From: Malassezia japonica
Lineage: Eukaryota; Basidiomycota; Malasseziomycetes; Malasseziales; Malasseziaceae
NCBI RefSeq assembly: GCF_029542785.1
Contig: NC_083370.1
Span: forward strand, 310,001-374,000
Direction of reading: 5' to 3'
Length of the DNA stretch: 64,000 nucleotides
Shown: positions 1 to 64,000 of the stretch, one piece after another
Position numbering within the stretch: the first letter of the stretch is position 1
How the letters are laid out: each line of letters opens with the position of its first letter
The notes under the pieces: generated by a model
Told to the model about the DNA's origin: nothing
The model's input: the letters and a program-made list of their open reading frames with translations, nothing else
Databases searched by the model: none
Position numbers and translations under genes: made by a program

Positions 1-153
1 TTGTTGACGTAGGTCTGGTGGTGCTTGTCGTGGTGGATCGTCATGATCTCCTTGGAGATGAACGGCTCCAGCGCATCGTAAGCGTAGGGCAGAGGAGGAA
101 GAGTGTACTCGGCTGCGGTTAGCGGGGAAGGACATTCAGGAGGACGTACTCAT
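1..153 (-). CDS. SOD2: Mn superoxide dismutase (Mala s 11-like), 5' end only
   Basis: This enzyme dismutates superoxide to peroxide and oxygen. Only the N-terminus is inside the window; the gene runs off the left edge. A four-base first exon (150-153, ATG plus A) is joined across a 37-nt intron (113-149, GTACGT donor, GCTAAC branch, CAG acceptor) to exon 2 (1-112). The product begins [20 protein letters not shown] and continues with the family signature [15 protein letters not shown], including the first metal-ligand histidine region. No mitochondrial presequence is visible, so a cytosolic Mn-SOD is plausible, as known in other basidiomycetes. The N-terminus resembles Malassezia allergen Mala s 11, recognised from memory. 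Confidence 0.9.
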
Positions 154-313
154 TGTGGTAGTCGAAGTTGGGAGGGAGCCGTTGCCACTCCCCGCACTGT
201 TAAGTCCATGGCCCCTGCGGCCGGGCCAGAGGCCGTCGGACCCGGCATCCAACCAGAGGCCAGCAAATGCGTTTCTAGAAGCCCGATCACTTCATACGTC
301 ATGACGAAATCGC

Positions 314-319
314 CACGTG
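314..319. promoter_or_regulatory. CACGTG E-box upstream of Mn-SOD
   Basis: Perfect CACGTG palindrome about 160 bp upstream of the Mn-SOD start. It is one of a series of such sites in intergenic spaces of this window. Binding by a bHLH factor such as Cbf1 or Tye7 is inference. Confidence 0.4.
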
Positions 320-389
320 GGTGCACGGACGCCTAAGGGCGCCGGGCGCAGGGCGTTGTGCGCTGTGCACGGAGCAGCGGCGGAAGGGG

Positions 390-1473
390 CTATTCGCTAT
401 CGTAGTCATCACTTGCCTCCTCGGCCTCGGGGTAGTCGAGCACGCCCTCGTCGTCGCTCTGCTCCAGGTCCGAATTGGCGTCCGAGACGGCGTCCGAGGC
501 CGTGCCAGAATCGGCCTCGCCGATTTCCTCGCTCTCCTCCGAGCTCGGCTCGCGGATGCGCGCTGCGTTGCCGTGTCGGCGCGCGCGGGCGGCGCGCAGC
601 TCGTCGAGACGCGACTTGCGGGTATTGGATTCAGACATTGTCCGATGGCTCTCGTCAGGCGGAGGCGAAACACTGACAATGCCCGAGTCGGACGACGCAT
701 AGTCTCCTTGCGATGCGGCATCGTCATCATCGACGACAAAGTCTTGAAGGGACCCCTCTTCGTCGCTATCATTCGCTTCCTCTTCAGATTCGTGATTCAC
801 CGCCTCGGAGCGGTGCCACGACGCCTCGTCTTCGGTCAGATCTTCGTAGATCACGCCACTGCGTTAGTAATGCGACGTACCATTCCGGATTGGAACACTC
901 TCCCTCAAGGATCTCGCTCGAGCATACACCACACCGAAGCACGCCGTCATCCTCGTCGCGAATGACATGGTAAAATGTCGCAGGGTCAAAGAGGCCTGTG
1001 TGAGCCGAGTAACGTACCCTCCCAAAGGTCCTGGCTGATGGGGGGCGCATCACGCTGACTATTTGTGCTTTCGCGCAGCGCCTCCAATACGCCCTTGAGC
1101 GCCCATAGCTCCAGCGGCGGCGTCACGACTTGCACGCGACAGCTCGGGCACACCTTTTTGCGGCGTACCGTTCCCCGCTGCTCGTCTTCTTCGTTTACAT
1201 GCATCTCCACCTTGAACCAGGATACGAGGCAGTTGGCACAAAAGATATGGCCGCACGGCGAGACGCTGCGTGAGCACAATAGACGTACACGCATGGGCGG
1301 TCGAGCAGCTCCATGCAAATGCCACAGAGCAGCCCATTCTCCACCTTGGAAAGCGTCGCATTGGCACGAGCCAGTTCATCTCCTTCGCGTCCTAACTGAA
1401 TGCCCTCGTCCTCTGAAGAGTCGCTAATCACCTCGACGGTGCGCCGCCGCTTTGGCGCGTGTCCCCCCGCCAT
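390..1473 (-). CDS. RING-finger protein with second Cys cluster and acidic tail (CHFR/Psh1-like E3 ligase)
   Basis: Probable E3 ubiquitin ligase of 338 residues. Three tiny introns (1266-1288, 23 nt; 996-1017, 22 nt; 859-880, 22 nt) must be removed to keep frame. The spliced product has a basic N-terminus (KRRR) with an acidic SDSSEDE patch, then a C3HC4 RING running from LLCGICMELLDRPC through SPCGHIFCANC to KVCPSCR. A second cysteine group follows (RCGVC, then GECSNPECG), and the C-terminal third is rich in Asp, Glu and Ser. RING plus a second zinc cluster plus an acidic tail recalls yeast Psh1, the Cse4 ligase, or CHFR; this is inference. The start at 1473 has a good GCCATGG context; an in-frame ATG at 1506 is possible. 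Divergent from SUB2. Confidence 0.75.
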
Positions 1474-1510
1474 GGCGTTCTGCGCGTCGCGTCGATTCCT
1501 CCACATATAT

Positions 1511-1527
1511 CACGTGGCGTACACGTG
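1511..1527. promoter_or_regulatory. Two CACGTG E-boxes in a divergent promoter
   Basis: CACGTG occurs at 1511-1516 and 1522-1527 in the 110-bp space between the start codons of the RING gene and SUB2. The sites are seen directly; their function is inferred. Confidence 0.45.
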
Positions 1528-1583
1528 CCGCAGCGTGCCAGTCGTCGCCTTCTTCCCCGCTACCAACGTGCAGCATTGAGAAG

Positions 1584-2917
1584 ATGGACAACGAGGAGTA
1601 GGTGTGAAGCGCGACGTACATGCTGACCGCAGTCTTATTGATTACGAGGAGGAAGTGACTGTGGCTCCCTCCACCGGCACCACCACCGAGACCACGACCA
1701 CGACCACGGCCGCGGCGGGTGAAGAAAAAGACAAGAAGGGCAGCTACGTCGGTATCCACTCGACGGGTTTCCGTGACTTTTTGCTGAAGCCCGAGCTGCT
1801 CCGTGCGATCAGTGACCTTGGTTTCGAGCACCCCTCCGAGGTGCAGCAGGAGTGCATTCCCCAGTCGATTCTCGGCATGGATGTGCTTTGCCAGGCCAAG
1901 TCTGGTATGGGTAAGACGGCCGTGTTTGTGCTTGCCACGCTGCAGCAGATTGAGCCGGTCGACGGCGAGGTGTCGGTCATTGTCATGTGCCACACGCGTG
2001 AGCTGGCCTACCAGATCAAGAACGAGTACGCTCGTTTCACCAAGTACATGCCCGAGGTGCGCACCGCTGTCGTGTATGGTGGTACGCCCATCCGTGAGGA
2101 TCAGGCGATGCTTGCGGACAAGACCAAGTGCCCCCACATTATTGTCGGCACGCCCGGTCGTATGAACGGTCTGGTGCGCGACAAGTCGCTCAAGGGTGGT
2201 GAAGTGAAGCACTTTGTGCTGGACGAGTGTGACAAGATGCTCGACAACCTTGAAATGCGCCGCGATGTGCAGGAGATCTTCCGCGCGACGCCCCACCACA
2301 AGCAGGTGATGATGTTCAGTGCGACGCTCTCCAAGGAGATCCGCCCCACCTGCAAGAAGTTCATGCAGAACCCGCTGGAGATCTACGTCGACGATGAGAC
2401 GAAGCTCACGCTGCACGGTCTGCAGCAGCACTACGTCCGCCTCGAGGAGTCCGCCAAGAACCGCAAGCTGAACGACCTGCTCGACTCGCTCGAGTTCAAC
2501 CAGGTGATTATCTTTGTCAAGTCGATCTCGCGTGCGAATCAGCTTGACCAGCTCCTGCGCGAGTGCAACTTCCCTTCGATCTCGATCCACGGTGGTCTGC
2601 CCCAGGACGAGCGTATCAAGCGGTACCAGCAGTTCAAGAACTTTGAGAAGCGTATCCTTGTCGCGACCGACATCTTTGGCCGTGGTATCGATGTGGAGCG
2701 TGTCAACGTCTCCATCTCGTACGACACGCCGTCGGACGCGGACTCGTACCTGCACCGTGTCGGCCGTGCGGGTCGTTTCGGTACCAAGGGTCTTGCCATC
2801 ACCTTTGTGTCCAGCGATGAGGACGCCGAGGTGCTCAAGCAGATCCAGAGCCGCTTCGAGGTGGCCGTCCCAGAGCTCCCCGAGTCGATCGAGGCCAGCT
2901 CGTACATGAACGCATAA
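1584..2917 (+). CDS. SUB2: DECD-box RNA helicase Sub2/UAP56 (splicing and mRNA export)
   Basis: ATP-dependent RNA helicase acting in spliceosome assembly and, with TREX, in nuclear mRNA export. A 14-nt first exon (1584-1597) is joined over a 35-nt intron (1598-1632) to exon 2, giving a 432-residue protein beginning [13 protein letters not shown], the family N-terminus. Motifs in order: Walker A AKSGMGKT near residue 90, TRELA, GTPGR, the diagnostic LDECDKML near residue 200 (DECD rather than DEAD), SAT, and [10 protein letters not shown]. The DECD box and start sequence separate it from eIF4A and Dhh1. A long Thr run follows the N-terminus. The only domain-free stretch is this Thr/Glu segment. 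Confidence 0.97.
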
Positions 2918-2983
2918 GCGCTTTGTAGTCTACGTAGGATCGCTTTCGTCCTGCAAGTGGAGGCGTTCGAAATTTTCCCCACG

Positions 2984-3733
2984 ATGGAGCCGAAGAATGG
3001 CGATTTTCAGACGCGCGAGTACTGGGACCAGCGCTATGCGTCCGAGGCGCCGGATGCAGACTTTGACTGGTTCCGCAAGGTGCGTTGTCGTGCTAATGCA
3101 GTATAGCGACATCTCGTACGCACTACGACTCACGCAGCGACATTATGCACGAACTCGTGCCCGACCGTGCGAGTCGCATCCTGATGTTGGGGTGCGGCAA
3201 CTCGAGTAGGTAGCGTGGCTGACGCAGCGTTGAGTGCAGATATGTATGAGGACGGGTACAAGAATATCGTCAGTACGTACAGCGACTGACCAAGATTTGG
3301 ACTACAGCTCGGTGCTCATTGAAAAGATGCAGCAGCGCGCTCCGGATATGGAGTGGAAGGTGATGGATATCCGGGAGCTCGAGGAGCATGCGGATGAGCT
3401 GGGAGGCAAGGGGACATGGGACGTAATTATCGATAAGGGTAGGTGGCTTGGCTGACCCAGGCACCATGGACGCTCTCATGGCCGAAAACGCCTCGGTCTG
3501 GAACCCATCCGAGCAGGTGCTCGACAATGTCCGCCGCGAAGTCGACGGCGTGCTTGCGTAGGTGGATATGCTGACCCAGATTGCTCAAAAGCCACACGGG
3601 CCTCTTTCTCTACTTTACGTTTGGCCAGCCGCATTTCCGCAAGCCGCACATGCAGCGGCCGAATTGGACGATTGAACAGCGCGAGCTGGGCGACACGTTC
3701 CATTACTATTTGTACATTGGCCGCAAGGAGTAG
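2984..3733 (+). CDS. SAM-dependent methyltransferase, eEF1A-lysine methyltransferase 4 (EEF1AKMT4)-like
   Basis: Class I methyltransferase of 205 residues, by family likely acting on elongation factor 1A lysine. Six introns, each exactly 22 nt, interrupt 618 coding bases: 3080-3101, 3116-3137, 3206-3227, 3273-3294, 3439-3460 and 3558-3579. Spliced features: N-terminal EYWDQRYASEAPDADFDWF, SAM-binding motif I RILMLGCGNSTLS, acidic motif II NLDYSSVL, motif DVIIDKGTMDALM, and the C-terminal FGQPHFRKPHM segment typical of the EEF1AKMT4/METTL13 N-terminal group. It ends directly against the stop codon of SPP2 with no bases between. The substrate is inferred. Confidence 0.8.
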
Positions 3734-4885
3734 CTAGCGGTATCGGTCGCTTGACCGCTCGTAGCGAGAACGGTGAGAGTCGCGAGAGTCGCGGCGGTAG
3801 TCGTCTCGGCGAGAATCACGAGAATCGCGACGGTAGTCGTCTCGGCGATCGTCGCGGCGGTAGTCATCCCGGCGATAGTCGTCGCGGCGGTAGTCATCCC
3901 GGCGATGGTCGTCGCGGCGGTAGTCATCCCTGCGGCTCTCTCGCCGCTCATCTCGCCGATCACGGTCATCCCGAGGACTGCCACGGCTGGGTTCGCCACG
4001 CAGGCTATTGCTACGCACGACCGGCGTGTACTTGCGGTCGTCGCGGCGGCGTTCCGGTCGCTTGGATGCCGACGGAACCTGGCGCTCTTTGGCGCCTAGT
4101 CCAAGAAGCACCGCACGTTTCTGAACCTCGGGCGCCTTTGTTGGCCCGCTGCGTGACTTGCCGACGCCTGACCCATCCTTCCAGCCCATACCGCGCAGCA
4201 TTGCAGCGCCAAACTCTTCAATCGGCATCGTCGAGTAGTCGTCGAGCGTCGGTGCGTCCGGGCGCGTATCCACATCGTGCTGCAGCATTTCCTCTTCCGG
4301 CGGCTGTGAAATAACGCGGTCTCCGCCGCCTCGTCGCTTGCCTTGAGCGCCAGCGACCAGCTCGCGAATCGCCGCTGCCTCGTCGGTCTCGGGCTCGTGC
4401 GGAGGCGTAGGCGCAGTCTCGTGTGCCGGTGGCGTCGTATCACGCTCCATAGGTACCTCCTCCCCCTCCTCGGGAGTCTCGGTGCGTTTTACAACGAGCC
4501 CGTGCTGCTGTGGCTCGGTAAAAGCACGCTCCGGTGCATTGTCTGTGGCATCTCCGCGCACTGGCGCCTTGCCCTCCTGCCCTGGGCGTCGCATCGATGC
4601 AAGCGATCCCAGTTCAGATGCATGGCGGTCCAATAGTCCCAGGCGCTTCTTGCGGTCCTCGCGCCAGTCGGTGTGCGTCTGCATGGGAATCACGCGGGGA
4701 ACATTGGCTTCGCGTGGCTCGTGGCGCTTCCTTTTCACGCCGAGCGGCACATCGCGCGGCTTTTCGTCGTCCTCTTCCTCTTCTTCAAACAGTGCCACGC
4801 GCGCCTGAGCACGGCGCCCCTGCTCGTTGCGCCCCGCGAGCGAGAAGGAGACGCCGGTGCTTGGCGCCGAGCTCCTTCCAGCCAT
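3734..4885 (-). CDS. SPP2: G-patch pre-mRNA splicing factor Spp2 (GPKOW-like)
   Basis: Spp2 recruits and activates the DEAH helicase Prp2 before the first splicing step. The 383-residue protein has a basic, low-complexity N-terminal half, then the conserved block DDYSTMPIEEFGAAMLRGMG followed by WKDGSGVGKS, the Spp2-type G-patch. The C-terminal quarter is a tandem array of RRDDY and RDSRD units, longer than expected for the family. The start at 4885 (MAGRSSAPSTG) is chosen because it begins the Spp2-like region; an in-frame ATG at 4927 would lie deep in the 85-bp promoter shared with PEP4. The stop codon abuts that of the convergent methyltransferase gene (TAG then CTA). Confidence 0.85.
   Translation of the reverse strand: MAGRSSAPSTGVSFSLAGRNEQGRRAQARVALFEEEEEDDEKPRDVPLGVKRKRHEPREANVPRVIPMQTHTDWREDRKKRLGLLDRHASELGSLASMRRPGQEGKAPVRGDATDNAPERAFTEPQQHGLVVKRTETPEEGEEVPMERDTTPPAHETAPTPPHEPETDEAAAIRELVAGAQGKRRGGGDRVISQPPEEEMLQHDVDTRPDAPTLDDYSTMPIEEFGAAMLRGMGWKDGSGVGKSRSGPTKAPEVQKRAVLLGLGAKERQVPSASKRPERRRDDRKYTPVVRSNSLRGEPSRGSPRDDRDRRDERRESRRDDYRRDDHRRDDYRRDDYRRDDYRRDDRRDDYRRDSRDSRRDDYRRDSRDSHRSRYERSSDRYR
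3790..3945. repeat. Minisatellite coding for RRDDY units
   Basis: Tandem, slightly degenerate copies of a sequence containing CGGCGGTAGTCATCC and related blocks, encoding the RRDDY/RRDDH array at the C-terminus of SPP2. Unit number is likely to vary between strains (inference). Confidence 0.7.
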
Positions 4886-4970
4886 CGCGACGAAGGTATT
4901 ATGTAAGCAATTAATGCCCCGCCACACGGGCCGTGCTTCATCGCTATCAACGTCCCGGTAGTTTCCAGTG

Positions 4971-6247
<1,277 letters not shown>

Positions 6248-6686
6248 ACAAGTAGACAGTGTTTAAATCAACTGGTCATGTATGTGGGAACACTGCCTCG
6301 CAACTGCGCACAAAAGCAATGACGCACTCAGGCCTTCGGCGCATCCACCGACGAATGAGGCACCAGATCCTATATAAAGATCGTCGCCGTCCATGTGGAG
6401 GCGCATCGGACCAACCGTTTGGGCGGATCGTAGAACGTAGAATTCTCGCACAACGTGGAGCAACGCGCAAGTTTCGCCTACGCAAGGTCTTTTAAGAGGG
6501 GGAACAATGGGAGCATAGCACTGTACCCTCCCTGACTGAGTCTCCAGCGTGTCGTGCTTTTTGGCGGCGCATTCTATTCCATTCTCCGCCGCTGGTCCGG
6601 TCTTCCTTTGTGCTCCCCCTCTCACTGCTGGTCAGTGATTCTTCTTGATTGGTCTGGCACCACAAGTACCTCGTACTCCCTATATA
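6248..6686. other. Intergenic region with TATA box and conserved promoter block
   Basis: No coding sequence recognised. It holds a TATATAAA box at 6371-6378 and the palindromic element at 6622-6639, which is also present ahead of the downstream paralogue. Another TATATAA runs directly into the ATG at 6687. Confidence 0.5.
6622..6639. promoter_or_regulatory. Palindromic element shared by the two tandem secreted-protein genes (copy 1)
   Basis: TCACTGCTGGTCAGTGAT: inverted repeat TCACTG/CAGTGA with a short centre. It lies 47 bp upstream of the first paralogue's ATG and within a longer block (CCGCTGGT...CTTCTT) that matches the second promoter. Probably a transcription-factor site; the factor is unknown. 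Confidence 0.5.
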
Positions 6687-9020
6687 ATGGCGGCTCCATC
6701 CTCATCATCATCGGCTGGTCCGATGTACTCGAAGCGTACCTCGCTCATCCGCTTCAGTCTCCTCGCCTTGGTCGTTACCGTGCTCACGGCGCAGAGCACT
6801 GTTGCGGCACCGGTGCACACGCATGGCCGCCGTCACTTTGGCAACGCACATCACATTGCGGCGCGTGACGGCCACCAGGCCGTGGCGCAGTCGGACGATC
6901 ACAACCTGGGCGGCGGTGCTTCGGTCGACCTGAGCAAGGTCTTTGGCCAGGCGCTCGGCGGCGTGCTCAAGGTCAACGGCGACATCGATTACCAGCACAG
7001 GCAGGGGTCGCAGAAGGACAACACGTCGCGTTCTTCGTCGTTCAACTCGCAGCCGACTTCGTCGCACAGCTCGAGCTCGTCGTCGTCGTCGTCGTCGTCG
7101 TCTCCGTCGTCGTCGTCGTCCCATTCGTCGAAGCACCCTTCGCACTCGTCGCACCCTTCGCACTCGTCGCACTCGTCGCACTCGTCGCACCCGTCGCACT
7201 CGTCGCACCCGTCGCACTCGTCGCACTCGTCGCACTCGTCGCACTCGTCGCACTCTTCAAAGCACTCCCCTTCGTCGTCGCATCACGGCAACTCGAAGCA
7301 TGCCAAAGAGTCTCCGTGCTCGGACGACAAGTCCAAGTCGCACTCGTCTCACCACAAGCCCACGCCTTCTCACCACGGCAAGTCCAAGGATGCCAAGGAG
7401 TCGCCGTGCTCGGATGACAAGTCCAAGTCGCACACTTCTTCGAAGCCGACCAAGTCGAGCTCGTCGCACACCCCTACGCCTTCGCACGCATCCAAGGATG
7501 AGGAGCCTTGTGAGGAGGATGAGGAACCTGTGCCCTCGTCGAGCGCCTCGAACCCCAAGCATGCTTCGCGCCCTGCTCACCTCAATTCGAAGTCGGCCTC
7601 TAGCTCGAGCTCGCCGAGCGGTGCTCGCAACATGGCCGTGAACACGGGTGCCTCGTCCAAGTCCTCTTCCTCCGGTGGTTTCTACCGCATTGGCCTCTCG
7701 ACCGGAAGCGAGGCGGTACCGTTCACCGGCGACTCGTCCGAGTCGCACGCCTCGGCGGGCGGCCGCATTGCTTCGGTCCAGACCAGCTCCAAGGAGCCCG
7801 GAGGAAACTTGCCCAACCAGTCCGTCATCACCAACAACCCCAAGTACGGCTTCATGGAGGCGCAGCACGACTTGTACGCGCTGCGCAAGTGGGCCGGTGA
7901 CCTGAAGGACCTGGAAAGCAAGCAGGACCGCAACGAGACGCTCATGGCTCTGTTCGACGCCGCTTCGCGCTACTACCCCGACGTGGATACCCAGAAGGTG
8001 GTGCGCATTATGCTTGCCGACATCAAGACCGAGTCCGACTTTGAGCAGGACAACAACAGCGGTGCGCGCCTCGACTCGGGCCACAGCCTTGGTCTCCTGC
8101 AGGTGAGCCCTGGCAAGAGCGCGCAGGAGCTGCCTCTCTTCCAGAAGGCCGCGGCGAGCGCTGCTAACATCTATTCGTGGACTGTTGGCCAAGGCTCCGC
8201 AGAAGAGGTGAGCAAGGGCGGCCGCTCTGTCCTCGGCGCGCTGAAGGACTTTAAGACGGGTAAGGAGATTGATCTCAAGAACCTCTCGAAGGAGGACCTT
8301 TCGAAGCCTTGGGTCAACATTCACGTCGCGATGTGGGTGCAGTCAAATCTTGCTCGTACCGGCAGCCTGGACCCCTCGAACTGGGACAAGGTCGCGTCCG
8401 CGAGCAAGGCGGTGCGTGCTGCCTACAAGCCTGCGGTGAACAAGATTGTCGACTCGAGCAGCGCCTCGTCGGGTGCGGGTTCGAGCGCAGGCTCCGGCTC
8501 GGGCTCTGGCTCGGGCTCCGACTCGGGCTCTGCCTCTTCGAACGCTGGTTCGTCCGCTGACTCCAACTCGGGCTCGGATATTGGCTCTAACTCGGGCTCG
8601 GCCATGTCAGGTGCGTCTTCGGGCGCTGGCTCGTCCTCGGGCATGACCAAGCGTGCGAAGAAGAGCAAGGGCAAGTCGAGCGCGAGCTCGAGCGCTGACT
8701 CGAGTGCGGGTGGCGCGTCGACGACCTTCAGCGAGAGCGAGTACCAGAGCAAGCTCAAGGCGCTGGACAAGGCACTCAAGGGCAAGAGCCACCAGAAGCC
8801 GACGTTTGCGACCGGTCTCGGCTCGTGGGTCGCTGGCCCCGCCGGTGACGGCGGTGGTTACAAGGCCTCCGGCGATGATATCAGTGGCCAGTACTTCAAG
8901 CACATCAGCAAGGGTCTGTCTGTGATGTACACCGGAAGCGACAAGGAGAGCAGCAAGTACGGTCAATCTTGGCTGGACGACATTAAGCTGGTCCCTGGCC
9001 TGGTTGACTACAACAAGTAA
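6687..9020 (+). CDS. Large secreted Ser/His-rich protein with putative lysozyme/transglycosylase-like domain (paralogue 1)
   Basis: Protein of 777 residues, not identified by name. Order: short leader, hydrophobic signal segment [20 protein letters not shown], a Ser-His repeat region, a conserved [16 protein letters not shown] block, then a globular domain from about residue 372. This contains [13 protein letters not shown] followed by SLGLLQVSP, matching the SLT-type pattern E-S-x-F ... GLLQ-x-x-P, with Glu 449 as candidate catalytic acid. Then come Gly-Ser repeats and a conserved C-terminal module ending [21 protein letters not shown] role in cleaving peptidoglycan or other glycans is inferred from the motif only. 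The start could instead be the in-frame ATG at 6723, because a TATA-like sequence overlaps 6687. Tandem paralogue of the gene at 9801. Confidence 0.6.
7069..7260. repeat. TCG-rich microsatellite coding for poly-Ser and Ser-His (SHSSHPSH) repeats
   Basis: Runs of TCG codons followed by near-perfect CACTCGTCG units encode Ser tracts and Ser-Ser-His repeats in the first secreted paralogue. Length variation between isolates is expected from the repeat purity. Confidence 0.85.
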
Positions 9021-9800
9021 ATGCTACTTGTTGGATGCTTGTAAATATTCCTGTTGCAGACTATGTTGCACAGACGCGGTTGTGCTCGTGCTGGACACGT
9101 GCAGAACCGTTGCCTGACCCCTCCCCCCAGTAAATATTGTTGTCCAATAGGGCGTATGTAAATCGGAAGGAGCACCTTTTTCCCTTATGTCCCCGCATGG
9201 GACAATGATGCAACGTGGCAAGTACGCCACGATCACCAGCGACCATGCGGAGTGGACTACGGCGTTCTATATGCCAAGCCCATAGCGTAGGCGGGGTTGT
9301 TCGGCTGTATTATACAAGGCGTACAATACACAGCCCAGTCGCTTGCCAGCACCCCAAAATGGGGTGGAGCCTTCGTCTCGGCGCAGGGCCCATGCAGCCA
9401 CTGTACTCCACCTTGGCTGTACCTCGCATGCAGTGGATATTGCATTTCAGGCACGGCAAGCGATCGCGCGCCAAATTGATGTGGAGGTCTCGAAACCAGC
9501 CAACGATCCTCGGAGAATTGTTGCGCGTAGATTCTACCCTTGACTCCGCATAGCCTTGCAGCGAAGGTTACGAGATGAACACCGAACGTATATAGATACG
9601 TGGGAAGCCAAATGTGAATCTTTACCCCTTCCTCTAACGACTCCTTACGCGTGAGCCTCCCTTGACGGGCTGTCCGCTGCTGCTACCTTTTCCTTTTCTA
9701 GCCGCTGGTTCGGCACTTCTGTTGGTCCCTACACGTATCACTGCTGGCCAGTGATCCACTCTTCCCACACATTCCCCAAACACATTTGCAGAACTACGAC
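9021..9800. other. Intergenic region between tandem paralogues
   Basis: No gene recognised. The first 150 bp match the 3' flank of the second paralogue in blocks (TGTTGCACAG, GTGCTGGACAC, GCCTGACC, ATGTAAAT, AAGGAG). A TATATAGATA sequence lies near 9589, and the palindromic promoter element at 9737-9755. Confidence 0.5.
9737..9755. promoter_or_regulatory. Palindromic element shared by the two tandem secreted-protein genes (copy 2)
   Basis: ATCACTGCTGGCCAGTGAT, inverted repeat ATCACTG/CAGTGAT, 45 bp before the ATG at 9801. It matches copy 1 at 17 of 18 aligned positions. Confidence 0.5.
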
Positions 9801-12140
9801 ATGTCCTCTACACACACTTCGGCTGGCCCGATGTTTTCCAAGCGTACTTCGCTGATCCGCTGGAGTCTCCTGGCACTGGTCTTTACCGTGCTCACGGCAC
9901 AGACCGCCGTGGCGGCGCCTGTGCACTTGCACGGTGGCCGCCACCTGAGCAACGCTCACCACCTCGCGGCGCGCGACCAGACCAAGGGCAGCGCCTTTGA
10001 CGGTCTCAACTCGCAGCCGCGTCTGGGCGTCAAGACTGGCGGCGAGAAGGTGTCGAACTCGAGCTCGAGCTCGGCGCCGCACGAGAGCACTGCGCACGAG
10101 ATCGTGCGCCAGTCTGACAACCAGAACCTTGGTGGTGGCGCCTCGGTCGACCTGAGCAAGATCTTTGGTCAGGCCTTCGGCGGCGTGCTCAAGGTCAAGG
10201 GCGACGTTGACTACAAGCACACCCAGGGCTCGGACAAGAACACGACGGTGACGGCGACGATCTCGCACTCTTCGAAGCACAAGCCGACTTCGTCGCACTC
10301 GCACTCGAAGTCGAGCTCGAGCTCGTCTACGCACTCTCCCTCGTCCTCGCACTCGTCGCACCACCACAAGTCCAAGCACCACGGCCACTCCTCGAAGCAC
10401 TCCTCGAAGCACTCGTCGGAACACTCGTCGGAGCACTCCTCGAAGCACTCCTCGAAGCACTCCTCGAAGCATTCCTCGAAGCACTCGAGCAATTCGAAGC
10501 ACTCGACCCCTTCGAAGCACTCGAGCTCTCCGAAGCACTCGAGCACTTCCACAAAGTCTTCGAGCAAGTCGACGACCCCGAGCGGCGCTCGCAACATGGC
10601 GGTGAACGCGGACAAGTCTGGTGAGACCTCGAAGGCGCACAGCGCGTCCAAGGGTGGTTTCTACCGCATTGGTCTCGAGACTGGCAGCAAGGCGATCCCC
10701 CTTACCTCGAGCTCGTCGTCTTCGTCGTCGGACTCGAACAGCTCGGGTGCGCGCATTGCGGCGGCCACGACGGCGCAGGAGCCTAGCGGCAACCTGCCCA
10801 ACCAGTCGGTGATCACCAACAACCCCAGCTACGGTTTCCTTGAGGCACAGAACGACCTGTACGCGATCCGCAAGTGGGCTGGTGACCTGAAGAACCTGGC
10901 GAGCAAGGAGAACCGCAATGAGACGATCATGGCTCTCTTCAACGCTGCTACTCGTTACTACCCCGATGTGGACACCAAGACGGTCGTCCGTGTTATGCTT
11001 GCCGATATCAAGGCCGAGTCGGACTTTGAGGCGGACAACAACAGTGCCGCGCGTCTCGACTCGGGCAACAGTCTTGGTCTGGTCCAGGTGAGCCCTGACG
11101 GCTCCTCGCAGGAGCTTTCGCTCTTCACCAAGGCGGTCCAGGCTGAGAACAACTGCTACTCGTGGACGGTTGGCCAGGGCACGGATGCCGAGCTCAAGTG
11201 CGGTGGTTTCTCGACGTTGGGCCCCCTTCTTGACTTCAAGACGGGCAAGCAGCTCGACGTGAGCAAGCTGACCAAGTCCGACTTGTCGCGCCCTTGGATC
11301 AACCTGCACGTTGCGATGTGGCTCCAGTCGAACTACGGCCGTACCGGTTCGCAAGACCCCTCGACCTGGTCGAAGGTGTCGAGCGCCAGCAAGGCTGTGC
11401 GTCAGGCCTACCAGCCCGCCATTGTTGAGATCCTCGGTACCAGCAGCTCGTCGAACTCGAACTCGTCTTCGAGCTCGAACTCGGGCAGCAACTCGGGCAG
11501 CAACTCGGGTAGCAACTCGACCAGCAACTCGGGTAGCAACTCGGGTAGCAACTCGGGCAGCAACTCGGGCAGCAACTCGGGCAGCAACTCGGGCAGCAAC
11601 TCGGGCAGCAACTCGGGCAGCAACTCGGGCAGCAACTCGGGCAGCAGCGCCAGCAGCAACGCGGGCAGCAGCTCGGGCAGCAACTCGGGCAGCAACTCGG
11701 GCAACAACTCGACCGACACCAACATCTTCGACAGCCCCAACAACAACCTGAGCAGCTCGATCGAGAAGCGTGCCAAGTCGACTTCGGGTGCCAACTCCTC
11801 GGCGAGTTCTGGCTCTGGCTCGAGCTCGAGCTCGGGCTCTGGCTCCTTCAGCGCGAGCACCTACTCGAGCAAGCTGAAGTCGCTGGACTCGGCTCTCAAG
11901 GGCAAGAGCAACCAGAAGAACACCTTTGCCACGTCGCTTGGTTCGTGGGTTGCCGGTGCGGCTGCCGACAGCGGTGGCTACAAGACGTCGGGCGACGACA
12001 TCAGCACGAAGTACTTCAAGAACATTGCGCAGGGTCTCTCGGTGCTCTACACCGGAAGCGACAAGGAGAGCAGCAAGTACGGCCAATCCTGGCTCGACAA
12101 CATCGAGCTGGTTCCGGGTCTGATTGACTACACTCAGTAA
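9801..12140 (+). CDS. Large secreted Ser-rich protein with putative lysozyme/transglycosylase-like domain (paralogue 2)
   Basis: Protein of 779 residues, tandem paralogue of the gene at 6687 and alike from end to end. It shares the N-terminal [20 protein letters not shown] signal region, a Ser/His/Lys repeat (SSKHSSKHSS), the [16 protein letters not shown] block, a globular domain with ADIKAESDFEADN and SLGLVQVSP (candidate catalytic Glu 406), a long NSGS repeat, and the C-terminal module ending YGQSWLDNIELVPGLIDYTQ. The two globular parts are much more conserved than the repeats. Relative to paralogue 1 it has an extra segment after residue 50 and an Asn-rather-than-His bias in its repeats. 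The enzyme role is inferred. Confidence 0.6.
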   Translation: MSSTHTSAGPMFSKRTSLIRWSLLALVFTVLTAQTAVAAPVHLHGGRHLSNAHHLAARDQTKGSAFDGLNSQPRLGVKTGGEKVSNSSSSSAPHESTAHEIVRQSDNQNLGGGASVDLSKIFGQAFGGVLKVKGDVDYKHTQGSDKNTTVTATISHSSKHKPTSSHSHSKSSSSSSTHSPSSSHSSHHHKSKHHGHSSKHSSKHSSEHSSEHSSKHSSKHSSKHSSKHSSNSKHSTPSKHSSSPKHSSTSTKSSSKSTTPSGARNMAVNADKSGETSKAHSASKGGFYRIGLETGSKAIPLTSSSSSSSSDSNSSGARIAAATTAQEPSGNLPNQSVITNNPSYGFLEAQNDLYAIRKWAGDLKNLASKENRNETIMALFNAATRYYPDVDTKTVVRVMLADIKAESDFEADNNSAARLDSGNSLGLVQVSPDGSSQELSLFTKAVQAENNCYSWTVGQGTDAELKCGGFSTLGPLLDFKTGKQLDVSKLTKSDLSRPWINLHVAMWLQSNYGRTGSQDPSTWSKVSSASKAVRQAYQPAIVEILGTSSSSNSNSSSSSNSGSNSGSNSGSNSTSNSGSNSGSNSGSNSGSNSGSNSGSNSGSNSGSNSGSNSGSSASSNAGSSSGSNSGSNSGNNSTDTNIFDSPNNNLSSSIEKRAKSTSGANSSASSGSGSSSSSGSGSFSASTYSSKLKSLDSALKGKSNQKNTFATSLGSWVAGAAADSGGYKTSGDDISTKYFKNIAQGLSVLYTGSDKESSKYGQSWLDNIELVPGLIDYTQ
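11478..11646. repeat. 12-bp minisatellite coding for NSGS units
   Basis: Nearly perfect tandem copies of AACTCGGGCAGC, encoding Asn-Ser-Gly-Ser, inside paralogue 2. It acts as a flexible linker between the globular domain and the C-terminal module. Confidence 0.85.
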
Positions 12141-12328
12141 GCCTCGGCCAGCGCTTGTTGTTGTACTTGTATATATCTCGTTGTTGAGGACGATGTTGCA
12201 CAGCTGCGATCCTGCCAGTGCTGGACACTGCCTCGATCGCCGCCTGACCTTTCCTTAGTCCCAAGTTCTTTATCTCCTTTATAGGGTAGCATGTAAATTG
12301 TAAGGAGTTCCCTATATTCTCTGGGTAT

Positions 12329-12704
12329 CTATCCCGAGCCCGGCTCTTGCATCACGACCAACACGTATTTTTGGCCTGGGTCAGTGCGGCGACGTACTTG
12401 GTGTGACAAGCAGCTCGTATTTCTTGGTGCGCACGCGCAGCAAGCTCAGTTCGTCGTCCGCTTCGACTTCGTCGACGTGGCGCGTGACGACGTCGAGCAT
12501 GTCGCGCACAAACTGCACGACGCGCTCCAACGCGTCGGTGGCCTCGCCCTCGCCCGCGACAAACGCGGCGCCGCCGCTCCATAGCACACGGCCATCCGTT
12601 GTAAGTGTAACGCATCCCCGCACCTGGCGGTGCTGCGTAAGGTGCGCAAGGATCTGGACCGCCTCGTCCGGCGCCTCGCCCGGACGCGGCACGGCAGAGG
12701 CCAT
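12329..12704 (-). CDS. Roadblock/LC7-type dynein light chain
   Basis: Small roadblock-fold protein of 117 residues, homologous to dynein light chain roadblock (DYNLRB), which dimerises on the dynein intermediate chain. A 22-nt intron (12376-12397) splits the last strand: exon 1 ends RTKKYELLVTP, exon 2 gives SQKYVLVVMQEPGSG, together the conserved C-terminal roadblock pattern. The central part, VRGCVTLTTDGRVLWSGG, is the usual turn of the fold. Without the intron the reading frame would diverge into unrelated sequence. MAD1 lies directly upstream (its stop at 12731) on the same strand, 26 bp from this ATG. Confidence 0.85.
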
Positions 12705-12730
12705 GGTGGACGCGTCTATGGAGGTGTGTA

Positions 12731-15221
12731 CTATTCCTCCTCCGGCGCGCCAAACGCGCCGCGGATGGCCTGGGTGGTATTTTCGTAGAGCTCGAGGTTG
12801 AGCGCCGCGAGGAAGCATGGTACGCTGTGCCGGATGCCGTCGCTCAGCCAGTAGTCACGTAGATGCGCGACATTGGCAAGGCCGTCGGCGGCCTCGCCCT
12901 GCAGCTTCATCTCGCCCACGTTGCCCTCTTCGGAGCGGAAGACGAGCGTGGTGACGCGCGCGCCGCGTGCGTACGCCGACGTGAGCTTCACCTTGCCGTT
13001 CTCGAGGAAGCGCAGCTTGTATCCAAAGAGCGACTGCACGGCCTCGCGGAACTCGTTGGCCTTGGCCGTAAAGACCTGCTTGAGACGCAGCATGCCTTTG
13101 TCCTTTAGCTGGATCGTTTCCTCGAGCTGAGCCAGCTCACGCTTGAGGTTCTCGACCGTTTGTAGCGGCACGACTGTGTCAGAGTCGCCCGCGGGCTGCG
13201 ACGACGCGCCGGCCGCCTTGAGCTGCTCGTGCAGCGACTCGATCTGGCGGAGCAATCCTTCATTCTCTTTGCGCAGCGCATCGAGGGTCGCAGTGCGGAT
13301 CGCATAGTCGCGCGACACCGGATTGTCTTGGAGCGTCAGGCACTTGACGCGCGTCTGGTCAAATTCGCCGCGGCCGACACGCGTATAGAGCTGGTCGTTT
13401 TCCGCACCGAGCGCCTGCGCCTGTGCCTCGAGCTCGGCATAGCGCGCCTCAAGAGACGCGAGTGCGGTCCGCGCTTCGCCCAACGCGCGGCGGTCCGCGT
13501 CACTGGTCGCCGCAGGCGCCACGGCCGTCTGCGCACGTTCGGCCGCATCGGCCGCAGCGCGCTCCGCGTCCTCGAGGCGCGAGGCGAGCGACATGCACTC
13601 TTGCTGTGCAGAGGCGAAGCGCGTCTCGAGATCCGCGATACGCTGCGACTGCACCTGGTCGTACGTCTCGGAGCCCTGTGCTTCGGTCTCAAACGTAGCA
13701 AGGAGCTCCTTGCACCGCCGCAGCTCGTCCGCCTGCACGTCGTGCTGGCGCTGTACACGCATCAGCGCCGTGGCCTTTTCCGAGAGTTCGCGTGCGAGAT
13801 TCGACTCGTTCTCAGAGCCCTGGCGCGCCTGGCGCTCGAGCGTGACGTTGGAGGAGCGCAGCTGCTCGACCGAGTGGGTGAGCCCCTCGATACGCGCAGA
13901 CAGCCCCATGATCGTCCCGCGGAGCGTCGAGACGTACGGCGCGAGCGTCTCGTGCGTGAGCGAGGCGGGGAGCTCGACTTTCGGCACGTCGGCCTCGACA
14001 TTCGCGGCAGCGACAAACGCCGCATGCTCGTCGGTCTGCACGCCTTGCCGGAGGATGTGGGACCACTTTTCCTGCTCGGCACGCAGCGTGCCCAGCTCCT
14101 GGTCCTTCTTGAGCAGGTCGTCGTGCAGCGCATCCATGCGCTTCGCCTTGGCCTCGAGCGAGCGGTTGGTCTCGCGGAGGATCTCGGCGCCTTGGCACGC
14201 CTCGGCGAGGCGCGCATTCTCGGTCGTGAGGCGCGTCTGCGACGTCTCCAAGCGGTGTACCGCGGCAATTTGTTCTGGGTAAGTCTAGCGACGTACGGCT
14301 CAGCTGCTCCTTGAGCATGGTAACTTCCTCGTCGTCGACCGGCGCAGAGCGCATGCCTCCCTCTTTGGCCTGCTCCAGCTCGGCGTTTTCGGCACGCAGG
14401 CGCTCGCTGACCTGCTGCCAATGCTGCGCCTGCTCTTGGGCCTGCGCCGCGTCCGACTGCGCCGCGATGAGATCCGTGCGGAGCTGCGACTGCTCGGCGT
14501 GCGACGTGCTCTGCACCTCGTTCACCTGCGCCAGCGCCTCGTTCTTGGCCTCGCGCAGCTGCAGCGTCTCGCTGCGGAGCGCCGCGAGCTCCTGCTCGAG
14601 TGCGTGCTTGGACGCGTGCCAATCTTCGTGCTTTTGGCGCTGCGCGGCGCGCTCCGCCTCCCACTCGTTCAGCACCTCGACGCGCTGGCATTTGAGCACC
14701 TCGAGCTCGCGCGCCTGGCTGCGTATTTGGGACTCGAGGTGCCGGTGCGCGCGCTGCTCCTCCTCGATGCGCCGGTCGTACTCGGTGCGTAGCATGGTCA
14801 GCTCGTATGCCTCGGATCGCTGCGGCGCCTCGGGCAGCTCGGCGAGGGGCCGCGCACGCGGCCCCGTCGCGAGGCCAGACGAGACCAAGGTGCGTTTCGG
14901 CGTGTCTTTGGGTGTCGCGAGCGCGCCCGGCTCGAGCAGGTCCGTAGACGAGATAGTGCGCTTTCCGAGGCTCGTGCTGCTGCGCAGCGGCGTCGATCCC
15001 GAGCGCGACAAGCTGCGGTAAGCGCCGAGCGGCCCGCCGGACCCTCCGAGCGAGCTCGGGGTGCGGCGCACACTTTGCGGCGTATCGCGCACCGAAGCGC
15101 GTGTTTCCGAGATGGTACGGCGCGAGGGCATCGGCAGCGATGACCCCGCGCCTCCTTCCGTGCGCCGCTGCGCGGCAACGCGCGCCTGCGGCGTCGAGAG
15201 CGACGTGGGTCGCTCCGCCAT
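12731..15221 (-). CDS. MAD1: Spindle assembly checkpoint protein Mad1
   Basis: Coiled-coil checkpoint protein of 822 residues that carries Mad2 to unattached kinetochores. One 22-nt intron (14275-14296) joins KEQLSQ to QIAAVHRLETSQTRL in the middle of the coiled coil. The N-terminal 120 residues are Ser/Thr/Pro rich. Most of the protein is heptad-like with many Glu, Gln, Arg and Ala. The C-terminus carries the RLK-type motif (GMLRLKQVFTAKANEFREAV) and the globular tail with LFGYKLRFLENGKVKLTSAY, the diagnostic Mad1 C-terminal domain. It is followed by the roadblock light-chain gene, both on the minus strand. Confidence 0.93.
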
Positions 15222-15249
15222 CGCTGCAAGTCGCACGCTCCCCCGACTC

Positions 15250-15255
15250 CACGTG
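15250..15255. promoter_or_regulatory. CACGTG E-box upstream of MAD1
   Basis: CACGTG lies 29 bp upstream of the MAD1 start, in the 64-bp gap to the bZIP gene's stop codon. Confidence 0.4.
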
Positions 15256-15285
15256 GCAACAGGCTATTCTACAAAGAATCTACGG

Positions 15286-16555
15286 CTAGGCGACCATTGC
15301 CGGCGCGCTCTGCGCGAGGCTCGGCACGCCGCCCCAAAAGGAGGATGTCGGAGAGGAGGAGCGCGGCGAGGGACTCACGTCCTTGCGCATGTTGGGCACC
15401 ACCAGGCCGTTTTGCGCGCTGAGGCGCGGGGAACGGGTGGCTTCGTCCGAGCTGCGCTGCAGCGCGCCAAGCAGTTTGGACATGTCGACGGACGGCGCGC
15501 GTGTCTGGTACGACCGCACTTCGTTCGTTAGGTCGCTGTTTTGGATGCGCAGCGACGAGAGCTGGTCCTTGAGGCTCTCGATGATCCGATCGCGCTCCTG
15601 GATCTGGTCCTCGAGCAAGGTGATGTATTCCTTCCGGCGGTTGCGGAAGTTGCGCGCCGAGATCTTGTTCCGCAGCTGCCGCTTTTCCTTGCTGGACAGC
15701 TTGTTGTACTCTTCCATCGACGGGCGGAGGTTTTCCACGTCGGGGCTCGTCGCACGCATGTCTAGCTTCGGGCGGGAGGGCGTCGGCTGGTCGAGGCGCA
15801 TCGGCGTAAAAGCGGTAAAGGTGGTATCACTCTCTGGCTCCTCGGCCACCATCGGCATGGGGGCGGGAGACTCGCTCTTCATCGGCACGTTTGGCTCGGG
15901 AAGCGTTAGAGAGGGAAAAAGGGGCGCGTCGGGCGCCACGGGCTCGGGCTGCGAGAGGACGAGCTGCGGATCGATCGAAGTCTCGCCCGGTGGCGCACTC
16001 GCCTCCTTGTCCTGTACAAAGGCCGAAGCGGTATCAAAGCCGGGCGTCTCTTGCGGCGCAATCGGGTCGATGAACGGGGGTACGTAGAGCGCCGAGTCCA
16101 TCTGCTGGTCGACGTCTTCGGTAAAGTCGAGGTTCAGCAGATTCGACGGGAGGTCGTCGTCGCCCTCTGCGTCTGCCGACCAGCGCTCGGCAGGGCTAAA
16201 TGCGTCGCCGACGCTCGCGGGCGGCGTGAGCACCGACGTGGCCTCGGCCGCACTCGCGGCGCCTTGCTCGATCGACGGCGGCTCGGCAGTGGCGCTCTCG
16301 CGCTGCTTTTGCACGAGGGGGTAGTGCTGCTTGACCAGGCGGTCGAGCAGAGTCTTGTCAGGCTGTGACCCCATTTTCTGGAGCTCGACGGTGAGGTGGT
16401 AACGCTGGGTCAGCACAGGCACGTACAAAGACCTCCTCCTGCGACGCGCCTTGGCGCGGGGGCGAGGGCGGCAGGGACGATAGTGTGTACTCCGCACTCG
16501 ATGATGACGATGGGTCGTACGCAAAGGACGGGCCGGCGTTACAAACGGCCGCCAT
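15286..16555 (-). CDS. bZIP transcription factor
   Basis: DNA-binding regulator of 415 residues. One 22-nt intron (16405-16426) joins QGASQEEVF to RYHLTVELQKMGSQPD. The basic region and zipper lie around residues 260-320: KEKRQLRNKISARNFRNRR is the basic region (N-x2-S-A-x2-F-R signature), followed by a leucine-zipper-like helix (LLEDQIQERDRIIESLKDQL). The N-terminal half is acidic and rich in Pro and Ser, as in activation domains. Targets cannot be told from sequence. The start at 16555 (MAAVCNAGPSF) is the only well-placed ATG of exon 1. Divergent from TBCA across 247 bp. Confidence 0.88.
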
Positions 16556-16802
16556 TGCAAACGTAGTGATAGGAAAGGTACCCGCGCGGTCACGGACAGA
16601 TATAACGCCACAGCCCAACCCGTTGAGTGGCGGAGATTGCTGCATTCACGCGTGGGTCCGCGGATGTGGAGGTGTTTCCATCTGCTTCGGTGCGGGGCAT
16701 TGGCGTGCGCGGCACGCCATGGGCCCACTAGGCCTCATGTGGAGGGTTGTACGCTGCGGTTGTGCACTGCGCCACAACCGCAGCGCCGCGCATCCAACGA
16801 TA

Positions 16803-17205
16803 ATGGGCGATATCGCCGCGGAGAAACGCCAGCTGACCATCAAGACGGGTGTCGTGCGGCGGTATGTACGGAATCTAATGTAGACTGTCCAAGGAGCTGT
16901 GGATGTACACGGTCGAGGCCAAGGAGCAGGACGCCAAGGTGCAGCAGTTTATCGCCGATAACCGCGAGGCATGGGAAGTGCGCAAGCAGGTACGTTTTGC
17001 TACTGACCTCAGGAGGAAATTCTCAAGGACTGCACACAAATGGTGCCGGACACCAAGCGCCGCCTCTCGGACGCGGTCGTGGACCTGGACGCGTACTTGG
17101 TACGTGCCGCCTCTCACCCAGCACGGACTCGACGAGGCGACCAAGGAAACGGACGAGTACCGTAGTGCAGTCGAGGCCCTGGACAAGTCAAAGGAGAGTC
17201 CGTAG
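16803..17205 (+). CDS. TBCA: Tubulin-specific chaperone A (Rbl2/TBCA)
   Basis: Tubulin cofactor A, which holds beta-tubulin during folding. Three tiny introns (16862-16883, 22 nt; 16990-17012, 23 nt; 17100-17121, 22 nt) interrupt a 111-residue protein. The spliced sequence begins MGDIAAEKRQLTIKTGVVRR and continues LSKELWMYTVEAKEQDAKV, the first helix pair of the three-helix bundle, then QEEILKDCTQMVPDTKRRL. Length and helix pattern fit the family. It lies head-to-tail with RNase Z, whose start is 113 bp downstream. Confidence 0.9.
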
Positions 17206-17318
17206 TGCTAATTATGCTGGAGGAAAAGGCGCTGCAACCGCAAACCGACACGCTCGCGTCGCTCGCGGCGCTCGCGTCCCTTGGCCCAAGCGTGTGTGGA
17301 GGTTCTTCTTGCCCCGCC

Positions 17319-18833
17319 ATGGCGCCCCCGGTGATCCAGGTGCGGTTCCTCGGAACGAGCACGACACCTCTGCCTACGCGCAACTACTCGAGGTACGCGT
17401 ATGCGCTAACGTAGCCTGCTGGTAAAAATCGATAAGCATGCCGTGATGGTGTACGTTGCGAAGCTGACCCAGCGACTGTGGCGAGGGCACGCAGCGCCAG
17501 CTCTTTCGCAGCTCGGTGCACGCCGAGACGAAGCTGACGCAGATCCAGTCGATCCTTATTACCCATCTGCATCCCGATCGTATGTGCCGCGGCTGACACA
17601 GACATCCTCGGCCTCGTCCCGATGATGTTTACCATGATGGGCCTCAGTGCACCTGCGGGGCGCGACGACAAGCCGCGCCTCGAGCTGTACGGCCCGCTGG
17701 GCCTGCGCGCGCACCTGCGCACGACGCTTTCGACGTGCTATGCCACGCTGAGCTCAAACTATGTCGTCCACGAGCTCTTGTGGCCGGGGCAGCCAGAGTA
17801 CCCCCACGATATTCCGCACGGCGCGCCGCCGGTCTTTCGGTACGTCGAGGGCGACCAGGCGCTGCCGGAGAATGTGCGGGGGCAGGAGCGCATCCTCCCA
17901 CTGATGCCCCCGCACCCGAACGAGCTCCCTGGGCGGAATATCCGCATGGACGAGGCGACGTGCACCTGGCCCGAAATTGGCACCATTGCGCACACCGGCA
18001 TCACGGTCAGCGCCGCGCCAATTACGCATCGCTGCCCTACGCTTGGCTACGTACTTACAGAGCCGCTTAGTGCGTCGCAGTCCATCTCGCCAAGGGACCT
18101 CGCGCAGCTCGACTCGAACACCGAGGCACTGTTCGAGTCACAAGGCATCCGCAATCCCCGCGTGCTCTTGTCGGGTCTGCTGCGCAGCCGCGAGCCACTG
18201 CACCTGCCGGACGGCTCTGTGCTGTACCCCCCTCCTCTGGATCGGCCGGGGCGCAAGCTGTGCATCCTCGGTGACACGAGCGACGCCACGGCTGATTTAG
18301 TCGCCCTCGACGGCGGCCGGCCGGCCGGCGCGCTGCGCGGCATGCTCGACCTCGCGCGCGGCGCAGACTTGCTCGTCCACGAGTGCACATATGCCTCGAT
18401 GAGCGACGAGGATATGCAGCACGCCAAAAACACGTCGGAAGCGCATGCAAAACGCCTCCAGAGTGCGCTGCTCGAGGTGGATGAGGCAGAGACTCGCGCG
18501 CTCTCGCGCGGGCACTCGACGCCGCGCATCGCCGGCTCGTTTGCAGGGCTCATTGGGGCACGCAGAATCGCGTTGAACCACTTTTCCGCGCGCATTCCTG
18601 CCCCAATTGTCGCGACCAACGCGCCGCTGGTCGCCGAGGACCAGCTGGCGCCGGGCGCCAACTACGACGAATCGCTACAGCGTTTCCATGTGATGCGCGA
18701 GATCGAGCGCCAAGTCACGATGCACTGGCACAATACCCTGCGCCGCGAGCACTCGGGCGCGCCTTGCGACGAGCGCGCGACAGCCGCCTACGACGGCCTC
18801 GCGCTCGACGTTCCCCCGCGTTCCCCTCTGTAG
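17319..18833 (+). CDS. tRNA 3'-processing endoribonuclease RNase Z, short (ELAC1-like) form
   Basis: Metallo-beta-lactamase nuclease that removes tRNA 3' trailers. Three 22-nt introns (17393-17414, 17451-17472, 17580-17601) are removed to give 482 residues. The spliced N-terminus reads IQVRFLGTSTTPLPTRNYSS, then MVDCGEGTQRQL and the catalytic HLHPDHILGL motif, which is itself split by intron 3. Later metal ligands are seen in KLCILGDTSDAT, LLVHECTYA, and IALNHFSAR near the C-terminus. A single short lactamase domain is present instead of the double-length form of S. cerevisiae Trz1. The start at 17319 has a CCGCCATGG context. The insert around residues 140-200 is long for a short form. Confidence 0.88.
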
Positions 18834-18834
18834 C

Positions 18835-18840
18835 CACGTG
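18835..18840. promoter_or_regulatory. CACGTG E-box between RNase Z and PRP4
   Basis: CACGTG inside the 28-bp gap between the RNase Z stop and the PRP4 kinase start, so it must sit in or beside the core promoter of the downstream gene. Confidence 0.4.
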
Positions 18841-18861
18841 GCGAAAATTCGTGCTACGTCG

Positions 18862-20433
18862 ATGGCGAGTCCGGCGCGAGAGAAGCGCAAGGACCTTGAT
18901 AGTATCTATGACTACGAAGAGGAGCCGAGCGACGAGCAGCGCCTGATTGAAGAGCGCCGCAAGCGCCGGCGTGAAATTCTCGCCAAGCACCAGAGCGCAC
19001 AGACTGGGGATGCGCCCAAGGGCAACCTGCCGACCGACGCGCCCAAGGGCGACCTGCCGACCGACGCGCCAGCTGACGCGCCGCCCGTTTCGCCGCCCGC
19101 ACTGGCACTGCACAAGAGTGCGCGCCATGCCGAGGCGCTCGCAACCGACCAGCCGGCGGAGCAAGGTGCCGCGGCGCCCGACCTCTCTGGCATCGAGGCG
19201 CCAAAGCCGGCGGTCGACGATTGCGACGAGTACGTCGAGATTGAAGTCGACGACGACGACGGCCTGGTCGACGATATGTTTGACCTGGATGATACCCCCA
19301 AACCCAAAAAGACGATCCGCGTGCGGAAGGATGCGGTTCCGACCAAAGCGCCCGCACGGACGGCGGAGCCTACGCAGACGGCCGTCGGCCTCCAAGACAA
19401 CTGGGACGACCCTGATGGGTACTACCGTGTGATCCTTGGCGAGAAGCTCGACAAGGGGCGGTACCAGGTCTTTGCGATCCTCGGCCGCGGCATGTTCTCC
19501 GGCGTCGTACGTGCACGCGATCTGCACCACAACAGCCGCGAAGTGGCAATCAAAATTGTGCGGCGTCAAGAGACGATGTACAAGGCCGGCATGAAAGAGA
19601 TCCACACGCTCGAGCAGCTAGCCGTGCAGGACCCCGACGACAAGAAGCACATTGTGCGACTGTACGGCCACTTTGAGCACCGCGGCCACCTGTGCATGGT
19701 ATTCGAGTCGCTGAGTCTCAACCTGCGCGAGATTGTTAAGCGCTTTGGCAAAGACGTCGGGCTGAGTCTGCAGGCTGTGCGCACCTATTCGCAGCAGGTC
19801 CTCGTCGCGCTCGCGCACCTGCGCCACGAAAATATCATGCATGCGGACATCAAACCCGACAACATCATGGTCAATGAGACCAAGACCCTCTTGAAGCTCT
19901 GTGATCTCGGCTCGGCTTCGAGTACAAACGAAATGGAAATCACGCCGTACCTCGTCAGTCGGTTCTACCGCGCGCCCGAGATCATCCTGGGCCAGCCGTA
20001 CGGATGCGAGATGGACATGTGGTCGGTGGGGTGTACGCTCTACGAACTGGCTACCGGCAAGATCCTCTTTCCCGGCAAGACGAACAACCACATGCTGCTG
20101 CTGATGCAGCAGCTCAAAGGGCGCCCTGCTGCCAAGCAGCTCAAAAAGTGCCAGTTTGCCGAGAAGCACTTTGAGGACAACAACACGTTCCTCAGCATCG
20201 AGACGGACAAGAGCACCGGACAGGAGCTCATCCGCCGCGTGAATACCAGCCAGCCGACCGAGACGCTGCGCATGCGCATGCTGCCTGGCAACACGGCCAA
20301 GGAGCTCAGCGTCGACGAGCTCCGGCAGACGCAGCAGCTCATCGATCTTCTGAACCGCATGCTGGAACTCGACCCAGCGAAGCGCATCACGCCGCTCGAG
20401 GCGCTCGCGCACCCCTTCGTCCGCGCGATCTAA
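18862..20433 (+). CDS. prp4: Serine/threonine kinase Prp4 (PRPF4B), splicing kinase
   Basis: Nuclear kinase that phosphorylates tri-snRNP proteins during spliceosome activation; present in most fungi and animals but absent from S. cerevisiae. The protein has 523 residues. The N-terminal 195 residues are charged and low-complexity (KRRREILAKHQ). The kinase domain spans about residues 198-523: glycine loop ILGRGMFSGVV, VAIKIV lysine, HADIKPDN catalytic loop (about 326), DLGSAS in place of DFG, and activation segment YLVSRFYRAPEIILG, the PRP4/CLK-type signature. The DLG variant is normal for this family. The start at 18862 is the first ATG of the frame. Confidence 0.93.
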   Translation: MASPAREKRKDLDSIYDYEEEPSDEQRLIEERRKRRREILAKHQSAQTGDAPKGNLPTDAPKGDLPTDAPADAPPVSPPALALHKSARHAEALATDQPAEQGAAAPDLSGIEAPKPAVDDCDEYVEIEVDDDDGLVDDMFDLDDTPKPKKTIRVRKDAVPTKAPARTAEPTQTAVGLQDNWDDPDGYYRVILGEKLDKGRYQVFAILGRGMFSGVVRARDLHHNSREVAIKIVRRQETMYKAGMKEIHTLEQLAVQDPDDKKHIVRLYGHFEHRGHLCMVFESLSLNLREIVKRFGKDVGLSLQAVRTYSQQVLVALAHLRHENIMHADIKPDNIMVNETKTLLKLCDLGSASSTNEMEITPYLVSRFYRAPEIILGQPYGCEMDMWSVGCTLYELATGKILFPGKTNNHMLLLMQQLKGRPAAKQLKKCQFAEKHFEDNNTFLSIETDKSTGQELIRRVNTSQPTETLRMRMLPGNTAKELSVDELRQTQQLIDLLNRMLELDPAKRITPLEALAHPFVRAI

Positions 20434-20508
20434 CGTCGACCCCATTCGCCTCCACTAGCGTCTTCCTGCCCCGATCGCCCTGATCGCCCCCAATAGCCAA
20501 TCGTGTAT

Positions 20509-20514
20509 CACGTG
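20509..20514. promoter_or_regulatory. CACGTG E-box upstream of DBP2
   Basis: CACGTG 88 bp upstream of the DBP2 start codon. Confidence 0.4.
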
Positions 20515-20520
20515 TTATGA

Positions 20521-22631
<2,111 letters not shown>

Positions 22632-22677
22632 GCTTTGTAGAACAAACGGACTGGATGTGGAGTAGTGGAGGTTCGCC

Positions 22678-24316
22678 ATGCGCGTCGTGTGTTGGAACGT
22701 GAATGGGCTGCGCACGCTCAAGGGGTTCCAGCCATGGTACAAGCTCGCGTCGTGGGAGGCGTGCCTCGAGGAGCTGGGGGCAGACATTGCGTGTTTTCAA
22801 GAGGTGAAAATGACGCGGAAACAGCTGCAGTATAGCATGTGTGTGATGGACAAGTACGAAGCGTTTTATGACTTGCATCCCCTCAGGGGGTACGCAGGCA
22901 CCGCGACCTACGTACGCAAGGATATTTGCATTCCAGTCGAGGCCCAAATGGGCATTACGGGGGTGGGGCAACGCCGCATCGGCGGCGAGGCAGAGGCGAC
23001 GTGTGCATCGCTGTCGCCGGACCTCTACGCGGCACTCGACGCAGAGGGACGGAGCGTCGTGCTGGACTGCGGCCTGTTTGTCCTCATCAACGTCTATGCA
23101 CCAAATGAGACGGGGCCGGAGCGCGTGGAGTACAAGTAGGTGGTCGAGCTTACCCAGAATGGCGTTCTACCATGCTTTGGAAGAGCGCGTACGCCAGCTC
23201 ATCGACCAGGGCCGCGAGGTGATAGTCGTGGGGGATATGAACGCCGTTGTGCATCCCCAGGATCATTGCGAGGGTGCGCAGCTGGTGGGAGAGCAAGAGC
23301 AGGCCGAGTTTATGCAGCATCCCGCTCGCCAGTGGATCCGGGCGCTCCTCGCAAAGGACACAGGGCTCCTCATTGACATTACACGAGCCAGGCAGCCGGA
23401 TCGGAAAAAGATGTATACGTGCTGGAATACGCTCATCGACGCACGCCCGGCAAACTACGGAACGCGCCTCGACTATACACTTATCTCGCCAGGCCTCCTT
23501 CCTTGGGTGGTCCATGCGGATATCCAGCCCGAAATTTACGGCTCGGATCACTGCCCCGTCTTTCTTGAGCTCAAGGACACGATCGAGACGGACAAGGGGG
23601 TCGAGCGGCTGGTCGACCGCATGCATGGCCTCCAAGGCACGTCGCCAGGGACCGTGCCGCGCCTCGCCGCATCCGAACTCGACGAATTCTCTGCACGCAA
23701 ACAGCCGAAACTCGCAGCGATGTTTGGCGCACAGCGTACCTCGACCAAAGTCGCAGAAACAAAAGACACGATACCCCCGCCGGCAGCACCTGCGCCCGCT
23801 GCTTCTCCGCCAAGGGCTTCCCCGCCTGGCGCACGTCCGGCGCTCAATACCCCCCCTTCTCGGCCAACGCCCAAAGTACGGCAAGCACCTCTACGGGCGA
23901 ACAAAAAAGGCCCTGCGCAGCCGAGTCTCACGAGCTTCTTTGGCGCAAAAGAGCCGAAACGCCCCAAATCGCCGTCGCCGCCCCCCAAAGAGTCGCAGGA
24001 GGCCAAGCGCCAGCGCCTCGCGATGCTCACGCCGATGCCGAGCGACCGGCAGCCCGAGGCCGCAGCACAGTGGAATACGCTTTTTACGCCGCAACCCCCT
24101 CCATTGTGCACGATGCACCGCGAGCCGGCCAAGTCGTGGATCGTAAATAAGCCCGGCGTGAACCAGGGTCGAAAGTTTTGGCTATGTTCGCGCCCGGTCG
24201 GACCTGGGTACGAAGGCAACAAGTCGTCGCGGGCGCAGGATGGGCCGTCGCTGGCGTACCGCTGCGACTATTTTGCGTGGGACTCGGACGTAAAGAAGAA
24301 GCGACCCAAGGACTAG
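22678..24316 (+). CDS. APN2: AP endonuclease 2 (Apn2/APEX2)
   Basis: Class II abasic-site endonuclease and 3' phosphodiesterase of base-excision repair; 538 residues. A 22-nt intron (23136-23157) joins ERVEYK to MAFYHALEERVRQL. Exonuclease-endonuclease-phosphatase motifs: WNVNGLRT, CFQEVK, INVYAPN, VVGDMNAV, and GSDHCPV. The C-terminal extension holds a PIP box (QPSLTSFF, about residue 406) for PCNA binding and a GRF zinc finger at the very end (LCTMHREPAKSWIVNKPGVN, then GRKFWLCSRP). This domain order is diagnostic of Apn2 rather than Apn1 or APE1. The stop TAG overlaps the stop of convergent QRI7. Confidence 0.95.
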
Positions 24317-25488
24317 TCGAGCGGCCACTTTGCGACGACATGCGGCGTGGTATCCGTTGTACGAGATGGCCAGTACAGGTGGCCGGCCCATGCAATCATC
24401 GCCGCATTGTCGACGCACAGCGAAAGCGGCGGAAAGTACAGCGACGCGTCCGAGCGCCCGTAGGCGTCGAGGGCCGTGCGCAGACGCTCGCGTAGGTATC
24501 CATTCGACGCGACACCGCCACTGCACACGACGCTCGTGATGGACAGTGGATCGATCGAGGCGCTCTCGCCGAGATGCCATCCTTTCGGCAGTCTTTTTGG
24601 AGGCGTTGGGCCTGCGAGCGCACGCACGACCTTGTCCTCGAGCTGTGCAAAAGCAGCTTGCTGGAACGAGTGTGCGAGCGCAGCCTTTTGTTCGATCGGC
24701 ATCGATGCCGCGCCACCTGCACGCTGAATCGCGCGCGTCGCTGCAGACTTGAGTCCAGAACTGGTGAGCAGGGATACGTACTAGGAAAAGCTGGGCGCGC
24801 CCAGCATGATTTTGGGCAATTCTTCTGCCTCTGCATCCGTGTGCTCAGCAGCGAGCTTCTCGACGAGCGCGCCCGGCGCACTCTGCCATCCCAGCTCGAG
24901 GCCACGCGCAAACTTGTCGAATGTATTCCCCACCGAATCGTCAAGTGTCGTTGCAAGGACCTGGAAGCGGTCGAGGGTATGCGCAAGGACAAGGAGGGTA
25001 TGTCCGCCGGATACGAGCAGTGTCAGGAAGGGAAATGTAGGTGGCGATTCCTCGGTCAAGAGGGGCGTCAGGGCGTGCGCTCGCATGTGGTGCACATAGA
25101 CAATGGGCTTCGACAGGACCGTACTGAGCGTCTTGCCGGCGGCCATGCCGACGGCGAGGCACCCCGGCATGCCCGGCCCCTGTGTCACGGCAATCCCATC
25201 GAGCTCAGATGTAGGCACATCTGCCTCTTTGAGCGCACGCGCAATCGCAAGCGGGACGTTGGTGTGGTGCCCACGCGCGGCATGCAGCGGATGGATGCCT
25301 TCCGTGTCGGCGTGATCCTGATTGAGAACGACCGACGACAAAATTTTCCGATCGGACGTGACGACAGACGCACACGAGTCATCGCACGAGCTCTCGATCC
25401 CGAGCAGGATACGTGGCCGCGCGGTCGCCAAGGCGCGCACACCCCGCCGCGCGTGCCGCGTCCAGCAGCGACCGCTGCCCTGAAGCAT
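24313..25488 (-). CDS. QRI7: Mitochondrial tRNA t6A synthesis protein Qri7 (OSGEPL1)
   Basis: Transfers threonylcarbamoyl to A37 of ANN-decoding mitochondrial tRNAs. The protein has 384 residues. An N-terminal basic presequence (MLQGSGRCWTRHARRGVRAL) precedes RILLGIESSCDDSCASVV, the Kae1/TsaD start. Metal-binding HHTNVPLA and HHMRAHALTP follow, then TLLVSGGHTLLVL and the C-terminal VCSGGVASNGYLR and CVDNAAMIAWAG. A 21-nt intron (24761-24781), the shortest seen here, joins APSFS to YSGLKSA; retention makes TAG at once because the donor G completes TA. The stop shares two bases with the APN2 stop. Confidence 0.93.
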
Positions 25489-25520
25489 CGTGGTATATCG
25501 GGCGATCGGGCTATAGTACA

Positions 25521-26432
25521 CTAAATATACACCGGAATACAAGAATGGCGGTGGCCCGGCTCGGGGTGGCACCGCTGCTTGCAGTGCGGAACAGGGCACG
25601 GAAACACGCGCGCAGCATCCCCCTCGGTGCCGCCCAGCCGTGCGACGCAGCGCCCGTCAATCACATGGCCGCATGGCAGGGCCCATATGCGCGTGTCGCC
25701 TGTGCCATCGAGCAAAAGCGCGCATTTGCATCCCGCACAGATTGGCGTGGTATCCGGAAGTGGAGCGATAGCGTCCTTGTCTCCTGCGAGCACACCTTCT
25801 AGGTCGATCGGAGGCTCAACAATGCTCTGCGAAAAGCCAGGCAATGGCGGCAGTGGATGCGTCCATTGAGGGTCAAAGCCGCGCTGTAACGCCGCGCTGC
25901 TGAGTCCTTTTGATGCTCGGGGCGGATTTGCGTGGCTCTCGTAGTTTGCATAAGGCCGTAGCAGGGTCTGTGGCGTGGCTGCCGTGGCGCTGCGTGATCG
26001 CGCCACGTAGCGGGAGGCAAGTAGGCCGATGCGCTCGAGCAGTTCGGTGCGAGCAGCGGACGAGGCCGCGCTTCGTGCAGATGCGCGTGTGCTGCGGGTA
26101 TAGGGCCCTGGTGGAATTCCGTCATGGATGCGCTGCGCCGGCGGAGCGTGGCGCACTTCGATGATGCTGGGGTCGGAGAGCGTCGGATTCGGCGAGTTTT
26201 GCCGGTGGCGCACGGCCCGACGCGGTGCGCCGAGCGAGAATCCAACCACAGACACGTCCTCGTCATAGTCACTTGGTGTGACTTGCGTCGATGGCCGCCC
26301 CCGCCGCGATGGAAGGCCGCCACTCGCCGTGTTTGGGCGCCGCGGCCGCGATGGCGAGCGGCTCGGCCCAGCACGCGCGGAAAACGGCGGCGAGTCGGCA
26401 GTGAGGTCAATGACTGATTCTGAAGGTGTCAT
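25521..26432 (-). CDS. RING-like protein with SUMO-interaction motifs (SUMO-targeted ubiquitin ligase candidate)
   Basis: Protein of 303 residues with no clear name. The N-terminus has VIDLTAD, and VSVVGF and SIIEV follow within the first 100 residues; these hydrophobic-acidic strings look like SUMO-interaction motifs. The middle is disordered and rich in Arg, Ser and Pro. The C-terminal 70 residues form a RING-type zinc site: PICAGCKCALL, then LPCGHVIDGRC, then FPCPVPHCKQRC, with a final His-rich GHRHSC. SIMs plus a C-terminal RING resemble the STUbL architecture (Slx8/Rfp1 or RNF4), but spacing is unusual and I cannot assign orthology. Its stop is 32 bp upstream of the QRI7 start on the same strand. 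Confidence 0.65.
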   Translation of the reverse strand: MTPSESVIDLTADSPPFSARAGPSRSPSRPRRPNTASGGLPSRRGRPSTQVTPSDYDEDVSVVGFSLGAPRRAVRHRQNSPNPTLSDPSIIEVRHAPPAQRIHDGIPPGPYTRSTRASARSAASSAARTELLERIGLLASRYVARSRSATAATPQTLLRPYANYESHANPPRASKGLSSAALQRGFDPQWTHPLPPLPGFSQSIVEPPIDLEGVLAGDKDAIAPLPDTTPICAGCKCALLLDGTGDTRIWALPCGHVIDGRCVARLGGTEGDAARVFPCPVPHCKQRCHPEPGHRHSCIPVYI

Positions 26433-27617
26433 TGAAATTTTCGGTACAAAGGGCCACTCCTAACGGAGGCGGCCCGCGGTCGTGCAATTGGTGTTGAGCG
26501 TTCGCCCGATCTTCGAGCCTTGCCGGGGCCTCCCTGCGGTAGCGCCTCGGCCGAGCAGCGGCCAGCAAAACGAAAAGCGGCCGCAGGTATAAAATGCCAC
26601 GACCGGCGTCTTTTTTTTCCTGCAACCGTTGCTCACGAGGTAAGTGTCCCCCCCCCCAATCCTTCAAAGGATGACATCTCTTCCTTTCCCCGGCCTACAC
26701 GACTATGCCGAGAATACAAGGACGCCTGTTTGCTACAGGCATCTTTCTTGGTGCTTGCCAGCACCGTTTTGTCTGATCTTTCCCCTCTCCCTCTCTTGTT
26801 GTGCAGTGACTAACACCTGTCCAGCTTCTTCTCGCTCTTGTGCATTGCATAGCAGTGACGTACAAGGTGTGTACACTCCGACCACTGTGCCCCCTACGAT
26901 GATACTCTTGGTATCCAACCAAAATTCGCAGTTTCCACTCTAGGACCCACGCAACCCCCAGGGGTTGGAGCACTGGCTCTCCGCTCGAGAGACTTACATG
27001 GCACTCGTCCATCTCCTAGAGAGGTCCCGACATGAACCCTCCGTTACGGAGTGTCGGGGCCAGCGGCAGTGTCCAAGTCGTTTGTATCGGGTTGGATCGC
27101 AGCCGGCTCTGGTTCAATGAGGGTCGCAGACCTTCCTTGGAAGTCTGAGGGGGCTTTGTGGTCGCAATTTGTATTCGTGCATACTAACGCACAGAAGATT
27201 GCTGCGCAGTCTTGTGACGTAGCTCGTTGAGTTCTGTTGTGGTAAGTTTACCCCCTGTCTGGCTGGCTCCTGCGTGATGAGCATGGTATATGCAACCTTC
27301 AAAGCTTAGGAAGAGCCGTCGTCAGTGCTTTGGGTGGACGTGCGGCATTTCCTGCGCCTGTCCTGCTGCCTGCTTTCTCTGCTGATTCCGTTTTCGGACG
27401 TTGAGTCGGCGGATCGAGAGGCGTTGCTGTGGACCTCGCGTCTACGGGCGTGTTGTCACACGGCAGCGGATGGCAGTGGCCACAGTGGTGGTTGAGAGCC
27501 ACACTAGCCCATCGCCGCTAGGCCGAAAAATTGGTTCCTGACACACGTAGCCATTGCCGGCGCAGTGTGCATAGAGCCGCCAGACAGCCCTTCTTGTCGC
27601 GGATGCTAACATCACAG
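26433..27617. other. Long intergenic region with TATA box and spliced-transcript signals
   Basis: No protein gene is recognised in 1.2 kb. On the plus strand a TATAAAA box (26588-26594) is followed by a GTAAGT donor at 26640 and a CTAACACCTGTCCAG acceptor ending at 26824, which could define a 185-nt intron of a non-coding transcript. The part from 26937 is strongly self-complementary. A GCTAACATCACAG sequence just before the uL30m start may be a 5'UTR splice acceptor. Confidence 0.4.
26938..27150. ncRNA. Candidate structured RNA (strand uncertain, identity unknown)
   Basis: Several stems can be drawn. CTCTAGGA (26938-26945) pairs with TCCTAGAG (27014-27021). CCCGACA (27026-27032) with TGTCGGG (27052-27058) encloses CTCCG-TTA-CGGAG (27039-27051). 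CTTCC (27032 region excluded; 27132-27136) pairs with GGAAG (27139-27143). I tested it by eye against U1-U6, SRP, RNase P/MRP and telomerase template motifs and found no convincing match. Confidence 0.3.
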
Positions 27618-28118
27618 ATGTCTCTTTTCCCGGCGCTCCGCAGCGCTGTGCGCACCGTGTCGCTTCCGCGACTTGTATACCCCTTTGGTGCCCTCCGCCA
27701 TGAAAGCACTTTGGCGCAAGGCACCGCCCAGACGGACAACACTGCCACGACGCACTTCCGTGTCACGCTGCGGCGATCTGCCATTGGCCTGCCCAAGCAT
27801 GCGGGGCGCGTCCTCGAGTCCTTGGGGCTGCACAAGCGTCTACAGAGTGTCTACCATCGCCAGTCCCCCGACGCAGCCGGCGCCATTCTGGCGGTGAAGG
27901 AGCTCGTGCACGTGGAGAATGTGCGTGCGCTCTCCGCCGAGGGCGAGGACCCGGTGGCGTCCCTCGACACGGTCTGGGTGAATGCCAGCGGCGAGGTGGT
28001 CGATGCAGGCCGCGTCGCGTTCAAGGCGCCAAAAGGATTCCGCGTTGTCGGCAATTTGGTCAACGAAGAGCGTGACGCGGAGCTGAAGCAGCAGCACGCT
28101 GCTCAGAATGTGCAATAG
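27618..28118 (+). CDS. Mitochondrial large-subunit ribosomal protein uL30m
   Basis: Mitoribosomal protein of 166 residues. The N-terminus MSLFPALRSAVRTVSLPRLV is a typical mitochondrial presequence. The conserved uL30 core follows: HFRVTLRRSAIGLPKHAGRV, then LGLHKRLQSVYHRQSPDAAG and VKELVHVENV. The C-terminal extension with KAPKGFRVVGNL is as in fungal mitochondrial forms (yeast Mrpl33 is shorter). The start at 27618 lies directly after a CACAG splice-acceptor-like sequence; in-frame upstream ATGs at 27603 and 27531 are less likely. Confidence 0.88.
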   Translation: MSLFPALRSAVRTVSLPRLVYPFGALRHESTLAQGTAQTDNTATTHFRVTLRRSAIGLPKHAGRVLESLGLHKRLQSVYHRQSPDAAGAILAVKELVHVENVRALSAEGEDPVASLDTVWVNASGEVVDAGRVAFKAPKGFRVVGNLVNEERDAELKQQHAAQNVQ

Positions 28119-28534
28119 AGCACGATAGCAATGCTGTCAGCACACGTCGTGCTGGCGATTGTAGATATCTATGATACCATCTTTTACGACCTTTTGATTT
28201 GATGCCATCGCTCGCTTTGGGTTTGAACCCTGGGGAAGTATGTTGTTTTGTGGTTTTACGTGGCGGTGGCAAGATGGACCCCGGATTCGCGTCATTGGCT
28301 GTTCCTAGTCATTCGGAGAGATTCTTGCGCCACTCTCAGGTGACGTGACGTGGGGTTGGTTGGTTCGTGCGGTTGTGCGAATCTCCGCTAAGACTCACAC
28401 AACGCTGTGCGAATCGTGACTACCCTCTGTTCGTCTCCCTTGGCGTGATTCGAACTACACCAGCAGGCATCCTATACACTGGCTATATAGCGCGCCTCGC
28501 TCCTCTCCCAAGACTCATCCCATCCTTTGTGGCA
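28119..28534. other. Intergenic region with TATA box
   Basis: No gene seen. TGACGTGACGTGG near 28341 contains two overlapping CRE-like half sites, and TATATA at 28484-28489 lies 46 bp before the next ATG. Confidence 0.4.
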
Positions 28535-29098
28535 ATGGCAATGTTTCCCAAACCCTGGCAAGGCCCTGCTCTGCGCGATGTTCTCGTGCAGTCTTTTCGC
28601 CGCACCCCTGCACCTCACTCAAACAATGGTGACTCGCTCCGCCGCGTGGTCCTGCAGCGGAATACGCTGATGGCGGCCGCTGATGGTGATATCGCATCCC
28701 ACTCGACGCACCCCTCTCTCCGCCGCCTCTCGTCCGAATTCTCTGTCGCGCCACCGATCTTGGACGATCTGTCCTCGCGCTCGCACTCGGACCCCCTCGA
28801 CAAATACGCGCTGGACTCGGCCTGCTCCATCCAACGGCCGCGTTCCGCGCCTGCTGAGGCCTCGCCGGCTCGCAGCACGGCTGAATACGATGAACTGCGC
28901 GAAGATGCGTGGTTCGATGGTGTGATGGACGACCTCGACTGGTCAGAAGAGCTCGATCCGGCGCCATCACCTGGCGCTGGGCTCAGCCTATGGGCGCCTA
29001 GCGAAGTCAACGGGCCACCGCCGGTGCGCACCGATGGATATACCACCCTTTATCCGATCCCAGAGCTGCGGGATGCTACGATGGACTGTCCTATGTAA
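28535..29098 (+). CDS. Unknown protein, 187 residues, acidic C-terminal half
   Basis: Not recognised. The frame is open from upstream, but a TATA box at 28484 supports the start MAMFPKPWQGPALRDVLVQS at 28535. The protein is predicted largely disordered: Ser/Arg-rich middle (RRLSSEFSVAPPILDDLSSR), then an acidic aromatic segment EDAWFDGVMDDLDWSEELD that could be a protein-binding or activation motif. The absence of stops over 187 codons and codon use like neighbouring genes support coding. No signal peptide or membrane segment. Confidence 0.55.
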   Translation: MAMFPKPWQGPALRDVLVQSFRRTPAPHSNNGDSLRRVVLQRNTLMAAADGDIASHSTHPSLRRLSSEFSVAPPILDDLSSRSHSDPLDKYALDSACSIQRPRSAPAEASPARSTAEYDELREDAWFDGVMDDLDWSEELDPAPSPGAGLSLWAPSEVNGPPPVRTDGYTTLYPIPELRDATMDCPM

Positions 29099-29256
29099 CA
29101 TAGTCACGATGTAACGACCTTTTTCGTCTCTTGCTCCCTATTTGCCTAGGAGGGGATTTTGCGTTTTGGGAGAATTTGGACCAATTCCGGTTAACGGCCG
29201 CCGGGGGCCGAGCGCATATTTTTGTCTGCTGACACCCACTGACCGCGTCCGGCAGG

Positions 29257-30537
29257 ATGGTCACCCGACCGCTTCTGATGGCGTCGTATACGCCGTTCCT
29301 CCGCTCGGCACACGCATGCACCGTGCGCGCCACGCCGCTATACTGCAACATGACACGCCCTAGCCAGGCGACCATGCAGCCTCTGTCGCTTGCGGCACGC
29401 TGCCTGGCGACCTCGCGTCGTGTGTTCGACAAGAACGCGCCGACGAGCGCCAGCGCGGCCGAGCCCAAGGTACCGGAGCCGAAGAAGTTCTCGATCAAGC
29501 CGTTTATGGAGCTGGCGCGCGTGGACCGCCCGATTGGCTCCTGGCTTTTGTTCCTTCCGTGCACCTGGTCGATGACGCTGGCGTCGCACTTTACCGGCGC
29601 GCCCGTCTCGGTTTGGCTCACGAACCTGGCGCTGTTCGGCGCGGGCTCGTGGATCATGCGTGGCGCTGGATGCACGATCAATGACATGTGGGATGCCAAG
29701 ATCGACGCGAAAGTTGGTACGTACAAGCTACCGAGCTGACACCAGAACGCACCAAGAGCCGCCCGATCGCCTCGGGCGCCATTACGCACACGCAGGCGAC
29801 CATGTTCCTCAGCCTTCAGCTGGCCGCTGGTCTTGCGGTGCTTGTGAACCTGAACACGTACAGGTACGTTGCTAAACTTACGCAGTATCATTCTCGGAAG
29901 CGCCGCGCTGATTCCGGTCATTATCTATCCCTCGATGAAGCGGCTGACCAACTGGCCGCAGATCGGTATGGGTCTGGCCTTTACCTGGGGCTCTATGCTC
30001 GGCTGGTCGGCCATCGCCGGCTCGTGCTACTGGCCGGCAGTCCTGCCGCTGTACGCTAGCACGACGGTCTGGGGCATTGCCTACGACACGATTTACGCGC
30101 ACCAGGACAAGGTGGACGACGCGAAGACTGGCGTGGGTAGCACCGCCCTCTTCTTTGGTGACTACTGGACGAAGCCTGCGCTGGTCGCCTTTTCTGTTAC
30201 GTGGATGCTTCTGCTAGCCTACGCTGTGAACACCGAGTCGCCCATTTTCCCCTCGTTCACTGACGAGGAGGGCAACGACCTGACGTGGCAGCAGTGGATT
30301 GACCTGACGCTTGCTACCGGTCACCCCTTCTTTGCGGCGTCCTGGCTCGCGACGGTCGCCCACGTTGCCTGGCAAATCCGCACCGTGCAGCTGAACAACC
30401 GCGCGGACTGCTTTGCCAAGTTCTGCAGCAACCGCACAGTGGGTCTCATCATCTTTGCTGGCCTTGCAGCGGACTATCTGTACCAACTTGCGCAAGCCCC
30501 GCCACAGTCCCGCGTTGCATCCACCGCCCAGGCGTAG
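29257..30537 (+). CDS. COQ2: 4-hydroxybenzoate polyprenyltransferase Coq2 (ubiquinone synthesis)
   Basis: Inner-mitochondrial-membrane UbiA-family enzyme that joins the polyprenyl chain to 4-hydroxybenzoate. The protein has 409 residues after removal of introns 29717-29745 (29 nt) and 29864-29885 (22 nt). The N-terminus is presequence-like. The first Asp-rich motif is [20 protein letters not shown], with the first intron inside it; the second is [19 protein letters not shown]. Membrane segments include [29 protein letters not shown] and [15 protein letters not shown]. Order and motifs match Coq2. The start is 29257; ATG 29278 is a possible alternative. Confidence 0.94.
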
Positions 30538-30560
30538 TCTTACACATAGTGGATGGAAAT

Positions 30561-30840
30561 AAAAAATAGCATTACCTAGGGTAAGGGCAGGGATACCTGC
30601 ACCGCCAAGAGGACCCTGCAAGGCGGTGTTAACCACCACGGTCTGCAACGGCCAAGGTACCTGGCAAGAAGAGGTACCTTCTTGGCAGTGCCTGCTGACG
30701 TTTTCGACGTCTCGTGGACCCCGCTGCACGCACCCCCAAATAGCCGGCAAGGAGCCACCACGACCTGCACAACCTGCACGGTAGGTCTAACGCGCGGCCA
30801 TTTTACGCGCCATAGGTCAATTTCGCGAAAACCCCACAGA
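30561..30840 (-). ncRNA. Candidate structured RNA with Pol III-like T run (identity unknown)
   Basis: Consecutive stems, all seen in sequence: TTACC/GGTAA (30572-30583), GCAGG-GATA-CCTGC (30587-30600), CACCGCC/GGCGGTG (30600-30628), CTGGCAAGAAG/CTTCTTGGCAG with one mismatch (30661-30688), and GACGT/ACGTC with TTTCG loop (near 30696-30710). On the minus strand the segment ends in TTTTTT at 30561-30566, which fits Pol III termination. No SRP, RNase P or MRP signature was found by eye. Confidence 0.3.
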
Positions 30841-31047
30841 TAGAACAATCTAATCCAGCCTATCTAAAAACGCGTGCTGCGTGACACAACCCAACAGGTC
30901 ATGTCGTGCTTCATTGTCTATGACTCGGCTTACTTCCCCAGCGGTACGCCCTGCGATAGAGGTCCACGCGCAGTGCAGGTAAATCCGCAGGTCTCCTCCA
31001 CGCATGCATAGCTCTGGCGCATTTTCCGTGAAATGCTTGTCTCATTA

Positions 31048-31055
31048 TGACGTCA
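31048..31055. promoter_or_regulatory. Perfect CRE (TGACGTCA), ATF/CREB-type site
   Basis: The palindromic TGACGTCA lies 525 bp upstream of the Ecl1-like start. Atf1-type bZIP factors bind this site in fungi. Confidence 0.5.
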
Positions 31056-31579
31056 CATTAAAGTGTCCGCAGTGCTAGGGCAATTTTTCCCTTGGCTTTC
31101 TTCGAGGCTTCCCGCACGATTGGCCATTTCCCTGTGAAAATTAGCACGTTCCCCCCAAACGTGGGCAGGCAGTGTCCAGCCAAAATGGATTAAGCTACAA
31201 TTGGCCTGGGCGCACTGCATAAATGCACTATCAAATCACACAATCATATTGCATTTTCTTCTGGGCCCAAACCGTGGGCCGCAGCAAAGAACAGTGCCAT
31301 AACCGCGGAATTTTGTTGTAGGGTCACAGGTCGATAATCACGTAGTTGGCGTTGATTCACACAAGCCCCGCCACTTTTTCCATCATCCATCGATTGTGTG
31401 TTCCTTCTTAAACACGAAGGCTTTCTACTTTCAACTTCCGTTTCAAGGTTGAACGTGAGCAGTGGACCCTGTTAACGACACCAACCTCCTTCCCTCTCCC
31501 AAGCCTACCCCCCGCATCCTAGCTTCGAGTAAAAGGCACCCTTTGCTCGACGCTACTTTTCACAAAAGGACTTCGATTG

Positions 31580-33019
31580 ATGTTGGCATCTCGTCCCCGG
31601 TCCTCAGAGACGCGGAGCCACAGCCGTGTCCGGCATGTGTCTGCGCCTCGCCGCTGGATCGGTACCGATTCAGATGAGGACCAATCTTCCTGGATCGCAG
31701 ATGATATCTGCACCCACTGCGGTGGCCTCGCGCCCCATGGTAAGCTGTACTGCTCTCGTAAGTGCCGCGATGCGGACGCGAGCGACAAGCAGCTGCCGGA
31801 AGACCAATTGTCACAGGACGAGGCGGATTCGGACGGGATTGCTGAAACACTCAAGAGGCTCCGCTACCCGATGACCCTTTCTCCTTCTGTGCAAGGCAAC
31901 GTGGGCCTGCCGAAGCTTACAAAGAGCCGCAGTGCCAAGACCACGTTCATGCTCGCGCGCCAAAACTCTTCGTCCTCTATCTCGAGCGAGGATGATTTGG
32001 AGACGGGCTTGGAACGGCCTGCGCATACTCGACACGGTTCGCGCTCCAGTGTCTCTACGGGGTCGGACTTAGTCGATACGGATCTTACCACTCCTTCTCC
32101 TTGGCAGTCGGGCATTGATTTGGACGACGACAACGAGTTCTCGAAGCTGGATGATGCCGAGCTCCAGCTTCCGCCTGCCATGTGCCCGTCGAGCCAGGTG
32201 CTCCTGCGTAAGGGTACCTCGAGCCAATCGAGCACATCGCTGAAGTCGAGCTCGTTCACGGCCCCCCGTCGTACGTTCATGTCGCCTACGTTGGCCCCAC
32301 AGTCGAACACTGTTCGCGGCTCGGGATTCCATATGCAGTTCAGCCGTTTGCCCGGTTCGACCAACCTCCCTACACCGGTGTTCTATTCTGCTGGACCGGC
32401 GCAGACGCCGGGAAAGATGGGTCATGCTGTGACCAAGTCGCGTTCGTCGGACTCGGCTCAGGATGTCTTTGCAGACCTCACCAACGAAGCGGCGGGACCG
32501 AGCGTGGATCTTCACTCGGCTTCTCTGAGTGACCCGGTTCAGAACCAAATGTCCAAGACGGAGCGGACCAAGTCGTTCTCTGCCATCCAGGGGCGGCTGA
32601 ACCGGCCTAGCAACCAAAGCCCTCTGGGCGTCTGGAAGCAGAACGTGACCAAGACTAAGGCTGCTACAAACCACTCGCCTCGTCGCACGTACAGCGACAC
32701 CTCCGAGCTGTGTGACTGTCAGAAGAACTCTCTTCGGGCGAATGCCGATACGGGCAGCACTGCCTCGATGAGCGGCTCTGCAGGAGGTGCCTCGTCGGAC
32801 AGTCGGACAGCCTGCGAGTCTTCGGACCACATGGAGACACCTGTGCGTGGCCGTGCTCTGCGTCGCACCGGTCACTCGTGCGGATCTGGCCATCGCCGGT
32901 CTTCGCGTGCATCGTGCGACCCCTGCACCTTGCTGCGCCAAGACTCGGCGAATTCCACGACGAACAGCACGGTTGTGCCTGTTCCGACCAAGAATCGCGT
33001 GGCTGTTCTGGACTTTTAA
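31580..33019 (+). CDS. Ecl1-like zinc-binding protein (lifespan/stress factor family)
   Basis: Protein of 479 residues. Near residue 50 it carries ICTHCGGLAPHGKLYCSRKC, the C-x2-C ... C-x3-C pattern of the fungal Ecl1 family (extenders of chronological lifespan in S. pombe). The rest is Ser/Thr/Pro-rich and predicted disordered. A further Cys group occurs near the C-terminus (LCDCQK, SCGSGHRRSSRASCDPC). S. pombe Ecl proteins are much shorter, so this is an extended basidiomycete form. The start at 31580 is the first ATG in frame. Function is inferred from the small zinc motif alone. Confidence 0.6.
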   Translation: MLASRPRSSETRSHSRVRHVSAPRRWIGTDSDEDQSSWIADDICTHCGGLAPHGKLYCSRKCRDADASDKQLPEDQLSQDEADSDGIAETLKRLRYPMTLSPSVQGNVGLPKLTKSRSAKTTFMLARQNSSSSISSEDDLETGLERPAHTRHGSRSSVSTGSDLVDTDLTTPSPWQSGIDLDDDNEFSKLDDAELQLPPAMCPSSQVLLRKGTSSQSSTSLKSSSFTAPRRTFMSPTLAPQSNTVRGSGFHMQFSRLPGSTNLPTPVFYSAGPAQTPGKMGHAVTKSRSSDSAQDVFADLTNEAAGPSVDLHSASLSDPVQNQMSKTERTKSFSAIQGRLNRPSNQSPLGVWKQNVTKTKAATNHSPRRTYSDTSELCDCQKNSLRANADTGSTASMSGSAGGASSDSRTACESSDHMETPVRGRALRRTGHSCGSGHRRSSRASCDPCTLLRQDSANSTTNSTVVPVPTKNRVAVLDF

Positions 33020-33812
33020 CTCGGGATTTCTATGAAACTCATGGTAACAATGGCATATGAGAAGCCAAGCTAGCAGATGCGACTATCGCCTGCTATGAAA
33101 ACCTCGTCAAGGAAAACATACATATACCCATGAAATAGACATTGCCGCACGGCATAGATCTACAATCATTGCACCCTATTTGCACGAAACCATCTACTTG
33201 CATTCGCACGATTCCGGCCATGTTTCGATCACACCTTGATAAGGCGTACATTCGAATCGGTCACGCCACAACCCCACGTTGGCGCCAAGCCTTGTGCCCG
33301 CAGTCGCATCGCAGTCCCTTGGCAGCGCATTTTAATTACAAAAGTGCCATTAGATTTCGAAACCCTAAGGGGCCACGTCGCGGTACCCCAGATCCACCTG
33401 CAGGTACCTCGACCCAATGGTAATTGTGGCCTATGCGCACACGCTATTCAGTAAACCGGCAGTCCACGCACTATGCAAGGCGCATTACAAGAACGCATTA
33501 TTGTAATGCCATCACAGCACATGGGATATACGTGGCCAAAAATGCTTGGCATCAGAAACCAGGCACAGGTTGCGCAGCTGCGCATAGTTTGACCTCGTGT
33601 CAATAGGGTTGAAACGACTCAGCACCATTCGATCTCGAAATAGAAACACATACTGCGCATGCTAGCACTCCGAAATCCATCGATGCACTAGCCTTTCGCT
33701 GCGGTTCCTGATCCGTGGGAGACCCACTCCACGTGCCCAGGATAATGCTTACCTCAGAAACGCCACGGTTCGCGTACGACGCGTCAAATTCTTCAGTTTC
33801 ATCCGTGCGAGG
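33020..33812. other. Long intergenic region, nothing recognised
   Basis: No gene or RNA identified in 793 bp. Notable only for a 14-bp perfect palindrome TGCGCAGCTGCGCA (33571-33584) and two GGTACC sites flanking a short segment near 33383-33412. Confidence 0.4.
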
Positions 33813-35632
33813 ATGGACTCTGCCTAGTGCGTAATTTTGGTAGTGCACAGACGCTGCCTCATTCGGATGGTCGTACTAACTAATCAGTGAACAAGAGCGT
33901 CTCGCGAATATCGCAGAGAATGAAAAGCTGCTACAAGAACTAGGCATTGGCGGCGGCGGCAGTTCCGTACTAGGCACGGTACCTCAGAAACGCAACGTAG
34001 GCGAAGCGGCACGGCGCCAGCGCAAACGGACACAGATCGAGACAAGGCCGACGCGTGTGCAGCCGCAACGCACCAGTGCGCGTCTGCAGGGTGTCAAACC
34101 GGAGGACGACAAGTCGGATTCGTACGCGGTACGTTCTTTGCGCTCATTTCAGGAACAAGTCGCGGCAGAGCGCGAGCGCGAAAGGAAATTGCGTACTGCG
34201 CGTCATGAGGACCTGGATCTCAAGGCGCTTGCTGGAGATTATTTGGACGAAGAGGGTACCAAGCGCCTTCGGTCGGCTTTGAGCATTCGCGACACCAAAG
34301 TTAAGGAGGAGCCCCTGGCCGAGTCGCAAACGGAGCTCGAGACACTACTGCGCTCCATGCGTCTTCAGAGTCATGCGCGCGTAGCGCAGAAGCGGATTTA
34401 CTCTATGCTTTACCACCCCTCGCAGGACAAGGACCTGATCTTTACGGGAGACCAGGAAGGTGTACTTGGCGTGTGGGACGCTCGGGCTCCTAGTGATGAA
34501 GACGCCGAACAGGATGGTTTGCCGGCTGGCTCGTCCTTTGCACTCCAGCTTCATGCGCGTTCGGCTGTTGGATGCCTGCGCATGGATCCTGCCAATCAGG
34601 ACCGCTTGTACTCGAGCTCGTACGATGCCAGTATCCGCACTTTTTCCCTGTCGACTGGCGTAAGCACCGAACTGTGGGCTGCTCCGCCCGATGTGCAGCT
34701 CGGCGAGTTTGATATCCTGGCGCCGCAGAGCCAGGCTGCTGCTGTTACAGCAACCCCTGCCCCGCAACTGGACGAACGCAGCCTGTGGATGGCAGATCAC
34801 CGCGGAGGCCTGCTGCACCTGGATATCCGCTCGAAAGCGCCTACCGTGCGCCGCTGGCAGCTATGCGAGAAAAAGGTATGTTGCACTACTAATTAAGATC
34901 GGCGGCATGTCTGTCAATCCTGCCGCTCCTCACTGCATTGCTACGGCATCCAACGACCGTACGATGCGTCTCTTTGACGTGCGCATGCTCAAGACCGTAC
35001 CGGAGACGCCGGATGCACCGGCTAAGCCTGGCCCAGAAGAGCTCGATGAAATGGAGGCCCTCTACGGCAAAGTCCAGCTGGATTCGCTCGAAAAGAAAAT
35101 GGCGTGCACCAGCATCGACTTTAGCCCTAATGGCGAATACCTTGCAGGTGTGTGCTACAATGATACCCTGAGCATTTGGAATCTGGAGCCTGCGTGGCTC
35201 TCGCTCGATGCAGCGCCTTCGATCTCTAGCCAAAAGGCACGGCGCCCGCCAAAAGGAGCAGCAAAGTCGGGTAAGCTCACCGACTGGCTCAAGCCTGAGG
35301 TGCCTGAACCGACGAGCCTGCGTGAGCGTCCCAAGCGGCTACTCGCTCACCCCCACGAAATGATCCACAACAACCAAACCGGCAAGTGGGTGACACTGTT
35401 CCGCGCGTGCTGGAACCAAAATTCGCAGCTGGAGCCACATTTTTCCATTGGGGGTATGACGCGGCATGCAGAGATCTATGGAAAAGATGGCCGCTTGATG
35501 GCCTCGCTCTACGATCCCGACTGGATCACTGCGGTTCCTGCTGTGACTGCGATGCACCCATTAACACCAGCGCGGATGGCCACAGGAAATGGGTCGGGCC
35601 GCTGCGTGCTTTGGGCACCGCCTAGCGAATAG
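33813..35632 (+). CDS. CMR1: WD40 DNA-damage-binding protein Cmr1 (WDR76 homologue)
   Basis: Nuclear WD40 protein linked to DNA-damage response, replication stress and protein quality control foci; 578 residues. A 14-nt first exon (33813-33826) joins across a 61-nt intron (33827-33887) to give MDSAYEQERLANIAENEKLL, the Cmr1 N-terminus. A second 22-nt intron (34876-34897) joins QLCEKK to IGGMSVNPAAP. WD repeats are seen in MLYHPSQDKDLIFTGDQEG, LGVWDARAP, ATASNDRTMRLFDVR, TSIDFSPNGEYLAG and LSIWNLEP. Convergent with the next gene, 15 bp between stops. Confidence 0.9.
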
Positions 35633-35647
35633 AATGTACAGTACCAC

Positions 35648-36857
35648 TTAGCCAAGCATGGCGACACCCAAGGGTGCAATGAGGGATGCGATGGCACGGT
35701 CGGTGTGCGCAAGGAATGGCACATTGTAGTAGGTATGCCCAGGGAGCCATGTTTGCACAAAGGAAGGCATAGGAAAGACGGCCGCATACATTGGGTCATA
35801 GTACGTGTTGACCATCATGTATTCCGCATAGTATTGGGCCACGCGGCCAACAAGAAGTACCAAGCCCACTGCGAGTAAGACAAACGACAACCAGTGGTAG
35901 GAAGGCAGTGCAACATCCTGAGGCACGTCCTCATCTAACGCATCAGAAGATGCGGAGTGGATTTTATTATGGGGCATAGGCATGCTCTGGCGAGTCATGT
36001 CAACTGCAAGCGTTCCAAGCCGAGCACGAATCGCGTTCAGACGGTCGACATATTGTGCGTCTTCCACAGAAATCTTTTCCAGGCGGAACTCTTTGGAAAG
36101 TGCATCGTTCAGTTCCTTGGACGAGACAATGGCATTCTTGTCGAGCGCGCTGTTGTCCGATAGCTCTGTCTCGATCAGGCGGAGAATATTGTTCATAGAC
36201 GCATCGTCTGTACGGCGCGTCTCATCTGCGTCTTGCTGAAGCACATTCTTGACAAGACGCAGCATGGTCCATAGCTCTTGTTCATTAACAGTACGGTCCT
36301 TGTCTGCAAAAACAGACGTACTGATATCCTGCGTACTGATTGGCTTCACCTCTTGGGTGGTATTGTTCGATTTTGCCGAAGAGCGTCGAACAGGCCGCGT
36401 TAGGGCAGGGACAGGCGTCGAGCGCACGGGATACGTCTTCGGCGTGCGACTGCGAACATGAGCAGGCGGAGAGTTAGGAGGAGATGTCGTGTTGCTTGTG
36501 TGCGAATTTTCTAGCCGCTCATTCATCGTCTGTGAGGCAGGAGTTGCCTCTTGATTAGGCAGGGCCATGTTGGACACTGGCTCGGTTTCGTCAGTATGCC
36601 TGTCCATTGTGGTCTGTGCCCGTATCCGAGCTGCCTGCTCCATGGATTTGCGCCCTTCCTCCCAGCGCTCTTTTCTCATTTTCCTATCGCGCTCGTCATG
36701 CTCATGCTCGCGCTCGTCTTCGGCTCGTACGCGCGCGAACAGATCTGTCAAGCTTGGACGAGGACGGCTCGGACTGTTCGAGGAGGAGAGTAGATCAGAC
36801 TGGGATGCATCATCTGGAGGTAAGTACGAAAGAGGACATACTAATTTCGAGAGACAT
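35648..36857 (-). CDS. Unknown membrane protein, 393 residues, C-terminal transmembrane segment
   Basis: Not recognised. A 16-nt first exon (ATG at 36857) joins over a 28-nt intron (36814-36841, CTTAC branch) to give MSLEINDASQSDLLSSSNSP. The N-terminal third is highly charged (EDEREHEHDERDRKMRKERW), then Ser/Pro/Thr-rich, then a probably helical domain (residues 170-280). A hydrophobic stretch WLSFVLLAVGLVLLVGRVAQ near residue 300 is a clear membrane helix; the remaining tail has many Tyr and Pro and a weaker hydrophobic end. No signal peptide, so a cytosolic N-terminus and tail-anchor-like topology is likely (inference). Confidence 0.7.
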
Positions 36858-36998
36858 GGAATCCTTCGCAGGTAACGATGGCCGAGCCCGCTGAAATGCC
36901 ATCGTTGGAAGTGTTGTGGTTGGGTGACTGATTTCTACAGCTCCACATACACTCAAAGAGAATAAGTATGAAAAGTTGACGCCTGTATACCAGCGAAG

Positions 36999-37092
36999 GG
37001 TCCTGTAGGATAACGGTTAGTCCGAAGGTTTCTGATTCTGCGACTGCAAGTCACGAATTCCTTAAGCCGCGGTTCGACTCCGCGCAGGACCT
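36999..37092 (+). tRNA. tRNA-Gln(CTG), copy 1, with 22-nt intron
   Basis: Acceptor GGTCCTG pairs with CAGGACC; discriminator T as in yeast tRNA-Gln. D arm GGAT/GTCC, anticodon CTG at 37032-37034, T arm CGCGG-TTCGACT-CCGCG. The intron 37036-37057 sits one base 3' of the anticodon, the normal place. Mature length 72 without CCA. Confidence 0.93.
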
Positions 37093-37094
37093 TG

Positions 37095-37101
37095 CTTTTT
37101 T
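37095..37101 (+). terminator. Pol III T-run terminator of tRNA-Gln copy 1
   Basis: A run of T starts three bases after the tRNA end (CTTGCTTTTTT). Confidence 0.75.
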
Positions 37102-37319
37102 GCCCTTGTGTCTAACTACCTCCACACGCTTGCTTGTTCTTGTTCCGCGTGATTTTGACCAATGAGACTGTGACACTAATGTCCAATGCTGAGAACCTGC
37201 CCTGAAAGATACGCGCACTTCTGGCATCGTGAATTGGTCATTTGGGGTGTTGCGTATTCTGTCCTGCAATTTGTCGTGCACTCTAACTGTGCTCGCATGC
37301 CACTGTATGGCTATGAAAT

Positions 37320-37412
37320 GGTCCTGTAGGATAACGGTTAGTCCGAAGGTTTCTGATTTGTGACAACAAGTCTTGCATTCCTTAAGCCGCGGTTCGACTC
37401 CGCGCAGGACCT
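37320..37412 (+). tRNA. tRNA-Gln(CTG), copy 2, with 21-nt intron
   Basis: Exon sequence identical to copy 1 (acceptor, D arm, anticodon CTG at 37353-37355, T arm). The intron 37357-37377 differs in length and in most bases. The two genes are 227 bp apart on the same strand. Confidence 0.93.
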
Positions 37413-37419
37413 TTTTTTT
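37412..37419 (+). terminator. Pol III T-run terminator of tRNA-Gln copy 2
   Basis: Eight T directly at the 3' end of the tRNA. Confidence 0.8.
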
Positions 37420-37993
37420 GGGCAATCATGGCTTTGGACTCGAACTATATTGCCCCATGTTCCCTCATGAAAAGCTCTTCAAAACTTAGAACAAACCAAT
37501 GTCATCTCCTGTGTATTAAATTAATATACTCTAGATGGGAGTAGTTTCAAGCAACAGAATAATGGCCAGCGCTATGTTTGGAGTAGAATTGCTCATAGTA
37601 CCGGAACAATTGTTCCTTTTTATTGCGCGACAGGTAAAATTAACTTGGTAGCCATGAGGCTTGGAGACTCGGCTATTACCCAAATTTCCGAATTGGTTCA
37701 CCGTACCAAATTCGAGAGACCGATGCTAGAGAGGCCCCTAACAAGACAGTTGCCAGCAACCATAGCCTACCACTGAGCCGTATCATGGCTAGAATGGAGA
37801 TTTAAAATACGTCTGACCGCAGCGCATTCTTATTCATGCCAAGAAGTCTCTTATGACCCAAGATTGACGCAAGCTGAAATGCTGCTGGCCGACGCAAACT
37901 ATTGCATGCTTATAAAATTAGAATCAGTGTAATTTACGAAGGGAGAGATTGGGTATGTGGCGAGACCCATTACGAGTGAAGCAACCTACTCAC
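37413..37993. other. AT-richer intergenic region, nothing recognised
   Basis: About 580 bp with visibly lower GC than the coding parts, including an AT palindrome-like GTATTAAATTAATATAC near 37516-37532. No gene or RNA found. Confidence 0.4.
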
Positions 37994-39471
37994 TTAGAGC
38001 AGAGCGGCAACAAAGAAAGCACCCGTGGCCAAGACAAAGGTCATGCACGTAGAAGGAGCAAAGAGACCGGCGGCGCCCGACGAGGCCTTGTTGTTCGAGT
38101 CCGAGGCAGCGTTCGACGACGACGCCTTGCTGCCCGACGACGATGACGACGCGTGCTTGCCGCCGCTGCTGCTGCTCGACGACGAGCTCGAAGCAGCAGC
38201 CTGGTTCTCGTGAGCGAAACCGTTCTGCATTTTCGACAGAGGAACGACATTGTAGGTAGCGCCCGTGTCCGCCTTGATCGTGTTGCCGTCCGGCAGGCCC
38301 GAAGCACGTGTACCGCTCGTGAACTGCTCAAAGTTCGGGTAGGTGATACCGTTCTCGGGGTAAGGTTGAGTGATGTTCTGGCAGGCCGAAACGGGCACGA
38401 CGTTCTGGTACGCGTTTTTCAGCTTGCCGTACATCTTCTGGAATTCGCCCATGGTATACTGGTCAATTTCATGGGTGAGCACGATCGGGGACTGGGTGCC
38501 GTTTTTGGAGAAGATCTTTTGGTAGTTGTTGTCGATCGCATCCGTGGCCTGGTTTCCGTCCGGCATGATGTTCCAGTCGTCGGTGTCTTGCTGCCAGAGG
38601 ATTGTACGCAGACCCAGACCCGCAGCAATCGCACGCACGCGGTCGTCCGTGTCGCCGAACGGAGGGCGCCAGCACGTCGGTGTCACGCCCGTCGTCACCT
38701 TGATCGACTTGGCAGTGTAGTACAGCTCGGCAAACACCTGCTCGTTCGACAGCGTGGTCATGTAACGGTGCGACCAGGTATGCACACAGAGGTCGTGGCC
38801 GTCCACAAGACCGCGTTGGGCCTGGAGAGGCCACTGGACCACATTGGTACCGATGTAGAACATCGATGCCTTGAGCTTGTTCTGCTGCAGGTAGTCGTAG
38901 AAAGCGTTGTGCGAGCAGTTCGGGCCATCGTCAAACGTCAGACCCCAAGTGCTGGGCTCAGGGCAGGTGTAGATATCCTTCGGGATGTTGTCGTGCTTGG
39001 GCTGCTTGCAGCCGGTCGCAGTCCACCAGCAGTCTGGGTCGCTCTTTGGGTCGTAACTCGAGTCGTCCACTCCGTAGTCTGGGGTTAGTTAATCGCTGAA
39101 TACGTACGCTGGCCATTGGTGCTGTCCTTCTTCACCTGCACACTCGAGGGGATAATGTTCGAGGACTGGATATCTTGCCAGACCTTTTGGGCCTCCGAGT
39201 CGTTGTCCTGGATACTGGCCACCTGGCTCAGCTTGGGGAAGGTGTGCTGCTTCACCATGGCGTTAAGGCCCTGCGCGCCGGGGTGGGCACACTCCTGGTT
39301 CGCGTCCGAAACCTTGGCGAACTGCGCCTCGGTCTGGTCAGCACGGCGGACCATGCCGCGGTGCATGAGGGGCACAAAGCCCTCGTCACCAGGAACAACT
39401 CGCACCAGCGAAGCAGAAACAGCCGAGGCAGCCAGGAGGGCCAAAAGGGAGAACTTGGCACTCAGCAGCAT
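37994..39471 (-). CDS. GPI-anchored chitin deacetylase (CE4 family), active-site motifs intact
   Basis: Cell-wall enzyme converting chitin to chitosan; 482 residues. Signal peptide MLLSAKFSLLALLAASAVSA; a 29-nt intron (39079-39107) joins STNGQ to HYGVDDSSYDPKSDPDCWW. CE4 motifs: LTFDDGPN (catalytic and metal Asp), HTWSHRY (two metal His), RPPFGDTDDRVRAI, DTDDWN, and IVLTHEID (catalytic His). The tail is Ser-rich and ends in a hydrophobic GPI signal (FVLATGAFFVAALL). Its tandem paralogue lies immediately upstream on the same strand. Together they would act on the outer cell wall. Confidence 0.93.
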
Positions 39472-39758
39472 GGCGAAGGATGGGGGGATAGGTAGAGAAT
39501 GGATTTTGAATCGGTCACGATGCAATGTCCCTGACGCATCGGAGCCAGTAGGGCAGCTCGCTTTTCATTCTTCCATTAGCGTGCTGCGCGAAATGCACAG
39601 TGCCGCACCTTTCATGCGCGAGGGTGTTGATTAGTCGCTACATTAATTATATCCACAAATTTCCCTCGGCTGTGCGGCTTTACAATGGGACAGCACGGAA
39701 ACTAAGTCGCTTTACGCGTTGCGCCGGAGCGGCGCGGGACAGTGACACAGTGTCGTGC

Positions 39759-41427
39759 CTAGCTCATGACCGTGACAAAGGAAACAGCCGCAAGGGTGCA
39801 GACGATAGCAGAAAGAGATGCCTTGGCACTCGAGAGGCCAGCAGCGCTGTTGTGCTCAGAATAGTGGATAGCAGTCGCGGTAGTACTGGGGTGCGACGTC
39901 ATTGTATACACCGACGTCGAGTCTTTCATCACCGTGGTCACCACACTTTCGCTTGGCGTGCTCGCGGTACTCGACGAGTTGGACGTGCCCGAGGGGTCCG
40001 AGGCCGCATCCGAAGACGTGTATGGTCGGTTGTGATTGATAACATGACCGCCTGCGGCGCCAGCGGCCCCGCCAGCAACCGCGCCAGCGGCGGCATTTCC
40101 GGCATTTCCGCTGCCTCCGTTGTTCGCCGGGGGTGCGCCTTTGTCACCACCATTGTTTGCAGGAGGCGAGTAGGGAGGGGGCGCGTCCTTGTCGCCGCCA
40201 TTGTTCCCACCGTTGTTCGCCGGGGGCGAGTAAGGGGGAGGCGCACCTTTATCACCACCATTGTTTGCAGGGGGAGGGGGAGCCTTGGGCGCACTGCCGC
40301 CCGAGCTGCCGGCATGAGACGTCGAGCTGCTCGAAGTGTGCGAACTGGCATGCGATGACGCGTGACCGCCACCAAGCAAAGAAATGGCGCTAAAGTTTCC
40401 AAGGAGGTTCTCATGCAGCGTGTCGTTGCTCGGCAGGCCGGGCACCGTGTAGTTGCCCTGGATAAACTGCTCAAAGTCGGGGTAGGTGATATTCTCGGCG
40501 TAGGGGAACGTCACGTTCCGGCAGGTCGTGACAGGGACCAGCTTCTTGTCCGTCGCATTCAACTGGGTATAGTTCGAGACAAATGTGCTCATCGAGTACG
40601 CCTCCTTCTTGTCCTGCGAGACCGTCTCGAGACCCAGGCCAGTAGCAATAGCCCGGATACGGTCGTCGACGTCGCCAAACGGAGCGCGCCAGCAGAGCGG
40701 CGTCACGCCAGTCGCGAGCTTGATGGCCTTGGCCGTATAAAACAGCTCAGCAAAGGCATCTTCGTTGCTCAGCGTCGTCATGGAGCGCTGCGACCAGGAA
40801 TGGCCACAGAGAACATGGCCGTCGCTCAGTGCACGGCGAGCATCGCTGGGCGACGACCGGACGTTGGAGCCAGAGTAGAACAGCGTCGCTTTGAGCTTGT
40901 GTTGGTCCAAAAGATCAAAGAGGTCCGAGTGGGTCCCATTCTCGCCGCTGCTCAATGCAAGGCCGAGCGTGTCCGGCTCCAAGCACGCGGCCAGGTCGCC
41001 GGTAAGGTTGGCATGCTTGGGGGTCGTGCATTTCGTGGCCGTGTACCAGCAGTCGGGGTCCGAGGTGGTGTTGTAGCCAGTGCCATTCGTGCCAAAGTCT
41101 GGGTTAGTGGAAAAACGTACGCGAAGAAGTGCTCTTGGGCTTCACCTCAACATCGTCAGGCAGGACGTGCGCTTCTCGAATTTCGGACCACAGCTGCTGA
41201 GCGTGTTCGTCGCCCTGCTGGATCGTGGCGGGCTGTCCAGCCTGGGGAAAGAAGTGGTCGTCTAAGAGTGCGTCGATATCCGACTTTGTCGCATCGCACA
41301 GGACACCGTCGCCGGTAGCACAGTGGTCTGTGCCCAGCCCTTGGGTTTCATTAAATTGTTCGATCTCGGCGCGGGCCAAGCCTGTCGCTAGAAGAGTCAG
41401 GAGGAGGAGTTGATAGTGCCCTTTCAT
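39759..41427 (-). CDS. Chitin deacetylase-like GPI protein with lost catalytic residues (predicted pseudoenzyme)
   Basis: Tandem paralogue of the neighbouring deacetylase; 548 residues. Signal peptide MKGHYQLLLLTLLATGLARA; a 22-nt intron (41099-41120) at the same position as in the paralogue. The fold is retained (LKATLFYSGSNV, DGHVLCGHSW, FGDVDDRIRAI, TYPDFEQF), but LTFDDGP is LALSSGE (about 40935-40965), HTWSH is HSWSQ, RPPFGD is RAPFGD, and the DTDDWN and LTHEI segments are missing. The frame is intact and Pro/Gly-rich repeats plus a GPI tail remain, so it is a maintained protein, not a pseudogene. A binding or structural wall role is inferred. Confidence 0.9.
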
Positions 41428-41994
41428 TCCAGATGGGTGCCTGTCGTTTCGATTACAAACCACGCCGCCTTATAAGCGCTACGATGAGGCTATGCTCAAG
41501 ATGCGCCCTAGGCGCAATAGGTCTTGGCACCGTCGGATATTCACGCACTCAGGGTCGGCCGAGGCATCAATTTGCAGGATGATTTACCTCGAGGCCGCGA
41601 TTCGGACATGGGCCGAATTTTTGCACGCCATTAATTGGCTGCCAGGGGTATTCGCTACCCCGCAACGATTCATGGTGCGGCTGCATCTCGGAGGCAGCCG
41701 AAATGTGCTACGGTATTCCGGCATTGATCGGGCGGGGATTCCCCGCAAAAGAGGGCTCATGACAGTGCCCCGCCTGGAAATTGAATGCGTGTTTGAATGT
41801 ACTGGCTTGTGTGGGTGTGACAAACCATAGCTCATCGAGGGTGTAAATGAATTCAGGGCGGGGGCGCTCATTTTGTCGTCACTTTCTAGATCAATGCAGA
41901 GAGCACAAGGGCTAAAGTTCCGTACAATATTAAGCAGGCTATGAAATGCAATAGGCCATTTTGGGGGTGTATTAATTAAAAGATCATGGGTAAT
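41428..41994. other. Intergenic region with TATA box and three strong hairpins
   Basis: TTATAAG at 41470-41476 lies about 45 bp upstream of the deacetylase-like start on the minus strand. Three hairpins follow each other at 41645-41661 (GGGGTA/TACCCC), 41678-41700 (CGGCTGC/GCAGCCG) and 41732-41746 (GCGGGG/CCCCGC). Short open frames here look non-coding. Confidence 0.4.
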
Positions 41995-42405
41995 TCAACC
42001 AACAATGGCAATCCAAGCAGAAACAGCACCTGCACAAAGCAGAGCCGTCATACCAGCCTTAGTGGTAGAGATGCCCGCCGCGCTGCCCTTGGCATTGGCA
42101 TGGCTGATTGTATATCCAGTGCCATCCGAATACGGAGAAAAGATTGCCGTATCAGATCCTGAAGTAGAAGTAAATACCCCGTTCGAATCTGCGGTGGGTA
42201 AACCAGCCCCCACGCCATTGAGGTCACTGTTCGCGATGGTGGGCTTTCCGTTTGCGATCGTCATCATTGGATCGCCGTTGAACGAGACGGTTGTCGTTGC
42301 CCTTTTTCCCAGCTCAGGCGCCGCGCTGGGCAAAGTTGCCGCGTGGGTCCATGCGGCGGCGAGAAGCACGAAAAGAGCAAGATGATACTGCATTCTGATG
42401 GACAT
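41995..42405 (-). CDS. Small secreted GPI-type protein (tandem pair, member 1)
   Basis: Not recognised by family. 136 residues from 42405, or 132 from the better-aligned in-frame ATG at 42393 (MQYHLALFVLLAAAWTHAAT). A signal peptide is followed by GKRATTTVSFNGDPMMTIANG, Kex2-like KR included. The C-terminus AGMTALLCAGAVSAWIAIVG is a GPI-attachment type tail. A TATATATAA box lies about 20-28 bp before the start on the minus strand (42425-42433), implying a very short leader. Confidence 0.7.
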   Translation of the reverse strand: MSIRMQYHLALFVLLAAAWTHAATLPSAAPELGKRATTTVSFNGDPMMTIANGKPTIANSDLNGVGAGLPTADSNGVFTSTSGSDTAIFSPYSDGTGYTISHANAKGSAAGISTTKAGMTALLCAGAVSAWIAIVG

Positions 42406-42736
42406 ATAGCCATGATATAGAGACTTATATATAGTTTACCTCTCTCTGCGATCTTGGCCAGTCGATCACCATGCTTGCGAATCAAACTTTCCTGCATGCA
42501 AAATTTGGCTTGGCAGCCATCTCGCTGGAGGTCCCTTGAATAAATTTATTTGTAGCCAATGACCAACCAGCATGGCGCCATCCTGAAGCCCTTGTACACT
42601 GGAACAGGAGTATAGACGGTGGTATTGTGACAGAAAGAAGATGGCGTGGATGTCGCTACGGTCATTGTACGATCCCAAAATAGCTCATTCTCCAATACTA
42701 CGTGACCCAAGAAAAAGAAGAAGAAAAGAGGACTGA

Positions 42737-43207
42737 TTATGCGACGAGGGCAATGAAAGTAGAAACGGCCGTAGCGCAAAGGAGCGCCAACTTGCTAGCC
42801 TCGATGACCGAGCGACTAGCTGCACCACTATGGGCACTGGTCGTGGCCGCGGCAATTCCATCGTTTGAGCCAGCCGAGCTGCTAGCGGCAGCGCTCCCTG
42901 CGGCGCTTCCAGAGGAGAACATCGCACCTGTGGTTGCGCGGTTCTTACCAATAGCGGACATCGAATATCCGTCTGAAGATATACGCATGACCCACGTTGT
43001 TCCGCCATTTTCGGTGGTAATTTCTTCATCACTGTAAGTCGGCTCGGCGAGAGCTTCTCCGCTACTTAACGTTAGGTATGGGCTTCCGTCCAACGACAAG
43101 GTCGTCTCTTGCCTTTGCACCAGCTTCGGCGCAGGAGTGGGAAAGTTAGCTGCACCAGCGAGTGCGGCAGTTAGGAGCACAAAAAGAGTAAGTTGGTACT
43201 GCATCAT
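42737..43207 (-). CDS. Small secreted GPI-type protein (tandem pair, member 2)
   Basis: 156 residues, paralogue of the preceding small protein: MMQYQLTLFVLLTAALAGAA signal peptide, PAPKLVQRQETTLSLDGSPY matching the partner's PELGKRATTTVSFNGDP, and a GPI-type tail SKLALLCATAVSTFIALVA. The middle is Ser/Ala/Gly-rich. TATATAA at 43241-43248 lies 34 bp before the ATG on the minus strand. Probably a cell-wall or surface protein; function unknown. Confidence 0.72.
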   Translation of the reverse strand: MMQYQLTLFVLLTAALAGAANFPTPAPKLVQRQETTLSLDGSPYLTLSSGEALAEPTYSDEEITTENGGTTWVMRISSDGYSMSAIGKNRATTGAMFSSGSAAGSAAASSSAGSNDGIAAATTSAHSGAASRSVIEASKLALLCATAVSTFIALVA

Positions 43208-43657
43208 AAGGTATGGAGAACGTTCTCAGCGGCGGGCTACTTATATAGCCGGTTTCCCACCAAGCATCACGAGGGAAGTACTTTATGTCTTGGCAGACCC
43301 TCTCTAGATTTGGTAACGAGGCTGGGCGTACATTACGCTCATCGGCATATGAAATAATTTGCACCGGGCGAATGAGCGTCCGACAATAGCGCAGTCTCGC
43401 ACGTTCCACCTATTTCTGGAGCGCATCCACGTCATTTGTGGCTGGTATCTGGCCTCTCTCTACGCAATATCGTGCGCAGTTATATGCACAGTTTCCATGT
43501 CCGTGGGGGCCGATGAGCCGGGGCGGGGTTCGACGTACCTTGGACCTGGGTGAACCCGCACCCCCCCAAATCGCGTGTCCTGGGCTGGTTCTTCGACATC
43601 TCATAGTCTCACGCACTCCTCGTATAATACAGTGTCTGACTACAAATACATCTCGTC
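43208..43657. other. Intergenic region, nothing recognised apart from a TATA box
   Basis: Promoter of the small GPI protein (TATATAA, minus strand, 43241-43248) and 3' flank of HOS2. No further gene seen. Confidence 0.4.
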
Positions 43658-45032
43658 CTACTCTTCTTCCTTGACGGGCTCATCGACCCACCCTCCGGCC
43701 AAGTCCGGCGGGAGTTCGTGCATCTGCACGCTAGGTGCGCCGTGCATGTAGCGGAGCTGTTCCAAGATCTGGACGCGGATGCGTTCCAAGCTGGACCGCG
43801 GGTTTTGGTTCTCGACACGCGCCAACAGAGGCTCATGGAGACGGTGTGTCGGCGCAAAAAAGGCATCGTACGGCGTATTCGGCAGGTCGTCCGGCACTTG
43901 CGTCCCTGTGAGGACCGACGTCTCGTACGTCCAGCATCGTGCAACGTTGCGAATCGTATATCCGCCACCGCCCAAGACAAGCAGCGGGATACCAAACGCC
44001 TTGGTAAACGCGACGCACTCGCCGTGTCCCGCGATACTCAAATTAAAACATCCCAAGCGATCGAGGCCGAGCGAGTCTGCGCCGCACTGCAGCACAATCG
44101 CGCCCGGGCGGAACGTGTAGATACACGGCTCAATCACACTCTTGAACAGCGAGACATAGGCGCTGTCGTCGATTCCGTCCTGGAGCGGCACATTCAGGCA
44201 AAAGTGCTTCCCGAGTCCGATGCCCACTTCCGAGATGTCGCCCGTGCACGGAAAAAAGTCGTTGCCGTACTTGTGGAACGAGACGGTCAGGACACGGTTC
44301 GACGTGTAGAATGCTTCCTGGACGCCGTCGCCGTGGTGGATATCGATGTCGATGTACAAGACACGTGGATACGTCCGCAGCAATTCCAGAATCGCGAGGA
44401 CGATGTCGTTGATGTAGCAGAATCCGCTCGCCTCAAACTTTTTCGCGTGGTGCAGACCACCGGTCCAGTTGATCGCGACGTCGGTCGTGCCCGCGGCGAG
44501 GCGCCGTGCCGCGGCGAGCGACGCGCCCGAGTACGCCCGGCAAAAGTCGTACATTCCGTCAAACACCGGGCAGTCATCGGCAAAGTTGAAGCGCGTAAAT
44601 GCGGCCGAGAGCGGTGTGGAAGGATTGACCGTGCTCAAAAAGTCGACATAGTCGCTATCGTGAAACATTTCGAGCTCTTCGCGCGTCGCCCAACGCGGGG
44701 AATACACGTCCATATACTTGTGCAGCCCGTATCCGTGCACGAGCCGATTCGTGAGCGCAAGGCGCGCCGGTTTCATCGGGTGGCGTTCCCCATAGTGCTG
44801 TGTGAGTCGCTCCACGTACATAGTCGCTGACGCCCACCGGAAAGTAGTACGACACGCTCGGATTGGTGTGCGCCTGCGTATGTTTTGCGTCTGCGAGCAG
44901 CGCGCCTTGTGTCAGCTCCGGCGCGCCGTCACTCCCCGTCTTTGTCCGATCGTAAAAGAAGGGCGCGCTGGAAAACGTAGGCAGCGTGGGCTTCTCCGCG
45001 TTCGCCGCCGCGGCAAACTCCAGCACGACCAT
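43658..45032 (-). CDS. HOS2: Class I histone deacetylase Hos2 (Set3 complex type)
   Basis: Zn-dependent lysine deacetylase; 450 residues. A 22-nt intron (44798-44819) joins [10 protein letters not shown] to [20 protein letters not shown]. Catalytic core: [62 protein letters not shown], and [19 protein letters not shown]. This [19 protein letters not shown] set is class I, and the short acidic tail (EEE) and N-terminus fit Hos2 better than Rpd3. The start at 45032 ([14 protein letters not shown]) is preferred; an in-frame ATG at 45125 would nearly touch the divergent SLC35F6-like gene. Confidence 0.9.
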
Positions 45033-45057
45033 CGCCGGTGGCAGCCAGCTTTTCTGC

Positions 45058-45063
45058 CACGTG
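45058..45063. promoter_or_regulatory. CACGTG E-box in the HOS2/SLC35F6 divergent promoter
   Basis: CACGTG between the two divergent start codons (105 bp apart). Confidence 0.4.
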
Positions 45064-45137
45064 ACTGATATTTTCCCTCCCACTGCATTGGTCAGCAATA
45101 GAGCGCGACGGAACGTGCCGAGCAATCCACTTGCACC

Positions 45138-46446
45138 ATGGCGGGAATGAACGCCCGTACCGGGCTGCTGGTGCTTGGCATGCTGGTCACTGGTATTTTG
45201 AATTCAATTGTATCAAAATGGTGCGTTTCCGAGCTAATGTAGGCAAGATATGCAGTGTGTGGAAAACTGCGAGCCCGATAGCCCCGGGAAGCGCGTGGAG
45301 TACTCGCAGCCCGTCTGGCAAACGCTGCAGATGTTCATGGGCGAGCTGTGCTGCCTGGTCCCCTTTCTGTTCCGCATTGCGCGCCGCCGCTGGCGTCGGT
45401 ACCTGCGCGAAAAAGCGATGCAAAACGCCGAGAACCAGTCGTTGATCTCGGTGGACGAGTCCTACATTGTGCCGTACGGCGGTGTGCACGCCTCCTTTTT
45501 GCGTGTCAATGTGCCGAACCTCTTTGGCGGCTTCATGCCTGTGGATACGGAAGGCGGCACTGGCCGTATGCGCCAGCGCGGCGTGCACTGGACCACGACC
45601 GCGGTGCTGTTCCTCTTCCCCGCCGCGTGCGATATCTGCGCGACGACGCTGATGAATGCGGCGCTGATCATCATGCCCGTGAGTATTTACCAGATGACGC
45701 GTGGTGCGCTGGTGCTGTGGGTCGGCCTGTTTAGTGTGCTCTTTTTGCACCACCACTTGCGTCTGTACGAATGGCTGAGTCTCTTGATGGTCATGCTCGG
45801 TGTCGCGATTGTGGGCCTGAGCAGCGTGCTCGTGCACCCCAAGCCGACGATGGCGCTCCTGGCCTACGTCACGAACACGAATGATGCGAGTGCAGCGGTG
45901 AATGCGATTCTCGGTCTGTGCATGGTCCTCTTTGCCCAGATCTTTGCCGCGATGCAGTTTGTCTATGAAGAAAAGGTGATGGGCGACCACGAGGTGGAGC
46001 CGACGCTTGCCGTCGGTCTCGAGGGCCTGTTTGGCTCGCTGCTTGTCCTGATCCTCATGCCGATTCTGCACTTCTTTATCGGCTCGACCAAGGCCGGGCA
46101 CGGCGGCTTCTTTGACATGGTCACCGGCTGGCACCAGCTGATCGACAACCCCCCCGTGCTGTGGGGCTCGGCGGCGTGTGCCGCGAGCATTGCGCTGTAC
46201 AACATGTTTGGCCTGAGCGTCACGCGCACGGTGAGCGCCACGGCGCGCAGCACCATCGACACGTTCCGCACGCTCGGCATCTGTGCCGTGAGTCTGTGGC
46301 TCGGCTGGGAGGTCCTGCAGCCGCTGAGCGGCCTGCTGCAAGGCCTGGGCTTTGCTTCGCTTGCGTACGGAACCTTTGTTTTCAACGGAGTCGTGGCCCC
46401 TCCCTCGTTCCTGCTGACCGAGGAGGAGCGCGCGGCCCAAGCCTAG
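45138..46446 (+). CDS. SLC35F6-like nucleotide-sugar-transporter family membrane protein
   Basis: Polytopic membrane protein of 428 residues of the drug/metabolite transporter fold. A 22-nt intron (45221-45242) joins MLVTGILNSIVSKW to QDMQCVENCE. This KWQDMQC arrangement, with a long hydrophilic loop after the second helix, is typical of SLC35F6 (lysosomal/mitochondrial in animals). Later helices include SIYQMTRGALVLWVGLFSVL, YEWLSLLMVMLGVAIVGLSS, and LGICAVSLWLGWEVL. TARSTIDTFRT is another conserved piece. The substrate is unknown. Confidence 0.82.
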
Positions 46447-46532
46447 TTTGATACCCCCTGTAGAGGTCCGTAAACGCGTCGCATACAAACAACGATCCAT
46501 ATCCATACACGCTACGGTACACTACACTCGCT

Positions 46533-48992
46533 TTACTCGTTGCCAAAGCGCATACCCTCCTCGATGGCAAGCACCAGCTTGTTTTCCAGCACCTCCATCG
46601 AAGGGTAAGGCGGCAGGTCGATGCGGTTGAAGCACGTGTGCGACTTGGGCAGCTGGTTCACCTCGCCCGACTTCTCGATGGTGAAGCGGCGCGGTCCGTC
46701 GGAGCCCTGCAGGTCCTTGAAACCGTTCACCGGGATACGCGAGGTACCGGTGGCGAACTGCAGCAGGCGCGAGCGCTGCTCGGCGGGCCACTTTTGGACG
46801 CACTGCCAGAACCACTGCACGACGTCGTCCTGCTCGCTGAACCCACGGTAGTCCGTGAAGCGCTTCCAGTCGTCCACGTCGATCTCCGACATACCGCCCA
46901 TGAGCAGCTCGAGCTCGCGCTCGTCGAACACGTTGATCAAATCCAGCGGAATCAGCTCCGAGAAGCCCGAGATAAACGCGCGGAACTGCTCCTCGACACG
47001 CGTCACGATACGCCACTCGATCATGCGCTCGACGTACTCGCGCTTGTTTTCGTCGGTGACCTCGATGTTCTCGCCGTTCGGCTTGAGCTCGACGGTGATC
47101 ATCTCGCCGAACTTGTCCTCGATCGCGGAGAAGGACTCCTCCATGATGCCCTCGATCGGGTTGTCGAGCATCCACTGCAGCGAGCGGTGGTAGTCTGCGT
47201 CGACGCTCTCCATGTCCGACAGGAGAATCTTTTTCTTGAGGATCATCTTGTAGAAGGACACGATAAAGTGAGCGTCGAGGAAGCGGCGGTGGAAGATGGC
47301 CAGGCCGAGCACACGGCCGATGAACTTGAAGTAGTTCAGGTGCTCGGGGTTGATGCCCGAGTGCGGGTTGATCTGCAGCGTGTAGTTGTCGTGCGCGCTG
47401 TACTCAAACAGACAGTAGAAGGGATTAAACATTTCGTGGGAAAGCAGGAAGAAGAACTCACGCGAGACACCGCCGTAATCGAGCGCGTCCTCGCCCTCAA
47501 ACTTGATCATGAGGCGCTTCTTGAGATCGTTCGGCTGCTGCCGCATGATCTCCGCGTACGAGTCCTCAAAGATGTGCGTGCGGCGCACCTTGACGTGGCA
47601 CTGGCCAGGGATCGGGCGCAGCGCGGGCTGCGAGCGGAAGTAGATGAGCTTGCGCCTAAAGTCGCGCTTGTACTGCGGCACGTTTTGGTCGAGCGAGCTG
47701 GGGAGACGGGGGTCGTCCCACGTCGTCGTCTTTGTGTTGTGGTCCACAAAGTAGACGCGGGCGGTCGACGTGAGACGCATCTCCCAGCCGCTCGGCAGGG
47801 GGCCGAGCTGGCTCACGCTCTGCGGCTGCAGGCTCAAGTTGTTGCCGTTGGGGCCCATGATGCGCAGGATCTGCTGCCTGCGGGGGTCGACCCACGTCGT
47901 GGTGCGCGTGTTGTGGTCCACAAAGTAGGGGCGGCCCTCGGCCGTGGTGCGCTGCTCCCAGCCGCTGGGCAGGGGGCCCGAGCCGTTGGCCGTCGCACTG
48001 CTCGCCGCAGAGACCGGCGCATTGTCGCCCTGGCTGCCGCCCGCATTTCCTTGGCCGTTTTCCACGCCAAGGAAGTCGTCGGCGACCGCCATATTGTTCA
48101 TGCGCACGCGGTCCACCTCGGCATTCTGGCGCTGGGTCGCAGCGTCGTGCGAGGGGCGCGTCCACGTCGTCGAGCGCGTGTTGTGGTCGACATAGTAGGT
48201 GCGGCCCAGGTGGTCCGTACGGCGCTCCCAGCCCTGCGGCAAGGGGCCCTGGTCGTCCGCACGCGACTCGCTCGCGTGGCGCGCAAGCGCCGTCGCGCCC
48301 GGGCTCACCACCGGCGCGTTTGCGCTCGGGACCGAGAGGCTCGGCGCGCGCTGGCTGGCCGTGTCCTGCGACACGACCACCGGCACGGCCGGGTCGAGCG
48401 ACGAGCCGTCCGGGCGCGTGTGCTCGACCGGCGCCTGGACAACCGGTGCCGTGGCACGCGGCGCCTCGGTCTCGACCGCCGGAGCAGCCGGCGTGGGCGA
48501 CGAGACGTCAACGGCCGGGACCGGCGCCGGGGCCGCCTGCGCCTGCGACGACGCGCTCTCGTGGGGCAGCGGCGCAGAGACGTTCGTGTTTAGGTCAATG
48601 ATCAGCTTGCCGTGCACGACGAGGTTGTCGTTCGACTTCTTCAGGTCGCGCGTGAGGAGCGCCTTCCCGCCGAGCTCGAGGTCAATCACGTCTGCGACGC
48701 GGACGTTGATAACGCCGAGGAAGCCCTGGTCGCGCTTCTTGAACTTTTTCTGGTCAAAGATCTGCACGGCAACTACCGAGGCGTCGTTCACGGTGATGTC
48801 AAACGAGTCATTCCAGTAGGGGTTGAGCGTCTTTTTGATCACCGACGTGGTGTGGGTCTGCTCGCCATCCACCGTAACGATCGCAAATGGGTCGGGCAGG
48901 CGAAATACATCGCGCTTCGACAATCCATCCGCAGCGACAACGGTGATGCGCACCTTGCGCGCCATCCGTCCCGGGGCAGCAGCGCTCACCAT
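46533..48992 (-). CDS. RSP5: HECT E3 ubiquitin ligase Rsp5 (NEDD4 family)
   Basis: Ubiquitin ligase for membrane-protein sorting, transcription and lipid regulation; 819 residues, no intron. An N-terminal C2 domain ([20 protein letters not shown]) is followed by a Pro/Ala-rich linker. Three WW domains start near residues 249, 338 and 397 ([38 protein letters not shown]). The HECT domain fills about 470-819, with catalytic Cys 787 in [13 protein letters not shown]. The start at 48992 (MVSAAAPGR) or 48965 ([10 protein letters not shown]) cannot be decided. Divergent from the MZM1-bL31m gene with two CACGTG sites in between. Confidence 0.96.
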
Positions 48993-49047
48993 CCTAACTC
49001 TGCGACGGTGGCCAGGAGGAACGGCGCGTGGCGCCGCCACAGCCCCC

Positions 49048-49066
49048 ACGTGCCAGCGCCACGTGC
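49048..49066. promoter_or_regulatory. Two CACGTG E-boxes in the RSP5/MZM1 divergent promoter
   Basis: CACGTG at 49048-49053 and 49061-49066, 13 bp apart, in an 86-bp intergenic space. Confidence 0.45.
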
Positions 49067-49078
49067 TTTTCTCTGACC

Positions 49079-49858
49079 ATGTCCGCGTTCTCAGCCGCGC
49101 AGCAGCAGCGCGCCACGGCGCTCTACCGCTCGCTGCTCCGCACGACGCGTGCGCTCTTTGCGGGCGATGCGCATGCGACCCAGGCAGCGTACGACGAAAC
49201 ACGGCGCAAGTTCCTCGAAGCGCGCACGGAGCGCGATGCGCAAAAAATTGACGAGGGCCTCGAGATGGGCGAGCAGATCGTCTATTTGCTGAAGCACAAT
49301 GTCGTGCAAGGCGTTGACGAGGACCAGTCGCAAAGATACAAGCTGCGGTTTACCAAGGATACCGAGCTCGGCTCGAACGACAGCATCAAGGTGCGCCCGG
49401 CGCCGTCGCTCGCCGAGATCAAAAAATCGCGGGGATCGCGCACGTCGTGTGCGGGGCTGCACACCGCCGCGCGGCCGCAGGTGCGTGCGTACTCGACACG
49501 CGCACGCGACGAGAAGCTGCCCCGCCCGGTGCCGCAGTTTCCGCAGCGCGTGCTGCTCGCCGACGGCTCGTCGATCCAGCTGACCACGACGTCGCCCCGC
49601 CACCTCACGCGCCTGACGCGCGACTATACGAACCACCCGCTGTGGAACCCGACGATGGGCCACCGCACGGATGCTGATACGGAGGACGACACCGGCCGCC
49701 TCGGCCGCTTCCGCCGCCGCTTTGCGGAGGAGGCCGCGCAGGCGCAGCAGTCCATCTCGTTCGACGAGGGCGACCTCGACTGGATGAGTGGTGGCCGCGA
49801 GGCGCGCGAGGGCACGCCGATGGTTACCAAGAAGGCCAAGGGCAAGGGCCGCAAATAA
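49079..49858 (+). CDS. Fusion of complex III assembly factor Mzm1 (LYR protein) with mitoribosomal protein bL31m
   Basis: A single 259-residue open frame with no stop. Residues 1 to about 110 are Mzm1/LYRM7, which chaperones the Rieske protein into complex [33 protein letters not shown], and the C-terminal [18 protein letters not shown]. Next comes a basic stretch like a mitochondrial presequence ([20 protein letters not shown]). Residues 150-259 are bL31m ([20 protein letters not shown], then [11 protein letters not shown]). Both halves act in the matrix. Cleavage after import into two products is inferred, as is the possibility of an unseen intron or alternative transcript. The stop is 12 bp from the ECM2 stop. 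Confidence 0.85.
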
Positions 49859-49870
49859 AAGCTAGGTAGA

Positions 49871-50825
49871 CTATGCACTTTCCTTGGCAGGCGTCCGGCC
49901 CCAGGCCAGCCTGACCTCTTTTCCATCGATCTCGACCTTTACTGCGAGGCTCTCCGCGGCGCGCTCGGCGGCGTCGCGCGAGGTAAAGTTGACAAAGGCG
50001 CAATGCGACGCGGGGACGAGCGTCACGCCGCGGATCTGCTCCTGCTTCAGGCCGGGCACGGACGCGAGGAACGCGGCGCGCAGGCTCTCTTCGCTCATCT
50101 CGGGCAGGCCCGAGAGAAAGAGCGACATGATCATGGGGTTCGCCGGGGGCACGAGTCCTTTGGCGCTTGCGTGCTTTTGGAGGATGGAGCGTGCGACGTG
50201 GTCGTTGGTGCCGTGGTAGCGGTCCGCGACGCTCTGCTTCGGATTCTCGGTGGGAATCTCGTGGCGGTACGGGCACGCCTCGCCGCGCGTGCAGGCACCG
50301 CGCGCGTAGAACGAGCAGACGTGCGGCCGATTCCGCTTATAGTCCGGCGTGTCGCGCGCGAGCTTCTCGAGGACGGCGTGGCCCGCACGCTGCGGCCCCG
50401 AGCTCGGCGTATTCTGCTCCTCGCCCATGACCGCCTCCATGCGGTTCACGTAGTACTGGCGGTTGATGTCCGAGGTGGGTATCGCACTCTGGATGTTGAG
50501 CGCCGTGTCGCGGACGTGCGTCGGGAGCTGGTAGTCGAGGTCAAGGATACACGTCTGGCACACATTCTTCAGCTTCGCACACGTCGTGCAGATCTCCGTC
50601 TTCTTGAACCGCATCCCTGCGCCGGGGTTCCAGCGGAAGACGGTAAAGGGGCGGCCACAGACCTTGCACTCTTTGCCGAGGTGCTGCTTCGACATGCGCA
50701 CGTACGGGTTCGGACCGAGGCACGTCTCACACAGAATCGGCGTGTCCGCGCTCGAGGAGCCCGCGCTCGCGGCGCCCTGCTTGTTCAGGAAGCCATAGGA
50801 CTGCGTCAGCCACAAAACGTACCAT
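49871..50825 (-). CDS. ECM2: Splicing factor Ecm2/Slt11 (RBM22, cwf5 family)
   Basis: Spliceosome active-site RNA-binding protein; 310 residues. The first coding exon is just the ATG (50823-50825); a 22-nt intron (50801-50822) joins it to TCC TAT GGC. The N-terminus then reads MSYGFLNKQG, followed by the zinc-binding PILCETCLGPNPYVRMSK, ECKVCGRPFTVFRW, and KTEICTTCAKLKNVCQTC. A CCCH finger (VCSFYARGACTRGEACPYRH) and a C-terminal RRM (LFLSGLPEMSEESLRAAF, AFVNFTSRDAAERA) follow. The domain order matches RBM22. Start codons of this gene and NMT1 are 30 bp apart on opposite strands. Confidence 0.93.
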
Positions 50826-50841
50826 GGTGGACGACAAATGC

Positions 50842-50847
50842 CACGTG
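50842..50847. promoter_or_regulatory. CACGTG E-box in the ECM2/NMT1 divergent promoter
   Basis: CACGTG lies in the 30 bp between the opposed start codons; if NMT1 starts at 50838 it would be coding. Confidence 0.4.
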
Positions 50848-50855
50848 GTAACACG

Positions 50856-52406
50856 ATGTCAAACGAGGCCCCCAAAGACGCCCAAGGCCTGCAGAACCTC
50901 GCACGCCTGATGGCGATGCTCGACACGGACGCGCGCGCGCCCAAAGCCCCGAGCGAGCACAAGTTCTGGAAGACGCAGCCGGTGGTCCAGCCGGGCGACC
51001 ATCCCTCGCTCGCCGAGGGGCCGATCCACCCGGACCTGCCCCCGGAACAGGTGCGTGGGACGCCGTACCCCTTGCCGGCGGACTTTGTCTGGGACACTAT
51101 CGACATGGACGACGACGCGCAGCTCCTCGAGGTGTACGAGCTGCTCACGGCTAACTACGTCGAGGACGACGAGTCGACGATGCGCTTCAAATACTCTGCC
51201 GAGTTCCTGCACTGGGCGCTGCGTCACCCCGGCTACAACAAGACATGGCACGTCGGCGTGCGTGTCGCATCCACCAAGAAGCTCGTCGCATTCATCGCGG
51301 GCATCCCCCAGGAGCTGCGCGTGCGCGACACCGCGCGCCAGACCACCGAAATCAACTTTTTGTGCGTGCACAAGAAGCTGCGCTCCAAGCGCCTTGCGCC
51401 GGTGCTCATCAAGGAGGTGACGCGCCGCTGCAACCTCAGCGGCATCTTCCAGGCGATATACACGGTGGGATCGGTGCTGCCGACGCCGGTGTCGTGCACA
51501 CGCTACTACCACCGCACGCTCGATGCATCCAAGCTGCTGGATATTGGCTTTAGCGCGGTGCCGGAAGGCATGTCGCGCGACGCGCACGTCGCGCGCTACA
51601 CGCTCCCCAAGACGACCGCGATCGCGGGCCTGCGCGAGATGGCCCCCGCGGACGTGCCACAGGTCGGCGCGCTCCTGCGCCGCTACCTGCGCCGCTTTGA
51701 CATGGCGCCGCGCTATACCGACGCCGAAGTCGCGCACCTCTTCCTCAGCGGCCGCGGAAAGGAGCAGGCGGACGGAAAGCGCACCGGCCAGGTGACCTGG
51801 ACATACGTCGTGGAGAGCGAGGGGCGCATTACCGACTTCTTTTCGTTCTACTCGCTCCCCTCGTCGATCCTCGAGCATCCCAAGCACGACACGCTCGAGG
51901 CGGCCTACCTGTTTTACTATGCGAGCGAGTCGGCCTTTGCGACGCCCGCGCCGAAGCGCGCGCAGGACGACGCTACCGCGCCGTACGCGCGCGCCGAGGC
52001 CGACGGCACGCCGGCGTGGCAGCGCGCCGCGCTCTCGCGCCTCGGCGCGGCCGAGGCGAGCGACGAGGCGGACGTCGTGCCGTGGAACCAAGAGTCGCCC
52101 GAGCAAAAAGCCAAGCTCAAGGCGCGCCTGAACGAGCTCATGACCGACATGCTCGTCCTCGCCAAGCTGCACAACTTTGACGTGCTCAACTGCCTCACGG
52201 TCCTCGACAACCCCCTCTTTGCATCGGACCTCAAGTTTGGGCCGGGCGATGGATTCCTGCGCTTCTACCTCTTTAACTGGCGCGTCCAGCCGGTGGCCGG
52301 CGGCATGGGCCAGCGCGCCGGCGAGGCGGACCTCGATCCCGCCGCGACCGAGCGCAAGGCCGAGCCCACACGCGAGGGCTCGGGGAATGGTGTCGTGATG
52401 GTCTAG
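50856..52406 (+). CDS. NMT1: Glycylpeptide N-tetradecanoyltransferase (N-myristoyltransferase)
   Basis: Transfers myristate to N-terminal glycine; essential in several fungi and an antifungal target. The protein has 516 residues from 50856 (MSNEAPKDAQG); an in-frame ATG at 50838 overlaps the E-box. Signature blocks: EHKFWKTQPV, WDTIDMDDDAQLLEVYELL, YVEDDESTMRFKYS, EINFLCVHKKLRSKRLAPVL, and the C-terminal KFGPGDGFLRFYLFNWR. The protein ends GNGVVMV. In this family the last residue's carboxylate is the catalytic base, and yeast ends in a similar GVVML, so the C-terminus is intact. An Ala/Asp-rich insert at about 350-410 is lineage specific. Confidence 0.95.
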   Translation: MSNEAPKDAQGLQNLARLMAMLDTDARAPKAPSEHKFWKTQPVVQPGDHPSLAEGPIHPDLPPEQVRGTPYPLPADFVWDTIDMDDDAQLLEVYELLTANYVEDDESTMRFKYSAEFLHWALRHPGYNKTWHVGVRVASTKKLVAFIAGIPQELRVRDTARQTTEINFLCVHKKLRSKRLAPVLIKEVTRRCNLSGIFQAIYTVGSVLPTPVSCTRYYHRTLDASKLLDIGFSAVPEGMSRDAHVARYTLPKTTAIAGLREMAPADVPQVGALLRRYLRRFDMAPRYTDAEVAHLFLSGRGKEQADGKRTGQVTWTYVVESEGRITDFFSFYSLPSSILEHPKHDTLEAAYLFYYASESAFATPAPKRAQDDATAPYARAEADGTPAWQRAALSRLGAAEASDEADVVPWNQESPEQKAKLKARLNELMTDMLVLAKLHNFDVLNCLTVLDNPLFASDLKFGPGDGFLRFYLFNWRVQPVAGGMGQRAGEADLDPAATERKAEPTREGSGNGVVMV

Positions 52407-54059
52407 TGCACCAGCTTGTTCATAGCCAGTAGCCACGACCAGCTGCGCCACATGCGGTCGACCGTCGCCTGGCGGTGCGCCCACGCGTCGGCGCCGCCGC
52501 GGTCGGACAGGAGCGCGGTCTGGCCCGCGGCCTCGAGCACGCCGAGGTCCTGTGCGATCTCCGCCTCGAGGCGCGACGACACGGCGCGGTCGCGCGCGGC
52601 GGCCGGTACCAGCGTGCCAAACGACGTGCGCAGCGTGTCGACGTCGAGGAGCAGGAAGCCGTACCCCTTTGCGCCGGCCGTATCCCCGCGGCTGACGAGC
52701 GCGTCGACGCGGCGCAGCGCCTCCCACGCGCCGAGGCGCGCGTCGCGCACAGTGCGCTGCACCTTGACCGAGGCTTCGCCGTACAGGAGCGAGCGCACGC
52801 AGCGCACGCCCTGCGTCCAGAGCAGGTAGACCAGTGCCAGCGCCGGCGCGAGGCCGACAAAGCCAATGAGCAGCTCCTGCGAGCGCAGGAGCCAGTCGAT
52901 GCCGCTGAGCGCGACCTCGAGGTCGACCTTGGCCTTTTGCACCTGGATCAGCACGGTGCGGATGAGGCTGCCGCCGAGGAGCGAGCGCAGCGGCGTGCGG
53001 ATATCGCGCTCGTACAGCTCCATGACGCTCGTCAGGTCGCCGTGCTGCACGCGCTGCACCGCGTTGGCGATCGCGCCGTCGCGCCACTTGAGCTTGTCCG
53101 ACCCCAGCTCGGCGACCATCCGCTCCAGGCTGTGCTGGTCCGCCGCGAGCGAGTCGCGCGAGATGATCATGCGGCGCTCCGCCTGACCGGCGCGCACCGT
53201 GTCGAGGAGGCGCATCGCCGGCTCGTACACCCACCCAATCACGAGGCCGCGCAGCGTCGCACCGGCCTGGGTGAGCTGCTCGACGATCGACGTCCAGTTC
53301 GCCGAGACGTACTGCGTGATGCCGATCGAGACGAGCGGATAGGCGACGAGCAGCGGCCAGGTCCGTGCGAGGAGCGACGGCTTGCCGCACGCGTCGCTCG
53401 CCAGGAGGCGCGCGACGCGGCTCTCGTGCCGCGCGACGGCATCGAGCAGCACCGAGGCGGCGTCCTCGACGGATGCCGCCTTGGCATCGTCGCTGCCGAG
53501 TGCCTTGGCGACCTTGTGCACGAGCGCCTGGACGTCGCTCGCCTGCTCGTTGGCGTGCCACGCAAGTGCGACCGACCCGAGCGTCTCGGCGAGCGCATCG
53601 TACGCCTCGCTCAGGCGCGCGCCCCGCGCGTGCGCTTCCATGCGTACGCCACGCAGCGTCACGAGCGCGCTGCGCGGCAGCCCGCGGTGCGCAATACTAT
53701 AGACACTCTTGCCGACGCGCTCGGGGAGGGCTGCGTGAGCTTCGCTACCTACTTTGCACCCAGTACACCGTGCCTTGCCACGGCGACTCTTCGATCTGCG
53801 CCCAGTACCACTGCAGCTCGCGCACCGCGCCCGCGTCCTGCGTCAGGGCGTCGACGAGGTAGCGCAGCGTCGCCAGCACCACGCGTGTGGTGTCTGCATC
53901 GGTATGCTCCGCGCTGCGCACGCGCGCGAGCGCGCTCGAAAGCGCCGCACACGTACGCAGACGCAGCAGCGTCTCGCCATCCCACGTCCGCGCGCTCGGC
54001 GGCGCAAGCCCGTGCAGCGCCGCCTCCAGCGACCCCGCCAGGGACCGTGCTGCGCTCAT
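52403..54059 (-). CDS. NCA2: Nuclear control of ATPase protein Nca2 (mitochondrial membrane)
   Basis: Mitochondrial protein that in yeast affects expression of ATP synthase subunits 6 and 8; 544 residues. A 22-nt intron (53732-53753) joins GTVYWVQ to TLPERVGKSVYSIAHRGLP. Conserved NCA2 blocks: SLERMVAELGSDKLKWRDGA, HGDLTSVMELYERDIRTPLR, IRTVLIQVQKAKVDLEVALS, and IDWLLRSQELLIGFVGLAPA. Hydrophobic segments include TWPLLVAYPLVSIGI and the one after SQELL. The stop codon overlaps the NMT1 stop (CTAG). Divergent from SSK1 by 44 bp. Confidence 0.9.
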
Positions 54060-54103
54060 CGTTGTGGAGGTCCGGCCGAGACGGGACGCGAGCGACGTCG
54101 ACG

Positions 54104-57100
54104 ATGCTGGCGAGCCAGAAGGCGTACCAGCTGCTGTCGCAGACGCTGCTGCAGTGCATTGACACGACGCTCCATGCGCTCTGGCAGCCGCTTTATGCGC
54201 AGGTGCGCGTTCCGGTGAGCGCGCCGACGCTCCAGGCGGTGGTGCACTCGACGGTCGCCGTGCAGTGGCTCGGCGCGTGGCTCTCGCTGAGCGCCGCGCC
54301 GACCGCGATCCCGATCCCCGAGGCGCCCGTGTCGCTCTCAGCGCACGTTGAAGATCTGGCGCAGCTTGCGGCGGACGTCGTGACGACCGGCGCGGCGGCG
54401 AACCGTGTCGAGCTGTTTCTCACCGCGCCGGTGCAGCTCGGTATCGACAGCGCGACGGACGCGGGTCACGTCCAGCGATTTTTGATCGGCGAGGGGCCGC
54501 ACGATATGAGCCTGCCATGGTTTCCGTCGGCGTACTATGGCGTGGCGACACACACCATCCTCGTGCACGTCCTCTCGTGGCTAGTGCATCTCTCCGCACA
54601 AGATTCGCGTGTGATTGTCTTGCCAGTGACCTATGCAAACTCGAGCGACGCACGCATCGACTTCTTCTTCGACTCGACCATGCCCCCGGACATGACCGCG
54701 TGGCCCAGCTGGCTGGGGCCGCAGGCGGATCTCCAGCATGTGCTCGACGAGCTCGGCATGATGGCGACTCAGGGTCTCTTGCGGAAAGAGGACCTCGACG
54801 CGCTGCCGCTCCTTGCGCCGCTCAAGGGCGCGACGCACGCAACCTACCTGCGCATCTCGCTGCGCCGCCCGCGGTCCATCGACTTGATCTCCAGCGTGCC
54901 CGCGAGCGTCGCGGACGGCGCGCCGTCGCTCGTGCGCCTCGTGCACGGCCTGCCGCTGGAAACAATGCGCGCGCACCTCACACACCGCCGCGTCCTCCTC
55001 TTGGGCTCGCAGCGGGGCGGCGAGGCGCTCCTGCCCCAGCTCCAGTCCTACCTCTTGGAGCTGGGATGCGACGCCGAGTACGCGCCGAATACGCCGCCGT
55101 CCAAGGCGCTGAGCAAGGTCGAAGACGTGCTGTCGCCCGAGCGGCTCGGTGGGGGCAAGTCCGATGGCGTCATCACCCCCGAGGGCTCATCGACCGCGAC
55201 GTCTGCCGAAGCGACGCCGGCCGAGGAGATACCGAGCATGCTGGATGCGGCGGGGCGGACGTACGATCTCGTGATCCTGCACGACAATGCGCCGATGCTG
55301 CATGCGCTGCTCAGTACAAGCATCACGGTGCCGATCATCTACTTTGCCACGCCGATGAAGCTCGAGCGCCTCGCTGCCGAGGCATTCGGCGCACACGTCG
55401 TCTTTCTTCCCGAGCCCGTCGGGCATATCCGCCTTATGTGGGCACTCTTTACCGCGTGGTTTGCCTACGACGCCACGACGTCGACCTACCTGAGCCGCGA
55501 CGGCGTGGTGCTGCCTGCGAGCGCGCGCCCGCCACAGGGCTACGGCCACGCGGTGTCGCGCTCCTCGTCGATGATGGACTCGAACGTCTCGACACCCGGT
55601 TCCACCTCGTCGCAGGAAGTGCTGCAGCGCCCGGGCAACTCACGCGAATCATCCAGCTCCTCGTTCTCGCACCTGCTCACGAACGACTCGAACGACGAGC
55701 TGTCAATCGACCAGCTGCACATTTCCTCGCCCTTTTCCGCGCCTGTTCCGCAGCGCGCCGAAACAGACGAGAGCCACTCGGAGCCAATCTCGCCGCGGAC
55801 CGTGGTCGAAGACTCGCTGCGGACGCCGGTGCAGCGGCTACAGGAGCCGCCGGACTACTTTACCAAGGCCGTCTCACAGCTCGCGACGCAGCCAAGCAAC
55901 TCGGGCCTCGTCATCCGCAGCGCAGACGGCCGCGCGGCCGGCATCTTTTTCCACCCCCCGACCGAGAGCGAGGCGGACGGCGCACCGGTTGCGAATGCGC
56001 CGCCATCCAAGCCGGAGCTCGAGCGGAAGTACGACGGCGAGGCCGAGTCGTCCTTTGACCTCGCTGTGCCGCCTGGCGGCCCGGCCATGTCCTCGCCGTC
56101 GCTCGGCTCGGACGCTGCGCCGTCGCCCGGCACCGAGCTGAGCCTGAGCAACACGACGTTTTGTACCGAGCCGGTGGACGCGGTGTTGGGCCGCACGGAT
56201 CCCGTGCACGGCGAGCGGCTCTATCCCAGTGGCCACGTTTTGCAGCCCGTCGGCTTCGAGACGATCCTCGGCATCGATCCCAAGGCCGTGCCGGAAGGGC
56301 CCGTGGCCGTCGTCCCCCCCGCCGAGTCGCTGGACATTTCGCGCACGCTCGCCATGGAGCGCCCCCCGTCGATGGAGCGCCCCGGCGCGCCAAAGTCCAT
56401 CCAGCTCCCCCCGCCCCCCTCGATCCCCTCGCAGAAAAAGAGCGAGGTGGTGAAGGGACAGCCGACGCCCTTCTCGCACCTCCCCCCCAAGCTGAAGCGC
56501 ACCAGCGCCCAGCCCCAGTCTGGTCTGCTAATCGGCGGCGCGTTTTCTCGCGAGGAGGCGCCAAAGGAGGCGGCGAGCATGAGCACAACGCCCGGGCGCC
56601 ACTCGCCGACCCCTTCTATGCGCACGCAGCGGCGCAAGATGGCGCTGCGCGACGACTTTTTGCCGCCCGTCAAGGTGCTGATTGTCGAGGACAATGTAAT
56701 TAACCAGCGTATCTTGTCCACGTTCCTGCGCAAGCGCCAGATCAAGTACGACATCGCCAAGGACGGGCGCGAGGCGATTGAAAAATGGAGTCAAGGCGAC
56801 TTTCACCTAATTCTGATGGATATCCAGCTACCGGTCCTCGACGGGATCGAGGCTACGAAAGAGATCCGGCGTCTGGAGCACGTCGCGCGCGGCAGTCCGA
56901 CGCAGGAAAATACCACACCGTCGCTGCCGACGCTTGCGTCGCGGCACTCGGTGATCATTGTCGCGCTCACCGCCTCGGTGCTCAACTCGGACCGTGTGGC
57001 GGCGCTTGCCGCGGGCTGCAACGACTTTCTGAACAAGCCCGTGAGCCTCCCGTGGCTCCAGCGCAAGATTCTCGAGTGGGGGAGCATGCAGTACCTCTTG

Positions 57101-57259
57101 CACGCCGGCCGCGCGGCGTTCGAACTCCCGCCCTCGCCGGGCGGCCGGCTGAACAGACCCCGCCGCTCGATCGATCGCGCCCTCGACGAAAAGGCGCAGC
57201 AGGTTGCGGAGAGGCTGCACCTCAGCCCCCCCCTTATGGCTCGACAGAGCGATGTATAG
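54104..57259 (+). CDS. SSK1: Response regulator Ssk1 of the HOG osmostress pathway
   Basis: Receives phosphate from the Sln1-Ypd1 relay; the unphosphorylated form activates the Ssk2-type MAPKKK. The protein has 1051 residues. The N-terminal 420 residues are moderately conserved and appear folded (DMSLPWFPSAYYG, FFFDSTMPPDMTAWPSWLGP). A long Ser/Pro-rich middle follows, then the receiver domain at about 855-1000: VKVLIVEDNVINQRILSTFL, phospho-acceptor Asp 906 in LILMDIQLPVLDG, ALTAS and FLNKPVS. The receiver motifs (VEDN, LMD, NKP) identify Ssk1, not Skn7, because no HSF domain is present. The only ATG consistent with the head is 54104. Confidence 0.92.
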   Translation: MLASQKAYQLLSQTLLQCIDTTLHALWQPLYAQVRVPVSAPTLQAVVHSTVAVQWLGAWLSLSAAPTAIPIPEAPVSLSAHVEDLAQLAADVVTTGAAANRVELFLTAPVQLGIDSATDAGHVQRFLIGEGPHDMSLPWFPSAYYGVATHTILVHVLSWLVHLSAQDSRVIVLPVTYANSSDARIDFFFDSTMPPDMTAWPSWLGPQADLQHVLDELGMMATQGLLRKEDLDALPLLAPLKGATHATYLRISLRRPRSIDLISSVPASVADGAPSLVRLVHGLPLETMRAHLTHRRVLLLGSQRGGEALLPQLQSYLLELGCDAEYAPNTPPSKALSKVEDVLSPERLGGGKSDGVITPEGSSTATSAEATPAEEIPSMLDAAGRTYDLVILHDNAPMLHALLSTSITVPIIYFATPMKLERLAAEAFGAHVVFLPEPVGHIRLMWALFTAWFAYDATTSTYLSRDGVVLPASARPPQGYGHAVSRSSSMMDSNVSTPGSTSSQEVLQRPGNSRESSSSSFSHLLTNDSNDELSIDQLHISSPFSAPVPQRAETDESHSEPISPRTVVEDSLRTPVQRLQEPPDYFTKAVSQLATQPSNSGLVIRSADGRAAGIFFHPPTESEADGAPVANAPPSKPELERKYDGEAESSFDLAVPPGGPAMSSPSLGSDAAPSPGTELSLSNTTFCTEPVDAVLGRTDPVHGERLYPSGHVLQPVGFETILGIDPKAVPEGPVAVVPPAESLDISRTLAMERPPSMERPGAPKSIQLPPPPSIPSQKKSEVVKGQPTPFSHLPPKLKRTSAQPQSGLLIGGAFSREEAPKEAASMSTTPGRHSPTPSMRTQRRKMALRDDFLPPVKVLIVEDNVINQRILSTFLRKRQIKYDIAKDGREAIEKWSQGDFHLILMDIQLPVLDGIEATKEIRRLEHVARGSPTQENTTPSLPTLASRHSVIIVALTASVLNSDRVAALAAGCNDFLNKPVSLPWLQRKILEWGSMQYLLHAGRAAFELPPSPGGRLNRPRRSIDRALDEKAQQVAERLHLSPPLMARQSDV

Positions 57260-57267
57260 TATCTATC

Positions 57268-58386
57268 TTACATAGGACCTAACGAGTAGGCCACGACCGG
57301 GACCAGGAGGATCCCCGCAAAGAACACCACCGACCACGCCGAGGCGGTCGTATACGACGAGAGCTGGGCCGGGTCGCTTACCGGCACCGGCTTGCCCTCG
57401 GCCTTTGCGGCGAGCATCTTGCGGAATTCTTCGGGGTCCATACGCGTGCCCAGCAGCGTGTCAAAGTGTACGAAAAAGGGCTGCGAGTAGTTAAAGCGCA
57501 GCCCCTGGCTCTGGTGGTGCACGTCGTGATATTCTGCACAGTTGGGAAAGAGAAGGTGGATCGGGTTCATGTACCACGGGAACGCGTAGCCGCAGTGGTC
57601 CGATACCGTCTTGTACGTCGACAGCGAGAAGAAGACGATCGACTGGCGCAGGTTCATCATCGTCAAGAGCTGCGCAATGCCGGCGCCCGCCGAGTCGAGA
57701 ATCAGACCCTCCAGAGGGTGGTTGTACAAGGCGCCAAATGCGTACGGCACATAGAGGCGGTGGTGGTGCGAGTGCAGCATGCGATACATCCAGCGCACCT
57801 CGTGCATCAGGCGATGCAGCATATACTGCCACGCATCCATCACAAAGCACCCGGCCCAGAACTGCAGCCAGGGAATGCCCCACCAGTACAGCGCGATCGC
57901 CCCGCGCACGATCAGCAGATCCGTCGCGCGCGATGCAGGCGCAAAGAGCGCGTACGCAGCACGCAGCCAGCCGGTGATCGCGTAGACATCCGCCTCGGGG
58001 TGTGCGTCTGTACGCCACGCGCCTTCGTACGGCGTGTCGTCGAGGACCAAAATACCGAGCACCGTCTGCACAATGTGCTGCAGCACGACCATGAGAATCA
58101 CTTGGCGCATCGTCACACGGTTCCGCTGCTTGATCTGCTCGGGGGGATGCATGCGGTACCGTTCCGACCACTTGGGCTGCAGCACGTCCAGCGCATGGTA
58201 CAGCAGCGACGTCACCCAGTAGACCAGGACAGGCATAAGCAGCGACAGGTGCTTGTCCGAGATCCAGTCAAGCACCCTTGCCTCCTTTTGATAGTAAAAC
58301 GGCGTGGTCTGGCGCACCAGCGCGCTCACTTCGCTCTCGCTCAGTGCACCGCGCATCGTTGCCACAAAAAACGCGTGGTTCGCCAC
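57268..58386 (-). CDS. SUR2: Sphinganine C4-hydroxylase Sur2
   Basis: ER diiron enzyme making phytosphingosine; 372 residues. Fatty-acid-hydroxylase fold: N-terminal PFYYQKEARVLDWISDKHL, helices LSLLMPVLVYWVTSLLYHAL and VILMVVLQHIVQTVLGILVL. His boxes are HRLMH, HSHHH and HDVHH (diiron ligands), with the plant/fungal Sur2 context AFGALYNHPLEGLILDS. The tail has a last membrane segment, VVFFAGILLVPVVAYSL. The start at 58386 (MANHAFF) is the longer choice; MRGALSE at 58353 is possible. Start codons of this gene and SCJ1 are 15 bp apart. Confidence 0.92.
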   Translation of the reverse strand: MANHAFFVATMRGALSESEVSALVRQTTPFYYQKEARVLDWISDKHLSLLMPVLVYWVTSLLYHALDVLQPKWSERYRMHPPEQIKQRNRVTMRQVILMVVLQHIVQTVLGILVLDDTPYEGAWRTDAHPEADVYAITGWLRAAYALFAPASRATDLLIVRGAIALYWWGIPWLQFWAGCFVMDAWQYMLHRLMHEVRWMYRMLHSHHHRLYVPYAFGALYNHPLEGLILDSAGAGIAQLLTMMNLRQSIVFFSLSTYKTVSDHCGYAFPWYMNPIHLLFPNCAEYHDVHHQSQGLRFNYSQPFFVHFDTLLGTRMDPEEFRKMLAAKAEGKPVPVSDPAQLSSYTTASAWSVVFFAGILLVPVVAYSLGPM

Positions 58387-58389
58387 GTG
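58384..58389. promoter_or_regulatory. CACGTG E-box in the SUR2/SCJ1 divergent promoter
   Basis: CACGTG covers the end of the SUR2 start codon region, so the core promoters of both genes overlap here. Confidence 0.4.
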
Positions 58390-58401
58390 GCACCTTTCTC
58401 C

Positions 58402-59563
58402 ATGCTGCCTCGCTTCTGGTCGGTGCTCCTGGTAGCCGCGTGCGTGCTTGCGCCGATAGTGGCCGCCGCGCGCGACTACTACCAGGTGCTTGGTGTTGCG
58501 CGGAGCGCGTCAGAGCGCGAAATCAAGTCGGCATACCGGAAAATCGCGCGCGCGATCCACCCGGACAAGCACCCGGAGAAGGCGGAAGAAGTACGTCGCT
58601 TCACTCACCCAGTTTATGGAACTCAGCGAGGCGTACCAGACGCTGAGCGACAGCGAGATGCGCCAGGTGTACGACCGCCACGGCGCAGATGCGGCCAAGC
58701 AGCGCCAGGCCCAGAAAGACAACGGCCAGCGCTCGGGCGACGCCTTTGACCTCTTCCGCCAGTTCTTTGGCGGGGGGGCCTCGGACGAGACGCCCAAGGG
58801 GCCGCGGCGGATGTACGAGGCGGAAATGGCGCTGAGCGACGTGTACACCGGTCGCACCTTTACACTCTCTCACACGCGCTCGGTCGTGTGCCCGGAATGC
58901 TACGGCTCGGGCGCCGAGTCGTCGGCGCACATTCATACTTGCTCCCAGTGCAACGGACAGGGCGCCCAGATCATGCGCCAGCAGATCATGCCGGGCTTTG
59001 TGACCAACGTCCAGGTACAGTGCAACGCGTGCGGCGGCAAGGGCAAGACCATCGCGAAACTCTGCAAACGGTGCCGCGGCCACAAGACAGTCGTCGACGA
59101 GACGGAAATCGAGGTCGAGGTCGAGGCGGGTGCGCGCGAGGGCGCCGAGTACCACTTTGAGGGGATGGGCGAGCAGAGCCCGGACCACGACGCAGGCGAC
59201 GTCGTGGTCGTGGTACACACCAAGACCGGGCCGGGCGACTTCCGGCGAGTGGGCCATAACCTGTACTTCACGGTGCCGCTGTCGCTCTCCGAGGCGCTGT
59301 TTGGCTTTGAAAAGGAGCTCACTCACTACGATGACCACCCGTTCACGTTGCGCCGCCGCTCCGCGACGCAGCCGGGGCACGTCGAGCGCATCCTCGACGA
59401 GGGCCTTCCCATTCCGGAGGAGGAGCGCGAGGCCGCGCAGGGCCGCACCGTTGGCGACCTGTTTGTCACGTACTCGGTGGTGATTCCCGAGACGCAGGGC
59501 AAGACGCGCCAGGCACTCGCCAAGGCACTCGGTGTGGACGATGTGCGTCATACAGAGTTGTAG
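58402..59563 (+). CDS. SCJ1: ER-lumen DnaJ chaperone Scj1 (ERdj3-like)
   Basis: Hsp40 co-chaperone of ER Hsp70 Kar2; 379 residues. Signal peptide MLPRFWSVLLVAACVLAPIV; J domain with DYYQVLGVARSASEREIKSA and the catalytic HPD in RAIHPDKHP. A 22-nt intron (58591-58612) joins KAEE to FMELSEAYQTL inside the J domain. Then a Gly/Phe segment, a zinc-finger region (CPECYGSGAES, CSQCNGQGAQ, CNACGGKGK, CKRCRGHK: four CXXCXGXG-type repeats), and a C-terminal substrate-binding region. The protein ends HTEL, an HDEL-like ER retrieval variant. Confidence 0.93.
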
Positions 59564-59585
59564 GGTATCATAAATGCTATGGTAT

Positions 59586-61147
59586 CTAGACTACCAGATA
59601 AATTGCAACAACAAGTGCCACCAAGGCAGAAAGGAGGGATGCACGGAGCGCCGTGGCGCTCGAGCTCACCATGTGCATTCCGGCCGGGACACTGAGCACC
59701 GACGGCGAAGGCAGCGCTTTGCTCGGCAGCTCTTGGTTCTCGGCAGGTATCAATGTCGAGCTCGGGAGGAGCAGAGAACCGGAAGGCGTCGACCGCACCG
59801 ACGTGGAGAGGCTCGTCATGGACGGCTTCGCCACGCCTTGGTCCGGTAGCCGCGCAAAGCCCACGAGCTCGGGCTCGTAGCTAAACACACTGTACACCGT
59901 CTTGAGGAACGAGTCGCCAATGATCCAGTTAGGTGCGTTGGTGATCTTCGGTTCGTGTACAAACACCGCACCGACGCACTCCTTGCTCCCGGCACTCACA
60001 TGGCCCAAGTTCAGGCTGTCGTTGGTCAGTGTGTAAGGCACGTTGTTGAAGGAGAGCGTGACGTTAAAGGCCGAGTCACAGGGATATGTATAGTACTGCG
60101 ACATGTTAACGCCCCCCGGCTTTGCACCGGGAATCGACTCGTAGATCTGCTTGACCAAGCTGCCGGGGCCGCCGATCAGCGTCGTGCCCGTGTCGATCGC
60201 GGCAGAGGACTGGCTGCCGAGCGCAATGTTATTGCCATTCACCATGAGTCCACTGAGCGCCACACCCCAATAGCCACGACCTTTGGAGCCGTACGCGGGA
60301 AGAACCGGCGTCCAGGAGATCTCGCCTTGGAACTGCGAGCGGTCGATTCTGCCGAGCGTCATCGTGCCTCCGGGCAGCACATCGCCCCGCCCTTTGGTAT
60401 TGTCGATGTTGGTGGCGAGCTGGAACGAGAACACACGCTGCTCCATCCTGCCTTTCGACGCAAGCAGCTGCCACAGCGGTATGTCGTTCGTGGCCGAGAG
60501 ACTCGAAAAGCCCAGACCCATCAGGCCCGAGGCGGGTGGCGTGAGCGTCTTTTGGCCGAGCCTGCTCGCCTGCGCAAAGGCAAGCGACGACACGCTGTAG
60601 CCCGCCACGGACACCGTGTCCGAGACCATCGTGCCTTGCACGGAGCCCACACCGTACTCGAGGTGGAAAGGCGCGTTGCTCAAGTGACTCGAGCTGCTGG
60701 CCGACGCATTGTAGCGCTGCATCGACGCATCGCAGCCCGAATGCGGCGCGCAGCTCGCACCGACAATCCAAAAGTCAGCGGATCCCGTATCGAGAACAAC
60801 ATTGAACATTTTGCCGGGTGTCCCAACCTGCACTGCGCCAAAATAGAAGCTGGGTGAGTCGTGTGCACGTACCTGTCTGCGCCATAGTCGGCCAGAACAA
60901 CTTGCTGGCGCGCCTCGAGCGAGCTGTTACGATGCGAGTAGCGTGCATGCATTTTTTGGGCTTCACGGGACGCCCACTCCATGAGCGCCTCGCCGTGCAA
61001 GCCATTGCGGGGGTGCAGTGCGTTGGGGTTCGTCCAGATCGGGACGGTGAAATTCTGCGAGGTATCATGCGTGGCCGACGGCGAGGCCTGGGTATACGAG
61101 AGCCACAATAGGGAGTAAATAATCCCTAGTAGTCTGCCGTAGTTCAT
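59586..61147 (-). CDS. Secreted GPI-type aspartyl protease (A1), tandem member 1
   Basis: 512 residues. Signal peptide MNYGRLLGIIYSLLWLSYTQ; prosegment; a 23-nt intron (60850-60872) joins DYGADS to FYFGAVQVGTPGK. Catalytic motifs VVLDTGSADFW and AAIDTGTTLIGGP; Tyr-flap region LEYGVGSVQG. The sequence after the enzyme domain is Ser/Thr/Pro-rich and ends RASLLSALVALVVAIYLVV, a GPI-attachment type tail. Not Pep4-like. Malassezia secreted aspartyl proteases are known to cleave bacterial and host proteins; which enzyme this matches cannot be said without a search. Convergent with SCJ1 (22 bp between stops). Confidence 0.88.
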
Positions 61148-61372
61148 GGTTGCGTGCAGAGCTCCCTTCCGCACAAACATGTGCCGTGCTCAGTCCTTGG
61201 GTGGAGATCCACTGCCCTGCTTATGCTGATTGGCCCGGCCTGCATCTGTATGGAGGTTCTTCATCCTTGCTGCAATAATTTCACGCATAGGCAAACCCCA
61301 GCTCTAATTTGGCCAATCAGCAGCGCTGATAGGTGATCCTGGCAGCGTCGCGTGGTCAGGGGCACATTCGAT

Positions 61373-63004
61373 TTACAAACAGATGGAGGCTACGAGCGTG
61401 GCCAGCAGGGCTGAAAGGAGGACCAGACGAAGGCTGCTGACAGCACGCGCACTGAGCTGGCCGCTGTTGCCGCCGAGACCGTATGCGCTGAGCGTCTGCA
61501 TCCCGCTCGGGACGCTGACCAGCGAAGGCTTCGGCAGGCCCGCACCGCCCAACAGGCCCGTCTGGCGCGTGTTGACCGTGCGCGAGGAAAGGCCGCCGGG
61601 GATGCCGCCGCCGCCAGCCGCGGCCGAGCGCGTAGCAGACGCAGACTTGGCGGTACTCACCGAGGTCATCGAGAGCGTCTGTACTCCACCCTTGGGCAGG
61701 CTGGCAAAGCCCACCTGCTCGGGGTTCCACATAAAGGCCGTGTAGACCGTGCGCAAGAAGGTATCACCCAGAATCCACGTAGGCATTCCAGAGCGTGCGT
61801 CAATTCCCGCATCAAAAAGCGCACTCGCACAGTAGCTGCCGCTTTGGGACACCATACCGATGTTGAGCTGCTCATTGTCGAGCTGGAATTGCTTTCCTCC
61901 AAAGGTGAACGAGACGGTGAAGGGTTGCGTGCATGGGAAGAGATAGTATCCCTCGCCGCCCAGCATCGACGATGGTGCAGAGCGGGCGTTGGGGATCTGC
62001 TCATAGATGGCTTGAATCACGTTCGAGGGAGCGCCAATGAGCGTCGTGCCGGTATCGACCGCCACCAAATTGTCCGAGCCGAGGTTGACGTTGTTGCCAT
62101 TCACCTGCATGGCGTCCATCTTGATACCCCAGTAGCCCATACCCTGCGAGCCGAAGCGCGAGGCAAGCTTGACCCACGCAATGTCGCCCGAGAACTGCTG
62201 GTCATCGAGGTTGCCGAGCGTGAAGACACCGCCGGGATTAATATCTTTGGCCGACTTGGCGTGCTCCGCATTCGTCGCAAGCTGGAACGAAAAGACGGGG
62301 TCCTTGACCTTGCCCTGGATCGCCACAACCTCCCAGAAGGGCGAGCTGCCACTGCTTGAAAGGGACTCGAATCCCATGCCCATCAGGCCCGACACGGGGC
62401 TCTGGATGGTGCCTTGGGCGAGCTGCTTCGCCTGCCCAAGCGTCAGACCCGCCACCTTGTAGCCCGCCATGGTCACATCGTCCGCACCCAGCGTACCAGC
62501 GACGGCGCCCGAGCCGTAGGGCACCTGGAAATTTTGGCCACTGCCTTTGTAGGTCGAGCTCTTGGACGCATCGAACTGCGTCAGACCAGCGCACGACGAG
62601 CAAGACGAGTCTGCAATCCAAAAGTCGGACGATCCAGTGTCCAGCACGACGTTAAACGTGGTCGAAGGCGAGCCAACGCCAATCTGTGAAAAGTAAAACG
62701 TATCGGGGCCCACGTCACCCAGACCGGCCATCTGACGCGCCTCCTTTTTGGAGTTCTTGCGGTTCTTCTTTTTGTACTTGCGCTGGAGGTGACCACGCTC
62801 CCGCGCCATCCAGGCCGCGAGCGTGTCATTGCCCACATTCTTGTTGCGCGGATGCAGCGCGCGCTTGTTGGTGTATATGGGCAGCGAAATATGGGTGGCC
62901 TCCGGCGACGGCGCCGCAGTGGACGTCGCCGACGGAAGGGCACTAGCGCACATGGCCAGAGCACCCAGAGCCAGGAGCATGCTATGCATGCTGGCCACAA
63001 CCAT
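61373..63004 (-). CDS. Secreted GPI-type aspartyl protease (A1), tandem member 2
   Basis: 543 residues, no intron. Signal peptide MVVASMHSMLLALGALAMCA; a prosegment with KKKNRKNSKKEARQM, a dibasic-rich processing site; catalytic motifs VVLDTGSSDFW (about residue 120) and VAVDTGTTLIGAP (about residue 315). The tail is Ser/Thr/Gly-rich, with a final hydrophobic GPI signal (RLVLLSALLATLVASIC). Closely related to member 1 in domain order and tail sequence (SMTSVSTA, PSLVSVPSGM), so the pair arose by tandem duplication. The intron was lost or gained after the split. Confidence 0.9.
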   Translation of the reverse strand: MVVASMHSMLLALGALAMCASALPSATSTAAPSPEATHISLPIYTNKRALHPRNKNVGNDTLAAWMARERGHLQRKYKKKNRKNSKKEARQMAGLGDVGPDTFYFSQIGVGSPSTTFNVVLDTGSSDFWIADSSCSSCAGLTQFDASKSSTYKGSGQNFQVPYGSGAVAGTLGADDVTMAGYKVAGLTLGQAKQLAQGTIQSPVSGLMGMGFESLSSSGSSPFWEVVAIQGKVKDPVFSFQLATNAEHAKSAKDINPGGVFTLGNLDDQQFSGDIAWVKLASRFGSQGMGYWGIKMDAMQVNGNNVNLGSDNLVAVDTGTTLIGAPSNVIQAIYEQIPNARSAPSSMLGGEGYYLFPCTQPFTVSFTFGGKQFQLDNEQLNIGMVSQSGSYCASALFDAGIDARSGMPTWILGDTFLRTVYTAFMWNPEQVGFASLPKGGVQTLSMTSVSTAKSASATRSAAAGGGGIPGGLSSRTVNTRQTGLLGGAGLPKPSLVSVPSGMQTLSAYGLGGNSGQLSARAVSSLRLVLLSALLATLVASICL

Positions 63005-63350
63005 TGTGAGTGTGGGGCGAAGAAAGAGCGGAGCCAAGCACGGGTGGGACGCGACAGTGCACTGCCTGGCGAAACGCGCCACAAATTCCCATTTACCCGC
63101 CGCCGCCACGTGGGGTACAGGTGCGAGGTGGTGGCGTAGAAGCGCAGTGCCGAGCCTTGGGAGTGTCTTGGCATACGAATCATTGCGTAACTATGAATCG
63201 ACAGAGTGGCTATGCCAATGTTCGTTAGGGTCTGCAAATAGAGCGTTGTGGCATAGGTCCATGCCCTGCGGCGGACAAACAAGCGCAGTCGCACAAATCT
63301 GCAAAGAGATGCACGCATCCCTGCTACGCCACCCAAGCACCTTGCGACCA
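63005..63350. other. Promoter region of the aspartyl protease and 3' flank of TIM10
   Basis: No gene recognised in 346 bp. Contains a CACGTG E-box at 63107-63112, 103 bp before the protease start. Confidence 0.4.
63107..63112. promoter_or_regulatory. CACGTG E-box upstream of the aspartyl protease
   Basis: CACGTG on the upstream side of the minus-strand start at 63004. Confidence 0.35.
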
Positions 63351-63710
63351 TTAACCAAACATGCGGCCGCCGGGGGCACCGGCGCCAGAAGCCTGCTGGC
63401 CGATAGCCTGCATCTGCTCGCCGACCTTGGCGTTGACGGCAAAGAACTTGCTCACGCAACTGATGTCAGAATAGGTAGACATACCGATCAATGCACACGC
63501 TTTCACCCTTAAGCAGATCGGGCTCCGCGTAGCGCGTGCTGATGCACTTCTTATGGCACGACTCCACAAGACGGTTGAACACGTCCGTGATCATATCGAG
63601 CTGGGGTATAAGAATGTCTGTATGTATGAACGTACTTCTGCAGTAGCAGCCTCGAGCTGCGCCGAGTTGGCCGCGGGGGCCGCGCTGCTTCCACCTCCGA
63701 AAAGCGGCAT
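63351..63710 (-). CDS. TIM10: Mitochondrial small TIM chaperone Tim10
   Basis: Intermembrane-space chaperone, part of the Tim9-Tim10 hexamer that guides carrier proteins; 99 residues. Two introns are removed: 63601-63635 (35 nt) and 63460-63484 (25 nt). The spliced protein has MITDVFNRLVESCHKKCISTR and GESVCIDRCVSKFFAVNAKV, the twin CX3C motifs (CHKKC and CIDRC). The second intron falls inside the second CX3C pair, between R and C. The N-terminus MPLFGGGSSAAPAANSAQ and C-terminal Gly-rich tail are low complexity. Confidence 0.93.
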
Positions 63711-63907
63711 GACTGTGTCTGGAAGGTGCCGACGTTCTCCTTCGCGACCGCTGCGGTTGCTGACTAAAATGAGGCGTGCGTGCTCCACTTGCGATACGTG
63801 GAGCAAATGCATGTCGCCCAGCCTGGCGTCGTGTCCATGTCATTGATCGTTGCTACGAAAAGGGATCCATAAAAAAAAAAGATTAAAAGAAAAGTTCATT
63901 ACCAAGA

Positions 63908-64000
63908 TTAGCACAGGACGCATGCCAGTGTCACGGAAAGGAGGACAATATAGAGTGCAAACTGGATCGAATAGGCACGGTGCGCTCCCGAGGTGGCCGT
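63908..64000 (-). CDS. C-terminal end of a GPI-type surface protein (cut by window edge)
   Basis: Only the last 30 residues are in the window: TSGAHRAYSIQFALYIVLLS, then VTLACVLC and stop at 63908-63910. A Ser/Gly segment before a hydrophobic tail is typical of a GPI signal, as in the aspartyl proteases 1-4 kb to the left. It may be a third member of that cluster; this is inferred from position only. Confidence 0.55.
   Translation of the reverse strand, partial: TATSGAHRAYSIQFALYIVLLSVTLACVLC

Follow-up and report, generated by a model that had tools for sequence, protein, structure and literature searches.

Ultrashort introns with a fixed geometry are known from the ciliate Stentor coeruleus, for which the relevant passages of PMC9505925 describe introns of 15 nt with the branch A at position 10 (8005 introns, 90.90%) and propose that the branching factor CWC25 is altered. 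Trichomonas and Yarrowia are credited, in the sections of PMC2483917 on these species, with 34 introns and with 719 introns of mean length 269 nt, respectively. The type B introns of Trichomonas, 24 in number, measure about 25 nt, with the shortest at 23 nt, in the portion of PMC12316389 concerned with them. For humans, a hard donor-branch limit of 44 to 47 nt is reported and explained, in the pertinent part of PMC11291888, by the U6 helix, a bridge of ∼21 nt, and the U2 helix. Within Malassezia, a mean of 37.2 nt and a median of 30 nt were reported for M. restricta (PMC9241646), annotations of M. globosa gave intron means of 76 and 79 nt (PMC4634964), and another Malassezia annotation used a minimum intron of 15 to 20 nt with RNA-seq hints (PMC6473144). 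The passages on introns in PMC9241646 and PMC6473144 present short introns without stating a mode, a branch position, or a floor.

The window analyzed here, the whole stretch of 64,000 nt of M. japonica DNA (61% GC), contained exactly 25 matches to the 22-nt pattern GTRNGH-N7-CTNAY-NN-AG. In 25/25 the branch A was at +17, and in 25/25 the last G was at position 22. This bears out the sequence-only reading of the window, which had claimed that 22-nt introns dominate, with 25 members in which the branch A occupies position 17 and the last G follows five bases later; the class also proved to be genome-wide. As in Stentor, there is a single dominant length with a fixed branch A (here 22 nt and A17), and the last base lies five positions after the branch A, so that the geometry, which that reading could not say had been described, already has a precedent in ultrashort introns (PMC9505925, passages cited above). 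In those passages the most frequent Stentor intron is rich in A and T and its branch site shows no strong consensus, whereas M. japonica has a strong branch motif in a window of 61% GC, a donor-branch distance of 16 nt, and a tail of longer introns, and is a fungus. Introns of 15 to 16 nt with the A at 10 to 11 were not found in M. japonica, there being no excess below A17. Because the branch A of Stentor is described at 10, +17 is not a universal floor.

The introns and related features of the window were as follows; genes marked "by eye" were named by eye.

113..149, minus: 37-nt intron, superoxide dismutase gene
859..880, minus: 22-nt intron, RING-finger gene
996..1017, minus: 22-nt intron, RING-finger gene
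1266..1288, minus: 23-nt intron (A18), RING-finger gene
1598..1632, plus: 35-nt intron, Sub2/UAP56-like gene (by eye)
3080..3101, plus: 22-nt intron 1, methyltransferase gene
3102..3115, plus: 14-nt micro-exon flanked by two 22-nt introns, methyltransferase gene
3116..3137, plus: 22-nt intron 2, methyltransferase gene
3206..3227, plus: 22-nt intron 3, methyltransferase gene
3273..3294, plus: 22-nt intron 4, methyltransferase gene
3439..3460, plus: 22-nt intron 5, methyltransferase gene
3558..3579, plus: 22-nt intron 6, methyltransferase gene
5042..5064, plus: 23-nt intron (A18), aspartyl-protease-like gene (by eye)
12376..12397, minus: 22-nt intron, Roadblock/LC7 gene
14275..14296, minus: 22-nt intron, Mad1-like gene
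16405..16426, minus: 22-nt intron, bZIP gene
16862..16883, plus: 22-nt intron, tubulin cofactor A (TBCA) gene
16990..17012, plus: 23-nt intron (A17), TBCA gene
17100..17121, plus: 22-nt intron, TBCA gene
17393..17414, plus: 22-nt intron, metallo-beta-lactamase-fold (RNase Z-like) gene
17451..17472, plus: 22-nt intron, metallo-beta-lactamase-fold (RNase Z-like) gene
17580..17601, plus: 22-nt intron, metallo-beta-lactamase-fold (RNase Z-like) gene
21938..22287, plus: 350-nt intron, the long exception, DBP2/DDX5-like gene (by eye)
23136..23157, plus: 22-nt intron, Exo_endo_phos gene
24761..24781, minus: 21-nt intron (A17), TsaD-family gene
29717..29745, plus: 29-nt intron, UbiA-family gene
29864..29885, plus: 22-nt intron, UbiA-family gene
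33827..33887, plus: 61-nt intron, WD-repeat-like gene (by eye)
34129..34152, plus: 24-nt intron (A18), same WD-repeat-like gene
34876..34897, plus: 22-nt intron, same WD-repeat-like gene
39079..39107, minus: 29-nt intron
41099..41120, minus: 22-nt intron, polysaccharide deacetylase gene
44798..44819, minus: 22-nt intron, histone deacetylase gene
45221..45242, plus: 22-nt match preceding an ATG, either false or a UTR intron
50801..50822, minus: 22-nt intron right after the start codon, RBM22/Slt11-like splicing-factor gene
53731..53752, minus: 22-nt intron, gene 52403-54059
58591..58612, plus: 22-nt intron, DnaJ gene
60850..60872, minus: 23-nt intron (A18), aspartyl-protease-like gene (by eye)
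63460..63484, minus: 25-nt intron, Tim10/DDP-family gene

Where 39 introns had been claimed, 38 were obtained, including the doubtful match at 45221-45242; the 24-nt intron at 34129-34152 was new, and a claimed 28-nt intron was not confirmed, its candidate at 36814-36841 scoring badly both ways with no gene model over it. Lengths other than 22 nt were 21 (1), 23 (4), 24 (1), 25 (1), and 29 (2), with single introns of 35, 37, 61, and 350 nt. The branch A was also at 17 in the 21-nt intron, and among the four 23-nt introns it was at 17 in 1/4 and at 18 in 3/4.

The spliced coding score exceeded the read-through score for 25/25 of the 22-nt matches; the comparison penalizes stops and is therefore a frame test, not proof. 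Coding frames were joined by 24/25 matches, and 23/25 were contained in the best non-overlapping gene models. The match at 53731-53752 was joined by a minus-strand model (52403-54059) that had earlier been removed by the overlap filter, and the match at 45221-45242, which joins no coding frame, may be either a UTR intron or false. At 50801-50822 the preceding exon is the start codon alone, so the frame evidence there is weak. Removal of six 22-nt introns from the methyltransferase gene (2984-3733) gave a 205-aa protein with 82% full-length identity to that of M. furfur, and TBCA with three introns removed matched, at 100% identity, the M. japonica protein on deposit, which is possibly itself a prediction. 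Pfam domains spanned the junctions in the TBCA, metallo-beta-lactamase, TsaD, UbiA, DnaJ, Tim10, Roadblock, and Exo_endo_phos proteins, and for the genes tested a conserved protein was restored by intron removal. Residues were lost or extra at or near the junctions in deposited Malassezia proteins, namely, 5/9 named methyltransferase orthologues and 2/4 named TBCA proteins. As the faulty proteins of other Malassezia break at identical junctions, the intron positions appear to be shared and older.

Across the whole genome, the pattern GTANGT-N7-CTNAC-NN-AG occurred 2449 times, compared with 3 in the reversed control, whereas the seven shorter spacings (15 to 21 nt, same branch-acceptor interval) together gave 22 matches against 20 in the control. 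A broad length distribution with no peak at 22, set beforehand as the outcome that would count against the class, was looked for and not found. In a 264-kb sample, the pattern taken at any length gave 52 matches at 22 nt and 0 in the reversed sequence. When branch-acceptor intervals of 4 to 8 were considered in this sample, the branch A was at positions 9 to 16 in none, at 17 in 57, and at 18 to 23 in 12, 5, 5, 8, 3, and 3 cases. With the strict motif and the A at 17, the acceptor followed 4 (3 cases), 5 (48), or 6 to 9 (4) bases later, which places the floor on the donor-branch distance. The branch A is at +17, hardly ever below, with a tail above. The claim of a fixed geometry therefore stood for the dominant 22-nt/A17 form, although a hard donor-to-branch minimum with a tail describes the introns better than a fixed total length. 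Three whole-genome A16 matches whose ends look plausible could be genuine introns, although three is the control level for one spacing; strict matches at or below A16 in the 264-kb sample numbered 2, against 4 in the control. A database protein of M. obtusa fits a retained 21-nt intron with the A at 16. The counts imply a total of ∼3600 22-nt introns in the genome; the sample lies below the genome average, its 48 strict matches implying ∼1533 compared with the 2449 counted. Like the introns of Yarrowia, Trichomonas, and Giardia, the 22-nt introns of M. japonica are without a pyrimidine tract and hold the branch site at a fixed acceptor distance, but in the sections cited Trichomonas has few introns and Yarrowia long ones (PMC2483917).

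A gene model without a branch term showed the same peak, with 44 introns of 22 nt, and CTNAY was at positions 14 to 18 in 43/44. Support for introns comes from the sequence. A reading of the matches as a sequence artefact or another frame-restoring feature, such as frameshift sites or repeats, is given a negligible probability in view of this unmodelled branch motif, the 25/25 frame test, the 2449 to 3 ratio, the methyltransferase homology, and the recurrence of three TBCA junctions, at 100% identity, in a protein deposited (though maybe predicted) by others. The dominant class of 22 nt with A17 is real and extends over the whole genome.

Within the 22 nt, positions 1 to 6 form the donor, 8 and 9 prefer G and C, 13 to 18 hold the branch site (RCTNAY), and 19 to 22 are NYAG. 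The acceptor is thus five bases past the branch A, and a pyrimidine tract cannot fit, as had been claimed. Among 95 class members of the loci examined, the donors were GTACGT (60), GTAGGT (13), GTATGT (10), GTACGC (6), GTGCGT (5), and GTAAGT (1). An unforeseen difference was observed in the linker, where introns of the +17 class tend to have +8G/+9C, whereas the +7A/+8U favored by longer introns is infrequent in them. Comparing A17 introns with those at A20 and beyond, +7A was found in 23/165 and 24/53, +8T in 27/165 and 24/53, +8G in 91/165 and 12/53, and +9C in 94/165 and 11/53. The +8G/+9C preference was absent at the branch-relative positions of longer introns, and A18 introns had +8G and +9C in 5/17 each (17 introns only).

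Copies of a recent fixed-length introner-like element would owe their uniform length to common descent rather than to a steric floor, and the dominance of GTACGT and the CGC triplet at +7 to +9 in 35/165 are in keeping with such an origin. However, column frequencies predict a pairwise identity of 0.283 at positions 7 and 10 to 12, and 0.273 was found in 71 introns. Copies should also vary in length on either side of 22, but 57 were observed at A17 and 0 at A16, and the faults at the same junctions in other Malassezia point to older positions. An introner origin, very improbable on these grounds, was rejected, there being no shared sequence at positions 7 and 10 to 12, though positions 8 and 9 share a preference.

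The GT donor, AG acceptor, and U2-compatible branch motif (yUnAy) agree with U2-type introns, and components of the U2-type machinery were found in the genome: genes for SF1, U2AF35, U2AF65, Prp18, a METTL16-family protein, and SNRNP27K, a Prp8 domain, and a U6 snRNA carrying 5'-AUACAGAGA. Since METTL16 and SNRNP27K are both present, the unusual donor +4C is not explained by loss of either. Prp18 and U2AF are present too, and the idea that one of them was lost in adaptation to the 5-nt branch-acceptor interval was likewise rejected. A 971-aa query missed SNRNP27K, likely owing to two introns that interrupt the conserved end of the gene, and this miss would have been a false negative. No usable U1 snRNA candidate came out of searches with Rfam RF00003 or with three patterns (one single match). 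With a human CWC25 query, the named entries among the best 120 of 939 matches were vertebrates and are uninformative on Malassezia.

We consider it probable (roughly 0.75) that these introns, of the U2 type with GT-AG ends, have contracted to the shortest donor-branch distance usable by the spliceosome (A at +17, 16 nt after G+1). The class, its floor, the focused branch-acceptor interval, and the class-specific +7 to +9 positions came directly from the computation. Deletion bias or selection for compactness would drive introns onto a steric floor, which would give a peak at the minimum and a tail of longer introns. In the floor class, donor pairing with U1 and U6 would end at about +6 and leave the remaining linker single-stranded, since a longer rigid U6-donor helix would leave too little RNA to reach the U2-branch helix. 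Unlike the arrangement in human A/B complexes, U1 and U2 would probably not lie side by side on a +17 intron; U1 would therefore have to leave, or bind only briefly, before U2 and U6 engage. The human limit is nearly three times the 16-nt distance of M. japonica (PMC11291888, part cited above). A simple unpaired linker does not explain the +8G/+9C preference; in a check of U6 pairing by eye, only +9C could pair, with the G located two bases upstream of AUACA, and +8G does not.

This preference would fit a functionally separate class, in which one composite element (GTACGTYGC-NNN-RCTNAY-NYAG) would be recognized by a route unlike that of longer introns, e.g., without stable U1 or U2AF. Such a reading is possible but rather unlikely. 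The +8G/+9C signature is specific to the class, not being enriched in longer introns relative to donor or branch (A18, 5/17 each), and there is no room for a pyrimidine tract; a similarly truncated tract occurs in human SPF45/RBM17-dependent short introns, a precedent for U2AF independence in the relevant part of PMC8363638. Yet the donor core is common to introns of 23 to 60 nt (+4C in 51/66 and 37/53), U2AF35, U2AF65, and SF1 are present, and the A18 figure is based on 17 introns. More tentative still is the proposal that the +17 introns make up a class of their own, on which U1 and U2 are never held by the spliceosome at the same time. The donor helix would be short (to +6), the linker would carry a GC mark at +8/+9, the U2-branch helix would abut, and these would go straight over into the catalytic U6/U2 arrangement, whose minimum span would be the +17 floor, with the tested factors all present.

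On the shrinkage reading, a fungus with recognizable SF1, U2AF, and Prp18 appears, from its genome sequence, to remove thousands of introns at a donor-branch distance of 16 nt, a natural test of the smallest intron a spliceosome can handle. The drop from 2449 to the control level within one spacing gives structural and reporter studies a precise number to aim at. The fungus is a skin yeast, and because some deposited Malassezia proteins are faulty at or near these junctions, the gene sets of the genus need intron models that allow 21 to 23 nt.

Candidate introns in the window (60.9% GC, within a genome of nine contigs and 8.43 Mb) were sought on both strands as a GTRNGH donor followed by a CTNAY branch motif whose A lay 4 to 9 bases before the final G, at lengths of 16 to 69 nt. 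Exactly 25 matches of 22 nt were returned, and the branch A lay at position 17, counted from the first G of the donor, in all of them (A17). This agrees with the sequence-only reading, in which 25 of 39 window introns were 22 nt long and the branch was at that position in every one counted base by base. When spliced and read-through versions were scored, the spliced version was favored in 25/25, stops being strongly negative in this score, which makes it a test of frame rather than proof of splicing. The best non-overlapping gene models used 23 of the 25. Three individual cases were as follows:

53731-53752, minus-strand gene: 22-nt intron, previously removed by the overlap filter
45221-45242: 22-nt match, no coding frame joined
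50801-50822: 22-nt intron, weakly supported because the preceding exon is the start codon alone

The class reached beyond the window, since the strict pattern GTANGT-N7-CTNAC-NN-AG was found 2,449 times (1,252 + 1,197) in the whole genome versus 3 times when reversed as a control. With the linker cut to 0 to 6 bases, which places the branch A at 10 to 16, the whole genome gave 22 matches versus 20 in the control; 3 of these 22 were at A16, the control level for one spacing, and their ends nonetheless looked intron-like. A CTGAC-restricted pattern with variable spacing gave 1,321 matches versus 44. In a 264-kb sample, consisting of the window and 20 further stretches from all nine contigs, the strict pattern captured 48/71 class members. 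Scaling of the 2,449 matches gives about 3,600 introns of 22 nt in the genome, a rough figure because the density of strict matches in the sample was below that of the genome (48, or ∼1,533 per genome when scaled, versus ∼77 predicted from the genome average). On these counts, the distribution of introns across the genome is seemingly uneven.

Within the 264 kb, with branch-to-acceptor intervals of 4 to 8, no branch A was found at positions 9 to 16, while 57 were at 17, 12 at 18, and 5, 5, 8, 3, and 3 at positions 19 to 23; the reversed control gave 6 at 10 to 14, none at 17, and 1 at 18. With the strict motif, two matches lay at or below A16 versus 4 in the control, and the acceptor followed A17 after 4 bases in 3 cases, 5 bases in 48, and 6 to 9 bases in 4. 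Given these branch positions and the variable acceptor spacing after A17, the constrained quantity is the donor-to-branch distance, with the mode at its minimum, and the branch-to-acceptor interval is separately focused on 5. The interpretation made from the sequence alone was supported, with the refinement that a floor, a minimum distance below which introns hardly occur, describes these introns better than a fixed class.

Gene models on the same 264 kb also placed a length peak at 22 nt. A branch-blind model, with codon usage trained on 79 long open frames, rewarded only AG acceptors and GT donors, the latter with a mild consensus, under a flat length prior of 12 to 150 nt and had no branch term. 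It placed 162 introns, of which 44 were 22 nt and 10 were 23 nt, and no other length had more than 4; this thin spread of other lengths to 150 nt is probably mostly false. CTNAY was present at positions 14 to 18 in 43/44 of its 22-nt introns, the motif being absent from the model's inputs. When a branch term and an A17 bonus were included, 137 introns of ≤80 nt were placed, 66 of them 22 nt, a share inflated by the bonus; with the branch term but no bonus, and with lengths to 400, there were 161 introns, 52 of 22 nt.

Protein homology was informative for a methyltransferase gene at 2984-3733. Removal of six 22-nt introns left exons of 96, 14, 68, 45, 144, 97, and 154 nt (stop included), encoding 205 amino acids with junctions at residues 33, 37, 60, 75, 123, and 155, and leaving in any single one of the six produced a premature stop. 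The product aligned end to end with that of M. furfur at 82% and, among the best 120 of 540 matches, with those of other named basidiomycetes at about 51 to 67%. The 14-nt exon (3102-3115) is flanked by two 22-nt introns, and its encoded YSDI is largely conserved; both exon and intron definition look sterically difficult for it. Among the 120 matches listed, 5/9 named Malassezia orthologues were faulty: M. caprae lacked residues 60 to 74, exactly the stretch that junctions 3 and 4 enclose; residues 60 to 63 were missing in M. psittaci, 74 to 80 in M. cuniculi, 31 to 74 in M. yamatoensis, and 38 to 79 in M. nana, which also had an insertion of eight residues following 122. These best 120 of 540 included no identical protein from M. 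japonica, which suggests that the gene is mis-modeled in the deposited M. japonica set.

The spliced tubulin cofactor A (TBCA) of the window agreed with MJAP1_000192 of M. japonica at every one of 111 residues (100%). Among four named TBCA proteins, that of M. brasiliensis lacked residues near the third junction. The M. obtusa protein (66 amino acids) carried seven additional residues, VRRILMQ, at the second junction; back-translated, they are compatible with a retained 21-nt intron with its branch A at 16, and the M. obtusa floor may be one base lower. Pfam domains spanned junctions in TBCA, metallo-beta-lactamase, TsaD, UbiA, DnaJ, Tim10, Roadblock, and Exo_endo_phos genes, and the junction fell outside the matched domain in histone deacetylase, bZIP, Mad1-like, and polysaccharide deacetylase genes.

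Two adjacent deacetylase-like genes at 37994-41427 carry a 29-nt and a 22-nt intron, respectively, and the Pfam test covered the second. A DEAD-box gene, judged by eye to be DBP2/DDX5-like, holds the single long intron of the window (350 nt, 21938-22287), located where a 10-letter protein motif ends. The corresponding region of budding yeast DBP2 contains a long intron with an autoregulatory role. Two tRNA features were also recorded:

36998-37093: tRNA-Arg (TCT) gene, by tRNA prediction and Rfam
37320-37412: tRNA-like prediction with a four-base anticodon

Among 95 class members, position 4 was C in 71, +8 was G in 51, +9 was C in 53, position 13 was a purine in 79, and position 20 was C in 86. 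The information content of 71 introns totaled 24.8 bits, inflated by their selection through the pattern. Positions +7 to +9 were compared between 165 A17 introns and 53 with the A at 20 or beyond, in a pool of gene-model introns and pattern matches from one contig strand (one genome, five tests; CTGAC in all of the share from the CTGAC-restricted search). The A17 introns were depleted of +7A (23/165 versus 24/53; Fisher P = 5e-6), +8T (27 versus 24; 5e-5), and +9T (39 versus 23; 0.008) and enriched in +8G (91 versus 12; 3e-5) and +9C (94 versus 11; 4e-6). The matching branch-relative positions in longer introns had no G/C enrichment. Judging from the M. japonica U6 sequence, 5'-GAACGAUACAGAGA, +7A and +8U would lengthen donor pairing with U6, as they would with the canonical 5' end of U1. 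The floor class would then forgo this extension, which does not account for its G/C preference. Donor +4 in the 264 kb was C in 51/66 introns of 22 nt and 37/53 of 23 to 60 nt, and A in 1/66 and 0/53. This +4C dominance stands despite the presence of METTL16-family and SNRNP27K genes.

The genome encodes both of these proteins, the METTL16 family occurring in bacteria too, together with the Prp8 PROCN domain, U6, U2AF35 (59% identity), SF1 (48%), the U2AF65 C-terminal domain, and Prp18. Models of the METTL16-family, Prp18, and SNRNP27K genes, outside the window, themselves contained introns of 21 to 34 nt, with an additional, doubtful 43-nt intron in the first. Prp18 is important in budding yeast where branch and acceptor are far apart, and its presence here does not discriminate. 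A genome search for U1 with Rfam RF00003 and three patterns gave no usable match, which says nothing about its absence.

The human spliceosome fails below a donor-branch distance of 44 to 47 nt, a limit explained by the B complex, in which a bridge of ∼21 nt separates a U6 helix of 17 nt from a U2 helix of 14 nt (PMC11291888). The 16 nt of M. japonica are too short to hold this arrangement. The donor helix would end at about +6 and the branch helix would start at 12 to 13, linked by about five single-stranded bases, so that U1 and U2 would probably not both be seated as in the human A and B complexes; exon definition would be no easier a route for the 14-nt exon. Fixed intron geometry is already known in Stentor, where the branch A, at 10, is lower than +17, and anchored branch sites are known in Yarrowia, Trichomonas, and Giardia. 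Stentor shows that other lineages go lower, so the position of the floor must be set by the splicing machinery of each lineage. In Malassezia, introns that are merely short have been described before, those of M. restricta having a median of 30 and a mean of 37.2 nt (PMC9241646). The portions of open-licence full text covered on Malassezia introns mentioned no 22-nt mode, branch position, or floor, and an earlier description is possible. As far as searched, the phenomenon is known in kind and extreme in degree for a fungus. The floor is sharply testable, and several deposited Malassezia proteins go wrong at or near these junctions.
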